A DNA stretch of 64,000 bases from Nevskia sp. GTDB lineage: Bacteria > Pseudomonadota > Gammaproteobacteria > Nevskiales > Nevskiaceae. The position numbers and the translations under genes are program-made. Shown here piece by piece: positions 1 to 64,000 of this stretch. The stretch lies in the NCBI GenBank assembly GCA_021732745.1, contig JAKFUK010000004.1, positions 310,001-374,000 on the forward strand, read 5' to 3'. Within the stretch, counting starts at the first letter, position 1; each line of letters starts with the position of its first letter. The notes under the pieces are model-generated. The model saw only the letters and a program-made list of their open reading frames with translations. It was not told the DNA's origin and searched no databases.

Positions 1-1113
1 GCCGGTGCGATGCAGCTCGTGGATCGCCTTGGTGGTGATGATGGCACCCGTGGCACCGACCGGATGACCGAGCGAGATGCCCGAACCGTTCGGGTTGAGC
101 TTGGCCGGGTCGAAACCGAGTTCCTGCGCCACCGCGCAGGCCTGCGCCGCGAAGGCTTCATTGGCTTCGATCACATCCATGTCGGACACCTTCAGGCCAG
201 CCTTGGCCAGCGCGATCTTCGACGCCGGCACCGGGCCGATGCCCATGTACTCCGGCTCGACGCCGGCATGACCGTAGGACACCAGACGGGCCAGCGGCTT
301 GAGTCCCAAAGCAGCAGCGCGGCCGGCTTCGGCGAGCACCACGGCGGCAGCGCCGTCATTGATGCCGGAAGCATTGCCAGCGGTCACCAGGCCGTCCTTC
401 TTGAACACCGACTTCATCTTGGCCAGCGTTTCGACACTGACATCGCCCCGCACGTTTTCATCGGTATCGAACTGGATCGGGCCCTTGCGGCTGGCGATCT
501 CGACCGACACGATCTGGCCCTTGAAGCGGCCTTCCGCGATTGCCGTGGCAGCGCGCTGCTGGCTGGTCACGGCCAGCGCGTCCTGCATTTCGCGGGTGAT
601 GCCGTAGCGAGCGGCCACGTTCTCGGCCGTGATGCCCATGTGGATGGCATGGAAGGGGTCGTGAAGGATGCCGGTCATGTAGTCGAGCATCTTGGCGTCG
701 CCCATGCGGGCACCCCAGCGACCGGCCGGCAGCAGGTACGGGCCGCGGCTCATCGCTTCAGCACCGGCGCCGATGGCGACGTCGCAGTCACCGAGCAGGA
801 TCGCCTGCGCCGCCGAAATGATCGCCTGCACGCCCGAACCGCAGAGGCGGTTGACGTTGAAGGCTGGGGTTTCCTTCGGGATGCCGGCCTCGACGGCAGC
901 AACGCGGCCCAGATAGGCATCGCGCGGCTCGGTCGGGATGACGTTGCCCATCACCATGTGGCCGACTTCCTTGGCATCGACGCCGGCGTGAGTAAGCGCA
1001 GCCTTGACCGCCGTCGTTGCGAGCTGGGTCAGCGGCACATCCTTCAAGGTGCCACCGAAGCTGCCGATCGCCGTGCGCATCGCGCCTACCACCACCACTT
1101 CACGCTTGGACAT
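1..1113 (-). CDS. Acetyl-CoA C-acyltransferase (thiolase), 3' end off window
   Basis: Thiolase that cleaves 3-ketoacyl-CoA with CoA in the last step of beta-oxidation. The 371 visible residues cover almost the whole protein. The nucleophilic Cys is at residue 91 in NRLCGSG and the His of GHPVGATGA is at residue 350. The C-terminal Cys of the CGGGQG-type motif would lie beyond the left edge. The ATG has an AGGAGA ribosome site 5 bases upstream. It is the last visible gene of a minus-strand operon that begins with a BadI-like hydrolase near 6754, so its substrate is probably a ring-derived or branched acyl-CoA. Family assignment is secure; substrate is inference. Confidence 0.93.
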   Translation of the reverse strand, partial: MSKREVVVVGAMRTAIGSFGGTLKDVPLTQLATTAVKAALTHAGVDAKEVGHMVMGNVIPTEPRDAYLGRVAAVEAGIPKETPAFNVNRLCGSGVQAIISAAQAILLGDCDVAIGAGAEAMSRGPYLLPAGRWGARMGDAKMLDYMTGILHDPFHAIHMGITAENVAARYGITREMQDALAVTSQQRAATAIAEGRFKGQIVSVEIASRKGPIQFDTDENVRGDVSVETLAKMKSVFKKDGLVTAGNASGINDGAAAVVLAEAGRAAALGLKPLARLVSYGHAGVEPEYMGIGPVPASKIALAKAGLKVSDMDVIEANEAFAAQACAVAQELGFDPAKLNPNGSGISLGHPVGATGAIITTKAIHELHRTG

Positions 1114-1150
1114 CGTGTTCTCCTGAATTCGTGAGGCTAAAAAACATGAG

Positions 1151-1252
1151 CTCACGCAGAGAACGCGGAGAACGCAGAGAAAGAAAAATCAGAATCTTCT
1201 TTCAAGCTGTTGCCGTTGCTGTTCTCTGCGATCTTTGCGTTCTCTGGGTGAG
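1151..1252. repeat. Long imperfect inverted repeat with 9-nt units (copy 1)
   Basis: Arms of about 31 nt (1151-1181 and 1222-1252) pair with a few mismatches. The left arm reads as three consecutive 9-mers of the type ACGCAGAGA, ACGCGGAGA, ACGCAGAGA. It fills the gap between two co-directional genes of one operon (SDR and thiolase). It belongs to the family seen at 2246, 5791, 12188, 35523, 37174, 56100 and, as a variant, 58440. As RNA it would fold into a stem-loop; a role in transcript processing or stability is only a guess. Confidence 0.85.
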
Positions 1253-1272
1253 AAAGCTTTGAAAGTTCCGGC

Positions 1273-2202
1273 TCAGACCGGATCCCAGGTGAACACGTCA
1301 CCCGAGCGGTGCAGCGGATAGAAATCGTTCTGGAACTGCGGGAAGACGCGCTCGACGATCGCTTCCGGCGTCCAGCCTTCGGCCGTGTGCGCGGTGCGGA
1401 TCGGGCGCGGCTGGCTGAACAGGTAAATTTCATTGTTACGCACACCAAAGATCTGACCGGACACGGTCTTGGCGGCGTCGGAGGCCAGCGCGACCACGAA
1501 CGGCGCGATCTTTTCCGGGATCAGCTTCTTCAGGCCTTCGACACGCTTCTTCTGCTCCGGCGTCTCGTCCGGGATCGAGCTGACCATGCGCGTCCAGGCG
1601 AACGGCGCGATGGCATTGGAACGCACGCCGAAGCGCTGCATGTCGAGCGCGATCGCCTTCGAGAGACCGACGATGCCGAGCTTGGCCGCGCAGTAGTTGG
1701 CCTGACCGAAGTTGCCGACCAGACCCGAGGTCGAGGTCATGTGGATGAAGCTGCCCGAGCCCTGCTCTTTGAAGTAGGGCGCAGCGGCACGGCTGGTGTT
1801 CCACGAGCCCTTCAGATGCACGGCAATGACAGCATCGAATTCCTCTTCCGACATCTTGTGGAAGATCACGTCGCGCAGGTTGCCGGCGTTGTTGACGACG
1901 ATGTCGATGCGGCCGAAAGCGGTGCGGGCGGCTTCGATCATCGCCTGCGCGCCTTCGAAGCTGGCCACCGAATGGGTGTCGGCGATCGCATCGCTGCCCA
2001 GTTCCTTGATTTCGCGGACAACGCTGTCGGCTGGTGATTCGCCGCCCGCTTCACCGGTCAGCGACACGCCGAGATCATTGACGACGACCTTGGCACCGGC
2101 ACGGGCCAGTTCCAGTGCGATGCCGCGACCGATGCCGCGACCGGCACCGGTGACGAGAGCGACCTTGCCGCTGAGCAGGCCTGTAGGAGTGGTGTCTGAC
2201 AT
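1273..2202 (-). CDS. SDR-family 3-hydroxyacyl-CoA dehydrogenase-like (MFE-2 / 17beta-HSD4 type)
   Basis: Short-chain dehydrogenase of 309 residues, probably oxidising a 3-hydroxyacyl-CoA with NAD+. The TGAGRGIG nucleotide motif is at residues 18-25, the NNAG motif near 104, and the catalytic Ser157, Tyr170 and Lys174 follow. The stretch VVVNDLGVSLTGEAGGES resembles the dehydrogenase domain of peroxisomal multifunctional enzyme type 2 and its actinobacterial relatives. The frame is open further upstream, but that part is only hairpin sequence, so I chose the ATG at 2202, which has CGGAA upstream. It lies between a CoA-transferase-like gene and a thiolase in the same operon, as expected for a beta-oxidation step. 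Confidence 0.88.
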   Translation of the reverse strand: MSDTTPTGLLSGKVALVTGAGRGIGRGIALELARAGAKVVVNDLGVSLTGEAGGESPADSVVREIKELGSDAIADTHSVASFEGAQAMIEAARTAFGRIDIVVNNAGNLRDVIFHKMSEEEFDAVIAVHLKGSWNTSRAAAPYFKEQGSGSFIHMTSTSGLVGNFGQANYCAAKLGIVGLSKAIALDMQRFGVRSNAIAPFAWTRMVSSIPDETPEQKKRVEGLKKLIPEKIAPFVVALASDAAKTVSGQIFGVRNNEIYLFSQPRPIRTAHTAEGWTPEAIVERVFPQFQNDFYPLHRSGDVFTWDPV

Positions 2203-2245
2203 GGTGAGTTCCGTTGTGTTGATCGGTGCGAAATAAAAATCAAAT

Positions 2246-2386
2246 GTTAAACGCAAAGGCGCAAAGGAAAAGCAAAGAAAGGACGCAAAGAGAAACAAAA
2301 CAGGAATGCGGTGACAACAATCTTTCGAATAGCTTTTCTTGCTGTTCTTTGCGTCCTTTCTTTTCCCTTTGCGCCTTTGCGTTTAA
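2246..2386. repeat. Long imperfect inverted repeat with 9-nt units (copy 2)
   Basis: Purine-rich left arm (2246-2294) with repeated ACGCAAAGG-like units and pyrimidine-rich right arm (2344-2386) ending in CTTTGCGTTTAAC. It fills the gap between the CoA-transferase-like gene and the SDR, both transcribed leftward. Same family as the copy at 5791, with which it shares the AACGCAAAG outer sequence rather than the CTCACGCAGAG ends of copies 1, 4, 35523 and 37174. Confidence 0.85.
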
Positions 2387-2414
2387 CCGTTGCTGTTGAC
2401 TGGCTGCATCAAGT

Positions 2415-3671
2415 TCAAAGCCGCCGCAGGATCTCGTCCCACTCGGCCGCGAGCTGAGCCCGGAACGACGGTGCCGCGACCGCGATCAGCGCTTCGGCGC
2501 GACCGCGCAGGTCGCGGCCACGCAGTTCGGCGATGCCGTGCTCGGTGACGACGTAATCGGCGGCATGGCGCGGCAGCGCGACCAGACTGTTGTTGAAGCG
2601 GGAGACGATACGCGTGAAGCGTCCATCGTCCGTCGCCGCCGGCAGGGCGACGATCGAGCGGCCGCCGTTCGATAGCTGCGCACCAGCCACGAAAGCAGGC
2701 AAGCCGCCGACACCGGCCATCAGCTTGCCGTTCAGGCTGTCGGCGTTGACCTGGCCGAACAGATCGACTTCCACCGCCGAATTGATCGCGCAGAAACTAT
2801 CGATCGCGGCGATCCGGCGGATGTCGTGGGTTTCGCTGACCGGACGGAAGTAGTAGCTGTCGTCCTTTTCCAGCCGCGCGTAAAACGCCGCGTCGCCGAG
2901 CGCGACACCGGCGTCGATCGCGCCTTTCGCCGCGATCGCGCCCGCATCGACGAGCTTCGACACCGCATCGGTGACCATGCCGGACCAGATCCGCAGGCCC
3001 CGATGGTTGGAAAGTGCTGCCAGGATCGCGCCCGGCAGCTTGCCGACGCCGAACTCCAAGGTATCGCCGTCGCGGACCAGACTGGCGACCAGGGCCGCGT
3101 GCTGCTCGATCGCAGGATTGCTGCTGCCGGCGTAGTAATGGACCAGCGCGCTGTCGGTCTCGAAATAGCCGTCGACTTCGGCGAGCTTCACCGAGAACGA
3201 GCCACGGGTGCGCGGGACGTTCGGATTGATGTGCAGGACGCGGCGCTTGGCCTTGGCCCAGACCGCCGGATGGAAATCGCTGCTCGGGCCGAAGCTGCAG
3301 GTGCCACTGGCGTCCGGCGGGCTGACCTGGGCGATGACCAGATCGACCTCGCTGGCGCGCGCCGCGAGATCGCGATAGATGCCCGGATAGTCGAGCGTCG
3401 CCAGTTCGGCGCGGCTGTCGACCAAGCCCGGGCGCAGGCCCGGCGTCATCACGTAGGCGCGCTGGCGGGCTTCGGGATGCAGGCCTAGGTAGTCGCTGCG
3501 GTTGATGCCGGGGAAATGCAGGCCGATGAAGCGGACGCCGGCGGTTTTGTCCGGTGCATCTTTCAGCGCCTCGAAAAAGGCGAGGCTTTCACCGGCGAGG
3601 CCGGGCACGAATACGGTCATGCCGGGAGCTAGCCCGGCGACGATTTCGGCAACTTCGAGCTTCTGGCTCAT
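2415..3671 (-). CDS. Acetyl-CoA hydrolase/transferase family protein lacking the usual catalytic Glu
   Basis: Protein of 418 residues of the 4-hydroxybutyrate CoA-transferase / acetyl-CoA hydrolase family. It has the C-terminal landmarks INSAVEVDLFGQVN (about 296-309) and GVGGLPAFVAGA with SNGGRSIVALP. In family members I recall an HSEM-type segment carrying the Glu that forms the CoA thioester; the matching segment here is IWSGMVTD (229-236), with Gly231 where Glu is expected. It may therefore be a hydrolase or C-C bond cleaving enzyme rather than a transferase, or use another residue. Its start overlaps the end of the MaoC gene by 4 bases, so the two are tightly coupled. Confidence 0.85.
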   Translation of the reverse strand: MSQKLEVAEIVAGLAPGMTVFVPGLAGESLAFFEALKDAPDKTAGVRFIGLHFPGINRSDYLGLHPEARQRAYVMTPGLRPGLVDSRAELATLDYPGIYRDLAARASEVDLVIAQVSPPDASGTCSFGPSSDFHPAVWAKAKRRVLHINPNVPRTRGSFSVKLAEVDGYFETDSALVHYYAGSSNPAIEQHAALVASLVRDGDTLEFGVGKLPGAILAALSNHRGLRIWSGMVTDAVSKLVDAGAIAAKGAIDAGVALGDAAFYARLEKDDSYYFRPVSETHDIRRIAAIDSFCAINSAVEVDLFGQVNADSLNGKLMAGVGGLPAFVAGAQLSNGGRSIVALPAATDDGRFTRIVSRFNNSLVALPRHAADYVVTEHGIAELRGRDLRGRAEALIAVAAPSFRAQLAAEWDEILRRL

Positions 3672-4066
3672 GGCCTCGCCAGCACGGCGTTGCCGACGAT
3701 GATCGACTTGCCGTCGCCGTCGAAGGCTTCCAGATCGAGCGTCAGGCCATTGGCCGTGTGGCTGACGAGCTTGGCAGTGCAGCGCAGCGATTGATTCACC
3801 GGCAGCACGGCCACGAAGCGGGCATCGAACTTGGTCAGCGTGAACGCCGCAAACTGCGTGCTGACCAGCTGCCCGAGCAGCGCCATGCCGAGCATGCCGT
3901 GGACGATCACGTCATCGAAGCCAGCCTTCTGGGCGAAGGTGGTTTCCAGATGCAGCGGATTGCTGTCGCCCGAGGCTTCGGCGTACAGCGCGAGCTGTTC
4001 GCGCGGGATCGGGCCGGTCTGGTATTCGGCGACCAGATCGCCGGGGTTTGCGGTATCGAGATTCAT
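3668..4066 (-). CDS. MaoC-family hydratase (catalytic hot-dog subunit)
   Basis: Single hot-dog-fold protein of 132 residues. It carries the hydratase-2 motif SGDSNPLH at residues 32-39, with the expected catalytic Asp34 and His39, so it can probably add water to an enoyl-CoA (R-specific). The ATG at 4066 overlaps the end of the preceding gene (4063-4482), which encodes a related fold without this motif. Such pairs normally form a heteromer in which only one subunit is catalytic. The large open frame upstream of the ATG is a shadow of that neighbour. Substrate unknown; context suggests a ring-derived acyl-CoA. Confidence 0.88.
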   Translation of the reverse strand: MNLDTANPGDLVAEYQTGPIPREQLALYAEASGDSNPLHLETTFAQKAGFDDVIVHGMLGMALLGQLVSTQFAAFTLTKFDARFVAVLPVNQSLRCTAKLVSHTANGLTLDLEAFDGDGKSIIVGNAVLARP

Positions 4067-4482
4067 GATTTCGGCACCGGATTGCGCACCAGCACCACCT
4101 GCCGCGAACGGCCGAGCAGGCCGCGCTCGGCGTGGGCAACGGTCGATTCGATGACGATGAAATCCATCGCGCCGTTCTTCTTGTCGTAGAGGTCGGTCAC
4201 GGTACGCTGCACGACCAGGCTGTCGCCAGCGCGGATCGGTCCCAGATAGTCGAACTGCTGCTCGGCATGCAGGACGCGGCGCAGGTCGACACCCAAGGTT
4301 TCGAGAATGCGCCGCGAGCTGTTCTGCTCGCCTTCGACCGCTTTCATGAAGGTTGGCGGGGCGATGTCCTGCGGGCCATCTTCGGCGCCGATTGCCTTCA
4401 GAAACAAAGCGATGCGTGCTGCCGTCACCTCGACGGTGAACGGCGGCAGCGCAAAGCCGAGATGGGCGCGGTCGATGGCCAT
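4063..4482 (-). CDS. MaoC-like N-terminal (FAS1-like) dehydratase domain protein
   Basis: 139-residue hot-dog protein of the FAS1-like dehydratase type. A hot-dog helix region (PPTFMKAV, about 42-49) and the strand region HAEQQFDYLGPIRAGD are visible, but no SGDxNPxH motif, so it is likely the non-catalytic, substrate-binding partner of the MaoC protein encoded at 3668-4066. The two genes overlap by 4 bases and should be translated together. It also abuts the end of the crotonase gene at 4482. The arrangement resembles paired MaoC subunits used in mycobacterial fatty acid and sterol metabolism; that comparison is from memory. Confidence 0.82.
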   Translation of the reverse strand: MAIDRAHLGFALPPFTVEVTAARIALFLKAIGAEDGPQDIAPPTFMKAVEGEQNSSRRILETLGVDLRRVLHAEQQFDYLGPIRAGDSLVVQRTVTDLYDKKNGAMDFIVIESTVAHAERGLLGRSRQVVLVRNPVPKS

Positions 4483-5747
4483 CAGGCAGCGGCCGTCGCC
4501 GGTTCGGCAAAGAACGCGGCAATCGCAGCATCGTCACCGGCCAGCTTGGCGAGTGCCGCTGCGCCAATCTGGCGGGCGTAGGTGTACGGGCCGCCGGCGT
4601 AGGACGGGAACAGGCCGCCGATCACCGCTGCAACATCAGCCAGTTCGGGATGCTCGATACCGCCGGCCTGCGCGCAACGCAGTGCGGCGACCGTCGCCAG
4701 CGCCAGCTTCGTGGCTTCGTCGACACCGTTCGCCTTGGCCTGCTCGTTGGCGGCTTTCAGCGCCGGCAGCAGCGCGTGTTCGCCACGGGTCAGCACCGAA
4801 TCCGGGGCCAGCAGGCCGAGCTTCGAGGCTTTCTGACGATTGAGGAACAGGGTGCGGACCATGTTGCCGGCGACCGGATCGCGCATCAGCTCGACGAAGA
4901 TGTCCATCTCGCGGTCGCAGGCCTGGGTCAGCGGCATGTTCCAGCCGCCGACCACGCAGTTGATGATCGCCGTGTAGGCCGGATAGTGCTTGAGCTGGTA
5001 GTCGCTGACGCCAACGTCCTGGGCGATCGTCGCGATGATCGTCGGGCTCTTGAAGTCGTAGGGGGCCGAGTCGAAGTTTGCGCCGTGGCGATCCCAGAGC
5101 GCGCGTGGCTGCGGCATCGCCTTGGCGAGTTCCTTGGCTTTCGCGATCAGCTGATCAGCCGGCACCACGGCATCGACCAGCTTCAGCTTCAGCGCTTCGG
5201 CCGGGCCGACCGGATCGCCGACCAGCAGCATTTCCAGCCCCTTGGCGGGGCCGACCAGACGCGGCAGGCGCTGCGTGCCGCCGGCCCCCGGCAGCAGGCC
5301 GAGCTTGATTTCCGGCAGGCCGAGCTGCACGGCCTTTTCATCGTCCAGCACCACGCGGGCGTGGCAGGCCATCGCGACTTCCAGACCACCGCCGAGCGCC
5401 AGGCCATTGATGGCGGCGATGTAGGGCTTGGTCGACAGTTCGAGACGGCGGAACAGCCGGCCAAGGTGGCCGAACAGTTCATTCAATTGGGGAACGGCGT
5501 CGATCTTCGCGCGCTCGGTGAAGACCCGGATCATGTCCAGATCGGCACCGGCGAGGAAGGCCGACTTGCCCGAGGTCAGCACCACGCCCTTGACCGCAGC
5601 GTCGCCAGCGACCGAGGTCATCAGCGCATCGAGCGAATCCATCATGGCGCGCGAGAACACGTTCATCGTGCGGCCCTGCATGTCGATGCGGGCGACGAGG
5701 ATGCCGTCGGCGTCGAGTTCAGTCTGGATGTTGCTGTCGTTGAACAT
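4482..5747 (-). CDS. FadB/FadJ-like crotonase lacking the NAD-binding dehydrogenase domain
   Basis: 421-residue protein. Residues 1-200 are a crotonase domain with both catalytic glutamates in place (Glu123 in GGGLEVA, Glu146 in LPEIKLG) and the [10 protein letters not shown] loop. Residues 200-300 resemble the linker of FadB/FadJ trifunctional alpha subunits. It then continues directly into a segment like the far C-terminal dehydrogenase domain ([25 protein letters not shown]). The Rossmann domain with its GxGxxG motif is missing, so it should hydrate enoyl-CoA but not oxidise the product; the SDR of the operon could do that. The ATG at 5747 is preferred over a TTG at 5786. Confidence 0.87.
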
Positions 5748-5790
5748 GGGTGTGCTCTGCTTGCTGACGGGTGGTTTGAAAACCAAGCAA

Positions 5791-5928
5791 CATCAAAATT
5801 TCAACGCAAAGACGCAAAGGGAAAAGAAAGAACGCAAAGGAAAAGCAATAAGGACTCACTTGATGGAGTCTTTTACCTTTGCGTCCTTTCTTGGCTGTTC
5901 TTTGCGCCTTTGCGTTTAACTTTTGATG
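5791..5928. repeat. Long imperfect inverted repeat with 9-nt units (copy 3)
   Basis: Outer ends CATCAAAA and TTTTGATG pair. Inside are ACGCAAAG / ACGCAAAGG / ACGCAAAGG units on the left and CTTTGCG units on the right, with a small inner stem GACTC-N8-GAGTC at the tip. It fills the gap between the BadI-like gene and the crotonase, both leftward. Arms are about 50-58 nt each. Confidence 0.87.
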
Positions 5929-5953
5929 TTGCCGTTGACGCTCGATACAGCGA

Positions 5954-6754
5954 TCAAGCGAACTTCTTGAAATCCGGCTTGCGCTTCTCGTTGAAAGCGG
6001 CAACGCCTTCCTTCGATTCGTCGCTCATGTAGTAGCCCTTGACGGCGGCCACGCCCATGAAGCTGATGCCGCGGATATTTTCGCTGTCGGCGTTGAACGA
6101 ACGCTTGGCGATGGCGATTGCGGTCGGGCTCATGAAGTTGATCTCGGCGGCCCAGGCTTCGCACTCGGCGTCGAGCTGGTCGTGCGGCACGACCTTGTTG
6201 ACCAGACCCATGTCCATCGCTTCCTGCGCCTTGTAGCGGCGGCACAGGAACCAGATTTCGCGGGCCTTCTTTTCGCCGACCACGCGGGCGAGGTAGGCGG
6301 TGCCGAAGCCCGGATCAACCGAGCCGACCTTCGGGCCGACCTGGCCGAACTGCGCCTTCTCGGAAGCGATGGTCAGATCGCAGATGGTGCAGAACACGTT
6401 GCCGCCGCCGATCGCGAAGCCCTGGACGCGAGCGATGACCACCTTGCGGCAGTCGCGGATCGCGGTCTGGAGTTCTTCGATCGGGAAGCCGACCATGCCG
6501 CGCGGGCCGTACAGGCCGTCTTCCGAGTAATGCACCTTCTGGTCGCCGCCGGTGCAGAACGCCTTGTCGCCGGCGCCGCCGAAGATCACGGTGTTGACCG
6601 ACTTCTCTTCATCGGCACGACGAAACGCGTCGATCAGCTCTTCGACCGTCTGGTTGCGGAACGCATTGAACACTTCCGGACGGTTGATGGTGATGCGAAC
6701 GGCGTTGGCGCCGACTTCGTAGATGATGTCCTTGTAGACGGGTGCGTTCGACAT
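5954..6754 (-). CDS. badI-like: BadI-like 2-ketocyclohexanecarboxyl-CoA hydrolase (ring-opening crotonase)
   Basis: 266-residue crotonase-superfamily protein closely resembling BadI of Rhodopseudomonas palustris, which opens the ring of 2-ketocyclohexane-1-carboxyl-CoA to give pimelyl-CoA. Shared stretches include AFCTGGDQ (65-72), ARVQGFAIGGGNV, FGQVGPKVGSVDPG and VVGEKKAREIW. The Ser145/Asp147 pair in GSVDP matches the BadI/MenB active site, and the classic hydratase glutamates are absent. It is the first gene of the leftward operon and faces a palindromic operator at 6841. The match is by recollection of the family; the natural substrate could be a substituted or polycyclic ketone. Confidence 0.86.
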   Translation of the reverse strand: MSNAPVYKDIIYEVGANAVRITINRPEVFNAFRNQTVEELIDAFRRADEEKSVNTVIFGGAGDKAFCTGGDQKVHYSEDGLYGPRGMVGFPIEELQTAIRDCRKVVIARVQGFAIGGGNVFCTICDLTIASEKAQFGQVGPKVGSVDPGFGTAYLARVVGEKKAREIWFLCRRYKAQEAMDMGLVNKVVPHDQLDAECEAWAAEINFMSPTAIAIAKRSFNADSENIRGISFMGVAAVKGYYMSDESKEGVAAFNEKRKPDFKKFA

Positions 6755-6840
6755 GGCGTTTCTCGAGCAGGTTTGAGGTGGTGCAGACGAAGTTCAGCGG
6801 CAACACGCGGTACCGGCGCAGGCCAGCACACCGGTATATC

Positions 6841-6854
6841 GTATGGAACCATAC
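6841..6854. promoter_or_regulatory. Palindromic operator GTATGG-N2-CCATAC (site 1)
   Basis: Perfect 6-bp arms with AA spacer, in an AT-rich stretch within a GC-rich region, midway between the divergent BadI-like gene and the hydratase homologue at 6942. The same palindrome occurs at 13228 and, with one mismatch, at 35463, each time in a promoter region of a catabolic SDR. Likely target of a TetR-type repressor; the regulator is not proven. Confidence 0.7.
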
Positions 6855-6941
6855 AATAATATCAAAGCGGCGGGCATCGTGGCGGCAGCGGGTTTGCCCG
6901 CGTCGTCATCGGCTGCTCCGCATCATCACAGGAGAGCCGAC

Positions 6942-7733
6942 ATGGCCTACGAATCGCTGCTGCTGGACGTACACGACAACGGTGTCGCCCATCTGGTGCT
7001 GAACCAGCCCGCGCTCGGCAACCCGTTCAACGCCGCGTTCTGCCGGGAGATCGCCGAAGCGGCCGGCGAACTGGCCAGCCGCCGCGATGTGCGCGCCGTG
7101 CTGCTGCGCGCCAACGGGCCATATTTCAGCGTCGGCGGCGACATCAAGATGTTCTCGCAGACGCTGCCGACCTTGCCCGAGCAGATCCGCGTCTGGACCG
7201 GCGGCCTGCATCTGGGCGTGGCCCGGCTGGCAAGGCTCGACGCGCCAATCGTCGCGGCCATCCACGGCATCGCCATGGGCGGCGCGGTGGGCCTGTTCGC
7301 GGGCTGCGATCTGGTCTATTGCGGCCGCTCGGTGAAGCTCGGCGGTGCCTACACCACCATCGGCTACACCTGCGACATGGGTGCCACCTTCACGCTCGCT
7401 TCGCGCATGGGCCTCGCGCGGGCGCGGCGCTTCCTGCTGCTCGGCGAAGTTCTGAGCGCGGCCGAAGGCGAGAAGACCGGGCTCATCGACTATCTGGTTG
7501 ACGATGACGCCGTGCTGGCCGAAGCCGAAGCGGCCGCCGTCCGCCTCGCCAACGGCCCGACGCGGGCCTACGGCGAACTGCGCCGGCTGATGACTACCGC
7601 CCTCGGTGCCGGTTTCGAGCGGCAAATGGAAGACGAGGTGCAAGCGCTGATCCGCGCGGCCTCCACCCGCGATGCCATGGAAGGCATCACCGCGTTCGTC
7701 GAGCGGCGCGGGGCGAAATTCGAGGGGCGCTGA
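6942..7733 (+). CDS. Enoyl-CoA hydratase/isomerase family protein with altered active site
   Basis: 263-residue crotonase-fold protein. The oxyanion-hole loop is AMGGAVGL, and the Glu that follows GGG in hydratases is replaced. The second Glu position falls in AYTTIGYTCDMG, where a Thr aligns and a downstream Asp appears. It is therefore more likely an isomerase, thioesterase-like or other crotonase variant than a normal hydratase. The ATG has AGGAGA 6 bases upstream; an in-frame upstream extension lacks such a site. It is transcribed divergently from the BadI-like gene and shares the palindrome at 6841. Confidence 0.84.
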   Translation: MAYESLLLDVHDNGVAHLVLNQPALGNPFNAAFCREIAEAAGELASRRDVRAVLLRANGPYFSVGGDIKMFSQTLPTLPEQIRVWTGGLHLGVARLARLDAPIVAAIHGIAMGGAVGLFAGCDLVYCGRSVKLGGAYTTIGYTCDMGATFTLASRMGLARARRFLLLGEVLSAAEGEKTGLIDYLVDDDAVLAEAEAAAVRLANGPTRAYGELRRLMTTALGAGFERQMEDEVQALIRAASTRDAMEGITAFVERRGAKFEGR

Positions 7734-7816
7734 GGGGCCTGTCGCGCGGAAAGAATCACCCGCCGCCGCAGCGGGCAAACTAAGGTCAACAGTTCCTGAC
7801 CCCGCGAGCAAAGCCG

Positions 7817-11105
<3,289 letters not shown>

Positions 11106-11120
11106 GCCGGGAATAAAGAG

Positions 11121-11150
11121 CGGCGGCGTTGATACGCCGCCGTTTTTTTT
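11121..11150 (+). terminator. Rho-independent terminator of katG
   Basis: Perfect 9-bp stem CGGCGGCGT / ACGCCGCCG with a TGAT loop followed by eight T residues, 15 bases after the katG stop. Confidence 0.93.
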
Positions 11151-11165
11151 GTCCTGCTGAAAACC

Positions 11166-12164
11166 TCAGCGCAGCTTGATCAGCTTCTTGCCGGTATTCC
11201 GGCCGGAATAGACATCGACCAGCGCCTGCGGGGCTTGCGCGATGTCGCTGCCGATGTCTTCGGCATAGCGCAGGCTTCCGTCTTTCAGCATCGCCGCCAG
11301 TTTCGTCGCCGTGTCGTCGAAGCGCTTCAGATGATCGAAGATCACGAAGCCTTCGAGGCGCAGGCGGCGGGTGAGGATTTCGCGTTCGATGCGTGGGCCG
11401 GTCGGCGCCGGCAGCCATGACGGAATCGACATGGTGCCGCACTGGATCACGCGGCCGAACCAGGCCATGTGGCGGATCACGGTGTCGGCGATCTCGCCGG
11501 CAGTGTTGTCGAAAAAGACATTGACGCCGTTCGGGCAGGTTTCTTTCAACTGCGGTTCCAGCGGCTGCTTGTAATTGATGAAGGCCGCGTAGCCGTAGTC
11601 GGCAATCGCCTGCCGGCCTTTTTCATCGGAACCGACCACGGCCACCGCACGGGCGCCGGCCTGCTTCGCAAGCTGGCCGACGATGCTGCCGACCGCGCCC
11701 GCGGCAGCCGTGACCAGCACCGTTTCGCCCGGCTTCGGATTGCCGATGTCGTGCAGCGCGAGGTAAGCGGTCAGGCCGTTGATGCCAAGCAGGCCGGCAC
11801 CGGTCGACAGCGGTGCCTGCTCGGCGTCGACCCGGCGCAGCACGCTGGCCGGTGTGGCGACGCAGTAGTCCTGCCAGCCGAACCAGCCGTAAAGAAACTG
11901 ACCGTCGGCAAAGTCCGCGTGCTTCGACGCGATCACCCGGCCGACCGCCATCGCCCGCATCACCGCGCCGATCGGCACCGGCGGGGCGTAGTTGTTTTCG
12001 TCGTTGACATAGCCGCGCTGGGCCGGGTCCACCGACAGGTAATGGTTCTCGACCAGGAACTCGCCGTCCTTCAACGCCGGCACCGCTACCGTATTCAGCT
12101 CGAAATGCGCGGGCTGCGGGATGCCGACCGGGCGGGATTTGAGGGTGATCTGGCGGTTGTTCAT
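11166..12164 (-). CDS. NADP-dependent zinc-free MDR oxidoreductase (prostaglandin reductase / CurA type)
   Basis: 332-residue medium-chain reductase of the family that reduces alpha,beta-unsaturated ketones or aldehydes with NADPH. Visible features are the N-terminal SVDPAQRGY, the glycine-rich AAAGAVGSIVGQLAK nucleotide motif, and VFFDNTAGE; no zinc-binding cysteines are present. The ATG at 12164 gives the family N-terminus MNNRQITL; the longer open frame upstream is hairpin-derived. It lies downstream of the BadH-like SDR on the same strand, separated by a long inverted repeat. A role in detoxifying or processing enone intermediates is possible but unproven. Confidence 0.88.
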   Translation of the reverse strand: MNNRQITLKSRPVGIPQPAHFELNTVAVPALKDGEFLVENHYLSVDPAQRGYVNDENNYAPPVPIGAVMRAMAVGRVIASKHADFADGQFLYGWFGWQDYCVATPASVLRRVDAEQAPLSTGAGLLGINGLTAYLALHDIGNPKPGETVLVTAAAGAVGSIVGQLAKQAGARAVAVVGSDEKGRQAIADYGYAAFINYKQPLEPQLKETCPNGVNVFFDNTAGEIADTVIRHMAWFGRVIQCGTMSIPSWLPAPTGPRIEREILTRRLRLEGFVIFDHLKRFDDTATKLAAMLKDGSLRYAEDIGSDIAQAPQALVDVYSGRNTGKKLIKLR

Positions 12165-12187
12165 GGGAGGTCTGGAAGAAAAAGCGA

Positions 12188-12342
12188 TCTCACGCGGAGA
12201 ACGCAAAGGACGCAGAGAAAAGCGAAGGACCGGAAACGCGAAACGCGGAGAACACATCGAAAAGCTGGATCGAGGCAGCTTTCTTTCGAAAGCGTTTCTC
12301 GTCGTTGCTTTTCTCTGCGCTCTCCGCGTTCTCCGCGTGAGA
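12188..12342. repeat. Long imperfect inverted repeat with 9-nt units (copy 4)
   Basis: Outer ends TCTCACGCGGAGAACGC and GCGTTCTCCGCGTGAGA pair perfectly. Arms are purine-rich on the left and pyrimidine-rich on the right, with 9-mers ACGCGGAGA / ACGCAAAGG / ACGCAGAGA. The loop region itself holds further partly self-complementary copies. It separates the BadH-like gene and the MDR oxidoreductase, both leftward. Confidence 0.87.
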
Positions 12343-12366
12343 CATGCGGTTGCCGCTTTTCGGCTT

Positions 12367-13134
12367 TTAGCCGTGCATCGTCAAACCGCCCGAGACGGAA
12401 ATCGTCTGGCCGGTCATGAAGCTCGCATCGTCGCTGGCGAGGAATGCGACCAAGCCCGGATAGTCCGAAGGCTCGCCGATGCGGCCCAGCGGCACGCCGC
12501 GGACCATGGCGTCGCGGATTTTCTGGCCTTCTTCGCCGGTGCCGACGAAGGCGTCCATCGCCGGAGTGTTGGTCGGGCCGGGGGCGATGCAGTTCAGGGT
12601 CACGTTCTTGCGCGACACTTCACGGGCCAGCGCCTTGGCGAACGCGATGGTCGCGCCCTTGGTGCCCGAGTAGACGACTTCGCCCGACGAACCGACACGG
12701 CCGGCATCCGAGGCGATGAAGATCACGCGGCCACCGCCGCGCTGGACCATGCCCGACACCACGGCATGAGTCATGTGCAGCGGGCCCATGTAGTTGATGT
12801 CGACGACCTTCTTCCAGAAGTCCGGGGTGGTCTTCAGGAACGGGATCGGCTTGTCCCAGCCGGCGTTGTTGACCAGCGCCCAGGTCGGGCCGAGCTTGGC
12901 TTCGACGTCGGCAACGGCCTTCTTGACCGCTTCGTAGTCGGTGATGTCACAGATGCCGGCAGCAGCCTTGCCGCCCGCTGCTTCGATCTCGGCAACGGCC
13001 TTGGCCGCTGCTTCCGCATTCATGTCGAGCACGCCGACGATCATGCCTTCTTCCGCCAGACGCTTGGCAATCGCCAGGCCAATGCCGCTGGCTGCGCCGG
13101 TGACCAGGGCCACCTTGTCTTTCAGTCCACGCAA
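12367..13134 (-). CDS. badH-like: BadH-like 2-hydroxycyclohexanecarboxyl-CoA dehydrogenase (SDR)
   Basis: 255-residue SDR, the same length as BadH of Rhodopseudomonas palustris, which oxidises 2-hydroxycyclohexanecarboxyl-CoA to the 2-keto form that BadI then opens. Shared features are LVNNAGWD, IASDAGRVGSSGE followed by the catalytic Tyr, APGPTNTP, and the C-terminal TGQTISVSGGLTMHG. The start is taken as a TTG at 13134 because GGAGAAG lies just upstream and the reading MRGLKDKVALVTG has the normal SDR spacing. Together with the BadI-like gene at 5954 it argues for an alicyclic ring pathway. Substrate range is inference. Confidence 0.86.
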   Translation of the reverse strand: MRGLKDKVALVTGAASGIGLAIAKRLAEEGMIVGVLDMNAEAAAKAVAEIEAAGGKAAAGICDITDYEAVKKAVADVEAKLGPTWALVNNAGWDKPIPFLKTTPDFWKKVVDINYMGPLHMTHAVVSGMVQRGGGRVIFIASDAGRVGSSGEVVYSGTKGATIAFAKALAREVSRKNVTLNCIAPGPTNTPAMDAFVGTGEEGQKIRDAMVRGVPLGRIGEPSDYPGLVAFLASDDASFMTGQTISVSGGLTMHG

Positions 13135-13227
13135 GATTCTTCTCCGGGTTGGGGTGCCGCTTGTTGATCGGGGGCCGGTTGACGGTTGTGCACCTGTTGC
13201 GCTTGTCCGGCGGGGCCCTGCAACATA

Positions 13228-13241
13228 GTATGGCACCATAC
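13228..13241. promoter_or_regulatory. Palindromic operator GTATGG-N2-CCATAC (site 2)
   Basis: Perfect palindrome with CA spacer, 94 bases upstream of the BadH-like start and about 185 bases upstream of the storage-lipid operon on the other strand. Flanks are AT-rich. Matches site 1 at 6841 at all 12 arm positions. Confidence 0.7.
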
Positions 13242-13426
13242 TACTACGCCGAACAATGCGTCCCGATCCAGTCGGCGCTGCAAAGGCGGGGTTGGCGCCG
13301 GCACTGACACAAGACGGAAGTACGGGGATACTTTCCCGGCTGCGAGGACAATCGAGATAACAGGACTGGCGCGTGCATTGCGTTGCACGACGACTGGCAG
13401 GCGGTACCAACGGTGCGGGGGACGGC

Positions 13427-14254
13427 GTGAACGGCATCAAGGCGGTGGGAGATGCATACGAGGGCGGCAGCGGCTCGACCTTGGTGCTGCTGCATGGGCT
13501 CGGCGGCACCTGGCACATCTGGAAGCCGGTACTGCCGCTGCTGGAAAAGACGCATCGCGTGATCGCCCCGACCCTGCCGGGACATCCCGGCGGTCCGCCG
13601 ATTCCCGCCGGTGTCGAGCCGACGGTCGACGTGCTCGCCGATCTGCTGATCGCCGATCTGAAGGCGCGCGGCATCGATCGCGCGCATGTCGCCGGCAATT
13701 CGCTCGGCGGCTGGCTGTCGCTGGAACTGGCGCGGCGCGGTTTCGCGCAGTCGGTCACCGCGCTGTCGCCTGCCGGCGGCTGGCAGACGAAAGCGGATTA
13801 CGACGCGATCGCCGAGTCGTTCCGCATCGTTTTCAAGCTGCTGCCGCTGCTGATCTTCCTGTTCTCGCTGCTGCTCTATTTCGGCTTCATCCGCCGGGCG
13901 CTGAACAAGCAGGGCATGGAGCGCGGCGACCGGGTGCCGCCGGATGAAAGCCGCCGCGCCATGCGCTCGATGCGCGACACCACGATGCTGCCGGCGCTGC
14001 TGGTCAGCATGGGCAAGGTCGGCGGCATCCAGCCGTTCAAGGCCAATCCGCCGCTGGTGCGGATCGCCTGGTGCGAACAGGACAAGGTGATTCCGTATGC
14101 GCGCTACGGCGAAAAGCTGACCCATGCCGTTGTCGACGGTGCCGAAGGCTTGTTCGTCAAGGGTTGCGGCCACGTGCCGATGTACGACGACCCCGAACAG
14201 GTGGCGTCGGTGATCCTCGCCACCACGGCGCGTGTCGATGGGGTGGCGGCATGA
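13427..14254 (+). CDS. Alpha/beta hydrolase
   Basis: 275-residue alpha/beta hydrolase. The oxyanion region is LLHGLGGTWHIW, the nucleophile elbow is GNSLGG, and the C-terminal GCGHVPMYDDP supplies the His. A hydrophobic stretch in the cap (LLPLLIFLFSLLLYFGF) suggests membrane association or lipid-substrate binding. I use a GTG start at 13427, preceded by GGGGA; an earlier in-frame start at 13373 would add an uncharacteristic leader. Its stop overlaps the ATG of plsB, making it the first gene of the storage-lipid operon. It could be a lipase or thioesterase feeding acyl groups; specificity is not visible. Confidence 0.84.
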   Translation: MNGIKAVGDAYEGGSGSTLVLLHGLGGTWHIWKPVLPLLEKTHRVIAPTLPGHPGGPPIPAGVEPTVDVLADLLIADLKARGIDRAHVAGNSLGGWLSLELARRGFAQSVTALSPAGGWQTKADYDAIAESFRIVFKLLPLLIFLFSLLLYFGFIRRALNKQGMERGDRVPPDESRRAMRSMRDTTMLPALLVSMGKVGGIQPFKANPPLVRIAWCEQDKVIPYARYGEKLTHAVVDGAEGLFVKGCGHVPMYDDPEQVASVILATTARVDGVAA

Positions 14255-16110
14255 ACCTCATGAATCTGAACCCGGTGGTTGCCGCGACCCTGATCCAGCG
14301 CCGGCAGGTGGCGAAGCAGGTGTCGAAGTCGCCGCGCTTCGTCGAGCAGATCGAGAAACTGGCCAAGCAGCTGAAGCTGCCGGTTGACAAGGTCGCCGCC
14401 GAAGCGCTGAAGGGGCTGGAAGAAATCGTCACCGTGCAGAGCCCGGCGTTCGCGGCGATGTTCGATTACGGGCTGGGGCCGCTGCATACCCGGGCCTGGA
14501 CCGTCGATGCCGACCTCGACGCCCTGGCCAATCTGAAAATACTCAACGAAACCAAGGCGCTGGTCTATCTGCCGACCCATCGCAGCTACGCCGATGCCTT
14601 CATCCTGTCGCGCCTGCTGCGTGACAACGGGCTGGCGCGCAATCACATCCTCGGCGGCAACAACCTGGGCTTCTGGCCGCTGGGCACGATCATCCGCCGC
14701 TCCGGCGGCATCCTGATCCGGCGCAGCTTCCAGGACGACGAAATCTACAAGCTGGTGGTGCGCGAATACCTTGCCTGGCTGGCCTCGCAGCGCAAGAACC
14801 TCGAGTGGTACATGGAAGGCGGCCGCAGCCGCACCGGCAAGCTGCGGCCGCCGAAATACGGCCTGCTCAGCTATCTGGTGTCGGCGATCGAAAGCGGCGG
14901 TGCCGACGACATGCTGCTGGTGCCGGTGTCGACCACCTACGACCAGATGCATGAGATCGGCGTGATGGCGGCCGAAGAGGCCGGTGCCGCCAAGGCCAAG
15001 GAAAACCTGCTGTGGCTGGCCGGTTACGCGCGCACCCAGCAGAAGCTGATCGGCAATGCCTATGTGCGTTTCGGCGAGCCGCTGAGCCTGCGCGAAGCGC
15101 TGGCTCGTGCCGATGCCGAAGGCGGCGGCAAGTGGACGGTCGCCAAGATCGCTTTCGAAGTGTTCCAGCGCATCAACCGCGCAACGCCGGTCACCGCCAA
15201 TGCGCTGGTCACGCTGGCGCTGCTCGGCGTCCGCGATCGCGCGCTGACCTTGGATGAAGTGCACGAACTGGTGCTGCCGCTGCTCGATTACGCCGAGGTG
15301 CGCGGCCTGCCGAGCACGCATCTCGAAGACCTGCAAAGCCTCGAAGGGGTGGAGATCACGCTCGGCAGTCTGGTCGACGGCGGCGTGATCAGCCGTTATG
15401 ACGGCGGCACCGAGGTGGTCTACGCCATCGAACCCGGCCAGCATTCGGTGGCCGCGTTCTATCGCAATAGTGCGGTGCACTGGTTCATCAACCGCGCGGT
15501 CTTCGAAGTGGCGCTGCTCGATACCTCGAAGGAGGACGATCTGGTCGGTCCGCTGGAGCGTGCCTGGCAGTCGGCGTTCGAACTTCGTGACCTGCTGAAA
15601 TTCGATTTCTTCTTCAGCGACAAAGCCGCCTATCGCGAGGAACAGAAAGCCGAATCGCGGTTGTTCGACGCGAAGTTTCGGCAGCGGGCGGTCACCGTCG
15701 AAGGCCGCAAGGCGCTGCTGCTCGGCGCGCCGTTTCTGATCGCCCATCGGGTGCTGACGCCGTTCATCGAGGCTTATTTCATCGTCGCCGATCGTCTGGC
15801 TGCGCAAGCACCGGACGCCAAGATCGACAAGAAGAAGCTGACCGAGGAATGCGTCAAGGTCGGTCGCCAGTACGTGCTGCAGAAGCGCCTGAGCAGCCCG
15901 GAATGCGTGTCACGCGAAGTGTTCGGCAATGCGCTGTCGCTGGCCGCCAATCGCGATCTGCTGAAGCCCGGTTCGCCGGATCTGGCTGCACGTCGTCAGG
16001 CCTTCGCCGATGAACTGGCGTCGGTCGTCGAACGACTCGCCGCCATCGAAAAGCTGGACCAGGCGCGCCACGCCGCCGCTCACGCCGTTGCCTCGGAAAC
16101 CGCAAGCTGA
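14251..16110 (+). CDS. plsB: Glycerol-3-phosphate 1-O-acyltransferase (PlsB family)
   Basis: 619-residue acyltransferase that makes lysophosphatidic acid from glycerol-3-phosphate and an acyl donor. The HX4D motif is THRSYAD (His110, Asp115), the glycerol-phosphate-binding motif is EGGRSRTGK (about 189-197), and a further conserved block is LVPVSTTYDQMHE. It is shorter than the roughly 800-residue E. coli PlsB and resembles the second PlsB type found in mycobacteria. Start and stop both overlap neighbouring genes (ATGA arrangements), showing tight translational coupling. It should act at the inner membrane. Confidence 0.93.
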   Translation: MNLMNLNPVVAATLIQRRQVAKQVSKSPRFVEQIEKLAKQLKLPVDKVAAEALKGLEEIVTVQSPAFAAMFDYGLGPLHTRAWTVDADLDALANLKILNETKALVYLPTHRSYADAFILSRLLRDNGLARNHILGGNNLGFWPLGTIIRRSGGILIRRSFQDDEIYKLVVREYLAWLASQRKNLEWYMEGGRSRTGKLRPPKYGLLSYLVSAIESGGADDMLLVPVSTTYDQMHEIGVMAAEEAGAAKAKENLLWLAGYARTQQKLIGNAYVRFGEPLSLREALARADAEGGGKWTVAKIAFEVFQRINRATPVTANALVTLALLGVRDRALTLDEVHELVLPLLDYAEVRGLPSTHLEDLQSLEGVEITLGSLVDGGVISRYDGGTEVVYAIEPGQHSVAAFYRNSAVHWFINRAVFEVALLDTSKEDDLVGPLERAWQSAFELRDLLKFDFFFSDKAAYREEQKAESRLFDAKFRQRAVTVEGRKALLLGAPFLIAHRVLTPFIEAYFIVADRLAAQAPDAKIDKKKLTEECVKVGRQYVLQKRLSSPECVSREVFGNALSLAANRDLLKPGSPDLAARRQAFADELASVVERLAAIEKLDQARHAAAHAVASETAS

Positions 16111-17558
16111 TGACTGCCAATCCCATTCTGGAGCAGCAGCTCCAGCGCATTGCCGACGGCCCCTCGGGCCCGAAGATCGGTGCCTTTTTCGATTACGACG
16201 GCACGCTGATCGACGGCTATTCGGCCGCCGCCTACTTCTTCGACCGCATCAAGCGCGGCGAGATGAGCACCAAGGAGATCCTCGACACCCTGAAGCTCAG
16301 CCGCAAGGCTGATCTGGCCGACGAGGAGTTCTTCGACGTCATCGCCAAGGGCATCCTCGAATGGGCCGGTGAAACCGAGGCCGACATGCGCGCGCTGTGG
16401 CGTCGCCTGTGGCTGGAAAAGACCGCCACGACCCTGTTTCCGGAATCCTGGAAGCTGATCGACGCGCACCAGAAGAAGGGCCACACGGTGGCCATTGCTT
16501 CGTCGGCGACGCTCTACCAGATCGAGCCGCTGGCGCAGGAATACGGCATCGAACACCTCGTCTGCACCCGGGCAATGATCCGCAACGGCCGCCTCACCGG
16601 TGGCCTCGACGGCATGCCGGCCTGGGGCGAAGGCAAGGCGGCCGGCGTGCGTGCATTCGCGAAAGCCCACGGCGTGAACCTGAAGGCGAGCTACGGCTAC
16701 GCCAACGGCAACGAGGACATCGCTTTCCTGAAGACGGTCGGCAAGGCGACGCCGATCCAGCCCAAGCCGGAGCTGGAAAAGGTGGCGATGGAACTTGGCT
16801 GGCCGATCCTCCGCTTCCCGCGCCGTTCGCGCGGCCCGGCCAAGGCGATGGCGCGCACCGTCGGTGCGTATGCGGCGATGGGGGCCAGCTTCGTCGCCGG
16901 TCTCGGGATCGAGCGGCTGACCGGCGATACCCGCCGCGCCGCCGATTTCATCACTACCGCAGCCAGCGATGCCGCGATGGCGGTGCTCGGGGTGAAGATC
17001 GAAGTCATCGGCAAGGACCATCTGCACCAGCATCGGCCTTGCGTGTTCATCATCAATCACCAGTCGAAGTTCGACATGTTCGTGATGATGAACATCGTCC
17101 GTTCCAGCTTCAGCGGTGTGGCCAAGGCCGAGGCCGCGCACGTGCCGGGCTTCGGGCGCTACATGAAGATGGCCGGCGTCGCCTTTCTCGATCGCGCTGA
17201 TTCGCAGAAGTCGATCGACGCGCTGAAGCCGGCGGTCGATCGCATCAAGTCGGGCCTGAGCGTCTGCATCGCGCCGGAAGGCACGCGCTCCTGGACGCCG
17301 AAGCTGGGCAAGTTCAAGAAAGGCGCTTTCCACATGGCGATGCAGGCCGGCGTGCCGGTGGTGCCGGTGGTGATCCGCAATGCCGGCGAGATCATGGGCC
17401 GCAACGATCAGACCATGCGCGCCGGTACCGTGCAGGTCGCCGTGCTGCCCGGCATCGATGTCTCGAAGTGGAAGCTCGACAAGCTCGATGCCCACATCGC
17501 CGACGTGCGGCAGATGTACGTCGACACCCTGAACAACTGGCCGGAGGCCGAGGCATGA
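16110..17558 (+). CDS. plsC: HAD-IB phosphatase fused to 1-acylglycerol-3-phosphate acyltransferase (PlsC)
   Basis: 482-residue two-domain protein. Residues 20-215 are a HAD-IB domain with DYDGTL (Asp28, Asp30), the Ser of ASSAT near 131 and NGNEDI near 200. Residues 290-470 are an LPLAT domain with NHQSKFD (His317, Asp322) and EGTRS (Glu390). The acyltransferase half makes phosphatidic acid. The HAD half could dephosphorylate it or a related phosphate, which would supply diacylglycerol for the downstream acyltransferase, although this activity is not established for the family. HAD-PlsC fusions are known in actinobacteria and some gammaproteobacteria. Confidence 0.92.
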
Positions 17559-18562
17559 GCCGCAAGATCCGTGTTGCCGTGCTCGGTGCCGGCTCCTGGG
17601 GCACTACCGTCGCTTCGCTGGCCTCGCGCAACACCCAGACCACGATCTGGGCGCGCGATTCGGCGACCTCGGACGAGATCAATCGCGAGCATCGCAACTC
17701 GCGCTACCTGAAAGGCCTGCCGCTGTGTTCGCGGCTGCTGGCGACCTCCTCGCTCGATGAAGCGGTGCGCGACTGCGATGTGCTGGTGGTCGGCGTGCCT
17801 TCCCACAGCTTCCGCGACACGCTGAAGCTGGTGTCGCCGCTGCTGCGCCCCTGGGTGCCGGTGATCAGCCTCGCCAAGGGGCTCGAACAGGGCACCCATT
17901 CGCGGATGACCGAGGTCATTCGTCAGGAACTCCCGGGTCATCCGGCCGGCTTGCTCGCGGGGCCGAACATCGCCCGCGAAGTGCTGCAAGGCATGGCGGC
18001 GGCAGCGGTGCTGGCGATGACCGACGACAACGTCGCGAAAGCCCTGCAACCGCTGTTCACCAGTGCGGTGTTCCGCGTCTACACCAACCGCGACGTGATC
18101 GGCTGCGAACTGGGCGGGCCTCTGAAGAACGTCATCGCCATCTCGGCCGGCATGGCCGAGGGCTTGAGCGTCGGCGAGAACACCCGGGCGATGGTCATCA
18201 CCCGCGGCCTGTCGGAAATCACCCGGCTCGGTGTCGCCCTCGGTGGCTGCGCGGAAACCTTCTCAGGCCTGACCGGCCTGGGCGACTTGCTGACCACCTG
18301 CATGAGCCCGCTGTCGCGCAATCGCCAGGTCGGCGTGCAGTTCGCGCAGGGCAAGACGACTGCGGAAATCGTCGCCTCGATGAACATGGTCGCCGAAGGC
18401 TTGAAGACCTCCAGCGTGGTGATGGAACTTGCAGCGATGCACGGCGTGGTAATGCCGATCGCCGCCGAAGTCGCCGCCGTGGTCAAGGGCGAGCATGGCG
18501 CGGTGCAGGCGTTCCGTGGCCTGCGCAAGCTGGCGGCGGGGGCTGAGGACAGCGCCGGTTGA
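17555..18562 (+). CDS. gpsA: Glycerol-3-phosphate dehydrogenase [NAD(P)+] (paralogue 1, lipid operon)
   Basis: 335-residue enzyme reducing dihydroxyacetone phosphate to glycerol-3-phosphate. It has the Rossmann motif [10 protein letters not shown], the GPLKNVIAI segment with the catalytic Lys, and the substrate loop [15 protein letters not shown]. The start overlaps the end of the HAD-PlsC gene by 4 bases. A second gpsA lies at 50874 in the usual secB neighbourhood, so this copy is probably dedicated to acylglycerol synthesis together with PlsB and PlsC. Its sequence is clearly diverged from the other copy. Confidence 0.93.
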
Positions 18563-18596
18563 GATGGCAAGCAAAGCTCAGCAGACAAAGACAAAG

Positions 18597-18703
18597 CCCT
18601 TCTCCCCCCCGGGAGAAGGGTTGGGATGAGGGACTCCCCGGCGAAGTAAGTCCGCTGCTTGCGAGTCCCTCACCCCCGCCCCTCTCCCGGGGGGAGAGGG
18701 GAG
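18597..18703. repeat. Intergenic inverted repeat of the CCCTTCTCCC type
   Basis: Two G/C-rich hairpins, CCCTTCTCC/GGAGAAGGG (18597-18620) and CCCCTCTCC/GGAGAGGGG (about 18679-18703), are joined by a stem GAGGGACTC / GAGTCCCTC (18629-18637 and 18663-18671). The left and right halves are also complementary to each other. It lies between gpsA and the WS/DGAT gene. Similar sequences are scattered in gammaproteobacterial genomes as far as I recall. It could attenuate transcription between the two parts of the operon. Confidence 0.8.
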
Positions 18704-18773
18704 ACAAGACGATGCGTTTGAATTTTTGATTTTGCTGTTGATTCAAAACCGACTCACGAAGGACAAAGACAAC

Positions 18774-20249
18774 ATGGGCAAGGCAGAACCGAAGGACAGC
18801 GCGCTGCTTGATGAGCTGCGCAACTGGGGCGGCCCGGACGAGATGAGTGCGTTCGAATCGGTGATGTGGCTCGCCGAAGTCGATCCGCGCCTGCGCTCGA
18901 CCATCGTGTCGATCATGGTTTTCGACACCACACCCGAGTGGGAGCGCGTGCAGGCCGAGCTGCGCTGGCTGGTCGCCGCCGCGCGCCGATTCCGGCAGAA
19001 GGTGGTGGTGCCGGAACGCATCGGCAATCCGACCTGGGTCGAGGACCCGGATTTCGATTTCGATTACCACGTCCGCCGCCAGCAGTTGCCGTCGCCGGGC
19101 AGCGACCGGCAGATGTTCGACGCCGCCAGCATCATCGCCATGTCGCCGTTCGACCGCGCGCGTCCGCCCTGGGAAGCAACCCTGGTCGAAGGCATCGAAG
19201 GCGGCCGCGCTGCGCTGGTGCTGAAGATGCATCATGCGGCAACCGACGGTCTCGGCATCGTCCAGCTGATGCAGCGCATCTTCCACCGGGACCGCGAAGC
19301 CCAGCCGCGCGAAGTGCCGACGGTGCCGCGCAGCCGCAAGGCAGCGACATCGCGCAGCTTGGGCCTCAAGGCGCTGCGCGGCCGGATTGCGTCGCTGCCA
19401 TCGACTGCCATCGACACCGCTGGTGCGCTGGGTCGCAAGGCATCTGCCTTGATCAAGTACCCGGAAGACGTGCAGCAGACGCTGGATTACCTGTCGTCGG
19501 CCAAGCGCATGCTCGGCATCAAGCCGGTGCCGGGGTCGGGCCTGTTCAAGCGCCGCAGCCTGTCGTGGCGGCTCGATGGCATCGAACTGCCGCTGGCCGA
19601 TTTCAAGGCGGCATCGAAGGCGGCCAACGGCTCGATCAACGACCTGTTCCTGGCCGGCATGATCGGCGGCTTCCGCATCTATCACGAGCGGCTCGGGGTT
19701 TCGATCAAGCAGATGCCGATCGGCTTCCCGATTTCCTTGCGGACCGAGGCCGACACCATGGGCGGCAACAAGTTTGCCGGTTCGCAGTACGCGGCCCCGG
19801 TCGCCGAGCGCGACCCGATTGCCCGCATCCGCCACATCCAGCATTTCGTGCGCGATACCCGTGCCGAGCCGGCGCTGGACGTGATGATCCGGATGATGCC
19901 GGTGGTCACCAAGCTGCCGATCGGCGTGGTCTGCAAGCTCACGGCCGACTTCACCACCGCGCAGGATGCCCAGATCAGCAATGTGCCGGGCATTCCGTAT
20001 CCGGTGTACTTCGCCGGTGCCCATGTCGAGCAGTACTGGCCCTACGCGCCGGTGCCGGGCTGCGGAATGATGATTGCGATGCTGTCGCACAACGGCCGCT
20101 GCTGCATCGGCATCAACAGCGACCGCGCTGCCGTCACCGAACCGGAACTGCTGCTGGAATGTTTCCGCGAAGGGCTGGAAGAAGTGCTGGCGCTGGGCCG
20201 TGCGGCACCGGCTGGCAAGGCGAAAACCGCCGCAAAAGAAACCCACTGA
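18774..20249 (+). CDS. Wax ester synthase / diacylglycerol O-acyltransferase
   Basis: 491-residue WS/DGAT-family enzyme that joins an acyl-CoA to diacylglycerol (triacylglycerol) or to a fatty alcohol (wax ester). The active-site motif HHxxxDG is MHHAATDG (His153, His154, Asp158), and the conserved PPWEATLVEG (131-140) and C-terminal NVPG segment are present. The ATG at 18774 has GAAGGA upstream. It follows plsB, plsC and gpsA, so triacylglycerol is the most likely product. The enzyme normally sits at the membrane and on lipid droplets. Whether it also makes wax esters cannot be read from the sequence. Confidence 0.93.
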   Translation: MGKAEPKDSALLDELRNWGGPDEMSAFESVMWLAEVDPRLRSTIVSIMVFDTTPEWERVQAELRWLVAAARRFRQKVVVPERIGNPTWVEDPDFDFDYHVRRQQLPSPGSDRQMFDAASIIAMSPFDRARPPWEATLVEGIEGGRAALVLKMHHAATDGLGIVQLMQRIFHRDREAQPREVPTVPRSRKAATSRSLGLKALRGRIASLPSTAIDTAGALGRKASALIKYPEDVQQTLDYLSSAKRMLGIKPVPGSGLFKRRSLSWRLDGIELPLADFKAASKAANGSINDLFLAGMIGGFRIYHERLGVSIKQMPIGFPISLRTEADTMGGNKFAGSQYAAPVAERDPIARIRHIQHFVRDTRAEPALDVMIRMMPVVTKLPIGVVCKLTADFTTAQDAQISNVPGIPYPVYFAGAHVEQYWPYAPVPGCGMMIAMLSHNGRCCIGINSDRAAVTEPELLLECFREGLEEVLALGRAAPAGKAKTAAKETH

Positions 20250-20256
20250 TCGCGAG

Positions 20257-21111
20257 ATGCCAGTTCCCATGAAACACAGCGAAAGCAGCTTCGAAGGCGT
20301 CAAGAAGGCCCGCATCTTCTTCCAGAGCTGGCTGCCGGCCACGGCTCCGAAGGCGACGGTGGTGATCGCCCACGGCCTTGGCGAACACGGTGGGCGCTAT
20401 GCCGAAGTGGCGGCACAGCTGGTCGGCATCGGCTGCGCCGTGCATGCGATCGACCATCGCGGCCATGGCAAGTCCGATGGTCCGCGCGCCTATGTCGACA
20501 AGTTCGCCAATGCGGTGGCCGACATGGACACGCTCGTCGAGATGGCCAAGCGCCAGCAGCCGGGCAAGCCGCTGTTCCTGCTCGGCCACAGCATGGGTGG
20601 CGCGCTGAGCTTGAGCTACACGCTCAAGCACGGCAAGAAGCTCAGTGGCCTGATCCTGTCGGGTCCGGCGGTGAAACTCGACGGTGCGCCGGCCTATCTG
20701 CCGCCGGTCGCCAAGTTCCTGTCCTCGGTGTGGCCGACCTTGGGTATGTTTGCGGTCGACCCGAGCCTGGTCAGCCGCGATCCGGAGATGGTGGCCAAGT
20801 ACGCCAGCGACCCGCTGAACGCGCACGCCAAGGTGCCGGTGCGGACGCTGGCCGAGATCGTCCGCTTCGTCGAAGTGGTGCCGGCGCTGCTGCCAACGAT
20901 CACCGTGCCGACCTTGCTGCTGCACGGCAGCGACGACAAGCTGGCTGGTGTCGGCGGCAGCCAGATGATCCACGAGCGGATTTCCTCGACCGACAAGACG
21001 CTGAAGATCTACGACGGCCTGTATCACGAGATCTTCAACGAGTTCCCGGCCGATCGGGCGCGGGTGTTCAAGGACATGACCGATTGGTTGAGCCCGCGTC
21101 TGGCGGCCTGA
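20257..21111 (+). CDS. Monoacylglycerol-lipase-like alpha/beta hydrolase
   Basis: 284-residue serine hydrolase close to monoacylglycerol lipases. The landmarks are AHGLGEHGGRY (oxyanion loop), DHRGHGKSDG, the nucleophile elbow GHSMGG (Ser112), HGSDDKLAG (Asp) and YDGLYHEIFNE (His). It follows the WS/DGAT gene by 7 bases and probably mobilises or edits acylglycerols made by the operon. The ATG at 20257 is used; an in-frame ATG at 20269 (MKHSESS) is equally possible. There is no signal peptide. Confidence 0.9.
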   Translation: MPVPMKHSESSFEGVKKARIFFQSWLPATAPKATVVIAHGLGEHGGRYAEVAAQLVGIGCAVHAIDHRGHGKSDGPRAYVDKFANAVADMDTLVEMAKRQQPGKPLFLLGHSMGGALSLSYTLKHGKKLSGLILSGPAVKLDGAPAYLPPVAKFLSSVWPTLGMFAVDPSLVSRDPEMVAKYASDPLNAHAKVPVRTLAEIVRFVEVVPALLPTITVPTLLLHGSDDKLAGVGGSQMIHERISSTDKTLKIYDGLYHEIFNEFPADRARVFKDMTDWLSPRLAA

Positions 21112-21123
21112 TTTCGAACAGCG

Positions 21124-21230
21124 ATCTCACGCGGAGAACCGCTTTTTTTGTAGGTCGTCAATCATGGCGACGGCGCTGCGGTCGAACGGCAGCCGCGCCG
21201 TCGGGTTGAAACCCGACCTACAAAAGCGGC
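21124..21230. repeat. Hairpin GTAGGTCG...CGACCTAC next to a decayed 9-nt-unit arm
   Basis: A long hairpin pairs CGCTTTTTTTGTAGGTCG with CGACCTACAAAAGCGG (21140-21157 and 21214-21229). It has an inner stem CGACGGCGCTGCGG / CAGCCGCGCCGTCG. Directly upstream, TCTCACGCGGAGAAC (about 21126-21139) equals the outer end of the 9-nt-unit inverted repeats, but its partner arm is missing, as if one repeat had been interrupted by another. It lies between the lipase and AraC genes (convergent) and may act as a terminator. Confidence 0.75.
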
Positions 21231-21270
21231 CGCGCCGTCGGGGGTCTATCCGACGCGCAACAGCTGCGCG

Positions 21271-22185
21271 TCAGTGCAGCGCCCGAAACCGCGCCGGCGT
21301 GCAGCCCACGGCATTGCGAAAGCTGGCCGTGAAGTGCGACTGGCTGGACCAGCCGGTTTCCTGGGCGATGAAGGCGAGGTCGAGATCGGTGTCGGCCAGA
21401 AGCTTTTTAGCCACTTCGATGCGCCGCAGGTTCAGCGCCTGATGCGCCGACAGGCCGGTCGCCTGCCGGAAGCCGCGCGTGAATGCAGCACGGCTCAGGC
21501 CAGTGCAGCGGGCGAGTTCATCCAGACAGAGATTGCGGCCGAGCTGGGCGTCGATCAGCGCGAACAGCTCGCGCAAGGAGATTCGGCCCAGATGCTGATC
21601 GGCAGCCGCGCCCGCCAAGGGGCCCGTGTCTTCCGAGGTCTGCCGCCATTGGGCGAGATGGCAGAGCATCGCGTCGACCACTTTGACCATGTAGTCGGGT
21701 CGGATCGCTTGCCCGGAGCGCGCCGTGCGCAGCAGCGCTTCGAGACTGGCGCTGACGTAAGGGTCGCGGAACGCGAAGCGCGGCAGCCAAGCCTGATCCG
21801 GTGTGGCGGTCACCGGCAGCGACATCTCCGCCGCCAGCGATTTCGGCACATGCAGCGACACCAGGCTGACGCTGCCCTCGGTGCGGAAAGCGGCGCTGCG
21901 GCCCGGCGGCAGGATGGTCAGCAGGCCGGGGGTCGAACAGCTACGGCTCAGGCCCTGATCGGTGACGGCGCGCACCTTGCGCGAACCGCCGAGGTGCAGG
22001 GCGACGATCAGCTCGTCGGATTCCGGCAGCTCGAAACCGTCCATGCGCGGCGTTTTCCAGCCGTAGATGCCGACGTTGCCGGCCGCGTGCTCGGCGGCCG
22101 GTGCGGTTTCCTCGACCACTTCCGGAGGCACGCGGAATGCCGACGAGAACGCCGCTGCGGATCGCAATCTGAATTCGTCGCTCAT
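21271..22185 (-). CDS. AraC-family transcriptional regulator
   Basis: 304-residue regulator. The C-terminal 100 residues are an AraC-type double helix-turn-helix (LDELARCTGLSRAAFTRGF, then LAFIAQETGWSSQSHFTASF), and the N-terminal part is a ligand- or dimerisation-type domain. The ATG has GGGAGA upstream. It is divergent from the small membrane operon beginning at 22331, and the shared intergenic region carries a direct repeat (22214-22244) that fits AraC-type binding. It probably controls that operon. The inducer is unknown. Confidence 0.9.
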   Translation of the reverse strand: MSDEFRLRSAAAFSSAFRVPPEVVEETAPAAEHAAGNVGIYGWKTPRMDGFELPESDELIVALHLGGSRKVRAVTDQGLSRSCSTPGLLTILPPGRSAAFRTEGSVSLVSLHVPKSLAAEMSLPVTATPDQAWLPRFAFRDPYVSASLEALLRTARSGQAIRPDYMVKVVDAMLCHLAQWRQTSEDTGPLAGAAADQHLGRISLRELFALIDAQLGRNLCLDELARCTGLSRAAFTRGFRQATGLSAHQALNLRRIEVAKKLLADTDLDLAFIAQETGWSSQSHFTASFRNAVGCTPARFRALH

Positions 22186-22213
22186 CTGCCGTATCTCCCG
22201 CGCTCGACGCGAG

Positions 22214-22244
22214 CCGATTCTGACACGGACGGAATCCGATTCTG
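22214..22244. promoter_or_regulatory. Direct repeat, candidate AraC-family operator
   Basis: CCGATTCTG occurs at 22214-22222 and again at 22236-22244, 22 bases apart, about two helical turns. That is typical of tandem AraC-family half-sites. It lies between the divergent AraC gene and the membrane operon. Confidence 0.55.
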
Positions 22245-22330
22245 GTAGATCGGATGCCAGCGCCTGAAAGAATCCACATCAAGAAAACCGCTGCCGTTCG
22301 AGCAGCCGATCAACGCGGAGGATGCACGAG

Positions 22331-23104
22331 ATGAACACAAATACACCGGCTGTCGATTACGGTACCTGGAAGATGCTGGCTTGGACCGGTCCGGTCTTCT
22401 TCATCGGCTTTTTCATCATGTGGGGCCTTCTGGCCGACAACTTCCCGCCGATGGCGGCGTCGACCTCCGCTCAGGACATGTGGCAGCACTACAAGGACCT
22501 GCAGACCGAAATCACCATCGGCATGTCGGTGTGCATGGTGCTCGGCTCCTGCTACATGACCTTCGGCGCTGCGGTGTCGCGCGTGATGCGCCGCATCGAA
22601 GGCCAGGAAGGCATGCTGGCCAATGTCGAGATGATGGGGGCGACGATCACCTATTGCCCGATCGTCGTCGCCTGCGGCATCTGGCTGACCTGCGCGATCC
22701 AGATCGACACCCTGAGCCCGGACATGGCGCAGTTCTGCTACCGCCTCGGCTGGATGATCATCGACCTCGCCTACATGGTCACCAGTTGGCAGATCATCGC
22801 CGCCGCCATCGTGTTCCTGCGCGACAAGCGCGAAAAGAAGCTGGTGCCGGCCTGGGTCAGCTGGTGGGGCTTCGTCACCGTGGCCTCGTTCTTCCCGGTC
22901 AGCCTGATCCCCTTCTTTGAAACCGGCCCGTTCGCGTTCAACGGCATGTTCAACTTCTGGATCGCGTTCCCGACCTGGTATGTGTGGATCGTGTCGATGT
23001 CGATCTTCATCATCAAGGCCGTCGGCCGGATCGAGATCGAGGACGGCGCGGCACAGCCAAAGGAAACCGCCGTGCGCGGTGGTTCGGCGGTCGCCTCTCA
23101 CTAA
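22331..23104 (+). CDS. Multi-pass membrane protein of unknown function
   Basis: 257-residue integral membrane protein with about six or seven hydrophobic segments (roughly residues 14-36, 60-83, 97-122, 138-163, 172-196 and 205-235). I do not recognise a named family. Aromatic and Met-rich helices (TWYVWIVSMSIF) are notable, but there is no clear haem or metal motif. The ATG at 22331 is preferred to one 9 bases earlier because GGAGG lies 9 bases upstream. It is followed within 12 bases by COX3-like and COX4-like genes, so it may form a membrane complex with them. Confidence 0.8.
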   Translation: MNTNTPAVDYGTWKMLAWTGPVFFIGFFIMWGLLADNFPPMAASTSAQDMWQHYKDLQTEITIGMSVCMVLGSCYMTFGAAVSRVMRRIEGQEGMLANVEMMGATITYCPIVVACGIWLTCAIQIDTLSPDMAQFCYRLGWMIIDLAYMVTSWQIIAAAIVFLRDKREKKLVPAWVSWWGFVTVASFFPVSLIPFFETGPFAFNGMFNFWIAFPTWYVWIVSMSIFIIKAVGRIEIEDGAAQPKETAVRGGSAVASH

Positions 23105-23116
23105 GGAATCACAAGC

Positions 23117-23701
23117 ATGGTCGCCGTTCGCGGCGGCAGCACGACACCCAGACGCCTTCCCGGAGTGGAAGGCGTCTGGGTGTTTGTCGCGGCCGACATG
23201 TCGTTCTTCGCACTGCTGTTCGTGTCGTTCATGCTCGGACGGCAAGACGCCGTCGAGGTCTACGAGGCTTCTCGGCAGACGCTGGATGTCAATTTCGGCG
23301 GCATCAACACGCTGATCCTGCTGACCAGTTCCTGGCTGGTGGTGCTGGCGGTGGAAGCGGTCAAGCGCAATGAACTCAAGAACGTCCCGCATCTGATCGC
23401 CGGGGCTTTCCTGCTGGGCGCGGCGTTCAAGGTGTCGAAGGCGCTGGAGTACGGCGGCAAGATCAAGGCCGGCATCACCATGCTGAGCAATGATTTCTAC
23501 ATGTATTACTTCACGCTCACCGGCATCCATCTGCTGCACGTGTTCGGCGGCAACATCCTGCTGATCGTGCTGTGGAACAAGGCCCGCGCGCGGCAGTTCA
23601 CGAAGGACAACTGCGTGGTGCTGGAATGCGGTGCCACCTACTGGCACATGGTCGATCTGCTGTGGATCGTGCTGTTTCCGCTGCTGTATCTGCTGCGATG
23701 A
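23117..23701 (+). CDS. Cytochrome c oxidase subunit III-like protein (NorE-type)
   Basis: 194-residue COX3-family protein with five predicted membrane helices. The N-terminal LPGVEGVWVFVAADMSFF and the C-terminal ATYWHMVDLLWIVLFPLLYL are typical of the NorE-like branch. Such proteins accompany nitric oxide reductases or heme-copper oxidases, but no subunit I or II is in this window. It sits between an unknown membrane protein and a COX4-like gene, overlapping the latter by 4 bases. Its role outside an oxidase is unclear. Confidence 0.86.
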   Translation: MVAVRGGSTTPRRLPGVEGVWVFVAADMSFFALLFVSFMLGRQDAVEVYEASRQTLDVNFGGINTLILLTSSWLVVLAVEAVKRNELKNVPHLIAGAFLLGAAFKVSKALEYGGKIKAGITMLSNDFYMYYFTLTGIHLLHVFGGNILLIVLWNKARARQFTKDNCVVLECGATYWHMVDLLWIVLFPLLYLLR

Positions 23702-23985
23702 ACACGGCCATGACGCGCCACATCACCACGATGGTCTGGCTGTTCCTGATGGCCGCGACCATCGCCACGACCTGGTGGCTGTCGAAGGACGGCTTTTCGC
23801 CGATCGTCGGCACGGTGGCGATCTTCGCGATCGCCGCGTTCAAGGTGCGGCTGGTGCTGCTGCACTTCATGGAACTGAAGCACGCACCGCTGCCCTGGCG
23901 GCTGATCTTCGAAGCCTGGGTGCTGCTGGCGACGGCGGCGATCGTCGGCATCTATCTGTCGACAACGCCAGTGGCTGTGGCCTGA
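23698..23985 (+). CDS. Prokaryotic cytochrome c oxidase subunit IV-like protein (NorF-type)
   Basis: 95-residue protein with three hydrophobic segments. The motif FKVRLVLLHFMELKHAPL is typical of bacterial subunit IV / NorF proteins. The ATG overlaps the stop of the COX3-like gene, so the two are co-translated; a longer open frame upstream is a shadow. It completes a three-gene membrane operon controlled by the divergent AraC gene. The lack of a catalytic oxidase subunit nearby is unusual. Confidence 0.84.
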   Translation: MNTAMTRHITTMVWLFLMAATIATTWWLSKDGFSPIVGTVAIFAIAAFKVRLVLLHFMELKHAPLPWRLIFEAWVLLATAAIVGIYLSTTPVAVA

Positions 23986-24004
23986 GTTTCGGGATGCGCC
24001 GTGC

Positions 24005-24034
24005 CTGATCGCCGGCCAAGCGCTTGGCGATCAG
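24005..24034. terminator. Hairpin between convergent genes
   Basis: CTGATCGCC and GGCGATCAG form a 9-bp stem, and an alternative CCAAGC/GCTTGG stem overlaps it. There is no T-run, so it is at best a weak or Rho-assisted bidirectional terminator between the COX4-like gene and the leftward bphB-like gene. Confidence 0.4.
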
Positions 24035-24041
24035 CGATCGG

Positions 24042-24857
24042 TCAAAGATCCTCGCCGCCGTTGATCGAGGTCAGCCCGCGCACGCCCATGCCGCCATCGG
24101 CATTGATGATCGCACCGGTCATGGTTCCTGCATTCGCACGCGAGGCGAGCAGCACGTAGGGGCCGCAGTAGTCGGCGGGCTGTGGACAGATGCGCAGCGG
24201 GGTGACGCCGATCACCAGTTGCTCGAAGCCTTCGACCTGCGACACGTCCATGCCCGCCGTGCCATTGCTGGCCAGCCCGCCGAGCCGCGTACGCATGCCG
24301 CCCGGGGCCACGCCATTGACCCGCACCTTCGGCGCCAGTTCGTAGGCCAGCTGCTTAACGACCCCGACTAGCGCGTGCTTGGCCGCGGTGTACAGCGGGC
24401 CACCTCCGGCCGGATAGAACGCGGCATTGGACAGCGTGAAGATGATGCTGCCGCGGCTTTGCACCAGCGCCGGCAGCGCGGCCCGCGCGCCGAGCAGGCC
24501 GCCTTTGACGTTGATCGAGAACAGCTCGTCGAAGGCGCGGTCGAGCGTGTCGCCCTCGTACTGCACCAGCGGCTGGAAGAAATCGAACACGGCGGCATTG
24601 GCGATGAAGGTATCGAGGCGGCCGAAGCGGGTGAGCGTGCATTCGACGGCGCGGGCATTGTCGGCAGGGCTGCCGACATCGCCGATGGTGACGACCACGG
24701 CAGCGCCGAAGTCGCGTTCGAGCGCGGCAGCGCTGTCGGCATTGCGTTCCAGCACGCCCACCCGCGCGCCTTCGCTGATGAAGCGTTCGACCAGAGCTCG
24801 GCCGAGGCCGGAGCCGCCGCCGGTGATCAGTGCCACGGTGTCATTCAGCCAGGTCAT
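24042..24857 (-). CDS. bphB-like: cis-2,3-dihydrodiol dehydrogenase (BphB family SDR)
   Basis: 271-residue SDR that rearomatises the cis-dihydrodiol produced by a ring-hydroxylating dioxygenase to a catechol, using NAD+. It closely follows BphB: ITGGGSGLGRALV at the N-terminus, FYPAGGGPLYTAAKHALVG with the catalytic Tyr and Lys, and the C-terminal DGGMGVRGL. The start overlaps the stop of the sigma54 activator by 3 bases, so activator and dehydrogenase share a leftward transcript, separated from the rest of the pathway, which runs rightward from 27008. Confidence 0.92.
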   Translation of the reverse strand: MTWLNDTVALITGGGSGLGRALVERFISEGARVGVLERNADSAAALERDFGAAVVVTIGDVGSPADNARAVECTLTRFGRLDTFIANAAVFDFFQPLVQYEGDTLDRAFDELFSINVKGGLLGARAALPALVQSRGSIIFTLSNAAFYPAGGGPLYTAAKHALVGVVKQLAYELAPKVRVNGVAPGGMRTRLGGLASNGTAGMDVSQVEGFEQLVIGVTPLRICPQPADYCGPYVLLASRANAGTMTGAIINADGGMGVRGLTSINGGEDL

Positions 24858-26722
24858 GGTTTCGTTCTCATCGTTGCGGTCTTGCGTTTGATTTTCGAGG
24901 CAGGCGCTTTCGAGGGCGTCGTGCCCTGTTGCAGCTTCTTCAAGCGGTAATCGAGCTGGGCACGGCTCAGGCCTAGCAGCTTCGCGGCGGCCGAGACATT
25001 GCGTCCGGCCTTCTGCCAGGCCGCGACGATCACGCGATCCTGCGCGTCCGGCAGGCTGACCGCCGGGCTGTCGATCAGCCGGGCGGCGAACTCGTCGACC
25101 AGGCGATGCTCGCGGCCGTCGTCGTCACCGAGGGTGGGCACCAGTTCACCGTCGCCGCCAAGTTCCATCAGATCGCGGCTGCCGCGCGAGGCGCGCGCCG
25201 CGAACAGCTGCGAGCGTTCCAGGGCCTGACCTTCGTCGGCCAGGATCACGGCGCGCTCCAGCACGTTTTCCAGTTCGCGGACATTGCCCGGCCAGTCGTG
25301 CGCCAGCAGCGCCGCAAGCGCGGCTGGCGTGATGCCGGACAGATGGCGCTCGTGCAGCTTCGAGAACTTCGCCAGGTAATGGCCGACCAGCAGCGGGATG
25401 TCGTCGCGCCGTTCGCGCAGCGGCGGAATCACGATCGGAAACACATGCAGGCGGAAGTACAGGTCTTGGCGGAAGCGCTGGCGGCGAATCGCATCCTGCA
25501 GATCGGCGTTGGTCGCAGCGATCACCCGCACGTCGACCTTGCGTGGCGTGGTGCTGCCCAGCCGCTCGAACTCCCCGCTCTGAAGCACCCGCAACAGCTT
25601 GCCCTGTGCGGTGGGACTGAGCGTGGCGATCTCGTCGAGAAACAAGGTGCCGCCATCGGCCATCTCGAAGCGGCCCGCTCTCGACACGCTGGCCCCGGTG
25701 TAGGCGCCGCGCTCGACGCCGAACAGCTCCGATTCGATCAGCTCCTCGGGAATCGCCGCGCAGTTCACGGCCACGAAGGCCTTTGCCCGACGCGGGCTAC
25801 GATCGTGCACTTCGCGCGCGAACAGGCTTTTGCCGACACCGCTTTCGCCGAGCAGCAGCACCGTGGCCCGCGTCGCGGCGACCCGGTTGATCTGATGCAG
25901 GATGGTGCTGAACGCCGTCGAGCCACCGACCGGCCCCTGGCCATCGGCGCCAGCCAGTGTTGTGGCGGCGATGCTGGGTGGTGGACGCGGCGTGCGCCGG
26001 GTGCGGCCGCTACTGCGCAGCGCGGGTTCGGCCGGCAGCGGCTGCAGGTAGGACAGGTCGAGTTGCGGGTCGTCCCAGTCTTCGACCGGCTTGGCGATCG
26101 CCCGGCACTGCGCATGGCCGCTGGCTCGGCACTCCACTTCGCGAACCAGGATGCGCTTGCCCATGAAGGCGCTCGCGTAGCCGGAGGCATAGCCCGCCAG
26201 CATCCAGCAGGCGCTGCGCTCGCCGAATGCGGCGGTTGGAAATTGCGCGTCGTCCTCGAAGGAATCCTTGAACAGGAACTCGCTGTAGAGACTGCCGGCA
26301 CCGACATCCATCCGGAACTGGATCAGCTCGATCTCGGCCATGCCTTTCAGCGCGTGCAGCTGCGGGCCGACCGAGAAGGCGTCGAAGCTGCTGGCCTTCG
26401 GTCGTGCGTGCTTGGCGAACTCGGCGTCGCGGCAGCCCGCTACATAGCCCATGCGGGTGATCAGTCCACGTGCGGCTTCCACACCGACCAGCGCCACCAG
26501 TTCCTTGCGCAGCGCGTGAAAGGCCTCGGCGTGCAGCAGCACCATGCGGCGATCGTCGAGCCAGATGCGGCCGCGATCGGGACTGAAGTGCAGGTGCGAG
26601 GCGATGTCGCGGATATTCGGGAACTGCAGTCCCGATGGCCGCAGCGGGTCTGCCGGCGCCGTGCGCTTGCCGGCTACGCGCTTGGGCGATCGAGAAGTGG
26701 CGGATCGAGTGCGAACGGGCAT
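24854..26722 (-). CDS. Sigma54-dependent activator, XylR/DmpR family
   Basis: 622-residue aromatic-sensing activator. Residues about 30-150 form the XylR_N sensor domain, followed by a V4R domain (ACWMLAGYASGYASAFMG, EVECRASGHAQC). Next is the AAA+ domain with Walker A GESGVGKS, the sigma54-contact loop GAYTGA and Walker B GGTLFLDE, and finally a Fis-type helix-turn-helix (VSAAAKLLGLSRAQLDYRLKKL). The ATG at 26722 has GGAG 8 bases upstream; an earlier ATG at 26749 has no ribosome site. It is divergent from the bphC-like gene, whose promoter has a -24/-12 element, so it very likely activates that operon when an aromatic is bound. Confidence 0.93.
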   Translation of the reverse strand: MPVRTRSATSRSPKRVAGKRTAPADPLRPSGLQFPNIRDIASHLHFSPDRGRIWLDDRRMVLLHAEAFHALRKELVALVGVEAARGLITRMGYVAGCRDAEFAKHARPKASSFDAFSVGPQLHALKGMAEIELIQFRMDVGAGSLYSEFLFKDSFEDDAQFPTAAFGERSACWMLAGYASGYASAFMGKRILVREVECRASGHAQCRAIAKPVEDWDDPQLDLSYLQPLPAEPALRSSGRTRRTPRPPPSIAATTLAGADGQGPVGGSTAFSTILHQINRVAATRATVLLLGESGVGKSLFAREVHDRSPRRAKAFVAVNCAAIPEELIESELFGVERGAYTGASVSRAGRFEMADGGTLFLDEIATLSPTAQGKLLRVLQSGEFERLGSTTPRKVDVRVIAATNADLQDAIRRQRFRQDLYFRLHVFPIVIPPLRERRDDIPLLVGHYLAKFSKLHERHLSGITPAALAALLAHDWPGNVRELENVLERAVILADEGQALERSQLFAARASRGSRDLMELGGDGELVPTLGDDDGREHRLVDEFAARLIDSPAVSLPDAQDRVIVAAWQKAGRNVSAAAKLLGLSRAQLDYRLKKLQQGTTPSKAPASKIKRKTATMRTKP

Positions 26723-26750
26723 GGTCAGGCTCCAGACATGACAGGGCATT

Positions 26751-26770
26751 GGTTCATCAAATCATGAACC
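26751..26770. promoter_or_regulatory. Palindrome, candidate upstream activator site
   Basis: GGTTCAT-N6-ATGAACC is a perfect 7-bp inverted repeat about 130 bases upstream of the -24 element at 26900. That is the usual distance for XylR/DmpR-type binding sites. It also overlaps the promoter region of the activator gene. Confidence 0.55.
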
Positions 26771-26899
26771 CTGCGTCTGCTGAATTTCGAATTTGCTGAA
26801 CCCACTTCGACATTCGACTCTTGGCTCCATCTCGCGACGGCGGCGACAACTGCAATGTTTTCAGCGCTGTGCGGGCATCACCGGAACGCTGACCGGTGC

Positions 26900-26915
26900 T
26901 GGCACAGCCATTGCG
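26900..26915 (+). promoter_or_regulatory. Sigma54 (-24/-12) promoter of the aromatic operon
   Basis: TGGCAC-N5-TTGC with the GG and GC doublets exactly 10 bases apart, matching the RpoN consensus. It is 93 bases upstream of the bphC-like start and faces the operon. Transcription would begin near 26926. Confidence 0.8.
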
Positions 26916-27007
26916 CTTCGTCTGCTGCATATCGGGATGCAAAGAACGTCCCGCCCGTCTGCGACCTGGATGGGCAATAGGGTCGATGCGAGAGAGGAGA
27001 CAAGCGA

Positions 27008-27901
27008 ATGGCCGCGATTTCGACGCTGGGCTACGTCTGCGTGAGCGCCAGCAATCTGGACGCCTGGGAAACCTTTGCCGTCGACATCCTCGGCCTGCAT
27101 GCCGAGCGCCGCGATGGCGCGCTCGCGCTGCGCATGGACGAGTACGAGCAGCGCATCCTCATCACTGCAGGTAGCGAGGACGACATGGTCGCCGCCGGCT
27201 GGAAGTTCGATACCGCCGAGGCGCTGGAAACCTTCGTGCAGCAACTGGCCGAGCGTGGCATTCATGCCGAGCGCTGCGATGCCGCACTGCTGGCATCACG
27301 CCGCGTCGAGCGCGCCTACGCCTGCGTCGATCCCGACGGCATGCTGCACGAGTTCTTCTACGGCCCGGCGTACGCGCCGGCCTCGCGACCGTTCCGCTCC
27401 AAGGTGCTGCTGGGCAGCTTCGTCACCGGCGCGCTCGGCGTTGGTCATTACGTGAGTGCCGCGAAGGACTATGCCGCAACGCTTGCGTTTCACGAGCAGG
27501 CGCTGGGGCTGAAAGTCAGCGATCACATACGCGCGCCGCTGGAAACGCCGATGGGCACGCTGCCGTTCGACGGCACCTTCTTCCACACCGAAACCGGCCG
27601 CCATCATTCGTTCGCCACGGCGCAGATTCCATTTCCGAAGCGCATTCATCACGTGATGATTGAGGTCAGCGACTTCAATGATGTCGGCCTCGCCCACGAC
27701 CGCTGTGTCGCCGCCGGCGTGCCGATCATGATGGGTCTCGGCCATCACCCGAACGACGGCATGTTCTCGTTCTACTGCGTCAGCCCCTCGGGCTTCGCGA
27801 TCGAGTTCGGCAGCGGTGGTCTGATCGTCGATGACAAGACCTGGGAAGTGCGGACCTATTCGCAGCTCAGCGACTGGGGCCACAAGTCGCCGGCGCATTG
27901 A
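27008..27901 (+). CDS. bphC-like: Extradiol ring-cleavage dioxygenase (BphC family)
   Basis: 297-residue type I extradiol dioxygenase that cleaves a catechol next to its hydroxyls. Iron ligands are His147 (GVGHYVSA), His214 or His215 (IHHVMIEV) and Glu266 (IEFGSG). The second-shell residues of BphC are also present: GRHHSF (about 198-202), GHHPNDG and Tyr256. The N-terminal half is the usual non-catalytic repeat. The ATG has GAGAGGAGA upstream. It is the first gene of the rightward operon behind the sigma54 promoter. A bicyclic catechol such as 2,3-dihydroxybiphenyl is a reasonable substrate class; the exact one is unknown. Confidence 0.92.
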   Translation: MAAISTLGYVCVSASNLDAWETFAVDILGLHAERRDGALALRMDEYEQRILITAGSEDDMVAAGWKFDTAEALETFVQQLAERGIHAERCDAALLASRRVERAYACVDPDGMLHEFFYGPAYAPASRPFRSKVLLGSFVTGALGVGHYVSAAKDYAATLAFHEQALGLKVSDHIRAPLETPMGTLPFDGTFFHTETGRHHSFATAQIPFPKRIHHVMIEVSDFNDVGLAHDRCVAAGVPIMMGLGHHPNDGMFSFYCVSPSGFAIEFGSGGLIVDDKTWEVRTYSQLSDWGHKSPAH

Positions 27902-27934
27902 TCACCGATCCGTTGTTTGCACAGGAGCAGGGAA

Positions 27935-29104
27935 ATGGATGGAGAACAGCAGACACCAACGCTGACGCCGGGCAAGTACGACGATGCCGTCCTCGGCTTC
28001 CGCAATCACTGGTACCCGGCGATGCTGTCGACCGAGATTGCCGAAGAACAGATCGTGGCCCGCACCCTGCTCGGTGAGGACATCCTGTTCAAGCGCGTCG
28101 ATGGCGTAGTCTTCGCGGTGGCGGATCGCTGCCTGCATCGCGGCTTCAAGTTCTCGACCAAGCCCGAGTGCTTCACCAAGAACACCATCACCTGCTGGCT
28201 GCATGCCTTCACCTACAACCTGCGCAACGGCGATCTCGTGGCAATCCCGAGCGCGCCGGATTCGCGCCTGATCGGCAAGCGCGCGCTGCACGCCTATCCG
28301 ATCCGCGAAGTGAACGGCATGGTGTTCACTTTCGTCGGCGATATGAATCCACCGCCGCCGCTCGATGACGATGTGCCGCCCGGCTTTCTCGATCCGGCCT
28401 GGTACACGGTGCCGGCGGTCGATGTGCTCAGCGACTGCAACTGGCGGCTGGCAGCTGATTCCGGCTTCGATCCGAACCACATCTTCATCCACAAGGACGA
28501 CGCCTTCCTCGCCGCCCTCGATCGGCCGTTTCCGATCGCCAACCGGATTCGTCACGGCGACAGCTTCCACGAAATCGAGGAGCGGACTGGAGATGGCCCC
28601 AAAGGTCTGATCGATGCACTCGGCAAGGCCGAGCCGGTGTTTGAATTCGAGTTCGAATGCGACGGCGAGAAAGGCCGCATGGCCTCAAAGATTCCACCGA
28701 ACGAGATGGCCCATCTTGCCTATGGCTCGATCGAGGGCTCGATCTGGCTGCCCGGGGTACTGAAGGTGGCGCCGTGGCCGGTGCTCGGCATGGCGCATTA
28801 CGAGTGGTATGTGCCGGTCAACGAAAAGCAGCATCGCTACTTCATCGCCTGGTCGAAGCCGACTACCAATGCCGTCGAACAGGCCGCTTTTCGCGACGAA
28901 GTGTTCAGCAAGTGGAAGCCGCTGGGCTTCGACGAATTCAATGCCACCGATCTGGTCGCCAATCTTGGTGTGGAGCAGGGCATGGAAGGACTGCCGTACC
29001 GGAGTGCCGAAAACCTCTACGAAGGTGATGGCTACACCCTGGTCTGGCGGCGGCTGGCCAGCAAGTACAACCGTGGCCTGCAGACCCGATTGCGCGCGAA
29101 CTGA
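27935..29104 (+). CDS. Rieske oxygenase, CarAa (carbazole 1,9a-dioxygenase) type
   Basis: 389-residue Rieske non-haem iron oxygenase. The Rieske cluster ligands are Cys66, His68, Cys87 and His90 (CLH...CWLH). The mononuclear iron ligands are His182 and His186 in GFDPNHIFIHKD, with a later Asp in FNATDLV. The layout LGFRNHWYP, TITCW, FLD and SIWLPGVLKV follows CarAa of carbazole degraders, a homotrimeric class without a beta subunit. AGGAG precedes the ATG. It lies between the bphC- and bphA1-like genes, so the operon encodes two different oxygenases. Angular dioxygenation or monooxygenation are both possible. Confidence 0.9.
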   Translation: MDGEQQTPTLTPGKYDDAVLGFRNHWYPAMLSTEIAEEQIVARTLLGEDILFKRVDGVVFAVADRCLHRGFKFSTKPECFTKNTITCWLHAFTYNLRNGDLVAIPSAPDSRLIGKRALHAYPIREVNGMVFTFVGDMNPPPPLDDDVPPGFLDPAWYTVPAVDVLSDCNWRLAADSGFDPNHIFIHKDDAFLAALDRPFPIANRIRHGDSFHEIEERTGDGPKGLIDALGKAEPVFEFEFECDGEKGRMASKIPPNEMAHLAYGSIEGSIWLPGVLKVAPWPVLGMAHYEWYVPVNEKQHRYFIAWSKPTTNAVEQAAFRDEVFSKWKPLGFDEFNATDLVANLGVEQGMEGLPYRSAENLYEGDGYTLVWRRLASKYNRGLQTRLRAN

Positions 29105-29120
29105 AGCGAGGAAACCGATC

Positions 29121-30482
29121 ATGCCGAGAGAAGGCGCAACACCCGACGACGCAGCGCGTGGCTGGACTGCGGAAGCCATCCGCAAGCTGGTCGATGTCGA
29201 AACCGGCACTCTTGACCCGCGGGTCTATTGCGACGGAGCGCTGTACCAGATCGAACTGGAACAGGTGTTCGGCCGCAGCTGGCTGTTCCTGGCCCATCGC
29301 AGCCAGATTCCGAAAGCCGGCGACTACTTCACCACCTACATGGGCGAAGACCCGGTGATCGTGTCGCGGCAGAAGGATGGCAGCGTGGTCGCCTTCCTCA
29401 ACCAGTGCCGACATCGTGGCATGCGCCTGGCGCGGCTCGATCACGGCAACACCAAGTTCTTCACCTGCTCGTATCACGGCTGGAGTTATGACTCGGCAGG
29501 CCGCCTGGTCAATGTGCCGATGGAGAAGAACGCCTACTGCTCGAAGCTGAACAAGGCCGACTGGGGCGCGGTGCGGGTACCGCGAGTCGAGGAATACAAG
29601 GGCCTGATCTTCGGCTGCTGGGATGCCGAGGTGCCGTCGCTGGACGAGTCGCTTGGTGACGCGAAGTTCTACATGGACGCGATGTTCGATCGCTCCGACG
29701 CCGGTACCGAAATCTGGGGCGGCGTCCACAAGTGGGTGATCCCCTGCAACTGGAAATTCGCCTCCGAGCAGTTCTGCAGCGACATGTACCACGCACCGCT
29801 GTCGCACATGTCGGCGATTCTCGCCGTGATGCCGGAAGGCGTGCCGCCCGAGGCCGTGCAGTGGCCGATGGAAGGCGTGCAGTGGCGTTCCGACAGCGCC
29901 GGCCACGGCACCGGTTTTCACACCGCCGACGATCAGGGACAGCTGTTGGCGGCAATCGTGGGGCCGGCGGTGGCGGAGTACCTGATGGCCTCGCGTCCCC
30001 GGGTCGCCGACCGTCTCGGCGCCACGCGTACCCATGCGGTCAATGGTGCCCACATGACGATCTTCCCGACCTGTTGCTTCCTGCCCGGCATCAACACCTT
30101 GCGGGTCTGGCATCCACGCGGTCCGAACGAGATCGAGGTCTGGGCGCTCGCCGTGGTCGATGCCGACGCGCCGCAGGCGGTCAAGGATCAGTGGGGGCAG
30201 GGCATCACCCGCACCTTCAGCCCGGCCGGCATGTTCGAGCAGGACGATGGCGAAAACTGGATTGAGGTGCAGCGCGTGCTGCGCGGCACCAAGTCCCGTC
30301 GCCAGCCGTTCAACCTGCAGATGGGCCTTGGCAACGAGCAAAGCGATGCGCGCTTCCCGGGCAAGCTCAGCTACGTGTTTTCCGAAGCGGCTGCGCGTGG
30401 CTTCTACACGCGCTGGGCGCGGATGATGGCCGGTGAAAGCCATGCCGATCTCGCGGCACCGCATCTGCCAGAGGTGCGCTGA
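29121..30482 (+). CDS. bphA1-like: Ring-hydroxylating dioxygenase large (alpha) subunit, biphenyl/toluene type
   Basis: 453-residue alpha subunit adding both atoms of O2 to an aromatic ring. The Rieske ligands are Cys96, His98, Cys116 and His119. The catalytic iron ligands are His224 and His229, preceded by the bridging Asp221 (SDMYH), with Asp375/376 in FEQDDGENW. Sequence outside the pocket closely follows BphA1 (GEDPVIVSRQKDGS, WHPRGPNEIEVWA). The two His ligands are five residues apart, as in naphthalene dioxygenase, rather than six as in biphenyl and toluene dioxygenases. The ATG follows AGGA, and its stop overlaps the beta-subunit ATG. Confidence 0.93.
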   Translation: MPREGATPDDAARGWTAEAIRKLVDVETGTLDPRVYCDGALYQIELEQVFGRSWLFLAHRSQIPKAGDYFTTYMGEDPVIVSRQKDGSVVAFLNQCRHRGMRLARLDHGNTKFFTCSYHGWSYDSAGRLVNVPMEKNAYCSKLNKADWGAVRVPRVEEYKGLIFGCWDAEVPSLDESLGDAKFYMDAMFDRSDAGTEIWGGVHKWVIPCNWKFASEQFCSDMYHAPLSHMSAILAVMPEGVPPEAVQWPMEGVQWRSDSAGHGTGFHTADDQGQLLAAIVGPAVAEYLMASRPRVADRLGATRTHAVNGAHMTIFPTCCFLPGINTLRVWHPRGPNEIEVWALAVVDADAPQAVKDQWGQGITRTFSPAGMFEQDDGENWIEVQRVLRGTKSRRQPFNLQMGLGNEQSDARFPGKLSYVFSEAAARGFYTRWARMMAGESHADLAAPHLPEVR

Positions 30483-31006
30483 TGAGCCGAGCGATCACTC
30501 CTGAACTGCAGCTCGACATCGAGCGCTTCCTGTACGAAGAAGCGGCCCTGCTCGATCGCCACGAGTACCGCACCTGGCTGGCGCTGTTCACGGCTGATGC
30601 GGTCTACCGGATGCCGGTGACCACCAACCATCACGAGCAGGCGGTCGGTGCGCCGCCGCCGACCGGGCCGGTCGCGAACTACTTCGACGACAACACCGTT
30701 ACCCTCGGCCAGCGCATCAAGCGGCTGGAAACCGGCAAGGGCTGGGCGGAAATGCCGCCGTCGCGAACCCGGCATTTCGTCAGCAACGTCTACCTCAAGC
30801 CGGCCGACATCGACGGCGAATGGGAGGTCGATTGCTGCTTCCTGCTCTATCGCTCGCGGCTCGAACGTCAGGTCGACATCTTCGCTGGCAGCCGCAGCGA
30901 TCGCCTGCGGCCCAGCACTGACGGCTCGCGCTGGAAGATCGCCCGCCGCGACATCACGTTGGATCAGGGCACCTTGCTGGCCAACAACCTGAGCATCTTT
31001 TTCTGA
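30482..31006 (+). CDS. bphA2-like: Ring-hydroxylating dioxygenase small (beta) subunit
   Basis: 174-residue SnoaL/NTF2-like beta subunit that stabilises the alpha3beta3 hexamer. Typical segments are the N-terminal FLYEEAALLDRHEYRTWLAL, TRHFVSNVYL, and the C-terminal WKIARRDITLDQ with NNLSIFF. It overlaps the alpha-subunit stop and the ferredoxin start (TGATG junctions on both sides), showing strict co-translation. It has no catalytic residues of its own. Confidence 0.93.
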   Translation: MSRAITPELQLDIERFLYEEAALLDRHEYRTWLALFTADAVYRMPVTTNHHEQAVGAPPPTGPVANYFDDNTVTLGQRIKRLETGKGWAEMPPSRTRHFVSNVYLKPADIDGEWEVDCCFLLYRSRLERQVDIFAGSRSDRLRPSTDGSRWKIARRDITLDQGTLLANNLSIFF

Positions 31007-31323
31007 TGAATCCGAACACGGTGCGGGCCTGTGCAGTCGATTCGCTGAAGGATGGCGAGATGCAGCCGGTGGCCGGCACGGTCGATCCGATCGGTATCGG
31101 CAAGGCGGGCGGCGAGTGGTTCGCGTTCGAGAACAACTGCACGCATGACGACTTCCCGCTGACCGAGGGCGTGATCGAAGACGCCGAGATCGAGTGCCCG
31201 CTGCACGGTGCGCGCTACTGCCTGCGGACCGGCAAGGTGCGCGCGGTGCCGGCGACCTGTTCGATCCGCGTCTACCCGGTGCACGTCGTCGGCGGCGACG
31301 TGTTCATCGAACTGCCGACCTGA
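31006..31323 (+). CDS. bphA3-like: Rieske-type ferredoxin of the dioxygenase system
   Basis: 105-residue ferredoxin carrying a Rieske [2Fe-2S] cluster on Cys45, His47, Cys64 and His67 (CTH...CPLH). It passes electrons from a reductase to the oxygenase. The ATG overlaps the beta-subunit stop. No ferredoxin reductase (BphA4 type) is encoded in this window, so electrons must come from a reductase elsewhere. It could also serve the CarAa-like oxygenase upstream. Confidence 0.93.
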   Translation: MNPNTVRACAVDSLKDGEMQPVAGTVDPIGIGKAGGEWFAFENNCTHDDFPLTEGVIEDAEIECPLHGARYCLRTGKVRAVPATCSIRVYPVHVVGGDVFIELPT

Positions 31324-31341
31324 AACCATTTCGAGAGCCCC

Positions 31342-32196
31342 ATGACCGCACTGACCGAAGCCGGTACCGGCCGCTACGCCGATGTCGATGGCCTGCGCCT
31401 GCATTACAACGAAGCCGGCCCGAGCACCGGCCCCGCGGTGATCCTGCTGCACGGCGGCGGCCCCGGTGCCGGCGGCTGGAGCAACTTCCATCGCAACATC
31501 GACGCGCTGGTCGCTGCCGGATTCCGCACGCTGCTGCTCGACTGTCCGGGGTTCAACAAGTCCGGACCGATCGTGTCGGCGGACCCTCGCGGCCTGATCA
31601 ACGCCCGCGCCGTGAACGGCCTGATGGAGGTGCTGGGCATCGAGCGAGCGCATCTGATCGGCAACTCGATGGGCGGCCTGAGCGCGCTGACCTTTGCGCT
31701 GGAATATCCGCAGCGGCTCGACCGGATGATCCTGATGGGCGCGGCGGGCCTGGGTCAGAGCCTGTTCCAGCCGAGCCCGCAGGAAGGCATCAAGCTGCTG
31801 ATGAAGTTGTACCGGCAGCCGACGATGGACAACCTGCAGGCGATGCTCAACGTGTTCGTCTTCGATCCGACCGTGCTGACGCCGGAGCTGGTCCAGAGCC
31901 GCCTCGACGGCATGCAGCGCAACAGCGAACACCTGGCGAACTTCGTCAAGAGCAACGAGCTGAACCCGCGCGCGCTGTTCGTCGACCTGACGCCGCGTCT
32001 GCCGGAGATCAAGGCGAAGACGCTGGTGATCTGGGGGCGTGATGATCGCTTCGTGCCGCTCGACAACGGGATCAAGGCAGTCTGGGGGATTCCGGACGCC
32101 GATCTGGTGGTCTTCGGCCGCTGCGGCCACTGGGCACAGTGGGAGCACGCCAACAAGTTCAATGCGCTGGCGATCGATTTCCTGAAGCGAGCCTGA
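31342..32196 (+). CDS. bphD-like: Meta-cleavage product hydrolase (BphD family)
   Basis: 284-residue alpha/beta hydrolase that splits the C-C bond of the meta-cleavage product made by BphC. The motifs follow BphD closely: HGGGPGAGGWSNF (37-49), CPGFNKSGP, INARAVNGLM, the nucleophile elbow GNSMGG (Ser109), WGRDDRFVPLD (Asp) and CGHWAQWEHA (His). It is closer to BphD than to the steroid enzyme HsaD as I recall those sequences, which argues for a biphenyl- or fused-ring-type substrate. Last gene of the rightward operon, 18 bases after the ferredoxin. Confidence 0.92.
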   Translation: MTALTEAGTGRYADVDGLRLHYNEAGPSTGPAVILLHGGGPGAGGWSNFHRNIDALVAAGFRTLLLDCPGFNKSGPIVSADPRGLINARAVNGLMEVLGIERAHLIGNSMGGLSALTFALEYPQRLDRMILMGAAGLGQSLFQPSPQEGIKLLMKLYRQPTMDNLQAMLNVFVFDPTVLTPELVQSRLDGMQRNSEHLANFVKSNELNPRALFVDLTPRLPEIKAKTLVIWGRDDRFVPLDNGIKAVWGIPDADLVVFGRCGHWAQWEHANKFNALAIDFLKRA

Positions 32197-32226
32197 TACC
32201 CGCGCAGCGCTCGTCCAGCGCTTGCC

Positions 32227-34407
32227 TCAGCTGGCCGCCGCCAGTTCCACGCAGCGCTTCGCGACCCGAACCCGCAGGCCATTCAGCACCGCGTTGCCGG
32301 ACGGGACGTCGATCTCGGTGGCGGCATTGGAGGTCAGATCGTTGTAACGACCGCCGCCGATCGCGACTGCTCTGCGCCAGCCACCGCCGTGGCCCCAGTT
32401 GTGCGGCAGCGCCACGGTGCCGCGCATCACTTCATCACTGATGGTGACCGGCACGGTGATTTCGCCGGACTGCGAGCGGATCGACACCTCTTCGCCGTCG
32501 ATCAAAGCCAGCGGCCGTGCATCATCGGGATGGATGCGCAGATGCGGCCGGCGATCGCCGGTGGTCAGCTTCGGCACGTTGTGCAGCCAGCTGTTCTGCG
32601 AGCGCAGTTCGCGCATCGAGATCAGGCGTAGCGGGAAAGCAGGATCGTCGGCCGACGACCTTGTGATCATCCGCGCCATCTCGGCGGCCATCAGCGGCTG
32701 CGCCAACGCGATCAGGCCATCCTTCAGATGCACGCGCTTGCGGCTGACGCCGACCGCCGGCTCGGCAGCCAGCACAACGCCACTGGTCTGCCCGAACAGC
32801 TTGCGGCGGCTGATGCCGGCTTTGAGGCCGAACCAGTCGCCGGCCGGGCCGATGCGCATGAACAGGTCGACGGCCGTTGCCGGTGACAGGCGGATGCCGA
32901 GCTTGCCGAGGAACTGCGCGGCTTTAGAGGCCGAAGGCACGATGCCGATGCGTTTGCAGATCTCGTCGATGATCCACCAGTCGTCGCGCGATTCTCCGCG
33001 CGGCGCAACGCTCGCCGGGGCCCACTGCGCGTACGGCACGCCGGCATGCATCTGGCTGAAGATCGGCATGCCGTCGCGTTCCAGCCACAAGGTCGGCGGC
33101 AGGATGTAGTGCGCGTGCTGGTTGGTCTCGGTGATGTAGGGATCGAGCGAGATCAAGAGTTCCAGTTCATCGAGCGCGGCCCCGACATCGCCGGACGCGC
33201 AGGACGTGGTCGCGATGTTGCCGGAGGCGATCAGCAGCGCCCGCAATTGACCCTTGCCCGGCGTGCGGATTTCGCGGGGAAGGGTGGCCAGCGGGCTGGT
33301 ACCCATCACTTCGGGAATGCCGTCGACTCTCGTCCGCCAGCGATCGTAGCCGTTGACCTTGAACAGTTTGGTGAAGGCTTCGGTGTCGAGCATCGGCTGG
33401 CCGAACACCATGCCGCCGCGACGATCGAGATTGCCGGTGGCGATGTTGAGGACGTTGATCAGGTAGTTGGTCAAGGTCGAGAACGGCCCCAGCGATGCGC
33501 CGCAGCGGCCATAAAGAGCGGCAGCAGGCGACCACGCAAACGCCCGCGCCAGCGCCTGTACGTCGGCCCAGGCGATGCCGGTTTCGCTGGCCACTCGCTG
33601 CGGCGTCACGTCCTTCAGCAAGGCCGGCAGTGATTCCGCGCCGCGGGTCTGAAAGCGCAGCGCGTCCTGATCGGCCAGGTCTTCGTCGAGGATGGTTTTC
33701 AGCATGCCGGCGAGCAGCCAGGGATCGCCGTCCGGGCGCATTGGCTGCCATTCGAACTGCGCGGCCGTTTCCGAGCGGCGCGGGTCGATCACCACGACTC
33801 TGCCGCCGCGTTCGACGATCGCCGCCATCTGCTCCTTGACCCGGCCGGCGGTCATCATGCTGCCGTGCGTCACCACCGGATTGGCCCCGAGCACGATCAG
33901 GAACTGCGTGTGCGCGATGTCCGGGAACGGCGTCACCAGGTTGTGGCCGTACAGCAGTTCGCCGACTACCCAGTAATTGTTGATGTCGACCGAGGACGCC
34001 GTGTACAGGTGCTGGGTCTTCAGTGCTGCCGCCATGCCCAGCAGCCACATGAACGCGCCGTAGTTCCAGCCATTCGGATTGCCGAGATGCAGGCCGATGG
34101 CTTCGCGGCCGTGGCGCTTGATGATGCCGCGCAGCCGCGCGCCGATGTCGTCGAGCGCGGTATCCCAGCTGACCGGCGCGAAGCTGCCATCGGGCTGGCG
34201 CTGCAAGGGCTTGAGCACCCGATCCGGATCGTCACGCACCGCGCCGAAGGCCGCGCCCTTGGGACACAGGAAGCCTTTCGAGTTCGGGTGGTCGACATCG
34301 CCGCGAATCTTCAGCACCTCGTCGCCCTGCACGGTGACCACCACGCCGCAGGCGGCCTCGCAGATGCCGCAGAAGGTTTTGCGTTCGACGCTGCCGTGCT
34401 GATTCAT
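32227..34407 (-). CDS. Molybdopterin-dependent oxidoreductase with N-terminal 4Fe-4S site
   Basis: 726-residue member of the DMSO-reductase superfamily. A [4Fe-4S] motif is formed by Cys13, Cys16, Cys20 and Cys48. Then come the molybdopterin domains (SWDTALDDIGARLRGII, VIDPRRSETA, ATGNLDRRGGMVFG) and the C-terminal dinucleotide-binding domain (HLRIHPDDA, LPHNWGHGGG). There is no Tat signal, so it is cytoplasmic. The ATG at 34407 has AGGAG upstream. I cannot name the reaction or the metal ligand; formate dehydrogenase-, nitrate reductase- and acetylene-hydratase-like enzymes share this fold. It is convergent with the aromatic operon. Confidence 0.87.
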   Translation of the reverse strand: MNQHGSVERKTFCGICEAACGVVVTVQGDEVLKIRGDVDHPNSKGFLCPKGAAFGAVRDDPDRVLKPLQRQPDGSFAPVSWDTALDDIGARLRGIIKRHGREAIGLHLGNPNGWNYGAFMWLLGMAAALKTQHLYTASSVDINNYWVVGELLYGHNLVTPFPDIAHTQFLIVLGANPVVTHGSMMTAGRVKEQMAAIVERGGRVVVIDPRRSETAAQFEWQPMRPDGDPWLLAGMLKTILDEDLADQDALRFQTRGAESLPALLKDVTPQRVASETGIAWADVQALARAFAWSPAAALYGRCGASLGPFSTLTNYLINVLNIATGNLDRRGGMVFGQPMLDTEAFTKLFKVNGYDRWRTRVDGIPEVMGTSPLATLPREIRTPGKGQLRALLIASGNIATTSCASGDVGAALDELELLISLDPYITETNQHAHYILPPTLWLERDGMPIFSQMHAGVPYAQWAPASVAPRGESRDDWWIIDEICKRIGIVPSASKAAQFLGKLGIRLSPATAVDLFMRIGPAGDWFGLKAGISRRKLFGQTSGVVLAAEPAVGVSRKRVHLKDGLIALAQPLMAAEMARMITRSSADDPAFPLRLISMRELRSQNSWLHNVPKLTTGDRRPHLRIHPDDARPLALIDGEEVSIRSQSGEITVPVTISDEVMRGTVALPHNWGHGGGWRRAVAIGGGRYNDLTSNAATEIDVPSGNAVLNGLRVRVAKRCVELAAAS

Positions 34408-34484
34408 GCGCTCACTCCTTGGTGATGACACCCGCCGGTAGTTCTGTGCTGCTCCGGTCGTGGTTTTCGGACTCTACAAGCGAA

Positions 34485-34518
34485 GAAGCCGCCCGGCACA
34501 AAAGTGCGAGGCGGCTTC
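34485..34518 (-). terminator. Hairpin downstream of the dienoyl-CoA-reductase-like SDR
   Basis: Stem GAAGCCGCC / GGCGGCTTC with an inner GCAC-AAAA-GTGC stem, 22 bases after the stop of the leftward SDR. The T-run on the transcribed strand is weak, so termination efficiency is uncertain. Confidence 0.65.
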
Positions 34519-34540
34519 GGGTACTGCGCGTGCGTCGGTT

Positions 34541-35434
34541 TCAGACCGAGCGCTGCGCCTTGCTGGCATTGGTCGCGGCGACACCCGCTTCCTTGATCTT
34601 GGCCCAGGCGGCATCGTCGAGCTTGTTCAGGCCGGCGAAGGTCGAGGGTGCTGCCAGGTGGTGGCCGCCGTCGATGCAGATGGTTTCGCCGGTGATGTAG
34701 TCGGCACCGTCGCTCATCAGGAGCGTCATCAGGTTGCCGAGTTCTTCCATCTTGCCGTAGCGGCCGGCCGGCACTTCATCGGCCTGCGTCGCCCCCACCG
34801 CTGCGTCGCCGGTCGGGCTGAGCATCTGCCACGCATACTCGGTCGGGAACGGACCCGGGGCCACGGCGTTCAGGCGAATGCCGTACTTCGCCCACTCGAC
34901 GGCCAGCGACATGGTCATCGCATTGATCGCGGCCTTGGCCATCGCGCTCGGCACGACGTAGGCGCTGCCGGTCCAGATCCAGGTGACGAGGGTCGACACC
35001 ACCGAACCCGGCAGTTTCATCGCGATCCAGCGCTTGCAGACCGCATGGGTGGTGAAGAAGCCGCCGTTCATCACGGTGGAAGTGATCGCTTCGAAGCCGC
35101 GCGGGGAGAGATCCTTGGTCGGGGCGATGAAGTTGGCAGCGGCGTTGTTGACCAGGCCGGTCAGCGGACCAAATTTCTCGAAGATTTCGCCGACTGCGGC
35201 ATCGACCAGATCGGCCTTGCGGATGTCGACGGTCTGCACGAAGGCGCGCGGCGTCGGGTAGTCGGCGTTGATCTCGGCGGCGGCGGCTTCGAGCACCTCG
35301 ATGCGGCGGCCCCAGAGATGCACGGTGGCCCCCAGTGCCGCGAAATGCTTGGCCATGCCCTTGCCGAGGCCGGTACCGCCGCCAGTGACCAGGATGCGTT
35401 TGCCAGCCAGTGCGTCAGACGAATAAAGCGCCAT
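34541..35434 (-). CDS. SDR-family 2,4-dienoyl-CoA reductase-like protein
   Basis: 297-residue SDR of the mitochondrial/peroxisomal 2,4-dienoyl-CoA reductase type. Motifs are VTGGGTGLGKGMAKHFA (cofactor), NNAAANFIAPTKDLSPRGF, and AMAKAAINAMT with the active-site Lys. It would reduce conjugated dienoyl-CoA esters with NADPH. The ATG at 35434 gives a normal N-terminus; the long open frame upstream is produced by the inverted repeat. Its promoter region holds palindrome site 3 (35463), linking it to the BadI- and BadH-like genes. A TetR gene is divergent from it. Confidence 0.88.
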   Translation of the reverse strand: MALYSSDALAGKRILVTGGGTGLGKGMAKHFAALGATVHLWGRRIEVLEAAAAEINADYPTPRAFVQTVDIRKADLVDAAVGEIFEKFGPLTGLVNNAAANFIAPTKDLSPRGFEAITSTVMNGGFFTTHAVCKRWIAMKLPGSVVSTLVTWIWTGSAYVVPSAMAKAAINAMTMSLAVEWAKYGIRLNAVAPGPFPTEYAWQMLSPTGDAAVGATQADEVPAGRYGKMEELGNLMTLLMSDGADYITGETICIDGGHHLAAPSTFAGLNKLDDAAWAKIKEAGVAATNASKAQRSV

Positions 35435-35462
35435 GTTCAGATTCCTGCGGGTGGGAAAATTG

Positions 35463-35476
35463 ATATGGGACCATAC
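35463..35476. promoter_or_regulatory. Palindromic operator, one mismatch to GTATGG-N2-CCATAC (site 3)
   Basis: Reads ATATGG-GA-CCATAC: identical to sites 1 and 2 except the first base. It lies 29 bases upstream of the SDR start and near the divergent TetR gene at 35756, which is the nearest candidate regulator. Confidence 0.65.
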
Positions 35477-35522
35477 GATATTTGCGCTTTGGCGGCAATC
35501 GGCTGGGCGCTTTGAAAAGCCT

Positions 35523-35723
35523 GTCTCACGCAGAGAACGCGGAGGACGCAGAGAACAGCCAAAGCGAGAACGGCAAAAGCTCCGGGGCACAAAGAACAGG
35601 GACAGCAAGGGCACAAAGGAAACGCTTTCAAGCTTTCTTTGTGTCCTCGCTTTGTGCCTTTGTGCTCCCGAGCTTTTCTCGCTTTGGCTGTTCTCTGCGT
35701 CCTCCGCGTTCTCTGCGTGAGAC
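35523..35723. repeat. Largest inverted repeat of the 9-nt-unit family (copy 5)
   Basis: About 95-nt arms. The outer 48 bases on each side are exact complements, starting GTCTCACGCAGAGAACGC on the left and ending GCGTTCTCTGCGTGAGAC on the right. Inner parts (GGCACAAAG units) pair imperfectly. It fills the gap between the divergent SDR and TetR genes and ends 32 bases before the TetR ATG, so it would be in the TetR leader if the promoter lies upstream of it. Confidence 0.92.
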
Positions 35724-35755
35724 CCGCTTCCCCCGCGATGCCGCATCATTGCGCC

Positions 35756-36409
35756 ATGACCACGACTGCCGCGCCGATCGTTGCCAAGCCTGCCCGCACC
35801 CGCGGCCGGCCGACGCGCGAGGAAGGCGAAGCGCTGCGCAAGAGCATTCTCGATGCAGCACTCGCGGTGTTCATCGCCCGCGGTTTCGAGGCGGCGAGCA
35901 TGGAAGGCATTGCCCGTGGCGCGAAGGTCGCCAAGATCACGCTGTATCGGCATTACGAAACCAAGGAGCAGTTGTTCGTCGAAGTCGCGCGGCGCGCGCA
36001 GCTCAGCGTCCGCGAGCGGCTGGGCACCATCGCCGATGCCGATGTGGCGCTGGAAACCGCGCTGCGCCAGATCATCAGCAAGCTCTATGACGGCTACACG
36101 CACCCCGACTATCTGGCGGTGATGCGCATGGTGATCGCCGAAGCCGGACGGTTCCCCAAGCTCGGCCGGGCCATGCTCGACGATGCGGCGCATATCTCCG
36201 AGCCGCTGGTCGATTACCTGCAGCGGCTCAAGGATGCCGGCCAGATCGACATCGACTCGCCGTATGACGCGGCGGCGCAGATTTCCGGGCTGGCGAGCGG
36301 TGCTGGCCGCTACGTGCTGCTGACGCCGGGACGCCATCCGGCCAGCCGCAAGCGCTGGGTGGAATCGCTGGTCACGCTGTTCATGCGGGCCTGGCGCAAG
36401 CCGGGCTGA
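35756..36409 (+). CDS. TetR-family transcriptional regulator
   Basis: 217-residue TetR-type repressor. The N-terminal DNA-binding domain reads SILDAALAVFIARGFEAAS followed by the recognition helix AKITLYRHYETKEQLF. The C-terminal ligand domain (residues 80-215) resembles the AefR-like group. The ATG at 35756 is used; upstream in-frame ATGs lie partly in the inverted repeat. It is divergent from the dienoyl-CoA-reductase-like SDR, whose promoter carries the GTATGG palindrome, so it is the best local candidate for reading that operator, probably in response to an acyl-CoA. That link is inference. Confidence 0.9.
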   Translation: MTTTAAPIVAKPARTRGRPTREEGEALRKSILDAALAVFIARGFEAASMEGIARGAKVAKITLYRHYETKEQLFVEVARRAQLSVRERLGTIADADVALETALRQIISKLYDGYTHPDYLAVMRMVIAEAGRFPKLGRAMLDDAAHISEPLVDYLQRLKDAGQIDIDSPYDAAAQISGLASGAGRYVLLTPGRHPASRKRWVESLVTLFMRAWRKPG

Positions 36410-36490
36410 CTTGCGGGCTTGTTCGCATGGTTTTCAGCGACTTGCGAACGGTAAACTGGGCTCAGACCCGCAGTCCCCAACGGAACCCGA

Positions 36491-37141
36491 ATGCTGCCGA
36501 TTGCACCTCGACCGACGCGCCGCACCCGTTCCAAGCATGGCGGCAAGAAGCTGACCATCGAGGAGCGCCTGCTGGCGGCGATGGAGCGGATGCTCGAACA
36601 GGGGCAGCGCTATGTCAGCCTGTCGGTCGAGGAACTGGCGGCGGAAGCCGGCATGTCGCGCGGCACTTTCTATTCGCACTTCCGCGACAAGAACGAGCTG
36701 ATCGCAAGGCTCATGAGCCTGATCACCGACGAGATCGTCGACAGCGCCGGTAGCTGGCTGGGCACCACTCCGGACGGCGAACGGCCGCTGCGCAAGGACA
36801 TGGAAGCGACCATGGTCGGCGTCAGCAAGACCTTCCGGAAGCACCGCGCGATCCTGTCGGCGTTCGCCGACAGCGCCCGTCAGGACGATGCCCTCGGCCA
36901 GCAGTTCCAGAAGATGATGGACACCATCTGCGGCCGCTGCCGGGCGGCGATCGCGGCGGTCAGCCGCAGTGGCGCGGCGCGTCCCGGCACCGGCGATGAC
37001 GAGGCCGATGCACTGTCCTGGTTCGTGGTCACCTACCTCGGCCGCTTCAGCCCGCTGCGCGAAGGCGAGGACCTCGCCCGGCTGACCAAGGCGGTTGCCC
37101 TGATCTGTGCCAGCGCGATCTTTGCCGACGAGCAATCCTGA
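36491..37141 (+). CDS. TetR-family transcriptional regulator (near alkB-like gene)
   Basis: 216-residue TetR-type regulator with the helix-turn-helix VEELAAEAGMSRGTFYSHFRDKNELIA (split here as VEELAAEAGMSRGTFYSHF and DKNELIA) after a basic N-terminus (RRTRSKHGGKKL). The C-terminal domain is unassigned. It is convergent with the AlkB-family hydroxylase gene, with a long inverted repeat between their 3' ends. A palindrome, TGAACA-GCG-TGTTTA read on the minus strand, in front of the hydroxylase gene is a possible target. The ligand is unknown. Confidence 0.9.
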   Translation: MLPIAPRPTRRTRSKHGGKKLTIEERLLAAMERMLEQGQRYVSLSVEELAAEAGMSRGTFYSHFRDKNELIARLMSLITDEIVDSAGSWLGTTPDGERPLRKDMEATMVGVSKTFRKHRAILSAFADSARQDDALGQQFQKMMDTICGRCRAAIAAVSRSGAARPGTGDDEADALSWFVVTYLGRFSPLREGEDLARLTKAVALICASAIFADEQS

Positions 37142-37173
37142 GCGGCTGGGCGGAACAGGACAAAACAACAGGT

Positions 37174-37268
37174 CTCACGCAGAGAACGCTGAGCACGCAG
37201 AGAACAGCAAAAACGAGAAAAGCCTTTTTCAAGGCTTTTCTCTGCGTTCTCCGCGTTCTCTGCGTGAG
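37174..37268. repeat. Long inverted repeat with 9-nt units (copy 6)
   Basis: Arms beginning CTCACGCAGAGAACGC and ending GCGTTCTCTGCGTGAG. The loop is short, with an inner GAAAAGCCTT / AAGGCTTTTC stem, so it forms an almost continuous hairpin of about 45 bp. It lies between the convergent TetR and AlkB-like genes and may act as a bidirectional terminator. Its right end touches the 3' end of the hydroxylase gene region (stop at 37276). Confidence 0.9.
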
Positions 37269-37275
37269 GAAGCTT

Positions 37276-38394
37276 TCAGACACCAACCGTCGCTGCGCGA
37301 CCCACTTCGGCACCCGGCTCATTCTGCCAATCCGGCCAGCCCGCCGCCTTGTTCTGCTGGGCAGCGATGGCCCGCTCTTCGCGAGTCGCGAATTCCAGAT
37401 CCCAGCGCTTCAATGCCGGCTTGATGATCACTTCATGCCACAGCGGCGGAATCAGCGCCGACAGGAAGCAGATGAACACGCTCGGCATGGTGATCGCTTC
37501 CTTGTGCGGCACCAGCTTGTAATAGACCTGATACGAATTCAGGTGGTGATCGGCGTGGTTGGTGATCTCGAAGGCCATGGTCCGCGAGAACCAGCCCAGG
37601 TGATTCCAGAGGTGACGGCGGCCGATCGGGGCACCCGGCAGGCGAACCACGCCGTAGTGCTGGAAGTAGTTGAACGATTCGACCCAGAAGCGCGCCAGCA
37701 CCTGGCCGCCGAGGGCGACGGCATTGGCAAGCCCGCCGCCGATCAGGAAGATGATCGCGTGGAAGATCGCCAGCGCCAGCAGCGCGCGGTAGACGCGGTG
37801 GCTGATATGGAACGGAGATTTGCCCTTCTTCTTCAGCGCGTTGCCTTCCATCTTCATCGCATACATGGTGCTTTCGACGAAAGCGCCCCAGGTGAAGGTG
37901 TAAAGGTTGGTGCCGCGAGCGGCGGTGTCGCCGTCATCCGGCGTGGCGACGTCGATGTGGTGACCGACCACATGGCCGATGTCGCGGGTGCAATCGAGGA
38001 TGCACAGATGCGAGTAACGGCCGACGGTGCGCGGCAGGAAACCACGCATGTGGTACAGCTCGTGCGCGGCCGGAACCAGCGGGATCACGCCCATCCAGGC
38101 CAGGCTGAGACCACCGCCAATCAGCTGCGCGGTGGTCAGATCGCCCTGGCCAACGCGCCAGGCAGCCATGAAGTACAGGCACACCGGGCCGACGGCGCAG
38201 AGCCAGATCGGGATATTGGCGAGCGTGGCATTGCTCATCTTGCGGGTGCTGTAGTCGCGGCCGGCGACCGTGTCGAGCACGGCGAGCACCGGGAACGAGA
38301 TGATGCCGATCCAGACCAGATCGCCACCGGCGTAGAAGCCGTAATACGCCAGTGCAACCACCAGCACCGGAATCCAGTATTTCAAGTAGTCCAT
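37276..38394 (-). CDS. AlkB-family membrane-bound non-haem diiron hydroxylase
   Basis: 372-residue integral membrane monooxygenase. It has about six hydrophobic helices and the eight-His signature of the AlkB/XylM class: PAAHELYHMRG, GHVVGHHIDVATPDD, NYFQHYG, and NHADHHLNSYQ. It would hydroxylate alkyl chains or methyl groups using electrons from rubredoxin or a ferredoxin, neither of which is adjacent. GGAGG lies 8 bases before the ATG. The box sequences differ from canonical AlkB (for example HELYH instead of HELGHK), so the substrate may not be an n-alkane; a terpene or alkylated ring is possible. Confidence 0.88.
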   Translation of the reverse strand: MDYLKYWIPVLVVALAYYGFYAGGDLVWIGIISFPVLAVLDTVAGRDYSTRKMSNATLANIPIWLCAVGPVCLYFMAAWRVGQGDLTTAQLIGGGLSLAWMGVIPLVPAAHELYHMRGFLPRTVGRYSHLCILDCTRDIGHVVGHHIDVATPDDGDTAARGTNLYTFTWGAFVESTMYAMKMEGNALKKKGKSPFHISHRVYRALLALAIFHAIIFLIGGGLANAVALGGQVLARFWVESFNYFQHYGVVRLPGAPIGRRHLWNHLGWFSRTMAFEITNHADHHLNSYQVYYKLVPHKEAITMPSVFICFLSALIPPLWHEVIIKPALKRWDLEFATREERAIAAQQNKAAGWPDWQNEPGAEVGRAATVGV

Positions 38395-38743
38395 CGTGAT
38401 TGCCTCCTCAGGCGCCGTTTTGAATCAAGTTCCCGAGGTCCGAATGCAAGACTGCGATCGGCATCAGGCGTTGGTCTGGAACTTCGTGCGCAACAAAATT
38501 AAACACGCTGTTCAGTAATTGCATCCTAGCAGAGCCCCTTGCAGCCGTGTCAAGCGCTTGATTGAACGTCTGACGAACGGCCTGTCATTTCCGGACATTC
38601 CGGTTGCCGCTGCGGCTCCGCAGGCAATCTCCGACCTCCGGACCCGGTCTTCAACGGGCATTTGTTACGCCATCGGACTTTTTCGCGCCGTCTCATCGGC
38701 CTAGATTGCGCGTCGCCATAGTCAACGACGAACAGCCTGCCTC
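38395..38743. other. Intergenic region between divergent alkB-like and NMO-family genes
   Basis: 349 bases without a credible gene. The alkB-proximal part has an AT-rich stretch with the palindrome at 38500-38514, presumably its promoter and operator. The remainder, up to the flavoprotein start, shows no further motif I can support. Confidence 0.6.
38500..38514. promoter_or_regulatory. Imperfect palindrome, candidate TetR operator of the alkB-like gene
   Basis: TAAACA-CGC-TGTTCA, five of six arm positions matching, in an AT-rich patch about 105 bases upstream of the hydroxylase start. The neighbouring TetR gene at 36491 is the natural candidate regulator. Confidence 0.45.
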
Positions 38744-39718
38744 ATGACCACCGCCATCCCCAGCATCGCCGCCCGCCTGCGTCAGGATTTGAAACTGCCG
38801 GTGATCGTGGCACCGATGTTTCTGGTCTCGACGCCGAAGCTGCTGCTGGAATCCTGCAAGGCCGGCCTGATCGGCTCGCTGCCGACCCAGAACGCGCGCA
38901 CCACGGTGCAACTGCGCGAATGGTTCAACGAGATTCGCGACGAACTCGCCGCGTTTCGCGCTGCGGGTGGCAAGCCCGGCGGCTGGGCGGCGAGCGTGCT
39001 GGTCCACAACAGTTACGACCGCTTTCCGGAAGAACTGCACATGCTCCAGGAGTTCCAGCCGGACATCGTGGTCACCGCGCTCGGCAGCCCGAAGCGGGTG
39101 CTGAAGGAAGTCCATAGCTACGGCGGTGCGGTATTCGCCGACGTGATGTCCCTGGATCATGCCCGCAAGGCCGCCGATGCCGGCGCCGACGGTCTGGTGC
39201 TGGTCTGCCACGGTGCCGGCGGTCATACCGGCGCCAACAGCCCGTTCGCTTTCGTGTCCGAAGTGCGCCGCTTCTTCAAGGGCACCATCGTCGTCGGTGG
39301 TGCGATCTCCGATGGCCGCGGCGTGCTGGCAGCGGAAATGCTCGGTGCCGATCTGGTCTACATGGGCACCCGCTTCATCGCCTGCCCGGAAACCATGGTC
39401 AACGACGACTACCGGCGGATGATGATCGACGCCCGCATGGACGGCGTGGTCGCCACCAAGTCGGTGACCGGTGTGGCCTGCAGCTGGCTCAAGGAAAGCC
39501 TGATCGCCGCCGGCTTCGATGACACGAAGATCGCCTCCACCGGCAAGATCGACTTCAGCGATGTCCACGGCGACTTGAAGCCCTGGAAGAACATCTACGG
39601 AGCCGGGCAGGGCGTCGGCCAGGTCGACAGTGCAGCGACCACCGCCGAAGTGGCCGACCAGTTGATCGGCGAATACCGCGCGGTCGCCAAGGACTTCGCG
39701 GCGCGTTTCCGCGCCTGA
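38744..39718 (+). CDS. Nitronate monooxygenase-family FMN protein
   Basis: 324-residue TIM-barrel flavoprotein of the NMO / 2-nitropropane dioxygenase family. The N-terminal LPVIVAPMFLVS, the phosphate-binding GAGGHTG with following residues, VVGGAISDGRG and GADLVYMGTRF are typical. Despite the family name, relatives include enoyl reductases and the IpdC enzyme of sterol ring degradation, so it may be a CoA-thioester reductase or dehydrogenase here. It is followed after 43 bases by an acyl-CoA dehydrogenase, supporting a catabolic role. The precise reaction cannot be read from the sequence. Confidence 0.87.
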   Translation: MTTAIPSIAARLRQDLKLPVIVAPMFLVSTPKLLLESCKAGLIGSLPTQNARTTVQLREWFNEIRDELAAFRAAGGKPGGWAASVLVHNSYDRFPEELHMLQEFQPDIVVTALGSPKRVLKEVHSYGGAVFADVMSLDHARKAADAGADGLVLVCHGAGGHTGANSPFAFVSEVRRFFKGTIVVGGAISDGRGVLAAEMLGADLVYMGTRFIACPETMVNDDYRRMMIDARMDGVVATKSVTGVACSWLKESLIAAGFDDTKIASTGKIDFSDVHGDLKPWKNIYGAGQGVGQVDSAATTAEVADQLIGEYRAVAKDFAARFRA

Positions 39719-39761
39719 TCGCGCCCACTGCTTCTTTCAATACTGATCCGGGGAAAAACCG

Positions 39762-40907
39762 ATGCTGCCTGCCCGCGCTGTCTACACATCCGAGCACGAG
39801 ATGTTCCGCGACGCCGTTCGCGGCTTCATCAAGGCCGAACTGGTTCCGCATTTCGCGCGCTGGGAGGAAGCCGGCATCGTCGATCGCGACATGTGGACCA
39901 AGGCCGGCGAGGCCGGGCTGCTGTGTCCGCAGGTGAATGAGGCCTACGGCGGCGTCGGCGGCACGTTCCGGCACAACGCTATCGTCGTCGAGGAGCTGGC
40001 CTATGCCGGCATGGCTGGGCCGCAGACCGATCTGTCGGTGCACAACGACGTCTGCGCCGGCTACCTGCTGAGCTTGGGCACTGAAGATCAGAAGCAACGC
40101 TGGCTGACCGGCATGGTCAGCGGCAAGACGGTGTGCGCAATCGCCATGACCGAACCCGGCACCGGCAGCGACCTGCAGGGCATCAAGACCCGCGCGGTGC
40201 GCGATGGCGACCACTACGTCATCAATGGCTCGAAGACCTTCATCTCCAACGGCCAGCATTCGGATGTGGTGATCGTCGTCGCCCGCACGTCGGACGCGCC
40301 GGGCTCGAAAGGCATGAGCCTGATCCTGGTCGATGCCACCAGCCCCGGCTTCCGGCGTGGCCGCAATCTCGACAAGCTCGGCCATCTGTCGTCCGACACT
40401 TCCGAGCTGTTCTTCGACGATGTCGCCGTGCCGGTCTCGAACCTGCTGGGTGCGGAAGGCACCGGCTTCGCCAGCTTGATGAGCGAACTGCCGCAGGAGC
40501 GTCTGACGCTCGCCGTGTCGTCGATGGCCTCGGCCCAGAAAGCTTTCGACATCACCCGCGACTACGTCAGCAACCGCAAGGCCTTCGGCAAGACCATCCT
40601 GGATTTCCAGAACACTCGCTACAAGCTGGCCGACCTCAAGGCCGAGCTGGCGGTGGGCTGGGCCTTCGTCGATCAATGCCTGGAAAAGCATGACCGCCAC
40701 GCACTGACCAGTGCCGACGCTTCGATCGCCAAGCTCTGGTGCACCGAAATGCACGGCCGCCTGGTCGACACCTGCCTGCAATTCTTCGGCGGCTACGGCT
40801 TCATGCGCGAATACGAGATCTGCAAGCTGTACGCCGATGCCCGCGTGCAGCGCATCTACGGCGGCACTTCCGAGATCATGCGGGAGCTGATTTCGCGGTC
40901 GCTTTGA
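39762..40907 (+). CDS. Acyl-CoA dehydrogenase, long-chain (LCAD) type
   Basis: 381-residue FAD enzyme introducing a double bond into an acyl-CoA. The segments AMTEPGTGSDLQG and FISNG bind FAD and substrate. The catalytic base found in most family members just after the IY motif is Gly here (IYGGTSEI). A Glu in ELPQERL instead matches the position used by LCAD and isovaleryl-CoA dehydrogenases. It follows the NMO-family gene in the same direction. Electrons would go to ETF. Confidence 0.92.
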   Translation: MLPARAVYTSEHEMFRDAVRGFIKAELVPHFARWEEAGIVDRDMWTKAGEAGLLCPQVNEAYGGVGGTFRHNAIVVEELAYAGMAGPQTDLSVHNDVCAGYLLSLGTEDQKQRWLTGMVSGKTVCAIAMTEPGTGSDLQGIKTRAVRDGDHYVINGSKTFISNGQHSDVVIVVARTSDAPGSKGMSLILVDATSPGFRRGRNLDKLGHLSSDTSELFFDDVAVPVSNLLGAEGTGFASLMSELPQERLTLAVSSMASAQKAFDITRDYVSNRKAFGKTILDFQNTRYKLADLKAELAVGWAFVDQCLEKHDRHALTSADASIAKLWCTEMHGRLVDTCLQFFGGYGFMREYEICKLYADARVQRIYGGTSEIMRELISRSL

Positions 40908-41029
40908 TCGGGCTTTTCTGGCGCGGCGCAGGCGAGGAACAGCGGAAGAAAATCGCTTTTTCCACCCACCCGGCGCGGGTGGACGGCGAACTGCGATAAT
41001 CCCGCGACTTCCGACTTTCCCCCGCCGCC

Positions 41030-41809
41030 ATGGCCCAGCACGACTCCGACAATCCGCGTGGCAACCCGCGCGGCACCACGCACTTCGGTTTCGAGCAGGT
41101 GCCGGTCGGCGAGAAACAGAAGCGCGTGCGCGAGGTGTTCTCGTCGGTCGCAGCCAAGTACGACGTGATGAACGACCTGATGTCGTTCGGCATCCACCGC
41201 CTGTGGAAGCGCTTCGTCATCGACCTGGCCGGCGTGCGCAGCGGCGAGAAAGTGCTCGATCTGGCCGGCGGCACCGGCGATCTGGCCCGCGAATTCCGCA
41301 AGCTGGCCGGTACTCGCGGGCTGGTCACGCTCGCCGACATCAACGCCGCGATGCTTGGTCAAGGCCGTGCCGCGCTGGCCGACAAGGGTGTCGTCGACGT
41401 GCCGCTGGTGCAGGCCAATGCCGAATGCCTGCCGTTCGAGGAAGGCACGTTCGACTGCATCACCATCGCTTTCGGCCTGCGCAACGTCACCGACAAGGAC
41501 AAGGCGCTGGCGTCGATGCGCCGCGTGCTGAAACCGGGCGGCAGGTTGCTGGTACTCGAATTCTCCAAGCCGCAGACCGAGCTGCTGAGCAAGGTTTACG
41601 ACCAGTATTCGTTCAAGCTGCTGCCGCTGATGGGCCGGCTGGTCGCCAACGATGCCGACAGCTACCGCTATCTCGCCGAATCGATCCGCATGCATCCGGA
41701 TCAGGACACGCTCAAGGGCATGATGGAAAACGCCGGGCTGGCCCGCGTACAGGTCTACAACCTGACCGGCGGGATTGTGGCGGTGCATCGCGGCTATCGG
41801 CTCGACTGA
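41030..41809 (+). CDS. ubiE: Ubiquinone/menaquinone C-methyltransferase UbiE
   Basis: 259-residue SAM-dependent C-methyltransferase of ubiquinone biosynthesis. Diagnostic stretches are [17 protein letters not shown], the SAM motif [24 protein letters not shown], and the C-terminal [13 protein letters not shown]. It is followed at once by ubiJ and ubiB, the standard gammaproteobacterial order. A GATAAT box at 40995-41000 may be its -10 element; no clear -35 is visible. Confidence 0.97.
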
Positions 41810-41810
41810 C

Positions 41811-42425
41811 ATGGCCGCTCCCGCCCTGGTCTGCGCGGCCGTCGAGGTCGCGCTGAATCGTTACCTGCGCCTCGAACGCAGCGTGATCGCCGATTGCGCA
41901 GCACTTGAAGGCAAGTCCATCGCCCTGGAAGCCGCTGATCTCGGCTGGATGTTCGTGATCGAACCGATCGCCACCGGCGTGCGCGTTTCCAACGTCGCTG
42001 AGGACGAACCCGACGTGCTGGTGTCGGCCCCGACCCTGCGGCTGGCGCGACTCGGCTTGAACACGCTGGCGCGTCGCGAAGGCCTGCCGACCGGTATCGA
42101 GGTCGTCGGTGACACCGAATTGCTGAACCGATTCAATGGTTTGCTGACCCGAGTCGGTTTCGATCCCGAGGAACTGGTGGCCAAGGTGATCGGCGACGGC
42201 GCGGCGCACCGGCTGGTTGGAGGGCTGAAAGGCCTGTTCGGCTTCGGTCGCTCGGCCGCCGACAAACTCAGCCGCGATACCGCCGAATACCTGACCGAAG
42301 AAAGCGAAGACCTGGCCCGCGTAGCCGATGTCGAGGAATGGATGGACGCCGTCGATCTGTTGCGCGAGGACACGGACCGTCTTGAAGCGCGGCTCGCGCA
42401 GCTCGAAAGCCGGAGCGCGGCATGA
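41811..42425 (+). CDS. ubiJ: Ubiquinone biosynthesis accessory factor UbiJ (SCP2 domain)
   Basis: 204-residue protein with an N-terminal SCP2 lipid-binding domain (about 10-115) and a C-terminal helical part ending in a coiled segment (LLREDTDRLEARLAQLES). It is thought to hold hydrophobic ubiquinone intermediates in the Ubi complex. It starts 1 base after the ubiE stop and overlaps ubiB by 4 bases, so the three genes are co-translated. Confidence 0.92.
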   Translation: MAAPALVCAAVEVALNRYLRLERSVIADCAALEGKSIALEAADLGWMFVIEPIATGVRVSNVAEDEPDVLVSAPTLRLARLGLNTLARREGLPTGIEVVGDTELLNRFNGLLTRVGFDPEELVAKVIGDGAAHRLVGGLKGLFGFGRSAADKLSRDTAEYLTEESEDLARVADVEEWMDAVDLLREDTDRLEARLAQLESRSAA

Positions 42426-44041
42426 TCCGGGCAACGCCTCGCCTCTGGGCGATCTGGAAAGTCACGCGCCGCTACGGGCTGTCCGAATTCTGGGGCGGCA
42501 AGCCCGGCCGGCATGCTGAATCGCGTGGCGCGCGGCTTCGGCTGGCCTTGCAGGAACTCGGCCCCGTCTTCATCAAGTTCGGACAGGCGCTGTCGACCCG
42601 GCCGGACATCCTGCCGCACGACGTCGCCGCCGAGCTGGCGCAGTTGCAGGACCGGGTCGAGCCGTTTCCGGGTGCGGAAGCGCGCGCGCTGATCGAGCGC
42701 TCGCTGGGCCGCCGCATCGAGGAGATGTTCAACGAATTCAATGAAGTGCCGTTGGCGGCGGCCTCGGTGGCGCAAGTCCACACCGCGCGCTTGAAGCCTT
42801 CGGATGAAGGCGATCCCGGCTTCGAGGTGGTGATCAAGGTGCTGCGGCCGGGCGTCCATGCGCGGGTCGAGAAGGATGTCGCCCTGCTGCGGGCGATGGC
42901 CGAATTCGCCGAACGCTGGCATCCGCTGGGCAAGCGCCTCAGGCCGCGCGAAGTGGTGGCCGAATACGAGCGGGTGATCTTCGATGAGCTGGATCTGATG
43001 CGCGAAGGGGCGAACTGCTCGCTCCTGCGCCGCAACTGGCTCGGTTCGGAGCTGATCTACCACCCGATCGTGTTCTGGGATTACACCCGCGCCGACGTGC
43101 TGGTGATGGAGCGCATTCACGGCGTGTCGCTTCGCGAGATCGACCGTCTTCACGAGATGGGCGTCAACTTCCAGGTGCTCGCCGAACGCGGCGTGGAAAT
43201 CTTTTTCAAGCAGGTGTTCCGCGACAACTTCTTCCACGCCGACATGCACCCCGGCAACATCTTCGTCGATGTGTCGGATGTGAAGAAGCCGAGCTATCTG
43301 GCGGTAGATTTCGGCATCGTCGGCCAGCTGTCGCCGGCCGATCTGCGTTACCTCGCCGAGAATTTTCTGGCGTTCTTCAATCGCGACTACCGGCGCATCG
43401 CCGAGCTGCATCTGGAATCCGGCTGGATTCCCGCCGATGTCCGGGCGGAAGACTTCGAAAGCGCGATCCGCACCGTGTCGGAGCCGATTTTTGGAAAGCC
43501 CATCAAGGACATCTCCTTCGGTGTCTTCCTGCTGCGCCTGTTCGAGATCGCCCGGCGATTCAACTATCAGGTGCAGCCGCAGTTGGTACTGTTACAGAAA
43601 ACCCTGCTGACCACCGAAGGCTTGGGCCGCCAGCTCTATCCCGATCTGGACTTGTGGAAGACCGCCAAGCCGATCATGGAACAGTGGATGTGGAACCGGA
43701 TCAATCCGTCCGCCACCTTCGCGCGCCTGCGCAAGCAGGGGCCGCAACTGGCCGAAGCGCTGCCGGAACTGGCCCAGAACGCGATGAAGTTCCTCGCCAA
43801 GGGTGGGGCGCTGCCCAGCCATTCGATGGACGCTTCCGGAGTTGAAGCGCTCAAGGGCGAGCTGCGCAGTGCCACCCGCAAAAGCCTGCACGCGGCGATC
43901 GGCGGCACGGCCTGGGTGGTCGGCGCGCTGCTGTACGGGCTGGCCTCGCTGAACGGCGCGGCACCGTCGACGGCCGTTGCGCTGGTGTCCTCGGCCTTCG
44001 CGCTGGTCGGTTTCTGGGGTTGGTTCAAGGCCTTCCGCTGA
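42422..44041 (+). CDS. ubiB: Ubiquinone biosynthesis kinase-like protein UbiB
   Basis: 539-residue member of the atypical ABC1/ADCK/UbiB kinase-like family needed for aerobic ubiquinone synthesis. The invariant KxGQ motif is FIKFGQALSTRPDI, and the catalytic-like blocks ADMHPGNIF and AVDFGIVGQL are present. Two C-terminal hydrophobic helices (about 490-535) anchor it in the inner membrane. ATGA overlap with ubiJ. Confidence 0.96.
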   Translation: MIRATPRLWAIWKVTRRYGLSEFWGGKPGRHAESRGARLRLALQELGPVFIKFGQALSTRPDILPHDVAAELAQLQDRVEPFPGAEARALIERSLGRRIEEMFNEFNEVPLAAASVAQVHTARLKPSDEGDPGFEVVIKVLRPGVHARVEKDVALLRAMAEFAERWHPLGKRLRPREVVAEYERVIFDELDLMREGANCSLLRRNWLGSELIYHPIVFWDYTRADVLVMERIHGVSLREIDRLHEMGVNFQVLAERGVEIFFKQVFRDNFFHADMHPGNIFVDVSDVKKPSYLAVDFGIVGQLSPADLRYLAENFLAFFNRDYRRIAELHLESGWIPADVRAEDFESAIRTVSEPIFGKPIKDISFGVFLLRLFEIARRFNYQVQPQLVLLQKTLLTTEGLGRQLYPDLDLWKTAKPIMEQWMWNRINPSATFARLRKQGPQLAEALPELAQNAMKFLAKGGALPSHSMDASGVEALKGELRSATRKSLHAAIGGTAWVVGALLYGLASLNGAAPSTAVALVSSAFALVGFWGWFKAFR

Positions 44042-44050
44042 CCGCCGCTC

Positions 44051-44542
44051 ATGGCCGATTCGCACGACATCGCGCAGCAGGGACCCTCGGCCGACGAAGT
44101 CCGCGACCTGGTCGCCTTCGTCGACAAGACCGCCTGGTGGCTGGACGACTGCCTGAGCATTCCCGGCACCCGCTTCCGCTTCGGGCTCGATTCCATCGTC
44201 GGCCTGATTCCGGTCGGCGGTGATGTGCTGGCGCTCGGCGTATCGGTCCTGACCCTGACGCGCGCCGCCCGTGCCGGCGTGCCGCGCGGCGTGCTGTTCC
44301 GGATGGCGCGCAATGTCGCGCTCGACTTCGGTGGCGGCCTGATCCCGGGCCTGGGCGATGTCTTCGACGCGGTGTTCAAGTCGCACCGCCGCAATTTCGA
44401 GCTGCTGCGCAAGGAATACGCGCCGATGCTGACGCCGATCGCGCCGCGTCGACAGGCACCGCTGTGGCTGCGGCTGGCCGGGGCGATCGCCATTGCCGCG
44501 ATCAGCTACGGCGTCTGGACGTACTTCCGCAGCGGCACGTAG
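44051..44542 (+). CDS. DUF4112 family membrane protein
   Basis: 163-residue protein with the DUF4112 pattern: LDSIVGLIPVGGDVLALGVSV followed by LDFGGGLIPGLGDVFDAVFK (each at the limit of the conserved block) and a C-terminal membrane helix (LAGAIAIAAISYGVWTYF). Function unknown. It is 9 bases after ubiB and may be co-transcribed with it, although nothing ties it to ubiquinone. Confidence 0.85.
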   Translation: MADSHDIAQQGPSADEVRDLVAFVDKTAWWLDDCLSIPGTRFRFGLDSIVGLIPVGGDVLALGVSVLTLTRAARAGVPRGVLFRMARNVALDFGGGLIPGLGDVFDAVFKSHRRNFELLRKEYAPMLTPIAPRRQAPLWLRLAGAIAIAAISYGVWTYFRSGT

Positions 44543-44607
44543 GTCCGGATTCATCCGGACATCACTCACCTTCGACCGCTGCGCTGTCCGGATGAATCCG
44601 GACCTAC
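44539..44607. repeat. Perfect inverted repeat GTAGGTCCGGATTCATCCGG type
   Basis: Perfect 23-nt arms (44539-44561 and 44585-44607) with a 23-nt loop, just after the DUF4112 stop. Unrelated in sequence to the 9-nt-unit family, but similar in outer letters (GTAGGTC) to the hairpin at 21150. Confidence 0.9.
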
Positions 44608-44614
44608 ACAAGAA

Positions 44615-44637
44615 AACGCCGGCACGAGGCCGGCGTT
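44615..44637. terminator. Bidirectional terminator between DUF4112 gene and ctpA
   Basis: 9-bp stem AACGCCGGC / GCCGGCGTT with an ACGAG loop. Flanking AGAAAA and TTGTT give U-rich tails, stronger for the leftward ctpA transcript. Confidence 0.8.
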
Positions 44638-44657
44638 GTTCACAGCAGACTTGAACT

Positions 44658-46016
44658 TCAGCGCCCCTGGGCGATGCTCATGCCCTTCAGCAAGTTCAAC
44701 GCTTCGTAGAGTTCGTAATCGTTGACGGCGAGGTCGGCGATGTTGATCGGCTCCGGCTTGGCGTCTTTCTTCTCATCCTTCTTCGCGTCTTCGACGGGCT
44801 TGGCGTCCTTGGCCTTGTCGTCTTCCGGCTTGGCATTCGGGTTGTCGAGACGGCCCTTCAGGTCAGCTTCGCTGACGCCTTCGCCGATTTCGGAAGGATC
44901 GAGCTTGGAAATCTTCAGCGGCTGGATCATCACGTCCGGAATGATGCCCTCGGCCTGGATCGAGCGGCCGCTCGGCGTGTAGTAGCGCGCCGTGGTGATC
45001 TTGATCGCGGACTCGTTGTTGAGCGGCAGGATGGTCTGCACCGAGCCCTTGCCGAAGGTCTTGCTGCCGATCAGCACGCCGCGCTTCTGGTCCTGCAACG
45101 CACCGGCCACGATTTCGGCAGCGGAGGCCGAACCGCCGTTGACCAGCACCACCAGCGGCTTGCCATCCAGCGCATCGCCGATCGAGGCATCGAAGGCGCG
45201 AGTGGAATCGGCATCGCGGCCTTTGATGCTGACGATGCCGCCCTTGTTGAGGAATTCATCCGACACATCGACCGCAGCGGTCAACAGGCCGCCCGGGTTG
45301 TTGCGCAGATCGAGCACCAGGCCTTTGAGTTCGCCTTCCTTCTTGAGCTTGGCGAGTTCGTCGGACAGGTTCTTGCCGGTGGTGGCGGTGAACTGCGAGA
45401 TGCGCACATAGCCGAAGCCCGGCTCGATCGAACGGCCGCGAACCGAGGCCACCTTGATGTAGTCGCGCTTGAGTTCCAGCACCAGCGGCTGCGGCATGCT
45501 TTCGCGAACCAGGGTCAGCACGATCTTGGTGCCCGGATCGCCGCGCATCTTGGTGACGGCGTCCTGCAAGGTCAGGCCCTTGACCGGCGTGTCGTCGATC
45601 TTGACGATCAGATCACCCGCCTTGACGCCGGCCTTGGCAGCCGGCGTGTCGTCGATCGGCGTCACCACCTTCACCAGCCCGTTGGCCAGTTGCACTTCGA
45701 TGCCGAGACCACCGAACTTGCCGGTGGTCGAAGCATTCAGATCCTTGTATTCGGCCTTGTCGAGGTAGGAGGAATGCGGATCGAGGCCAGCGAGCATGCC
45801 GCGCACGGCGTTTTCGAGCAGGGTTTCGTCCTTCACCGGCTCGACGTAGTCGCTCTTCACCCGGTTCAGGATTTCGACGAAGGTTTGCAGGTCTTTCAGC
45901 GGCAGGGTTTCGACCGGCGGCTGCTTTTCGGCAAAAACACTATGGGTCAGCGTGGCGCTGACCCCGAATACGACGCCGGCCAGCAAGGCCAGGGAAACGC
46001 GAGTCGAGGAGGACAT
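44658..46016 (-). CDS. ctpA: C-terminal processing peptidase, S41 family
   Basis: 452-residue periplasmic serine protease. An N-terminal hydrophobic segment ([20 protein letters not shown]) serves as signal or anchor. Then come a PDZ domain (about 95-180) and the S41 protease core with the catalytic Ser in NGGSASAAE and Lys in SKTFGKGS. The C-terminal tail from about 385 is a charged Asp/Lys/Pro-rich stretch, followed by a short conserved end ([13 protein letters not shown]). It processes or degrades periplasmic and outer-membrane proteins. Its neighbour envC is the usual partner in gammaproteobacteria. Confidence 0.95.
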
Positions 46017-46174
46017 GGTGTACTTCGTCTGAATAGGGGGAACTGCGGTGCGAATTCGATGGAATTCGAGCTGTGTTCAGGTTCTTCCCCGAATGTATCA
46101 CAGCGCTGTAAACGGGCCGCGCCGTCGATAATCCGTTCGCTGGCCGGTGCTTAGGCCACAGCCGGACGGTTGAA

Positions 46175-47416
46175 TCAGGGGCCCAGCCAGTCGCGCGGAT
46201 CGACTGCTTCGGTGCCGCGCCGCACCTCGAAATAGAGCCCGGTGCGCTCGTAGCCGCCGGTATTGCCGACCGCCGCGATCACCTGTCCGGCGTCCACCTC
46301 CTCGCCCGCCGCCGCGATCACCGTGGCGTTGTGGCCGTAGAGCGTGAAGAAGCCCTTGTCGTGTTCCAGCACCACGATCAGCCCGTAGCTCGACAGCCAG
46401 CCCACGTACGCAACCCGGCCATCGGCGCTGGCCTGCACCGGCGCACCCTCGTTCGCGGCGATCCACAAACCCTTCCACTGCAAGCGGCTTTCCTGCTTGG
46501 CATCGCCGTAATTGGCCAGGATGCTGCCCCGCAGCGGCCAGGCCAGATGACCGCGCATCTGCGGGAACGGCTTCTGCGGCTTGGCCGGGCTGCCGTCGCT
46601 GCGCGGCTTCTTCACCGGTGGCGGAATCGCCGCCAGCGCTTCCTTCAATTGCTTGAGCAGCGCCTGGATGTCCTGCTCGCTGCCCTTCAGCGCTTTCAGC
46701 CGTTCGCCTTCGTCGGCGATCTTCGCGTCCAGCAAGGCCACTGCCTTGCGCCGCGACTGGCGATCCGCTTCCAGCCCGGCCAGTGCCTTTTCGCGGCTGG
46801 CCTGCACGGTCTTGAGCGATGAAAGCTCCTCGTCCAGCTTCTGCTGCTCGACCGCCACGGCGGCGATTTCGGCATTGATGCCGTCGAGCTGCCGGGCGCT
46901 GGCGCGATTCAGGTAGTCGAAATAGCTCAGCAGGCGGGCAACGCGATCGGGTTCCCGCTGGGCAAGCACCAGCGCGGTGGTCCCGCCCTGTCCGGCGATG
47001 TAGGCCGAACGCACCTGCCGCGCCAGCCGCTCGCGCGCCGCGTTCAGACGGCTTTCGGCGGCCGCCCGGTTCGCCTTCGCGCTGCGCACCCGGGTTTCCT
47101 GCGCGTCCAGATCGGCGGCGAGCTTCTTCAAGGCGCGCTGCGAGTCGGCGATCCGCCGTTCAGCCGCTTCCACCGCCGCCCGCTGCGCGCTCTGATCGGC
47201 GCGGGCGCGGTCGATGCGCTGGTTGGCGGCGGCGATGCGGCCGCGCACCTGCTCGAGATTCTCTGTGCCGGCTTTCAGCTTGCTGGCAGCGTCGTTTGCG
47301 GCCAGCAGCGGCACGCCCGCAGCAGCGATGGCGAGCAGCCAGCCAGCCGCGATGACCCGCAGTGGCGCAGGTCGAATCACGACCTCGACGGGTGGTTCGC
47401 TTTCCGGGGGTGGCAT
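46175..47416 (-). CDS. envC: Murein hydrolase activator EnvC
   Basis: 413-residue divisome-associated activator of amidases. An N-terminal hydrophobic signal (WLLAIAAAGVPLLAA) is followed by a long coiled coil (about 45-260) and a LytM/M23 domain at the C-terminus. The LytM domain lacks the full zinc-binding set (the usual final HxH is YFEVR here), as in EnvC proteins that activate rather than cleave. The ATG at 47416 is chosen; the long open frame beyond it is a shadow of the divergent rhodanese gene. Between it and ctpA are 158 bases with no other gene. Confidence 0.92.
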   Translation of the reverse strand: MPPPESEPPVEVVIRPAPLRVIAAGWLLAIAAAGVPLLAANDAASKLKAGTENLEQVRGRIAAANQRIDRARADQSAQRAAVEAAERRIADSQRALKKLAADLDAQETRVRSAKANRAAAESRLNAARERLARQVRSAYIAGQGGTTALVLAQREPDRVARLLSYFDYLNRASARQLDGINAEIAAVAVEQQKLDEELSSLKTVQASREKALAGLEADRQSRRKAVALLDAKIADEGERLKALKGSEQDIQALLKQLKEALAAIPPPVKKPRSDGSPAKPQKPFPQMRGHLAWPLRGSILANYGDAKQESRLQWKGLWIAANEGAPVQASADGRVAYVGWLSSYGLIVVLEHDKGFFTLYGHNATVIAAAGEEVDAGQVIAAVGNTGGYERTGLYFEVRRGTEAVDPRDWLGP

Positions 47417-47446
47417 CGGATGCGATAATCCCACCGCTTCGCCCCC

Positions 47447-47896
47447 TTGTTCAACGTCCGGCTCCCCTTGATCGACCAACTGCTGCCCTTCGTACAGGCT
47501 CATCCGTTCCTGTTCATCGCCCTGGCGCTCGCCAGCAGCGCCATGATCGCCAACGAGGTCCACGGCACGATGACCGGCGGCAAACGCCTGTCCGCGCCCG
47601 AAGCCGTGCGCCTGATCAACGATCGCGACGCGCTGGTCGTCGATGTCCGCCCGCAGGCCGACTACAAGAAAGGCCACCTGATCAACGCCCTGAACATTCC
47701 GCTCGCCAAGTTCGGCGAGCGCGCTGCCGAAATCGGCAAGGACAAGGCCCGGCCGGTGATCGTCTATTGCGCGCTCGGCTCGAACCAGAGCGAAGCGGCC
47801 GCCAAGCTGCGCAGCCTCGGCCATAGCGAGGTGTACCTGCTCAAGGGCGGCATGAACGGCTGGTTGACCGCCAGCCTGCCGGTCACCGCCAAGTAA
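47447..47896 (+). CDS. Membrane-anchored rhodanese-like protein
   Basis: 149-residue protein with one N-terminal membrane helix (FLFIALALASSAMIA) and a rhodanese domain ending in the active-site loop VIVYCALGSNQS, Cys in place for persulfide chemistry. Homologues occupy the same position before grxC and secB in many gammaproteobacteria. No good ATG is visible; TTG codons at 47447 or 47468 are the likely starts. GATAAT at 47424-47429 could be a very close -10 box, implying a short leader. Confidence 0.87.
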   Translation: MFNVRLPLIDQLLPFVQAHPFLFIALALASSAMIANEVHGTMTGGKRLSAPEAVRLINDRDALVVDVRPQADYKKGHLINALNIPLAKFGERAAEIGKDKARPVIVYCALGSNQSEAAAKLRSLGHSEVYLLKGGMNGWLTASLPVTAK

Positions 47897-47946
47897 GTCA
47901 TTCCTTTCCCGCCAGCGCAGCCGCCCGACGGCGCGAGGTTGCTCCG

Positions 47947-48204
47947 ATGAAGCCGGTCACCGTCTATTCGACCCGCATCTGCCCGTACTGCATGCTTGCC
48001 AAGCGCCTGCTCGGTGCCAAGGGCGTGAAGTACGACGAAGTGATGGTCGATTCCAACGACACGCTGCGTGCCGAGATGATGCAGCGCTCCGGCCGCCGCA
48101 CCGTTCCGCAAATCTTCATCGGCGACCGTCATGTTGGCGGCTTCGACGACCTTTCGGCGCTCGACCGCGCCGGCCAGCTCGACCCCCTGCTGCGCGACGC
48201 CTGA
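47947..48204 (+). CDS. grxC: Glutaredoxin 3
   Basis: 85-residue glutaredoxin with the CPYC active site (residues 13-16), TVPQIFI with the cis-proline, and GGFDDL glutathione-binding segment. It reduces disulfides with glutathione in the cytoplasm. Located between the rhodanese and secB genes in the conserved order. Confidence 0.95.
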   Translation: MKPVTVYSTRICPYCMLAKRLLGAKGVKYDEVMVDSNDTLRAEMMQRSGRRTVPQIFIGDRHVGGFDDLSALDRAGQLDPLLRDA

Positions 48205-48251
48205 ACCGGCAACGCGTATTTTCCGCCATCCACCAACACCCAAGCCCGATC

Positions 48252-48773
48252 ATGAGCACACCGAACCCCGTTTCGCCGACCGCCCCGACCATCGAAGGCG
48301 CGCCCGCCCGTCAGGTCTTCCTGCAGCGCCTGTTCCTCAAGGACGCCTCGCTGGAAATGCCCAACGCGCCGCGCATCCTGACCATCGAAGCCCAGCCCGC
48401 CATCGACGTCCAGGTCGGCACCGGCATCGACATGTTGGCCAGCGGCGTGTTCCAGGTGACGCTGCAGGTCACGGTGACCGCCAAGATCAATGAAGACGTC
48501 GCCTTCCTCGTCGAAGTGCACCAGGCCGGCATCTTCCAGATGTCCAACTTCGCCGACAACGCCGAACTCCAGCATGTGCTCGCCGCCTACTGCCCGGGCG
48601 TCATCCTGCCGTTCGCCCGAGAGGCCATCGCCAACCTGATCAGCCGCACCGGCTACCCGCCGGTCATGCTCCAGCCGATCAACTTCGACGCCCTCTACGC
48701 CCAGCACCTCGCCCAGCACGGCCAACCGCAGGGCAGCGACATCGCCCAGCCGGCGCCGGAGACGGTGCAGTAA
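48252..48773 (+). CDS. secB: Protein-export chaperone SecB
   Basis: 173-residue tetrameric chaperone that keeps preproteins unfolded for SecA. The family landmarks are FLQRLFLKDASLEMPNAP, EDVAFLVEVHQAGIF and the C-terminal LPFAREAIANLISRTGYPP. The order grxC-secB is standard; gpsA normally follows directly, but here a TPR gene intervenes. Confidence 0.97.
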   Translation: MSTPNPVSPTAPTIEGAPARQVFLQRLFLKDASLEMPNAPRILTIEAQPAIDVQVGTGIDMLASGVFQVTLQVTVTAKINEDVAFLVEVHQAGIFQMSNFADNAELQHVLAAYCPGVILPFAREAIANLISRTGYPPVMLQPINFDALYAQHLAQHGQPQGSDIAQPAPETVQ

Positions 48774-48960
48774 GCGGGCAGAAGTGCAGGATATTCGTCC
48801 CGGCTCAAGCTCGGGCGCGACAGCGAGTGCCGTCCATCGAGACGGCGCTCGCGTTTATTGTCCACGTAGGGATGGCGTGCTTGGGGCGGCTTGACGCCCG
48901 GCAGAGACTCGGCCATCAACCGCAGTACCGGTCAGGTGAAAATCGAACAATGGCCTGCAG

Positions 48961-50847
48961 GTGACGGACCTGACGCCGGTCGATGACTCCCCGCAGTTGC
49001 TTTCGACAGCGCAATTGCACGCTGAAGCCGTCGCGCTTCACAAAGCCGTCAAGGTGACACAGGCCGCGTGCGACGTCCCTGCGACGCGGGAACTGTTGCT
49101 GCGCGAAATGCCGCTACGTCGGGAAATTCTCCGGCGATCACCTCGTGTCAGCGGGGCACTTTTTGCGATCGGCGACCTGTACGACGACCTCGGGTTCTCC
49201 GAGCGTCAACGGGACGACACCAAGGCTTCGGCATCTCACCATGCGGAAGCGGCAAGCATCTTTCGGGCATTGATCGCGCGGGGATATCGACTGACGGCAA
49301 GCAGGGAAATGTTGCTGAAGTCGCTGGCATTCCTCGCACATGCGCTGATCGACGACGGTCAGTTCGACGCAGCGCTGTCGACCAGCCTGGAGGCCGCAAG
49401 CATCGGCAGACCCCTTGTCGATTGCGCCAAACCGAACCCCCGGTACCTGGCGTACTTCGCGTACGCGCTTCACGCGACCTACCGTGTCGAGCACGCCCGC
49501 AATCACGATGAAGCTGCGCTGGCCGCGCTCGCCGAATGCGTCGAAGTGCTGCGCCGACAGATATCGCTGCCGGGAAAAAAGAGCCTTGCGCTTTCGCTCC
49601 TGGCCGAATGGACGGAATCCTTGGCGGACCTGCAGCTGCATTGCGGCCAACGCGAGGACTCGCGATCGACGCTGCAACAGTTGGTAGCCCTGCGCAGCCG
49701 GCTGGCGGGCGGCCCGAATGCCACGGTCGAATCGCTTGGGGAATTGAGTAGTGCCTTGTCGCGACTGGGGGATATCGAGTGGGATATCGGAGGCCCAAGC
49801 TCGGCAAGGCCCAGCCTGATCGAGGACATCGCGATCAAACGAGGGCTTGTCGAGCGCCTCGGCGCAACCTGGCAGCGGCGTTGCGATCTGTCTGCGCAGC
49901 TCAACAATCTCGGTTTCAGCGAGAGCAAAAGCGGTGCTGTGGCTGCCGCGCGGGATGCGTATCGCGAATGCCTGACCCTGACGCGCGCGCTGGTCGCCGA
50001 ATACCCCGACGACCGTCTTTCAGCACATCGCTTTCTTGAGGTGCTGGGGCGCCTGGGCGCGCTGGAACAGGAAGAGGGGCAACTCGATGTCGCGTGGGCA
50101 GCATGGTCCGAGCGTGCCGACCTGCTGAGCGGTGATGTCGACGACTCAATCGAACATCTGCTGATGCGCTGCCAAACCTTCAAGAGCCTGGGCGACGTCG
50201 CCGAAGCGCGGGAGGACTGGGCTGGCGCCCGATCGCACTATCAGGAGCGTCTGGCGATCCAGCGGCAATTGCAGACGGCGGACCCGCGTTCGGCTGTCAT
50301 GCGCGACGAACTGCTGGCGTCGCTGATCGCCTTGGGAATTGTCGAGTACGAACTGGATGACGACGACGGTGCCCGTGCCTGCTTTGACGAAGCAGTCACT
50401 GTTGCACGGCAGTGGATCGCAACTCATGAACGCAACGAAGACAGTATCGGCAGCCTGCGCTGGGTGCTGCGCAACCTCGCATGGTTCTGTTTCCAGGTTG
50501 ATCGATTCGAGGACAGCCGACTGGTACGGCAGGAATCGATCGATCTGGCGCGTCAGCTTATTGCCGAATACGGTCCATCGGCGTTTTTTCATCAAGAACT
50601 GATGGAAACGCTGAGCGCGCTGAGTGAGGAACTGCTCGCGTGTGGTGATATCGAGGCAGCGCGATCAGGATGGCGGGAAGTCGTCGAGATCGGCGCATCG
50701 CTCGCTGCCGACCAATCGCTGACAAATCACTGCAGCCGATGCTGGGATATGGCCAAGCAGAAGCTCGACGAGACTGGTCTCGTCGTCCAGATACCGAACC
50801 GCCAGAGAACGGCCTTGCGGATCGCCGCTGACCAGTCGACGCTGTGA
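48961..50847 (+). CDS. TPR-repeat protein of unknown function
   Basis: 628-residue all-helical protein with at least eight TPR-like repeats (for example SKSGAVAAARDAYRECLTL and AREDWAGARSHYQERLAIQ). There is no signal peptide, membrane helix or catalytic domain, so it is probably a cytoplasmic scaffold. The start is a GTG at 48961 without a strong ribosome site. The sequence is less GC-extreme than its neighbours and holds more rare codons, and it splits the conserved secB-gpsA pair, so it may be an insertion in this lineage. The 187 bases before it hold nothing I recognise. Confidence 0.82.
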   Translation: MTDLTPVDDSPQLLSTAQLHAEAVALHKAVKVTQAACDVPATRELLLREMPLRREILRRSPRVSGALFAIGDLYDDLGFSERQRDDTKASASHHAEAASIFRALIARGYRLTASREMLLKSLAFLAHALIDDGQFDAALSTSLEAASIGRPLVDCAKPNPRYLAYFAYALHATYRVEHARNHDEAALAALAECVEVLRRQISLPGKKSLALSLLAEWTESLADLQLHCGQREDSRSTLQQLVALRSRLAGGPNATVESLGELSSALSRLGDIEWDIGGPSSARPSLIEDIAIKRGLVERLGATWQRRCDLSAQLNNLGFSESKSGAVAAARDAYRECLTLTRALVAEYPDDRLSAHRFLEVLGRLGALEQEEGQLDVAWAAWSERADLLSGDVDDSIEHLLMRCQTFKSLGDVAEAREDWAGARSHYQERLAIQRQLQTADPRSAVMRDELLASLIALGIVEYELDDDDGARACFDEAVTVARQWIATHERNEDSIGSLRWVLRNLAWFCFQVDRFEDSRLVRQESIDLARQLIAEYGPSAFFHQELMETLSALSEELLACGDIEAARSGWREVVEIGASLAADQSLTNHCSRCWDMAKQKLDETGLVVQIPNRQRTALRIAADQSTL

Positions 50848-50873
50848 TGCCTTGCGTCCTGTCCGACTTCGCC

Positions 50874-51881
50874 ATGACTGAACTCCCCCCCATCACCGTC
50901 CTCGGCGCCGGCGCCTTCGGCACGGCGCTGGCGATCCAGCTGACCCGGCGCGGCGCGCCGGGCTTCCTGTGGGGCCGGGACGCCACAACCATGGCGACGA
51001 TGGATGAGAGCCGCGAGAACGTCCGTTATCTCAAGGGCTGCCCGTTGCCCGCGAATCTGGTGGCGACCAGCGATCTGGCGCGGGCGGTGCGGGCGTCCGG
51101 CGATATTCTGATCTCCACCCCGAGCCCGACGCTGCGGGAAACCTGCGAGCGGCTGGCCGTCTTGCTGCGGCCGGATCAGGGCGTGGCCTGCGCGGCCAAG
51201 GGGCTGGAACCGGGCAGCGGGCGGCTGGCCCATGAAGTGATCGGCGAAGTGCTGGGTGCGACGCGCGCCATCGCGGTGATTTCCGGGCCGACGTTTGCGA
51301 AGGAGCTGGGCCTTGGCCTGCCCACTTCGGTGACCGTCGCCGCCAACGATCCGGCCTTCGCCGCACGCATGGCCGCGCGCTTTCATGGCGACGGCTTCCG
51401 CGCTTACACCTCGGCCGATCTCGTTGGTGTGGAGATCGGCGGGGCGGCCAAGAACGTGCTGGCGATCGCCGTCGGCATCGCCGACGGGCTGGGCCTGGGG
51501 GCCAACACCCGGGCAGCGATGATCACCCGCGGGCTCAATGAAATGACCCGGCTGGCGACCGCGCTCGGTGCTGATCCCGGCACCCTGATGGGCCTCGCCG
51601 GCCTTGGCGATCTGGTGCTGACCTGCACCGACAACCAGTCGCGCAATCGTCGCTACGGCCTGGCACTCGGGCAAGGGGCGTCGCCGGAGGCTGCCAAAGC
51701 GGCGATCGACGGTGTCGTCGAAGGGGTGCGCGCGGCCCCCGAAGTGCTGCGGCTGGCGGCAAGGCTGGGTGTGGAAATGCCGCTGCACGAGATGGCGGGC
51801 GCGGTGATCGCCGGCCGGATTTCGCCGATCGAGGCGCTGAAACGGCTGGCCGAGCGGCCGCAGCGGGCGGAACTGGGCTGA
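50874..51881 (+). CDS. gpsA: Glycerol-3-phosphate dehydrogenase [NAD(P)+] (paralogue 2)
   Basis: 335-residue enzyme. The Rossmann motif is VLGAGAFGTALA, with the catalytic Lys in GGAAKNVLAIA and the loop GANTRAAMITRGLNE. It occupies the classical position downstream of grxC-secB, so it is the housekeeping copy for phospholipid synthesis. The paralogue at 17555 is in the storage-lipid operon. The ATG at 50874 (MTELPPITVLG) is preferred over one at 50844, which would overlap the TPR gene. Confidence 0.94.
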   Translation: MTELPPITVLGAGAFGTALAIQLTRRGAPGFLWGRDATTMATMDESRENVRYLKGCPLPANLVATSDLARAVRASGDILISTPSPTLRETCERLAVLLRPDQGVACAAKGLEPGSGRLAHEVIGEVLGATRAIAVISGPTFAKELGLGLPTSVTVAANDPAFAARMAARFHGDGFRAYTSADLVGVEIGGAAKNVLAIAVGIADGLGLGANTRAAMITRGLNEMTRLATALGADPGTLMGLAGLGDLVLTCTDNQSRNRRYGLALGQGASPEAAKAAIDGVVEGVRAAPEVLRLAARLGVEMPLHEMAGAVIAGRISPIEALKRLAERPQRAELG

Positions 51882-51882
51882 T

Positions 51883-52923
51883 TCAGCCCCGGCGATCGAG
51901 GCGGTCGAGCAGCGCCTCGACCATCGACGGCAGCCCATTGCGCAGCCCCAGTTCCGCCAGCCGCGCGCGCATCTGCGCGCGTCGATCCGCATCGCGCAGC
52001 AGCACCAGCACGGCCGGGGCAATCGGTGCCGCGTTCGGCGGCACTTCGACGGTCCAGCCTCGCGCGGCGTAGCGATGGATGCGGGCCAGCTGGTCGGAGC
52101 CGCCCAGCGGCAGCGTGACGGTCGGCACGCCGAGACTCATCGCCTGATGCAGCAGATGACCGCCGCCGGTGACCACCAGGATCGCCTGCTGCATCAGCCG
52201 CATCAGCGCAGCCTGCGCCTGCACGGGCAAGGCTTCGACCCGCGAATCGGCCCTGAACGGCTCGCTGCCGACGGTCAGCACGCGGGCACCGGAGGCCGTC
52301 GCCAGCCGGTCGGCAGCTTCCGCGAACACGGCGGGGACCGGGCGATCGTCGATGCGATAGCCGCCGCCGGTCGGCACGAACAGGACGTAGGGCGCGGCGG
52401 TCGAGGCGGCGCTGTCCTCGGCGGCGGTCACGGCATGGCAGACGTCGAAGACCAGCCGCCGGGTGCTGCCGATGGCGGCCAGCAGCCGTTGCCAGCGGCT
52501 GAACGCCGGTTGATCGAGCAGATAACGCTGGTGCCAGTGCTCGGGCAGTTGCCAGAGCCAGTCGGGCCGGAAGGTCTTGGCCAGGGTGCCGGGTTCATCC
52601 GATATGCAGATCGCATGCACGCGCAGGCGCCGGCAATGACGCAGCAAGGCACCCCGGCAGGTCTTGTCGAACACTGCGATGGCCGGCTTCAGGCGGGCGA
52701 TTTCCCGCTGGTGGAAGGAAACACGGTCGGCGTCCGGCAAATCGCTTTCGATGTGCTCGAACGGCAGCCGCGCGCGCAGCGGGCAGGCCTGCGGCATCAG
52801 GAAAACGATGCGCACGCGGGCATCGCGGGCCTGAAGCGCTTCGGCAATCGCCAGCAGGCGGAAGAATTCGCCGGTGCCGCCGTTCTGGTGCTGCGGCACG
52901 AACAGCACGCAGCGCTCGCTCAA
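51883..52923 (-). CDS. GT-B glycosyltransferase, MurG/PseG-like
   Basis: 346-residue protein with a GT-B two-domain layout. The C-terminal sugar-nucleotide domain has VVTGGGHLLHQAMSLGVPTV (split as VVTGGGHLL and AMSLGVPTV) and GGSDQLARI, as in MurG and related enzymes. Acceptor and donor are unknown. Its start overlaps the stop of the GT9 gene, and four genes in a row overlap this way, so it belongs to a surface-polysaccharide or LPS operon. Confidence 0.78.
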   Translation of the reverse strand: MSERCVLFVPQHQNGGTGEFFRLLAIAEALQARDARVRIVFLMPQACPLRARLPFEHIESDLPDADRVSFHQREIARLKPAIAVFDKTCRGALLRHCRRLRVHAICISDEPGTLAKTFRPDWLWQLPEHWHQRYLLDQPAFSRWQRLLAAIGSTRRLVFDVCHAVTAAEDSAASTAAPYVLFVPTGGGYRIDDRPVPAVFAEAADRLATASGARVLTVGSEPFRADSRVEALPVQAQAALMRLMQQAILVVTGGGHLLHQAMSLGVPTVTLPLGGSDQLARIHRYAARGWTVEVPPNAAPIAPAVLVLLRDADRRAQMRARLAELGLRNGLPSMVEALLDRLDRRG

Positions 52924-53933
52924 GGCACGCGGTCCAGCAGTGCGGCGGCGGCGTCGATGAACACTTGCAGGTCGAAGCCATGCAGGCCGTCATCGCGCGA
53001 TTCCGGCGCGACGAAGGCGCGATGCTGTTCGGGATCGTCCGGAAACCAGTTCTTCAGGTGATGGTTGGGCCGGAACCAGGACACCGAGGGCGTGGCGGCG
53101 ACGCGAGCGACATGCAGGCCGCCGGAATCCGGGCCGACATGGAGTGCGGCACCCTGCACCAGCGACATGAAGCCGTGGACGTCGAGCGAGCCGTCGAAGA
53201 CGTATTCCGGCGTGTAGCCGATGCCGGCCAGGATCGCCGCCAGCTTGGCGCGGCCGCGATCGGTGCCGTGACCGCTGACCGCGAACGGGCGCTCGGGAAA
53301 GCGCGCACGCAAGCCATTCCAGAGCGCGATCATCTGCGCCACCGGCAGGTCGCGGCGGTCATCGGTGGCGCTGGCGCTCAGGTGCAGGTAGCGGCCGTCG
53401 TCAGCTTCAAGGATCCCGGCCTTGCGGCGCAGGCTTGGGTCGATCGCGACATGGAATTCCGGCCGCTCGCCATCGAGCCCAAGGGCGCGGAACGCATTCC
53501 AGCGCTGCCGGTACATCGGAATCTCGTGAAACGGATGCTCGGCCACCACATCCAGCAGCCAGGGCTGCCAGGACCAGCGCTTGTTCTCGTCGGCCTTGCG
53601 GGCGATGCGCAGCGCCGCCCCGCTCAATCCGCCGAACGACACCGCGTGATTGCTGCTGGTGATGACGATGGCGACATCGGCCTTCAGGCGGCGCAGTTGC
53701 CCGATGAACCCGAGATCGGCTTTCAGACCGGCCTTGCGATAGACGATCGGCCGGTCGATCCACGGCGTCAGCACGCCATAGAGCCCGGAGTTGCCGACCA
53801 CACAAAGTTCGGCCTGTGGCGCGTTCTGCCGGATCAGCCACAGTGCCGGCAGGCTGTGGATGTGGTCGCCGAGGCCGCCGAGGTCGATCACCAGCACGCG
53901 GCGGGCGGTGCCAAGTGCGGTCTTGACGCTCAT
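52920..53933 (-). CDS. Glycosyltransferase family 9 (heptosyltransferase-like)
   Basis: 337-residue GT9 protein. VLVIDLGGLGDHIHSLPAL at the N-terminus and VGPDSGGLHVARVAATPSV at the C-terminus are family hallmarks (acceptor-side glycine loop and nucleotide-sugar binding). Such enzymes add heptose or similar sugars to the LPS core. It overlaps both neighbours by 4 bases. A second GT9 gene lies at 56253 on the opposite strand. Confidence 0.86.
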   Translation of the reverse strand: MSVKTALGTARRVLVIDLGGLGDHIHSLPALWLIRQNAPQAELCVVGNSGLYGVLTPWIDRPIVYRKAGLKADLGFIGQLRRLKADVAIVITSSNHAVSFGGLSGAALRIARKADENKRWSWQPWLLDVVAEHPFHEIPMYRQRWNAFRALGLDGERPEFHVAIDPSLRRKAGILEADDGRYLHLSASATDDRRDLPVAQMIALWNGLRARFPERPFAVSGHGTDRGRAKLAAILAGIGYTPEYVFDGSLDVHGFMSLVQGAALHVGPDSGGLHVARVAATPSVSWFRPNHHLKNWFPDDPEQHRAFVAPESRDDGLHGFDLQVFIDAAAALLDRVP

Positions 53934-54979
53934 CGGACCGGTTCGCGGCAGCGCTTCAGCGCCGCGATGTGATCGGCCAGGCTCAGGCCGTGTCTGGCGA
54001 TGAAGCCGGCCGGCACCCGGTGCGGGGCGGCGCAGGCTTGCTTCAGTGCGGCAAGGATGGCGTCGGCGCTGATTTCCGGAAGCCGGATGCCATCGTCCGG
54101 CCCCATCAGTTCGGCGACACCGGCGTCGGCCCCGATGATGGCCGGCGTGCCGCAGGCCAGCGATTCGGCGATCACCAGACCGAAAGGCTCGTAGCGCGAG
54201 GGCAGCACGGTCCAGTCGGCGGCGGCGTACAGCGCCGGCATGTCGTCGACATAGCCCAGCGGCGTGACGCGCGGCGGCAGCGCCTTGCGGGCAGCACGGC
54301 CGGCGACCAGCAGGCGCGCGCGCGGATCATCGAGCTGCATGAAGGCATCGAGCAGCGGCGCCAGCCCCTTGCGGGCGTGGTCCATCGACGGGAACACGAA
54401 GGCGATCTCGTCCGGCTTGACACCCAGCGCCTGCCGGGCCACGGCGCGGGCGCGGGCATCACGCGGCGCGAAACGCTGGCCGTCGACCGGCGGATAGATC
54501 ACCCGGGTTCGGGCGGCCGCTTCCGCGTAGTGCGCGCCGATCTGCGCCGCCAGCGTTCGCGAATGGGCGACCACGGTTTCCGCACCATCGAGCATGGCCC
54601 GTTCGAGCCGGGTTTCGCTGCGGTCATGCGCGGAATCGGCGCGCTGCATCGCCGCGCAGAAACCCGGATGGGTGCCGCCGTTGATCGCGACGTGATGGCC
54701 GCGGGTGCGCGCCAGCGAGATCACCAGCGGATAGCGTTCCGTCAATTCCAGCCGGGCGATGCGCGAAGCAAACACGCGGTTGCGGAACACGCGCGGCAGC
54801 GGCAGGGGCAGCAGGCGATAGGCATTGGCACCCAGCGTGCGCGCCCAGTCGGCATCGACTTCGCGCGCCCAGACATCCACGGTGTCGCCGGCCGCGCGGA
54901 AACCGCGCACCAGATCGGCAAGATAGGACTCCATGCCGCCGCCGCGCTTGACGCTGTAGTGGACGAGCGCGACGTTCAA
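53930..54979 (-). CDS. Glycosyltransferase family 4
   Basis: 349-residue GT4 enzyme. HYSVKRGGGMESY gives the N-terminal glycine loop, and RYEPFGLVIAESLACGTP contains the two Glu residues of the E-x7-E motif. Retaining transfer from a nucleotide sugar is expected; the sugar is not known. Operon member with 4-base overlaps on both sides. Confidence 0.88.
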   Translation of the reverse strand: MNVALVHYSVKRGGGMESYLADLVRGFRAAGDTVDVWAREVDADWARTLGANAYRLLPLPLPRVFRNRVFASRIARLELTERYPLVISLARTRGHHVAINGGTHPGFCAAMQRADSAHDRSETRLERAMLDGAETVVAHSRTLAAQIGAHYAEAAARTRVIYPPVDGQRFAPRDARARAVARQALGVKPDEIAFVFPSMDHARKGLAPLLDAFMQLDDPRARLLVAGRAARKALPPRVTPLGYVDDMPALYAAADWTVLPSRYEPFGLVIAESLACGTPAIIGADAGVAELMGPDDGIRLPEISADAILAALKQACAAPHRVPAGFIARHGLSLADHIAALKRCREPVR

Positions 54980-55965
54980 CGGCCGCCCTTCAGCGCGATG
55001 CGCCGCGCGGCGCGGCGGGTGTTTTTGGTCCAGCGGGCATCGGGATCGGCACGGGCGCCGCGCAGCAATTCGGCCAGCCGCTCGAAACGCGGCCGGGCGC
55101 GGTCGCTCAGCAGGCTGTCCACCTGCTGCAACCAGGCCACCGCGCGATGGCCGAGCGACAGATCGTCGGCGTATTGGGCGAACGCCGGTTCCTTCGCCAG
55201 CCGCGCCAGCACATCGAGATGCTCGTCGCGGAAACGCGGCCCGGTGCTGACGGTTTTCGATTCGCTGTGGAAGCGGAAATGCGCCAGCGTGTCGCTGACA
55301 TAGCGCACGCGCGGGAACTGGTGCAGGTAGCGGATCAGCAGTTCGTAATCGAAGCGGAAATGGCTGGTGGCGTCGATGCCGCTGGCGATCATCGCCTCGC
55401 GGCGCATCCAGATCGCCGGCTGGTGCCAGCGACAGCCGGACGGCAGTTGTTCGAGGATCAGCGAGCGCACGTCGAGCTGCCGGCAGACCACCTTGCCGCG
55501 CGCACCGTGCTCATCGAACTGTCGGGTGACGCCGCCGACGAGATCGACTTCGCCCTGCTGGATCGCCGCCGCGACGGTCCACAGGGCGTCCTGGGCCAGC
55601 ACGTCATCGGAATTGATCCAGATGAACCAGTCGCCGGTGGCGCGATGCAGGCCCTTGAGGATGGCATCGACCTGACCGCGATCGCGTTCCGACACCCAGC
55701 CGCTTAAAGCCGGCGCGTAGTGCTCGATGATGCTGCGACTGGCGTCCGAACTGCCGCCGTCGATCACGAAGTATTCGAGCGCCGGATAGCCTTGGGTCAG
55801 CACCGAGCGGAGGGTGGTTTCCAGGTAGGCCGCCTGGTTGTAGGACGGCGTCACCACGGTGAGCTTCGGCAGCGGATCGCGCAGGCTGGCCGGTCGCGGC
55901 GGCGGCGCTGCCGGCAGGCTCAGGCCGCAAGGCAGCAGCAGCGGGTTCAGAAGTTCGGGGAGCAT
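54976..55965 (-). CDS. Glycosyltransferase family 2
   Basis: 329-residue GT-A enzyme. The GT2 core is visible: LTVVTPSYNQAAYLETTL, FVIDGGSSDAS and WINSDDVL, the last carrying the metal-binding acidic pair. A C-terminal helical part follows. It is the first gene of the leftward glycosyltransferase operon and has a proline-rich start of about 30 residues that may be non-essential. Confidence 0.88.
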   Translation of the reverse strand: MLPELLNPLLLPCGLSLPAAPPPRPASLRDPLPKLTVVTPSYNQAAYLETTLRSVLTQGYPALEYFVIDGGSSDASRSIIEHYAPALSGWVSERDRGQVDAILKGLHRATGDWFIWINSDDVLAQDALWTVAAAIQQGEVDLVGGVTRQFDEHGARGKVVCRQLDVRSLILEQLPSGCRWHQPAIWMRREAMIASGIDATSHFRFDYELLIRYLHQFPRVRYVSDTLAHFRFHSESKTVSTGPRFRDEHLDVLARLAKEPAFAQYADDLSLGHRAVAWLQQVDSLLSDRARPRFERLAELLRGARADPDARWTKNTRRAARRIALKGGR

Positions 55966-56099
55966 CGGCTGCGGGCGGGGTGAGAGCGAGTTGCGGGTTG
56001 GCAGCCGCTACGCTGCGGCGTCGCAAATTATCGTACGGTAAATGCCGGACGGGCCATGCGCTCGCCGTGGTGATGGTCGGCGCAGGTGTTACGCAAACA

Positions 56100-56223
56100 G
56101 CGTTTTTGCGCGGAGGCGCAGAGGGAAAAGAAAGGACGCGGAACAGCAACGGCGAGAAAATTGTGTGTTTTCGCTTTTTGCCTTTCTCCTCTTTGCTGTT
56201 CTCCGTGCCTCTGCGCTAAAAGC
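56100..56223. repeat. Long imperfect inverted repeat with 9-nt units (copy 7)
   Basis: Left arm GCGTTTTTGCGCGGAGGCGCAGAGG, then purine-rich units; right arm ends CCTCTGCGCTAAAAGC. It is more diverged than the other copies. It lies between the divergent GT2 and GT9 genes (55966-56252). The rest of that gap holds only an AT-rich patch near 56025-56042, possibly a promoter. Confidence 0.75.
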
Positions 56224-56252
56224 TTTTCAGCTTTTCACGCTCCCCACCCGCG

Positions 56253-57317
56253 ATGCCCGCCCCCAACCCCCGCTCGATCCTGGTCATCTGCATGCGCCGC
56301 CTCGGCGACGTGCTGCTGTGCACGCCGCTGATCGCCAGCCTGCGCCGCGCGTATCCGGATGCGCGCATCGACGCGCTGGTGTTCAAGGGCACCGAGGGCA
56401 TGCTCGAAGGCAATCCCGATCTCGACCGCTGCCTGACCATGCCCAATGGCAGCCGCAAGCTGCCATTCCCGTGGCGCAGCTACGATCTGGCGATCAGCAC
56501 CCAGGCCAATGACCGGCCGCATCTGATCGCCTTCCTCGCTGGCCGCAGCCGCGCCGGCATCGTGCCGGGCTTGGTGCCGCGCGCGGAGCGCTGGAAACGC
56601 TGGCATTGCCGCTGGTGGCATGAGAACGATGCCGAGCGCCGCCACACCGTGGAACAGGCGCTGAAACTGGCCGATGCGCTCGGCATCGCCCGCCATCCCG
56701 ATGTCGTGCCACCGCGCGGCAACGCGCCGCCACTGATCGACGTGGCAGACGGTGCCTACGCCGTGCTGCACCTCGCGCCGATGTTCCGCTACAAGGCTTG
56801 GACCCCGGCGCGCTGGGCGGAACTGGTGGAAGCACTCTGGCAGCGCGGCCTGCGGGTGGTGATCAGCGGTGGGCCGGCTGCTTCTGAACGCGCGCTCAGC
56901 GATGAACTGCTGGCGCTGCTGCCGAAGGACGGCGGCGCGCTGGTCGATGTGGTCGGCAAGCTCACGCTCGGCGACCTCGCCAACGTGATCAAGGGCGCGG
57001 CGCTGTTCGTCGGTCCGGACACCTCGATCACCCATCTGGCGGCGGCCTGCGGCGTGCCGGTGGTGACCCTGTTCGGACCATCGAATCCGCTGATCTGGGG
57101 ACCGTGGCCGATCGGCCAGACCATACCCGGCGAATCGCCGTGGCGGCTGGTGGCACCGATCCAGACACGCGGCAACGTGACCATCGTCCAGGGCGTGAAG
57201 GCCTGCGTGCCCTGTCTGGTCGAAGGCTGCGATCGGCACAAGGAAAGCCGCGCCGCCTGTCTCGACGAGATGCCCGCAGCGCGCGTGATCGCGGCGGTTG
57301 ATGGCGCGCGGCCATGA
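56253..57317 (+). CDS. Glycosyltransferase family 9 (heptosyltransferase-like), second copy
   Basis: 354-residue GT9 protein with ILVICMRRLGDVLLCTPL at the N-terminus, LHLAPMFRYKAWTPARW, and FVGPDTSITHLAAACGVPV with LFGPSNP at the C-terminus. It is closer to LPS heptosyltransferases of the WaaC/WaaQ type than the copy at 52920. Its stop overlaps the next gene's start by 4 bases. The ATG follows directly on the inverted repeat, so the leader is short. Confidence 0.88.
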   Translation: MPAPNPRSILVICMRRLGDVLLCTPLIASLRRAYPDARIDALVFKGTEGMLEGNPDLDRCLTMPNGSRKLPFPWRSYDLAISTQANDRPHLIAFLAGRSRAGIVPGLVPRAERWKRWHCRWWHENDAERRHTVEQALKLADALGIARHPDVVPPRGNAPPLIDVADGAYAVLHLAPMFRYKAWTPARWAELVEALWQRGLRVVISGGPAASERALSDELLALLPKDGGALVDVVGKLTLGDLANVIKGAALFVGPDTSITHLAAACGVPVVTLFGPSNPLIWGPWPIGQTIPGESPWRLVAPIQTRGNVTIVQGVKACVPCLVEGCDRHKESRAACLDEMPAARVIAAVDGARP

Positions 57318-58303
57318 GCCTGCCGAAGCTGCTGTTCGTCGGTCACAGCTTCCACCAGCAGACTGGCAGCAGCCGCTTCTTCATCGACCTGTTGCAGCAG
57401 CACTTCGCGGTCACCGTGGTCTGGGATGACGGCTGGAAAGCCGATGGCACGCCGCTGAGCGCCGACGCGCTCAACGCCCATGCCGCCGATCTGACCCTGT
57501 TCTGGCAGGCGCTGCCGAAGCGCGCCGTGCTGCGTCGCCTGCGCTGCCGGCGGCTGTTCTGGGCACCGATGCGCGACGGCATCAGCCTGCTGCCAGCGCC
57601 GTGGCGGCGGCTCAAGCCCAGCGGCCTGCGGCTGATCAGCTTCTGCAGCGAAGCGCACGACTACTGCACCGCCGCCGGGCTGGAATCCCATGCCGTGCAG
57701 TACTGGCCGACGCCGCTCGAAACGCCACCGGTGATCGGTGATGAACCGCTGCGGCTGTTCTTCTGGATGCGTCGCGGCACGCCAGGCTGGCCGACCCTGA
57801 AGGCGCTGCTCGGCAGCACGCGCCCCGAACGGATCGTGCTGCGCACCGTCGCCGATCCCGGCGAAACGCTGAGCCTGCCGACCGAGGCCGAGCGCGCCGA
57901 ATACCGCATCGAACAGCTGCCGGACTGGCTGGAAAAGACCGACTACCTGCGCCTGCTCGGCAGCTGCAATGCCTTCATGGCACCGCGCCTGCTCGAAGGC
58001 ATCGGCCTGTCGTTCCTCGATGCGATGGCGCTCGGCCAGGCGGTGATCGCGCCGGACCGGGCGACGATGAACGAGTACGTCCATCACGGTGTCAACGGCT
58101 GGCTGTACGACCCGGACGCGCCGCAGCCGCTGGATTTCTCGACGCTGCGCGGCCTGCGCGAGCAGGCGCTGCGCGATGTCTCCGACGGTCACGCCCGCTG
58201 GCTGGGCGGCCTGCCGGCATTGATCGGCTACCTGTCCGATCCCGCCGAGAACCGCGCCTCGCCGGGCTGGCGCTTGCAGCGGCTGCTGCTTGGCCCTTGG
58301 TAG
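57314..58303 (+). CDS. Glycosyltransferase (GT-B, GT1/GT4-like)
   Basis: 329-residue protein. The C-terminal half resembles GT4 enzymes (APRLLEGIGLSFLDAMALG, with the pair of Glu/Asp residues, and HHGVNGWLYD), while the N-terminal half (VGHSFHQQTGSSRFFIDLL) is less typical. Probably transfers a sugar to the same surface glycan as its overlapping GT9 neighbour. I cannot assign donor or acceptor. Confidence 0.75.
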   Translation: MSLPKLLFVGHSFHQQTGSSRFFIDLLQQHFAVTVVWDDGWKADGTPLSADALNAHAADLTLFWQALPKRAVLRRLRCRRLFWAPMRDGISLLPAPWRRLKPSGLRLISFCSEAHDYCTAAGLESHAVQYWPTPLETPPVIGDEPLRLFFWMRRGTPGWPTLKALLGSTRPERIVLRTVADPGETLSLPTEAERAEYRIEQLPDWLEKTDYLRLLGSCNAFMAPRLLEGIGLSFLDAMALGQAVIAPDRATMNEYVHHGVNGWLYDPDAPQPLDFSTLRGLREQALRDVSDGHARWLGGLPALIGYLSDPAENRASPGWRLQRLLLGPW

Positions 58304-58625
58304 GGTGGGCAGGCTTCATCTGCCCACCGATTCGCCGACATTCGATCGCTGCGCACCGCGTGGGCCGATGAAGCCTGCCCAGGTGCAGGCTGGCGGCGAC
58401 GGCGCGGCTGCCAGCCGAAGGCAGCGGGTCGTGAATCAGTTTGAAATGTGGTCGTGAGGTTTCGCACGAAGTACACAAAGAACACGAAGAAAATCAATCC
58501 AATACCATCAGATTGACGTCTTTCTTGGTGGCCTTTGTGTACTTCGTGCGAAATCGCTTCATCGCAATTTCAAAGTGATGCACTGCCAGGCAGCGCCGTC
58601 AGCTTGAAGCTCGACGTTTCACCCC
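58304..58625. other. Intergenic region filled by two inverted repeats
   Basis: 322 bases between the convergent glycosyltransferase and glpK genes. GTGGGCAGGCTTCATC (from 58305) pairs with GATGAAGCCTGCCC (58367-58380), and a second, larger hairpin follows at 58440-58574. No credible gene. Confidence 0.75.
58440..58574. repeat. Inverted repeat with 9-nt units, variant (copy 8)
   Basis: Arms pair TTTCGCACGAAGTACACAAAG with its complement (written in two parts: TTTCGCACGAAG and TACACAAAG). The left arm again reads as 9-mers: ACGAAGTAC, ACAAAGAAC, ACGAAGAAA. The outer ends TTTGAAAT / ATTTCAAA also pair. It lies between convergent genes, so it could terminate both. Confidence 0.85.
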
Positions 58626-60122
<1,497 letters not shown>

Positions 60123-60212
60123 TGCGTGCTCCCTTGAGCGTCTTGGGGTTTCGATTCCGGCCTGCACGGTACCGAGCGCGGGCGCGGGATGCCAATTGCC
60201 GACGCCGGAAAC

Positions 60213-60240
60213 AAAAAACCGGCGAACGAGTCGCCGGTTT
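60213..60240 (-). terminator. Terminator of the anti-sigma / sigma transcript
   Basis: 10-bp stem AAACCGGCGA / TCGCCGGTTT with an ACGAG loop. Read leftward it is followed by a run of Us, 31 bases after the anti-sigma stop. Confidence 0.85.
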
Positions 60241-60270
60241 CGGGTGCTGCGTACGGCGCTTCAGACCGAC

Positions 60271-61053
60271 TTAAACCGCCTTGATCGCCGGTCCCGAAGT
60301 CAGCACCGGGCCGGTCGGCTGGCCGGTGGGCGAGCCGCCGACCGGTTCCAGCGACACCGCCAGCGTCAGTTGCGCGCCGCTGACGCCGCTCGGCAGCTTT
60401 AATTTTCCTTCACCAGCGGTCGGCAGCAGGCCCAGCGACACTGCGCCAGCGTCGGTGATCAGCCAGAGTTCCAGGCTGTGCTCGCCGAGCTTCGGGTAAG
60501 CCCCGCTGGCCACCGCCGTGACTTCATCGGCCATCGGGCGGACCGCCAGGGTCCACTGCATGTTCGATTCCGGCAGTTGCAGCAGCGACACATAGATCGG
60601 CGCCACGGCGGCCGGCGTCACCACCGGTGCCGCTGCAACCACCGGCGCCGCTGGCTGACCGGGCAGCGGCACCCGCGTGCCGATCAGCACCGCGACGACC
60701 ACCGCTGCCGCCGTCGCCAGACCGGCGACGATCCGCCACGGCGAGGCCGGTGCGGAGACATCGGCCTTGCGGACCGGCTGCGGCGGCGGCACCGGACGGC
60801 GCATCGGCGTCACCACCGGTGTCGAAGTTTCGATGCGGTGCTGAAGCGAGAACCACACCGACGGCGGCGGCGATTTCGGCTCCATGCCGGCGGCAAGGCC
60901 GGCGAGGCGCGATTCCCAGAAGCGGATTTCGCTGCGAATGGCGAGATCGCCACGGGCCAGGCGCTCGAAACGGCGGCGCGCGCCGCCGCGCAGCGTGCCG
61001 AGCACATATTCGGCCGCCAGCATCTGGCGCAGCTTGAGATTGTCGTACTTCAT
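60271..61053 (-). CDS. Anti-sigma factor, RskA-like
   Basis: 260-residue membrane anti-sigma factor. Residues 1-75 form the cytoplasmic sigma-binding helices (LAAEYVLGTLRGGARRRFER). A transmembrane helix lies at about 107-125 (IVAGLATAAAVVVAVLI), and the periplasmic RskA domain follows (WTLAVRPMADEVTAVASG). It is directly downstream of an ECF sigma gene and should hold that factor at the membrane. The signal that releases it is unknown. Confidence 0.9.
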   Translation of the reverse strand: MKYDNLKLRQMLAAEYVLGTLRGGARRRFERLARGDLAIRSEIRFWESRLAGLAAGMEPKSPPPSVWFSLQHRIETSTPVVTPMRRPVPPPQPVRKADVSAPASPWRIVAGLATAAAVVVAVLIGTRVPLPGQPAAPVVAAAPVVTPAAVAPIYVSLLQLPESNMQWTLAVRPMADEVTAVASGAYPKLGEHSLELWLITDAGAVSLGLLPTAGEGKLKLPSGVSGAQLTLAVSLEPVGGSPTGQPTGPVLTSGPAIKAV

Positions 61054-61066
61054 TTCGTGCTGCCGT

Positions 61067-61633
61067 TCACCGATCCAGACATTCGCGCAACCGGGCCAGA
61101 CCGCGCCGGACCCAACTTTTCACTGTGCCGAGCGGCGCTTTCATTGCCAGCGCCAGCTCCTGATGCGTGTAACCCTCGTAATAGGCGAGCAGCACGCTGC
61201 GTTTCTGCTCGTCCTGCAAGTCCTTCATGCAATCACGAAGCATGCCCAGGCCTTCGCGTTCGACGGCCCGGTCTTCCGGACTTTCGCTTGCATCGGCAAA
61301 GGTCATCGGCGGTTCCTCGCCTTCGTCCGGCATTTCCACTTCCGGCCGCTTCATGCGCAGCAGATCGAGCGCGCGATAACGCGCAACGGTCAGCAGCCAG
61401 GTCAGCGGCGAGCCTTTCTCCGGCGCGTAGGTGTCGGCTTTCTGCCAGACCCTCAGGAAACAGTCTTGCAGCGCTTCGTCCGCCCAATCGCGTCGTTTCA
61501 ACATACGCAGCAGCAACGCGTACAGATGCGAGCTGCAAGCCTCGTACAACTGCGCGAACGCCCGCTGATCGCCCAGGCCGGTATCGGCCAGCAGGCGAAT
61601 GAGGCGCTCGTTGTCAGCGGTGCTGTAACTCAT
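61067..61633 (-). CDS. ECF-family RNA polymerase sigma factor
   Basis: 188-residue sigma70 of the ECF group. Region 2 includes WADEALQDCFLRVWQKAD, and region 4 includes LLAYYEGYTHQELALAM followed by GTVKSWVRRGLARLR. The order sigma then RskA-like anti-sigma matches the SigK/RskA arrangement. The ATG at 61633 (MSYSTADNE) is chosen; an in-frame start 14 codons earlier is possible. It is divergent from hemB. Targets are unknown. Confidence 0.92.
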   Translation of the reverse strand: MSYSTADNERLIRLLADTGLGDQRAFAQLYEACSSHLYALLLRMLKRRDWADEALQDCFLRVWQKADTYAPEKGSPLTWLLTVARYRALDLLRMKRPEVEMPDEGEEPPMTFADASESPEDRAVEREGLGMLRDCMKDLQDEQKRSVLLAYYEGYTHQELALAMKAPLGTVKSWVRRGLARLRECLDR

Positions 61634-61698
61634 CAGACAGTCGGACCTGCGGATTTCGTGCGCGAAGCATACCAAGCCGGGTCGTCAACCTGAGGTCA

Positions 61699-61730
61699 TT
61701 GCCAGCCGCCGCGACGCGCCGTCCTATAAT
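61699..61730 (+). promoter_or_regulatory. Candidate sigma70 promoter of hemB
   Basis: A perfect TATAAT at 61725-61730 is preceded by TTGCCA at 61699-61704. The 20-base spacer is longer than optimal, so the -35 assignment is uncertain; the -10 box is convincing and lies 28 bases before the GTG start. Confidence 0.5.
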
Positions 61731-61758
61731 CCGGCCCCCAGCATTCAGCGAGCCTGCC

Positions 61759-62751
61759 GTGGTCCCGACCGCCTATCCCGCCACCCGCCCGCGCCGTCTG
61801 CGCTCGGCCGCCTTTTCCCGCGAACTGAGCCGCGAAACGCGCCTGGTCGCCGGCCAGCTGATCCAGCCGCTGTTCATCGCCGAAGGTGCGCTCTGCGGCC
61901 CGGTAGGCTCGATGCCCGGCCAGTCCCGCATCGACCTCGATCAACTGGTCGCCGAATGCCGCGAACTCGCCGCACTCGGAGTTTCGGCGGTGGCGATGTT
62001 TCCGGTGATTCCGCCGGGGCTCAAGGACGAGATCGGCAGCGAAGCCCTGAACCCGGACGGCCTGATTCCGCGCGCGATCAAGCGGGTCAAGGACGCCTGC
62101 CCGGAACTCGGGGTGATCGTCGATATCGCCCTTGATCCCTACACCAGCCACGGCCACGACGGCATTCTTGATGACGCCGGCTACGTCGCCAACGACATCA
62201 CCGTGGAAGCGCTGCGCAAACAGGCCGTGGTGCTGGCTCGCGCCGGTGCCGATGTGCTCGCACCTTCCGACATGATGGACGGCCGGGTCGGCCAGATTCG
62301 CTCGGTGCTGGAGCGCGACAACCGCCACAACACCATGATCCTGAGCTACGCCGCCAAGTACGCCAGCGGCTTCTACGGCCCGTTCCGCGATGCCGTCGGC
62401 TCCGCGACTGCGCTGAAAGGCGACAAGCGCACCTACCAGATGGACCCGGCGAATACCGACGAAGCGCTGCGCGAAGTCGGACTCGACATCGCCGAAGGTG
62501 CGGACATCGTCATGGTCAAGCCGGGCATGCCGTATCTGGACATCATCCGCCGCGTGAAGGACGAATTCGGCGTGCCGGTCGCCGCCTATCAGGTGTCCGG
62601 CGAGTACGCGATGCTGAAAGCCGCCGCGCAGAACGGCTGGCTGGACGAGAAGAAGGTGGTCATGGAATCCCTGCTCTGCTTCCGCCGCGCCGGTGCCGAC
62701 ATGATCTTGAGCTACTTCTCGAAGCAGGCCGCACGCTGGCTGGCGGAGTGA
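61759..62751 (+). CDS. hemB: Delta-aminolevulinic acid dehydratase (porphobilinogen synthase)
   Basis: 330-residue enzyme condensing two 5-aminolevulinate molecules to porphobilinogen in haem synthesis. The two Schiff-base lysines are in SYAAKYASGFYGPFR and VMVKPGMPYLD. The region that carries three zinc-binding Cys in zinc enzymes reads DIALDPYTSHGHDG, so this is the magnesium-dependent type known from Pseudomonas. The start is taken as GTG at 61759; an in-frame TTG at 61699 would precede the -10 box. Confidence 0.96.
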   Translation: MVPTAYPATRPRRLRSAAFSRELSRETRLVAGQLIQPLFIAEGALCGPVGSMPGQSRIDLDQLVAECRELAALGVSAVAMFPVIPPGLKDEIGSEALNPDGLIPRAIKRVKDACPELGVIVDIALDPYTSHGHDGILDDAGYVANDITVEALRKQAVVLARAGADVLAPSDMMDGRVGQIRSVLERDNRHNTMILSYAAKYASGFYGPFRDAVGSATALKGDKRTYQMDPANTDEALREVGLDIAEGADIVMVKPGMPYLDIIRRVKDEFGVPVAAYQVSGEYAMLKAAAQNGWLDEKKVVMESLLCFRRAGADMILSYFSKQAARWLAE

Positions 62752-62852
62752 AGCAGTTGCCAGTGACCCGTTTCCAGTTTCCGGAGAAGCGGCCCCGGCC
62801 CCCTTGCGTTTCCGCTTCTCTGGAAACGAACAACTAACAACTGGAAACTGCT
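62752..62852. repeat. Imperfect inverted repeat between hemB and aroE
   Basis: AGCAGTTGCCAGTGACCCG with the following GTTTCCAG and GGAGAAGCGG pairs with CCGCTTCTC, CTGGAAAC and AACTGGAAACTGCT on the right. Arms are about 40 nt, separated by a C-rich loop. It ends 5 bases before the aroE ATG, so it could hide the aroE ribosome site. Its sequence is unrelated to the 9-nt-unit family. Confidence 0.8.
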
Positions 62853-62857
62853 ACTCC

Positions 62858-63667
62858 ATGGATCGTTACGCAGTCCTCGGCCAGCCGGTCGGCCATTCGA
62901 AGTCCCCGCGCATTCACGCCGCGTTCGCAGCCAGCCTCGATCAGAAGCTGCTGTACGAGGCTTACGAAATCGCCCCCGATGAGCTCGGCCCCTCGCTGAG
63001 CCGCTTCCATGCCGAAGGCTGGGCCGGCTTCAATCTGACCGTGCCGCACAAGCTGGCTGGTGCCGCACTCTGCGAATCGCGCTCGGATGCTGCCGAGCAG
63101 GCCGGCGCGGTCAACACGCTGATTCGCACGACATCCGGCTGGCATGGCGACAACACCGACGGTGCCGGGCTGGTTCGCGATCTGATCGCCAACCTCGGCG
63201 TCGAAATCCGCGGCAAGCGGGTGCTGGTGCTGGGTGCCGGTGGTGCTGCGCGCGGCATCCTCGCGCCGCTGCTTGCCGAAGGTCCGGCGGAGCTGGCGAT
63301 CTCCAATCGCAATCCCTGGAAGCCGGAAGAGATTGCCGCTGCGCTCAAGCCGCTCGGCAACATCGTGCCGCGCACCCATCTGTCGCTCAAAGGTGACCGC
63401 TACGACCTGGTCCTGAACGCCACCAGCGCCGGTCATGCTGGGGCGATTCCGCGCCTGCCGCCGAAGCTGTTTGCCGATGGCGGTGTCGCCTACGACCTGA
63501 ACTACGGCCAGGCGGCCGTGCCGTTCATGGTCTGGGCCAAGGCCGATGGCGCGGCGCGGGTATCGGATGGTCTCGGCATGCTGGTCGAACAGGCTGCGGA
63601 AGCCTTCCGGCGCTGGCGCGGCGTGCGACCGGAAACGGCGGCGGTGCTGGCGGGTTTGCGGGGCTGA
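62858..63667 (+). CDS. aroE: Shikimate dehydrogenase
   Basis: 269-residue NADP-dependent enzyme reducing 3-dehydroshikimate in aromatic amino acid synthesis. The shikimate site has GHSKSPRIH, NLTVPHK with the catalytic Lys, and NTDGAG with Asp. The cofactor site is VLGAGGAARGI followed by NRN. The ATG at 62858 gives the standard MDRYAVLGQPVGHS start. There is no recognisable ribosome site because the inverted repeat directly precedes it. Confidence 0.96.
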   Translation: MDRYAVLGQPVGHSKSPRIHAAFAASLDQKLLYEAYEIAPDELGPSLSRFHAEGWAGFNLTVPHKLAGAALCESRSDAAEQAGAVNTLIRTTSGWHGDNTDGAGLVRDLIANLGVEIRGKRVLVLGAGGAARGILAPLLAEGPAELAISNRNPWKPEEIAAALKPLGNIVPRTHLSLKGDRYDLVLNATSAGHAGAIPRLPPKLFADGGVAYDLNYGQAAVPFMVWAKADGAARVSDGLGMLVEQAAEAFRRWRGVRPETAAVLAGLRG

Positions 63668-63679
63668 TTGTGGACGCGC

Positions 63680-64000
63680 TCAGCCCGGCAGTTCGATAAA
63701 GGGATCCATCGCTGTCACCGGCAGCTTTTCGAAGTGCCGCAGGTTGCGGGTCAGCACGATCAGATCGTGATGGGCGGCAATCGCGGCGATGGCGACATCG
63801 GAAAAGCCGGGGTGGTAGCCACCGGCCAGTGCTGCATCGCTGATCTTTCCGAGTGTCCTGCTGCATTTCACGTCGAGCGCCAGCAGGCTGTCGGCGTGAT
63901 CGGCGATCAGGCCATCGAGCCACCGGGAAAGATGGTCGACGCGGGCGCTGCTCCCGGCGCGGCGCAGCTTGCAGATGCCTTGCTCGATTTCGGCGATCGC
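63680..64000 (-). CDS. PIN-domain toxin (VapC/FitB-like), 5' end off window
   Basis: 107 C-terminal residues of a PIN-domain ribonuclease. AEIEQGICKLRRAG is the second conserved block with its Glu. The segment GFSDVAIAAIAAHHDLIVLTRN carries the third acidic residue (split: GFSDVAIAAIAA and HHDLIVLTRN), and the end is MDPFIELPG. The first Asp and the antitoxin gene, normally just upstream, would lie beyond the right edge. The reading frame runs open to base 64000. Type II toxins of this kind cleave tRNA or rRNA. Confidence 0.82.
   Translation of the reverse strand, partial: AIAEIEQGICKLRRAGSSARVDHLSRWLDGLIADHADSLLALDVKCSRTLGKISDAALAGGYHPGFSDVAIAAIAAHHDLIVLTRNLRHFEKLPVTAMDPFIELPG

Follow-up and report, generated by a model that had tools for sequence, protein, structure and literature searches.

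The window, a stretch of 64,000 nt from a Nevskia genome (G000), carries in the gaps between its genes a family of long inverted repeats able to fold into hairpins. All eight copies named in the preliminary description are present in the sequence, together with an orphan half at about 21126. They are listed below with the state of the corresponding gaps in sister genomes, where compared:

1143..1262, no strand: type-a hairpin; absent from G002, while G015 has one of another dialect in this position
2236..2397, no strand: type-d hairpin; absent from G005 and G002, a type-e hairpin in the G015 gap
5787..5932, no strand: type-d hairpin; also type d in G005, type e in G015, gap empty in G002
12180..12350, no strand: type-a hairpin that has a second layer; element shared with G011, different hairpins in G015, G005 and G002
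21118..21144, + strand: type-a orphan half, then a REP-like palindrome (from reading the sequence)
35510..35736, no strand: nested a+e composite hairpin in a divergent gap; absent from G011, G015, G005, G010 and G014 (the G002 gap is longer and not comparable)
37165..37275, no strand: type-a hairpin in a convergent gap; the gap of G005, G010, G002, G015 and G011 has a terminator-like hairpin (by eye)
56097..56224, no strand: hairpin with a d skeleton and RGAG units (from reading the sequence)
58427..58587, no strand: 161-bp MITE with terminal inverted repeats GGYMGTGMMTCASTTTGAAAT around a type-b hairpin (arms 58460-58492 / 58521-58553)
58419..58426, no strand: 8-bp target-site duplication, left copy AGGCAGCG
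58588..58595, no strand: 8-bp target-site duplication, right copy AGGCAGCG

A scan of the window gave 44 inverted pairs; seven of the eight named copies are among the 25 pairs shown, with arms of 31-54 nt that are 83-96% complementary, and the copy at 56100, not among these 25, was confirmed by direct reading of the sequence. The search for further copies across the whole 4.0-Mb genome revealed 399 places matching the double unit ACGCRRAGRACGCRRAGR with at most one mismatch, compared to 3 for the backwards pattern. Paired clusters numbered 63 in 61 sampled stretches and 4 in reversed sequences, and the genome is estimated by extrapolation to hold about 145 paired hairpins; at least one of the 63 clusters is a chance match sitting in a gene. 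The intergenic placement described earlier was borne out: among 82 merged elements, 42 occupy tandem, 18 divergent and 13 convergent gaps, 8 lie at stretch edges and one is in a gene, with no bias in gap type relative to other gaps (Fisher p 0.28 for divergent, 0.20 for convergent). In the type-a sample, about a third of the G000 genome, 58 hairpins were assembled from 116 of 135 strict type-a arms. Rfam 15 gave no match over gathering score in the 64-kb window.

The copies had been described as sharing one design with a period of about 9 nt. The period holds approximately (unit spacing is mostly 8 or 9 nt, and 10 in one foreign dialect), while the single design resolves into several “dialects”. 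Type a, TCACGCRGAG-AACGCRRAG-NNCGCRGAG, includes the copies at 1151, 12188, 21126 and 37174; type d, AACGCAAAGGCGCAAAGG...AAGGACGCAAAG, those at 2246 and 5791. The copy at 35523 is of type a and carries another type within its loop, that at 56100 combines the d skeleton with RGAG units, and that at 58440 is of type b, inside the MITE with its 8-bp target duplication. In 62 type-a elements the borders are sharp at AAAAGC and the sequence outside lacks conservation. Nested copies are seen, loops vary between copies, and a composite of about 210 bp has been amplified as one unit. The same unit logic extends across many phyla, the purine arm leading in 45 of 47 paired loci, and the hairpin is present in an archaeon too.

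Comparison of orthologous gaps demonstrated gain or loss of hairpin sites: some sisters have nothing in the gap, others a hairpin built of a different unit dialect, and within the genus copy number is patchy, from 484 pattern matches down to 1. The preliminary description had proposed either a mobile element class or RNA structures selected for processing. The empty gaps, the patchy numbers, the amplified composite and a nuclease gene linked to the arms in longer copies favour the former.

The variation of the arms does not favour the latter. Purine positions are identical between left and right arms in 31, 17 and 31 of 63 cases (25.4, 17.9 and 30.6 expected), so that point variants are independent and the covariance looked for between arms is restricted to spacer length, the same in both arms in 51 of 63 elements (40.9 expected), and to a slight likeness within elements over the first 29 positions (23.5 within, 22.4 between). 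Mismatches read along transcription in tandem gaps comprise 35 A-C and 25 G-U. With purine positions varying independently and no excess of G-U over A-C, the data give no support to selection for RNA pairing; a terminator role was rejected for want of any gap-type bias. The view that these are RNA hairpins maintained for mRNA stability, processing or termination draws on the symmetric AAAAGC...GCTTTT ends, which resemble a weak two-way terminator, on the 37174 element standing where sisters carry a terminator-like hairpin, and on median distances of 27 bp to the stop codon versus 72 bp to the start codon. However, the gap types match the background, divergent ones included, and both presence and dialect turn over between sisters; we regard this view as quite improbable. 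Replication slippage with quasi-palindrome correction, generating units and mirrored arms with no element involved, would agree with the matching spacer lengths and the differing loops, but arm-to-arm copying predicts matching purine variants, which are not observed, and the sharp borders and the unit logic common to many phyla, with its purine-first order, also contradict it; this explanation is very improbable indeed.

Longer copies can encode a protein. The GxxExxY nuclease family (TIGR04256/PF13366), whose function has so far had no assignment, is encoded inside such hairpins, as at L235 and at C1:205285 of G015. Among the strict type-a hairpins of the G000 sample, 57 of 58 span at most 286 bp, and the remaining one, of 455 bp, holds a GxxExxY gene. 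Both G000 genes have hairpin-family arms, of type a at C1:828150 and of type d at C2:264748. An inverted-arm score of at least 20 was reached at 48 of 60 GxxExxY loci, compared to 7.4% of permuted pairs and 30 of 340 control genes, and a score of at least 25 at 39 of 60, compared to 2.7% and 4 of 340. Loci of relatives, which were not chosen by repeat, reach 20 in 25 of 30 cases. The other 12 of the 60 loci score below 20, and L374, L375, L381, L383, L392, L395 and L396 have no clear arm pair of their own by eye (L381 scores 20). The gene occupies sites in core operons (nuoF-nuoG, before purA, carA-carB), the same site recurring across related genomes. Three plasmid loci were read: Bernardetia has both arms, Sphingomonas the upstream arm only, and in Gemmatirosa the gene has a complete hairpin next to it. 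Five wide arm pairs in public loci enclose GxxExxY (one), an IS200-type gene (one), ORFs without a Pfam match (two) and no clear gene (one); the IS200-type gene sits in the loop of L296 in place of GxxExxY. In viral contigs, 12 stretches match a peptide pattern, and a search for close relatives of the L235 protein confirmed none of them.

Both G000 proteins and that of L235 score over the curated cut-off of TIGR04256/PF13366. Residues G24, E27, Y30, D67, E77, K79 and Q91 are kept in 59-62 of 62 sequences, the D...ExK signature being represented by D67 in 61, E77 in 62 and K79 in 59, and QxxxY is conserved; dN/dS is 0.06-0.17. The gene is under purifying selection, and its catalytic signature is conserved. 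The AlphaFold model has a mean pLDDT of 90.5. With Foldseek, the predicted structure matches best 4ic1 (SSO0001, a Cas4 nuclease; E 2.7e-3, probability 1.00), followed by LHK-Exo and lambda exonuclease; no match fell below E 0.001, and a PDB search by sequence gave none. By signature and fold, the protein is thus predicted to be a PD-(D/E)XK nuclease. Its likeness to Cas4 and lambda exonuclease consists in the predicted fold and QxxxY, whereas those enzymes have about 200 residues and GxxExxY is a stand-alone protein of about 125.

Gene and repeat tend to occur together. PF13366 was found in 43 of 50 genomes, hand-chosen among holders of the repeat pattern and not random, and in 32 of 117 relatives (p 1e-12); among the relatives, it is present in 9 of 11 with more than 20 pattern matches versus 23 of 106 others (p 1e-4). 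Within the genus, type-d and type-a element matches are numerous only where the cognate gene is present, intact or broken: the nuo-site element has 59, 57, 46 and 27 matches in its four carriers and 2-10 in the other 14 genomes, and the purA-site element has 63, 63 (broken gene) and 27, with 10 in G011 (type-b arms) and 0-7 in the other 14; these counts are not independent events because carriers share the gene site, probably by descent. In a comparison set up afterwards, the CGCRAAT pattern was high (15-128) in all six relatives with a gene of that clade. Arm dialect follows the GxxExxY protein phylogeny, changing 4 times on the protein tree, while 500 shuffles gave at least 10 changes. CRCRRAG hairpins are abundant with no gene detected in G040 and G105, and so are CGCRAAT matches, to varying degrees, in G058 (214), G012 (57), G050 (23) and G081 (11).

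One can ask if a DDE transposase encoded elsewhere moves the hairpins as ordinary miniature elements, the nuclease gene being cargo. The type-b unit of 161 bp (58427-58587) does qualify as a true MITE: with its ends allowed to shift by up to 2 bp, its 11 copies with both ends include seven with perfect 8-bp target duplications, two with one mismatch and two with more mismatches. A similar repeat wraps the type-e hairpin of L342 (by eye). However, type a, the commonest, has no consistent target duplication in 62 elements (offsets 6-19, lengths 2-9); its best short signal, a 4-mer shared in 3 elements with 0.24 expected, came from 196 offset pairs per length and was taken as chance. For this reason, type a is not proven to be a transposition product. 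Across all types, repeats of at least 8 within 70 bp occur in 11 of 82 elements versus about 7 by chance, and three of these 11 are the 161-bp MITE. No transposon with the same ends appeared among 21 listed end matches or in the type-a sample, and none of the type-a hairpins and wider arm pairs in this sample stands out as large enough for a transposase; one oriented type-a arm pair is 1.7 kb apart, each arm having its own degraded partner. The recurrence of the nuclease gene between arms, in agreement with their dialect, also speaks against the cargo explanation, which we consider unlikely.

Also rather unlikely, in our opinion, is the possibility that the arms are sites kept by the host for chromosome organisation or repair and served by a host nuclease, the element not being selfish. 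It accords with the purifying selection on a gene that holds the same site in related genomes and with arms kept as motifs regardless of pairing. Nevertheless, the 484-to-1 range within one genus, the gene lying inside its own repeat, the nested copies and the hairpin-rich genomes without the gene are hard to reconcile with it.

Among known systems, the REPIN-RAYT pairs (REPtrons) appear closest in logic. As described in PMC3116915 and PMC3733652, REPINs are non-autonomous inverted doublets forming hairpins, extragenic and many per genome, and a solitary gene lies between the same repeats, several repeat families each having their own. Mostly extragenic gene-less doublets, a repeat-flanked single gene and a gene for each repeat family are likewise found here. 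The RAYT enzyme, however, is an HUH tyrosine transposase and not a PD-(D/E)XK nuclease, and its repeats are GTAG or CGTC palindromes, while the present arms are tandem 8-10-mers; the border and arm logos of 62 elements show no short palindrome tagged with GTAG or CGTC. A RAYT was considered as the driver and rejected: Y1 genes occur at 30 places in 18 genus genomes (7 in G000), and at the 15 examined, all 7 of G000 included, none has such arms beside it, the nearest being a single arm about 450 bp upstream; several Y1 genes are flanked by other palindromes. TIRtrons (TIRYT), as described in PMC3733652, also have long inverted repeats around a gene, some of them dispersed, but the gene encodes a tyrosine transposase and the repeats share GGGGWSAS or are mutually unrelated. 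An intrastrand triplex motif (PMC4666352), one copy of which is mentioned in passing, was set aside as having a different sequence. DDE MITEs are short and gene-less with terminal inverted repeats, as the 58427-58587 unit is, but for type a neither a target duplication nor, in the sample of about a third of the genome, a matching transposase could be found. Free-standing homing endonuclease genes are single small nuclease genes lodged between conserved genes, as is the GxxExxY gene, although the arms flanking the latter recur in many gene-less copies. Searches of the open-licence literature by repeat strings found nothing on the hairpin among the papers listed; GxxExxY turned up in two papers, PDDEXK_3 in none, and PF13366 in one passing mention.

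We suggest that the window hairpins are, with fair likelihood, non-autonomous copies of a small mobile element that carries a GxxExxY nuclease gene between its arms. The complete element would consist of a purine-rich arm of about three tandem CRCRRAG-type units, the gene for a PD-(D/E)XK nuclease of about 125 residues, and the inverted arm. The arms most likely serve as DNA-recognition arrays for the cognate nuclease rather than as RNA stems, with a unit dialect particular to each nuclease lineage. The gene presumably stays at a few core-operon places, while copies lacking it spread through the intergenic gaps and into the loops of other copies. We infer that the nuclease mobilises the hairpins; the protein may bind the arms and cut or process DNA, thereby copying the element, and an end-processing or recombination route is suggested because the predicted fold is Cas4- and lambda-exonuclease-like. 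In our best reading, the system would follow the logic of REPIN-RAYT, with its enzyme and its repeat both unrelated to those of that system. For the broader proposal the balance leans, less firmly, towards a selfish-DNA class in many phyla, in which a Cas4-like GxxExxY nuclease and its “lock-and-key” arms diverge in step with each other, and hairpins without the gene undergo copying, nesting and possibly in-place rewriting to the dialect of the resident nuclease, with no known transposase involved.

The analysis ties a common intergenic repeat, unnamed in the open-licence literature searched, to a widespread protein family without known function, and both are testable, as the predicted DNA target is written beside each nuclease. 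The dialect code would offer dozens of natural protein-DNA pairs for study. If the proposal is right, a Cas4-like nuclease supports the spread of a repeat in place of a transposase; such a class would be a second counterpart of REPIN-RAYT with an independent origin, and the GxxExxY family would gain its first proposed role.

All eight inverted repeats and the orphan half (~21126) that the preliminary description had placed in the window (C4:310001–374000) are present at those positions. Further copies lie elsewhere in the Nevskia sp. genome (G000; 3.99 Mb, six contigs, G+C 65%), in which the double unit ACGCRRAGRACGCRRAGR has 399 matches at up to one mismatch, compared with 3 for the backwards pattern. 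Extrapolation from 22 paired elements in 604 kb (stretches not picked for hits, window included) gives ~145 in the genome. Among 82 elements, 42 occupy tandem, 18 divergent and 13 convergent gaps (364, 103 and 66 for other gaps).

In 63 parsed elements, the type-a arm approximates AAAAGC-NRTC-TCACGCRGAG-AACGCRRAG-NNCGCRGAG-AAMAGC, and the same sequence inverted forms the right arm. Beyond the AAAAGC borders the sequence is random, and the loops vary from copy to copy. Of 135 strict type-a arms, 116 pair into 58 hairpins of 81–455 bp (median 125.5), the longest being a nuclease-gene-bearing copy and the second longest 286 bp. The 19 remaining arms are orphans: for 11 a candidate partner outscores its shuffled controls, and a REP-like palindrome comes after three. 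Besides type a, this genome has the unit “dialects” b (TTTCGCACGAAG...), c (CACGCCAAG), d and e. Hairpins also occur inside the loops of other hairpins, and an a+e composite of ~210 bp was multiplied as one unit (nine sample copies including 35523, mutual identity ~71–83%).

The suggestion that the hairpins are RNA structures under selection is not supported: the purine variants of the two arms are independent, agreeing in 31 (unit 1), 17 (unit 2) and 31 (unit 3) of 63 elements (expected 25.4, 17.9 and 30.6), and G-U pairs are no commoner than A-C mismatches (25 vs. 35 in the transcription direction, 30 tandem-gap elements). Spacer length is equal between arms in 51 of 63 elements (40.9 expected), and the first 29 positions are slightly more similar within elements (23.5) than between them (22.4). 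Taken with the independent purine variants, this means that the arms are passed on together, yet base-by-base complementarity is not maintained. At discordant purine sites of the sampled G000 type-a elements, G-left/A-right prevails over the reverse on the contig plus strand (64 vs. 38), perhaps owing to a replication-strand mutation bias.

The exact triple unit CRCRRAGRACRCRRAGRACRCRRAG occurs in at least 118 stretches of genome contigs, those listed including Planctomycetota, Chloroflexi, Acidobacteria, Cyanobacteria, Verrucomicrobia, Aminicenantes and Proteobacteria as well as archaea (Methanosarcinales, Methanoperedens). An inverted partner lies within 300 bp in 47 of the 113 listed stretches with room, a Methanoperedens locus (L265) among them, and the purine arm comes first in 45 of the 47; the other 66 have no such partner at the threshold used. 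A search among the listed loci found five wide arm pairs. The wide arms of a zetaproteobacterial locus (L235) enclose a PF13366 gene (NCBIfam GxxExxY, TIGR04256), and an Abditibacterium locus (L296, 581–1332) carries an IS200-type transposase gene (PF01797, E 9.7e-36) between CACAGAG arms, perhaps as an insertion into a hairpin loop.

The GxxExxY gene is associated with such arms. PF13366 was detected in 32 of 117 relatives and in 43 of 50 genomes that we chose for their spread among the listed triple-unit stretches, L235 and L296 included. Flanks were compared for 60 genes, the best locus per genome (30 from the 32 relatives and 30 from the 43 others). An inverted-arm score of at least 20 is seen at 48 loci (relatives 25/30, others 23/30), compared with 7.4% of permuted pairs and 30/340 control genes, and at least 25 at 39 loci, compared with 2.7% and 4/340. 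The purine-rich arm is upstream of the gene in 36 of 45 cases, downstream in 1 and mixed in 8 (score of at least 18 within 140 nt). Arms outside the CRCRRAG counting pattern have a like architecture with other units (CGCAAAT, CRCAGATT, CAGGAT), and seven of the 60 loci (L374, L375, L381, L383, L392, L395, L396) have no clear arm pair of their own by eye. Among seven plasmids with the gene, three were read, showing both arms, the upstream arm only and a hairpin beside the gene, respectively. Where checked, the gene adjoins core genes (nuoF and a nuoG-like gene, purA, carA and carB, gcvPA, sufC, a 2-oxoacid dehydrogenase subunit). At L349, L356, L367, L376, L350 and L371, the gene stands beside core genes (e.g., carA-carB, nuoF), recurrently at one place per clade. 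At L356 (~1484–1488), AAAGG, the end of the last arm unit, immediately precedes the GTG start of the nuclease gene and could be its ribosome-binding site.

The arm dialect matches the nuclease. The tree of 62 proteins divides by dialect with 4 unit-class changes, as against at least 10 (mean 13.6) in 500 shuffles, counted on 56 labelled rows with six lacking a clear class excluded. G000 has two such genes:

C1:828150, GxxExxY gene before purA (named from sister locus L376), type-a arms
C2:264748, GxxExxY gene between nuoF and a nuoG-like gene, type-d arms

DNA matches to the nuo-site element number 59, 57, 46 and 27 in its four carriers and 2–10 in the other 14 genomes, where most are gene flanks alone. 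The nuo gap is ~470–505 bp shorter in the sisters G002, G010, G011 and G014, all without the element. In the sister G016 (L434), an unrelated palindrome stands where four sisters have the nuclease element, as if this gap accepted many kinds of hairpin. For the purA-site element, G000 and G016 have 63 matches each (the G016 gene is broken) and G015 has 27; G011, with type-b arms on its copy, has 10, and the rest have 0–7. A search for the unit CGCRAAT, devised after these counts as a test, gave high numbers in each of the six relatives whose gene belongs to that clade (128, 127, 45, 41, 19, 15); in G053, 3 of the 5 hits surround the partial gene of that genome. CGCRAAT is also high in genomes without a detected gene (G058, 214; G012, 57; G050, 23; G081, 11), as is CRCRRAG in G040 and G105. 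These genomes would be accounted for by loss of the gene once the hairpins had spread, by a divergent gene that escaped detection or by a different driver.

The hairpins turn over between sister genomes. The divergent gap 35435–35755 holds no element in G011, G015, G005, G010 and G014. At gaps 2203–2414 and 5748–5953, G000 has type d, G015 has type e and G002 has no element, with type d also in G005 at the second, and gap 12165–12366 has hairpins differing in kind in all five genomes compared. Such shared gaps point to repeated occupation of certain gaps or to dialect change in both arms. Sister-copy alignment covered four elements: in two clean pairs, the arms evolve about as fast as the flanks (judged by eye), and a third, a type-a hairpin (L087 17553–17669, L154 2164–2283), lies at a synteny breakpoint, its left flank but not its right being common with G016. 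Across 117 relatives, CRCRRAG counts range from 484 (G000) down to 0 and exceed 20 in eleven genomes, the backwards control reaching 22 in some genomes.

The unit at 58427–58587, 161 bp long, is a classical MITE: it has the terminal repeats GGYMGTGMMTCASTTTGAAAT, is flanked by 8-bp target duplications and encloses a type-b hairpin. Among its 11 copies with both ends, the duplication is perfect in 7 and has one mismatch in 2, with ends allowed to move by up to 2 bp; for type a, no consistent target duplication was found in 62 elements. An inverted CCCTC/GGGAGAGGG repeat at 18605–18694 is similar to the triplex motif of PMC4666352; this gap is short and hairpin-free in G011, G005 and G002 and has 9-mer units in G015. 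Three REP-like palindromes of the window resemble those adjoining some Y1 transposase genes of G000:

44539–44607, GTAGGTCCGG...
58306–58381, TGGGCAGGCTTCATC...
21149–21225, GTAGGTCG...

The idea of a mobile-element class is supported by the empty orthologous gaps, the patchy copy number, the composite copied as a unit and the linked nuclease gene. The data establish association, match of dialect and turnover, from which copying of the element by the nuclease is inferred.

In the protein, G24-xx-E27-xx-Y30, D67, E77-x-K79 and Q91-xxx-Y95 are conserved in 59–62 of 62 sequences, and dN/dS is 0.06–0.17 in four gene pairs (dS >1.5 in two). The AlphaFold model of the L235 protein with three relatives (mean pLDDT 90.5, pTM 0.84) had no Foldseek match under E 0.001; the best was 4ic1 SSO0001, a Cas4 nuclease (E 2.7e-3), followed by LHK-Exo and lambda exonuclease. 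In PADLOC, two of three proteins matched Cas4 and the third matched another PD-(D/E)XK model, all weakly.

The GxxExxY hairpin elements share the logic of REPIN and RAYT (PMC3116915), but enzyme and arm repeats are both unrelated, so they are not members of that family. In the open-licence literature, no described mobile system to which the enzyme or the repeat belongs was found. The window hairpins are best read as copies of GxxExxY elements that lack the gene, their arms being putative recognition arrays of a cognate nuclease that would copy the element.
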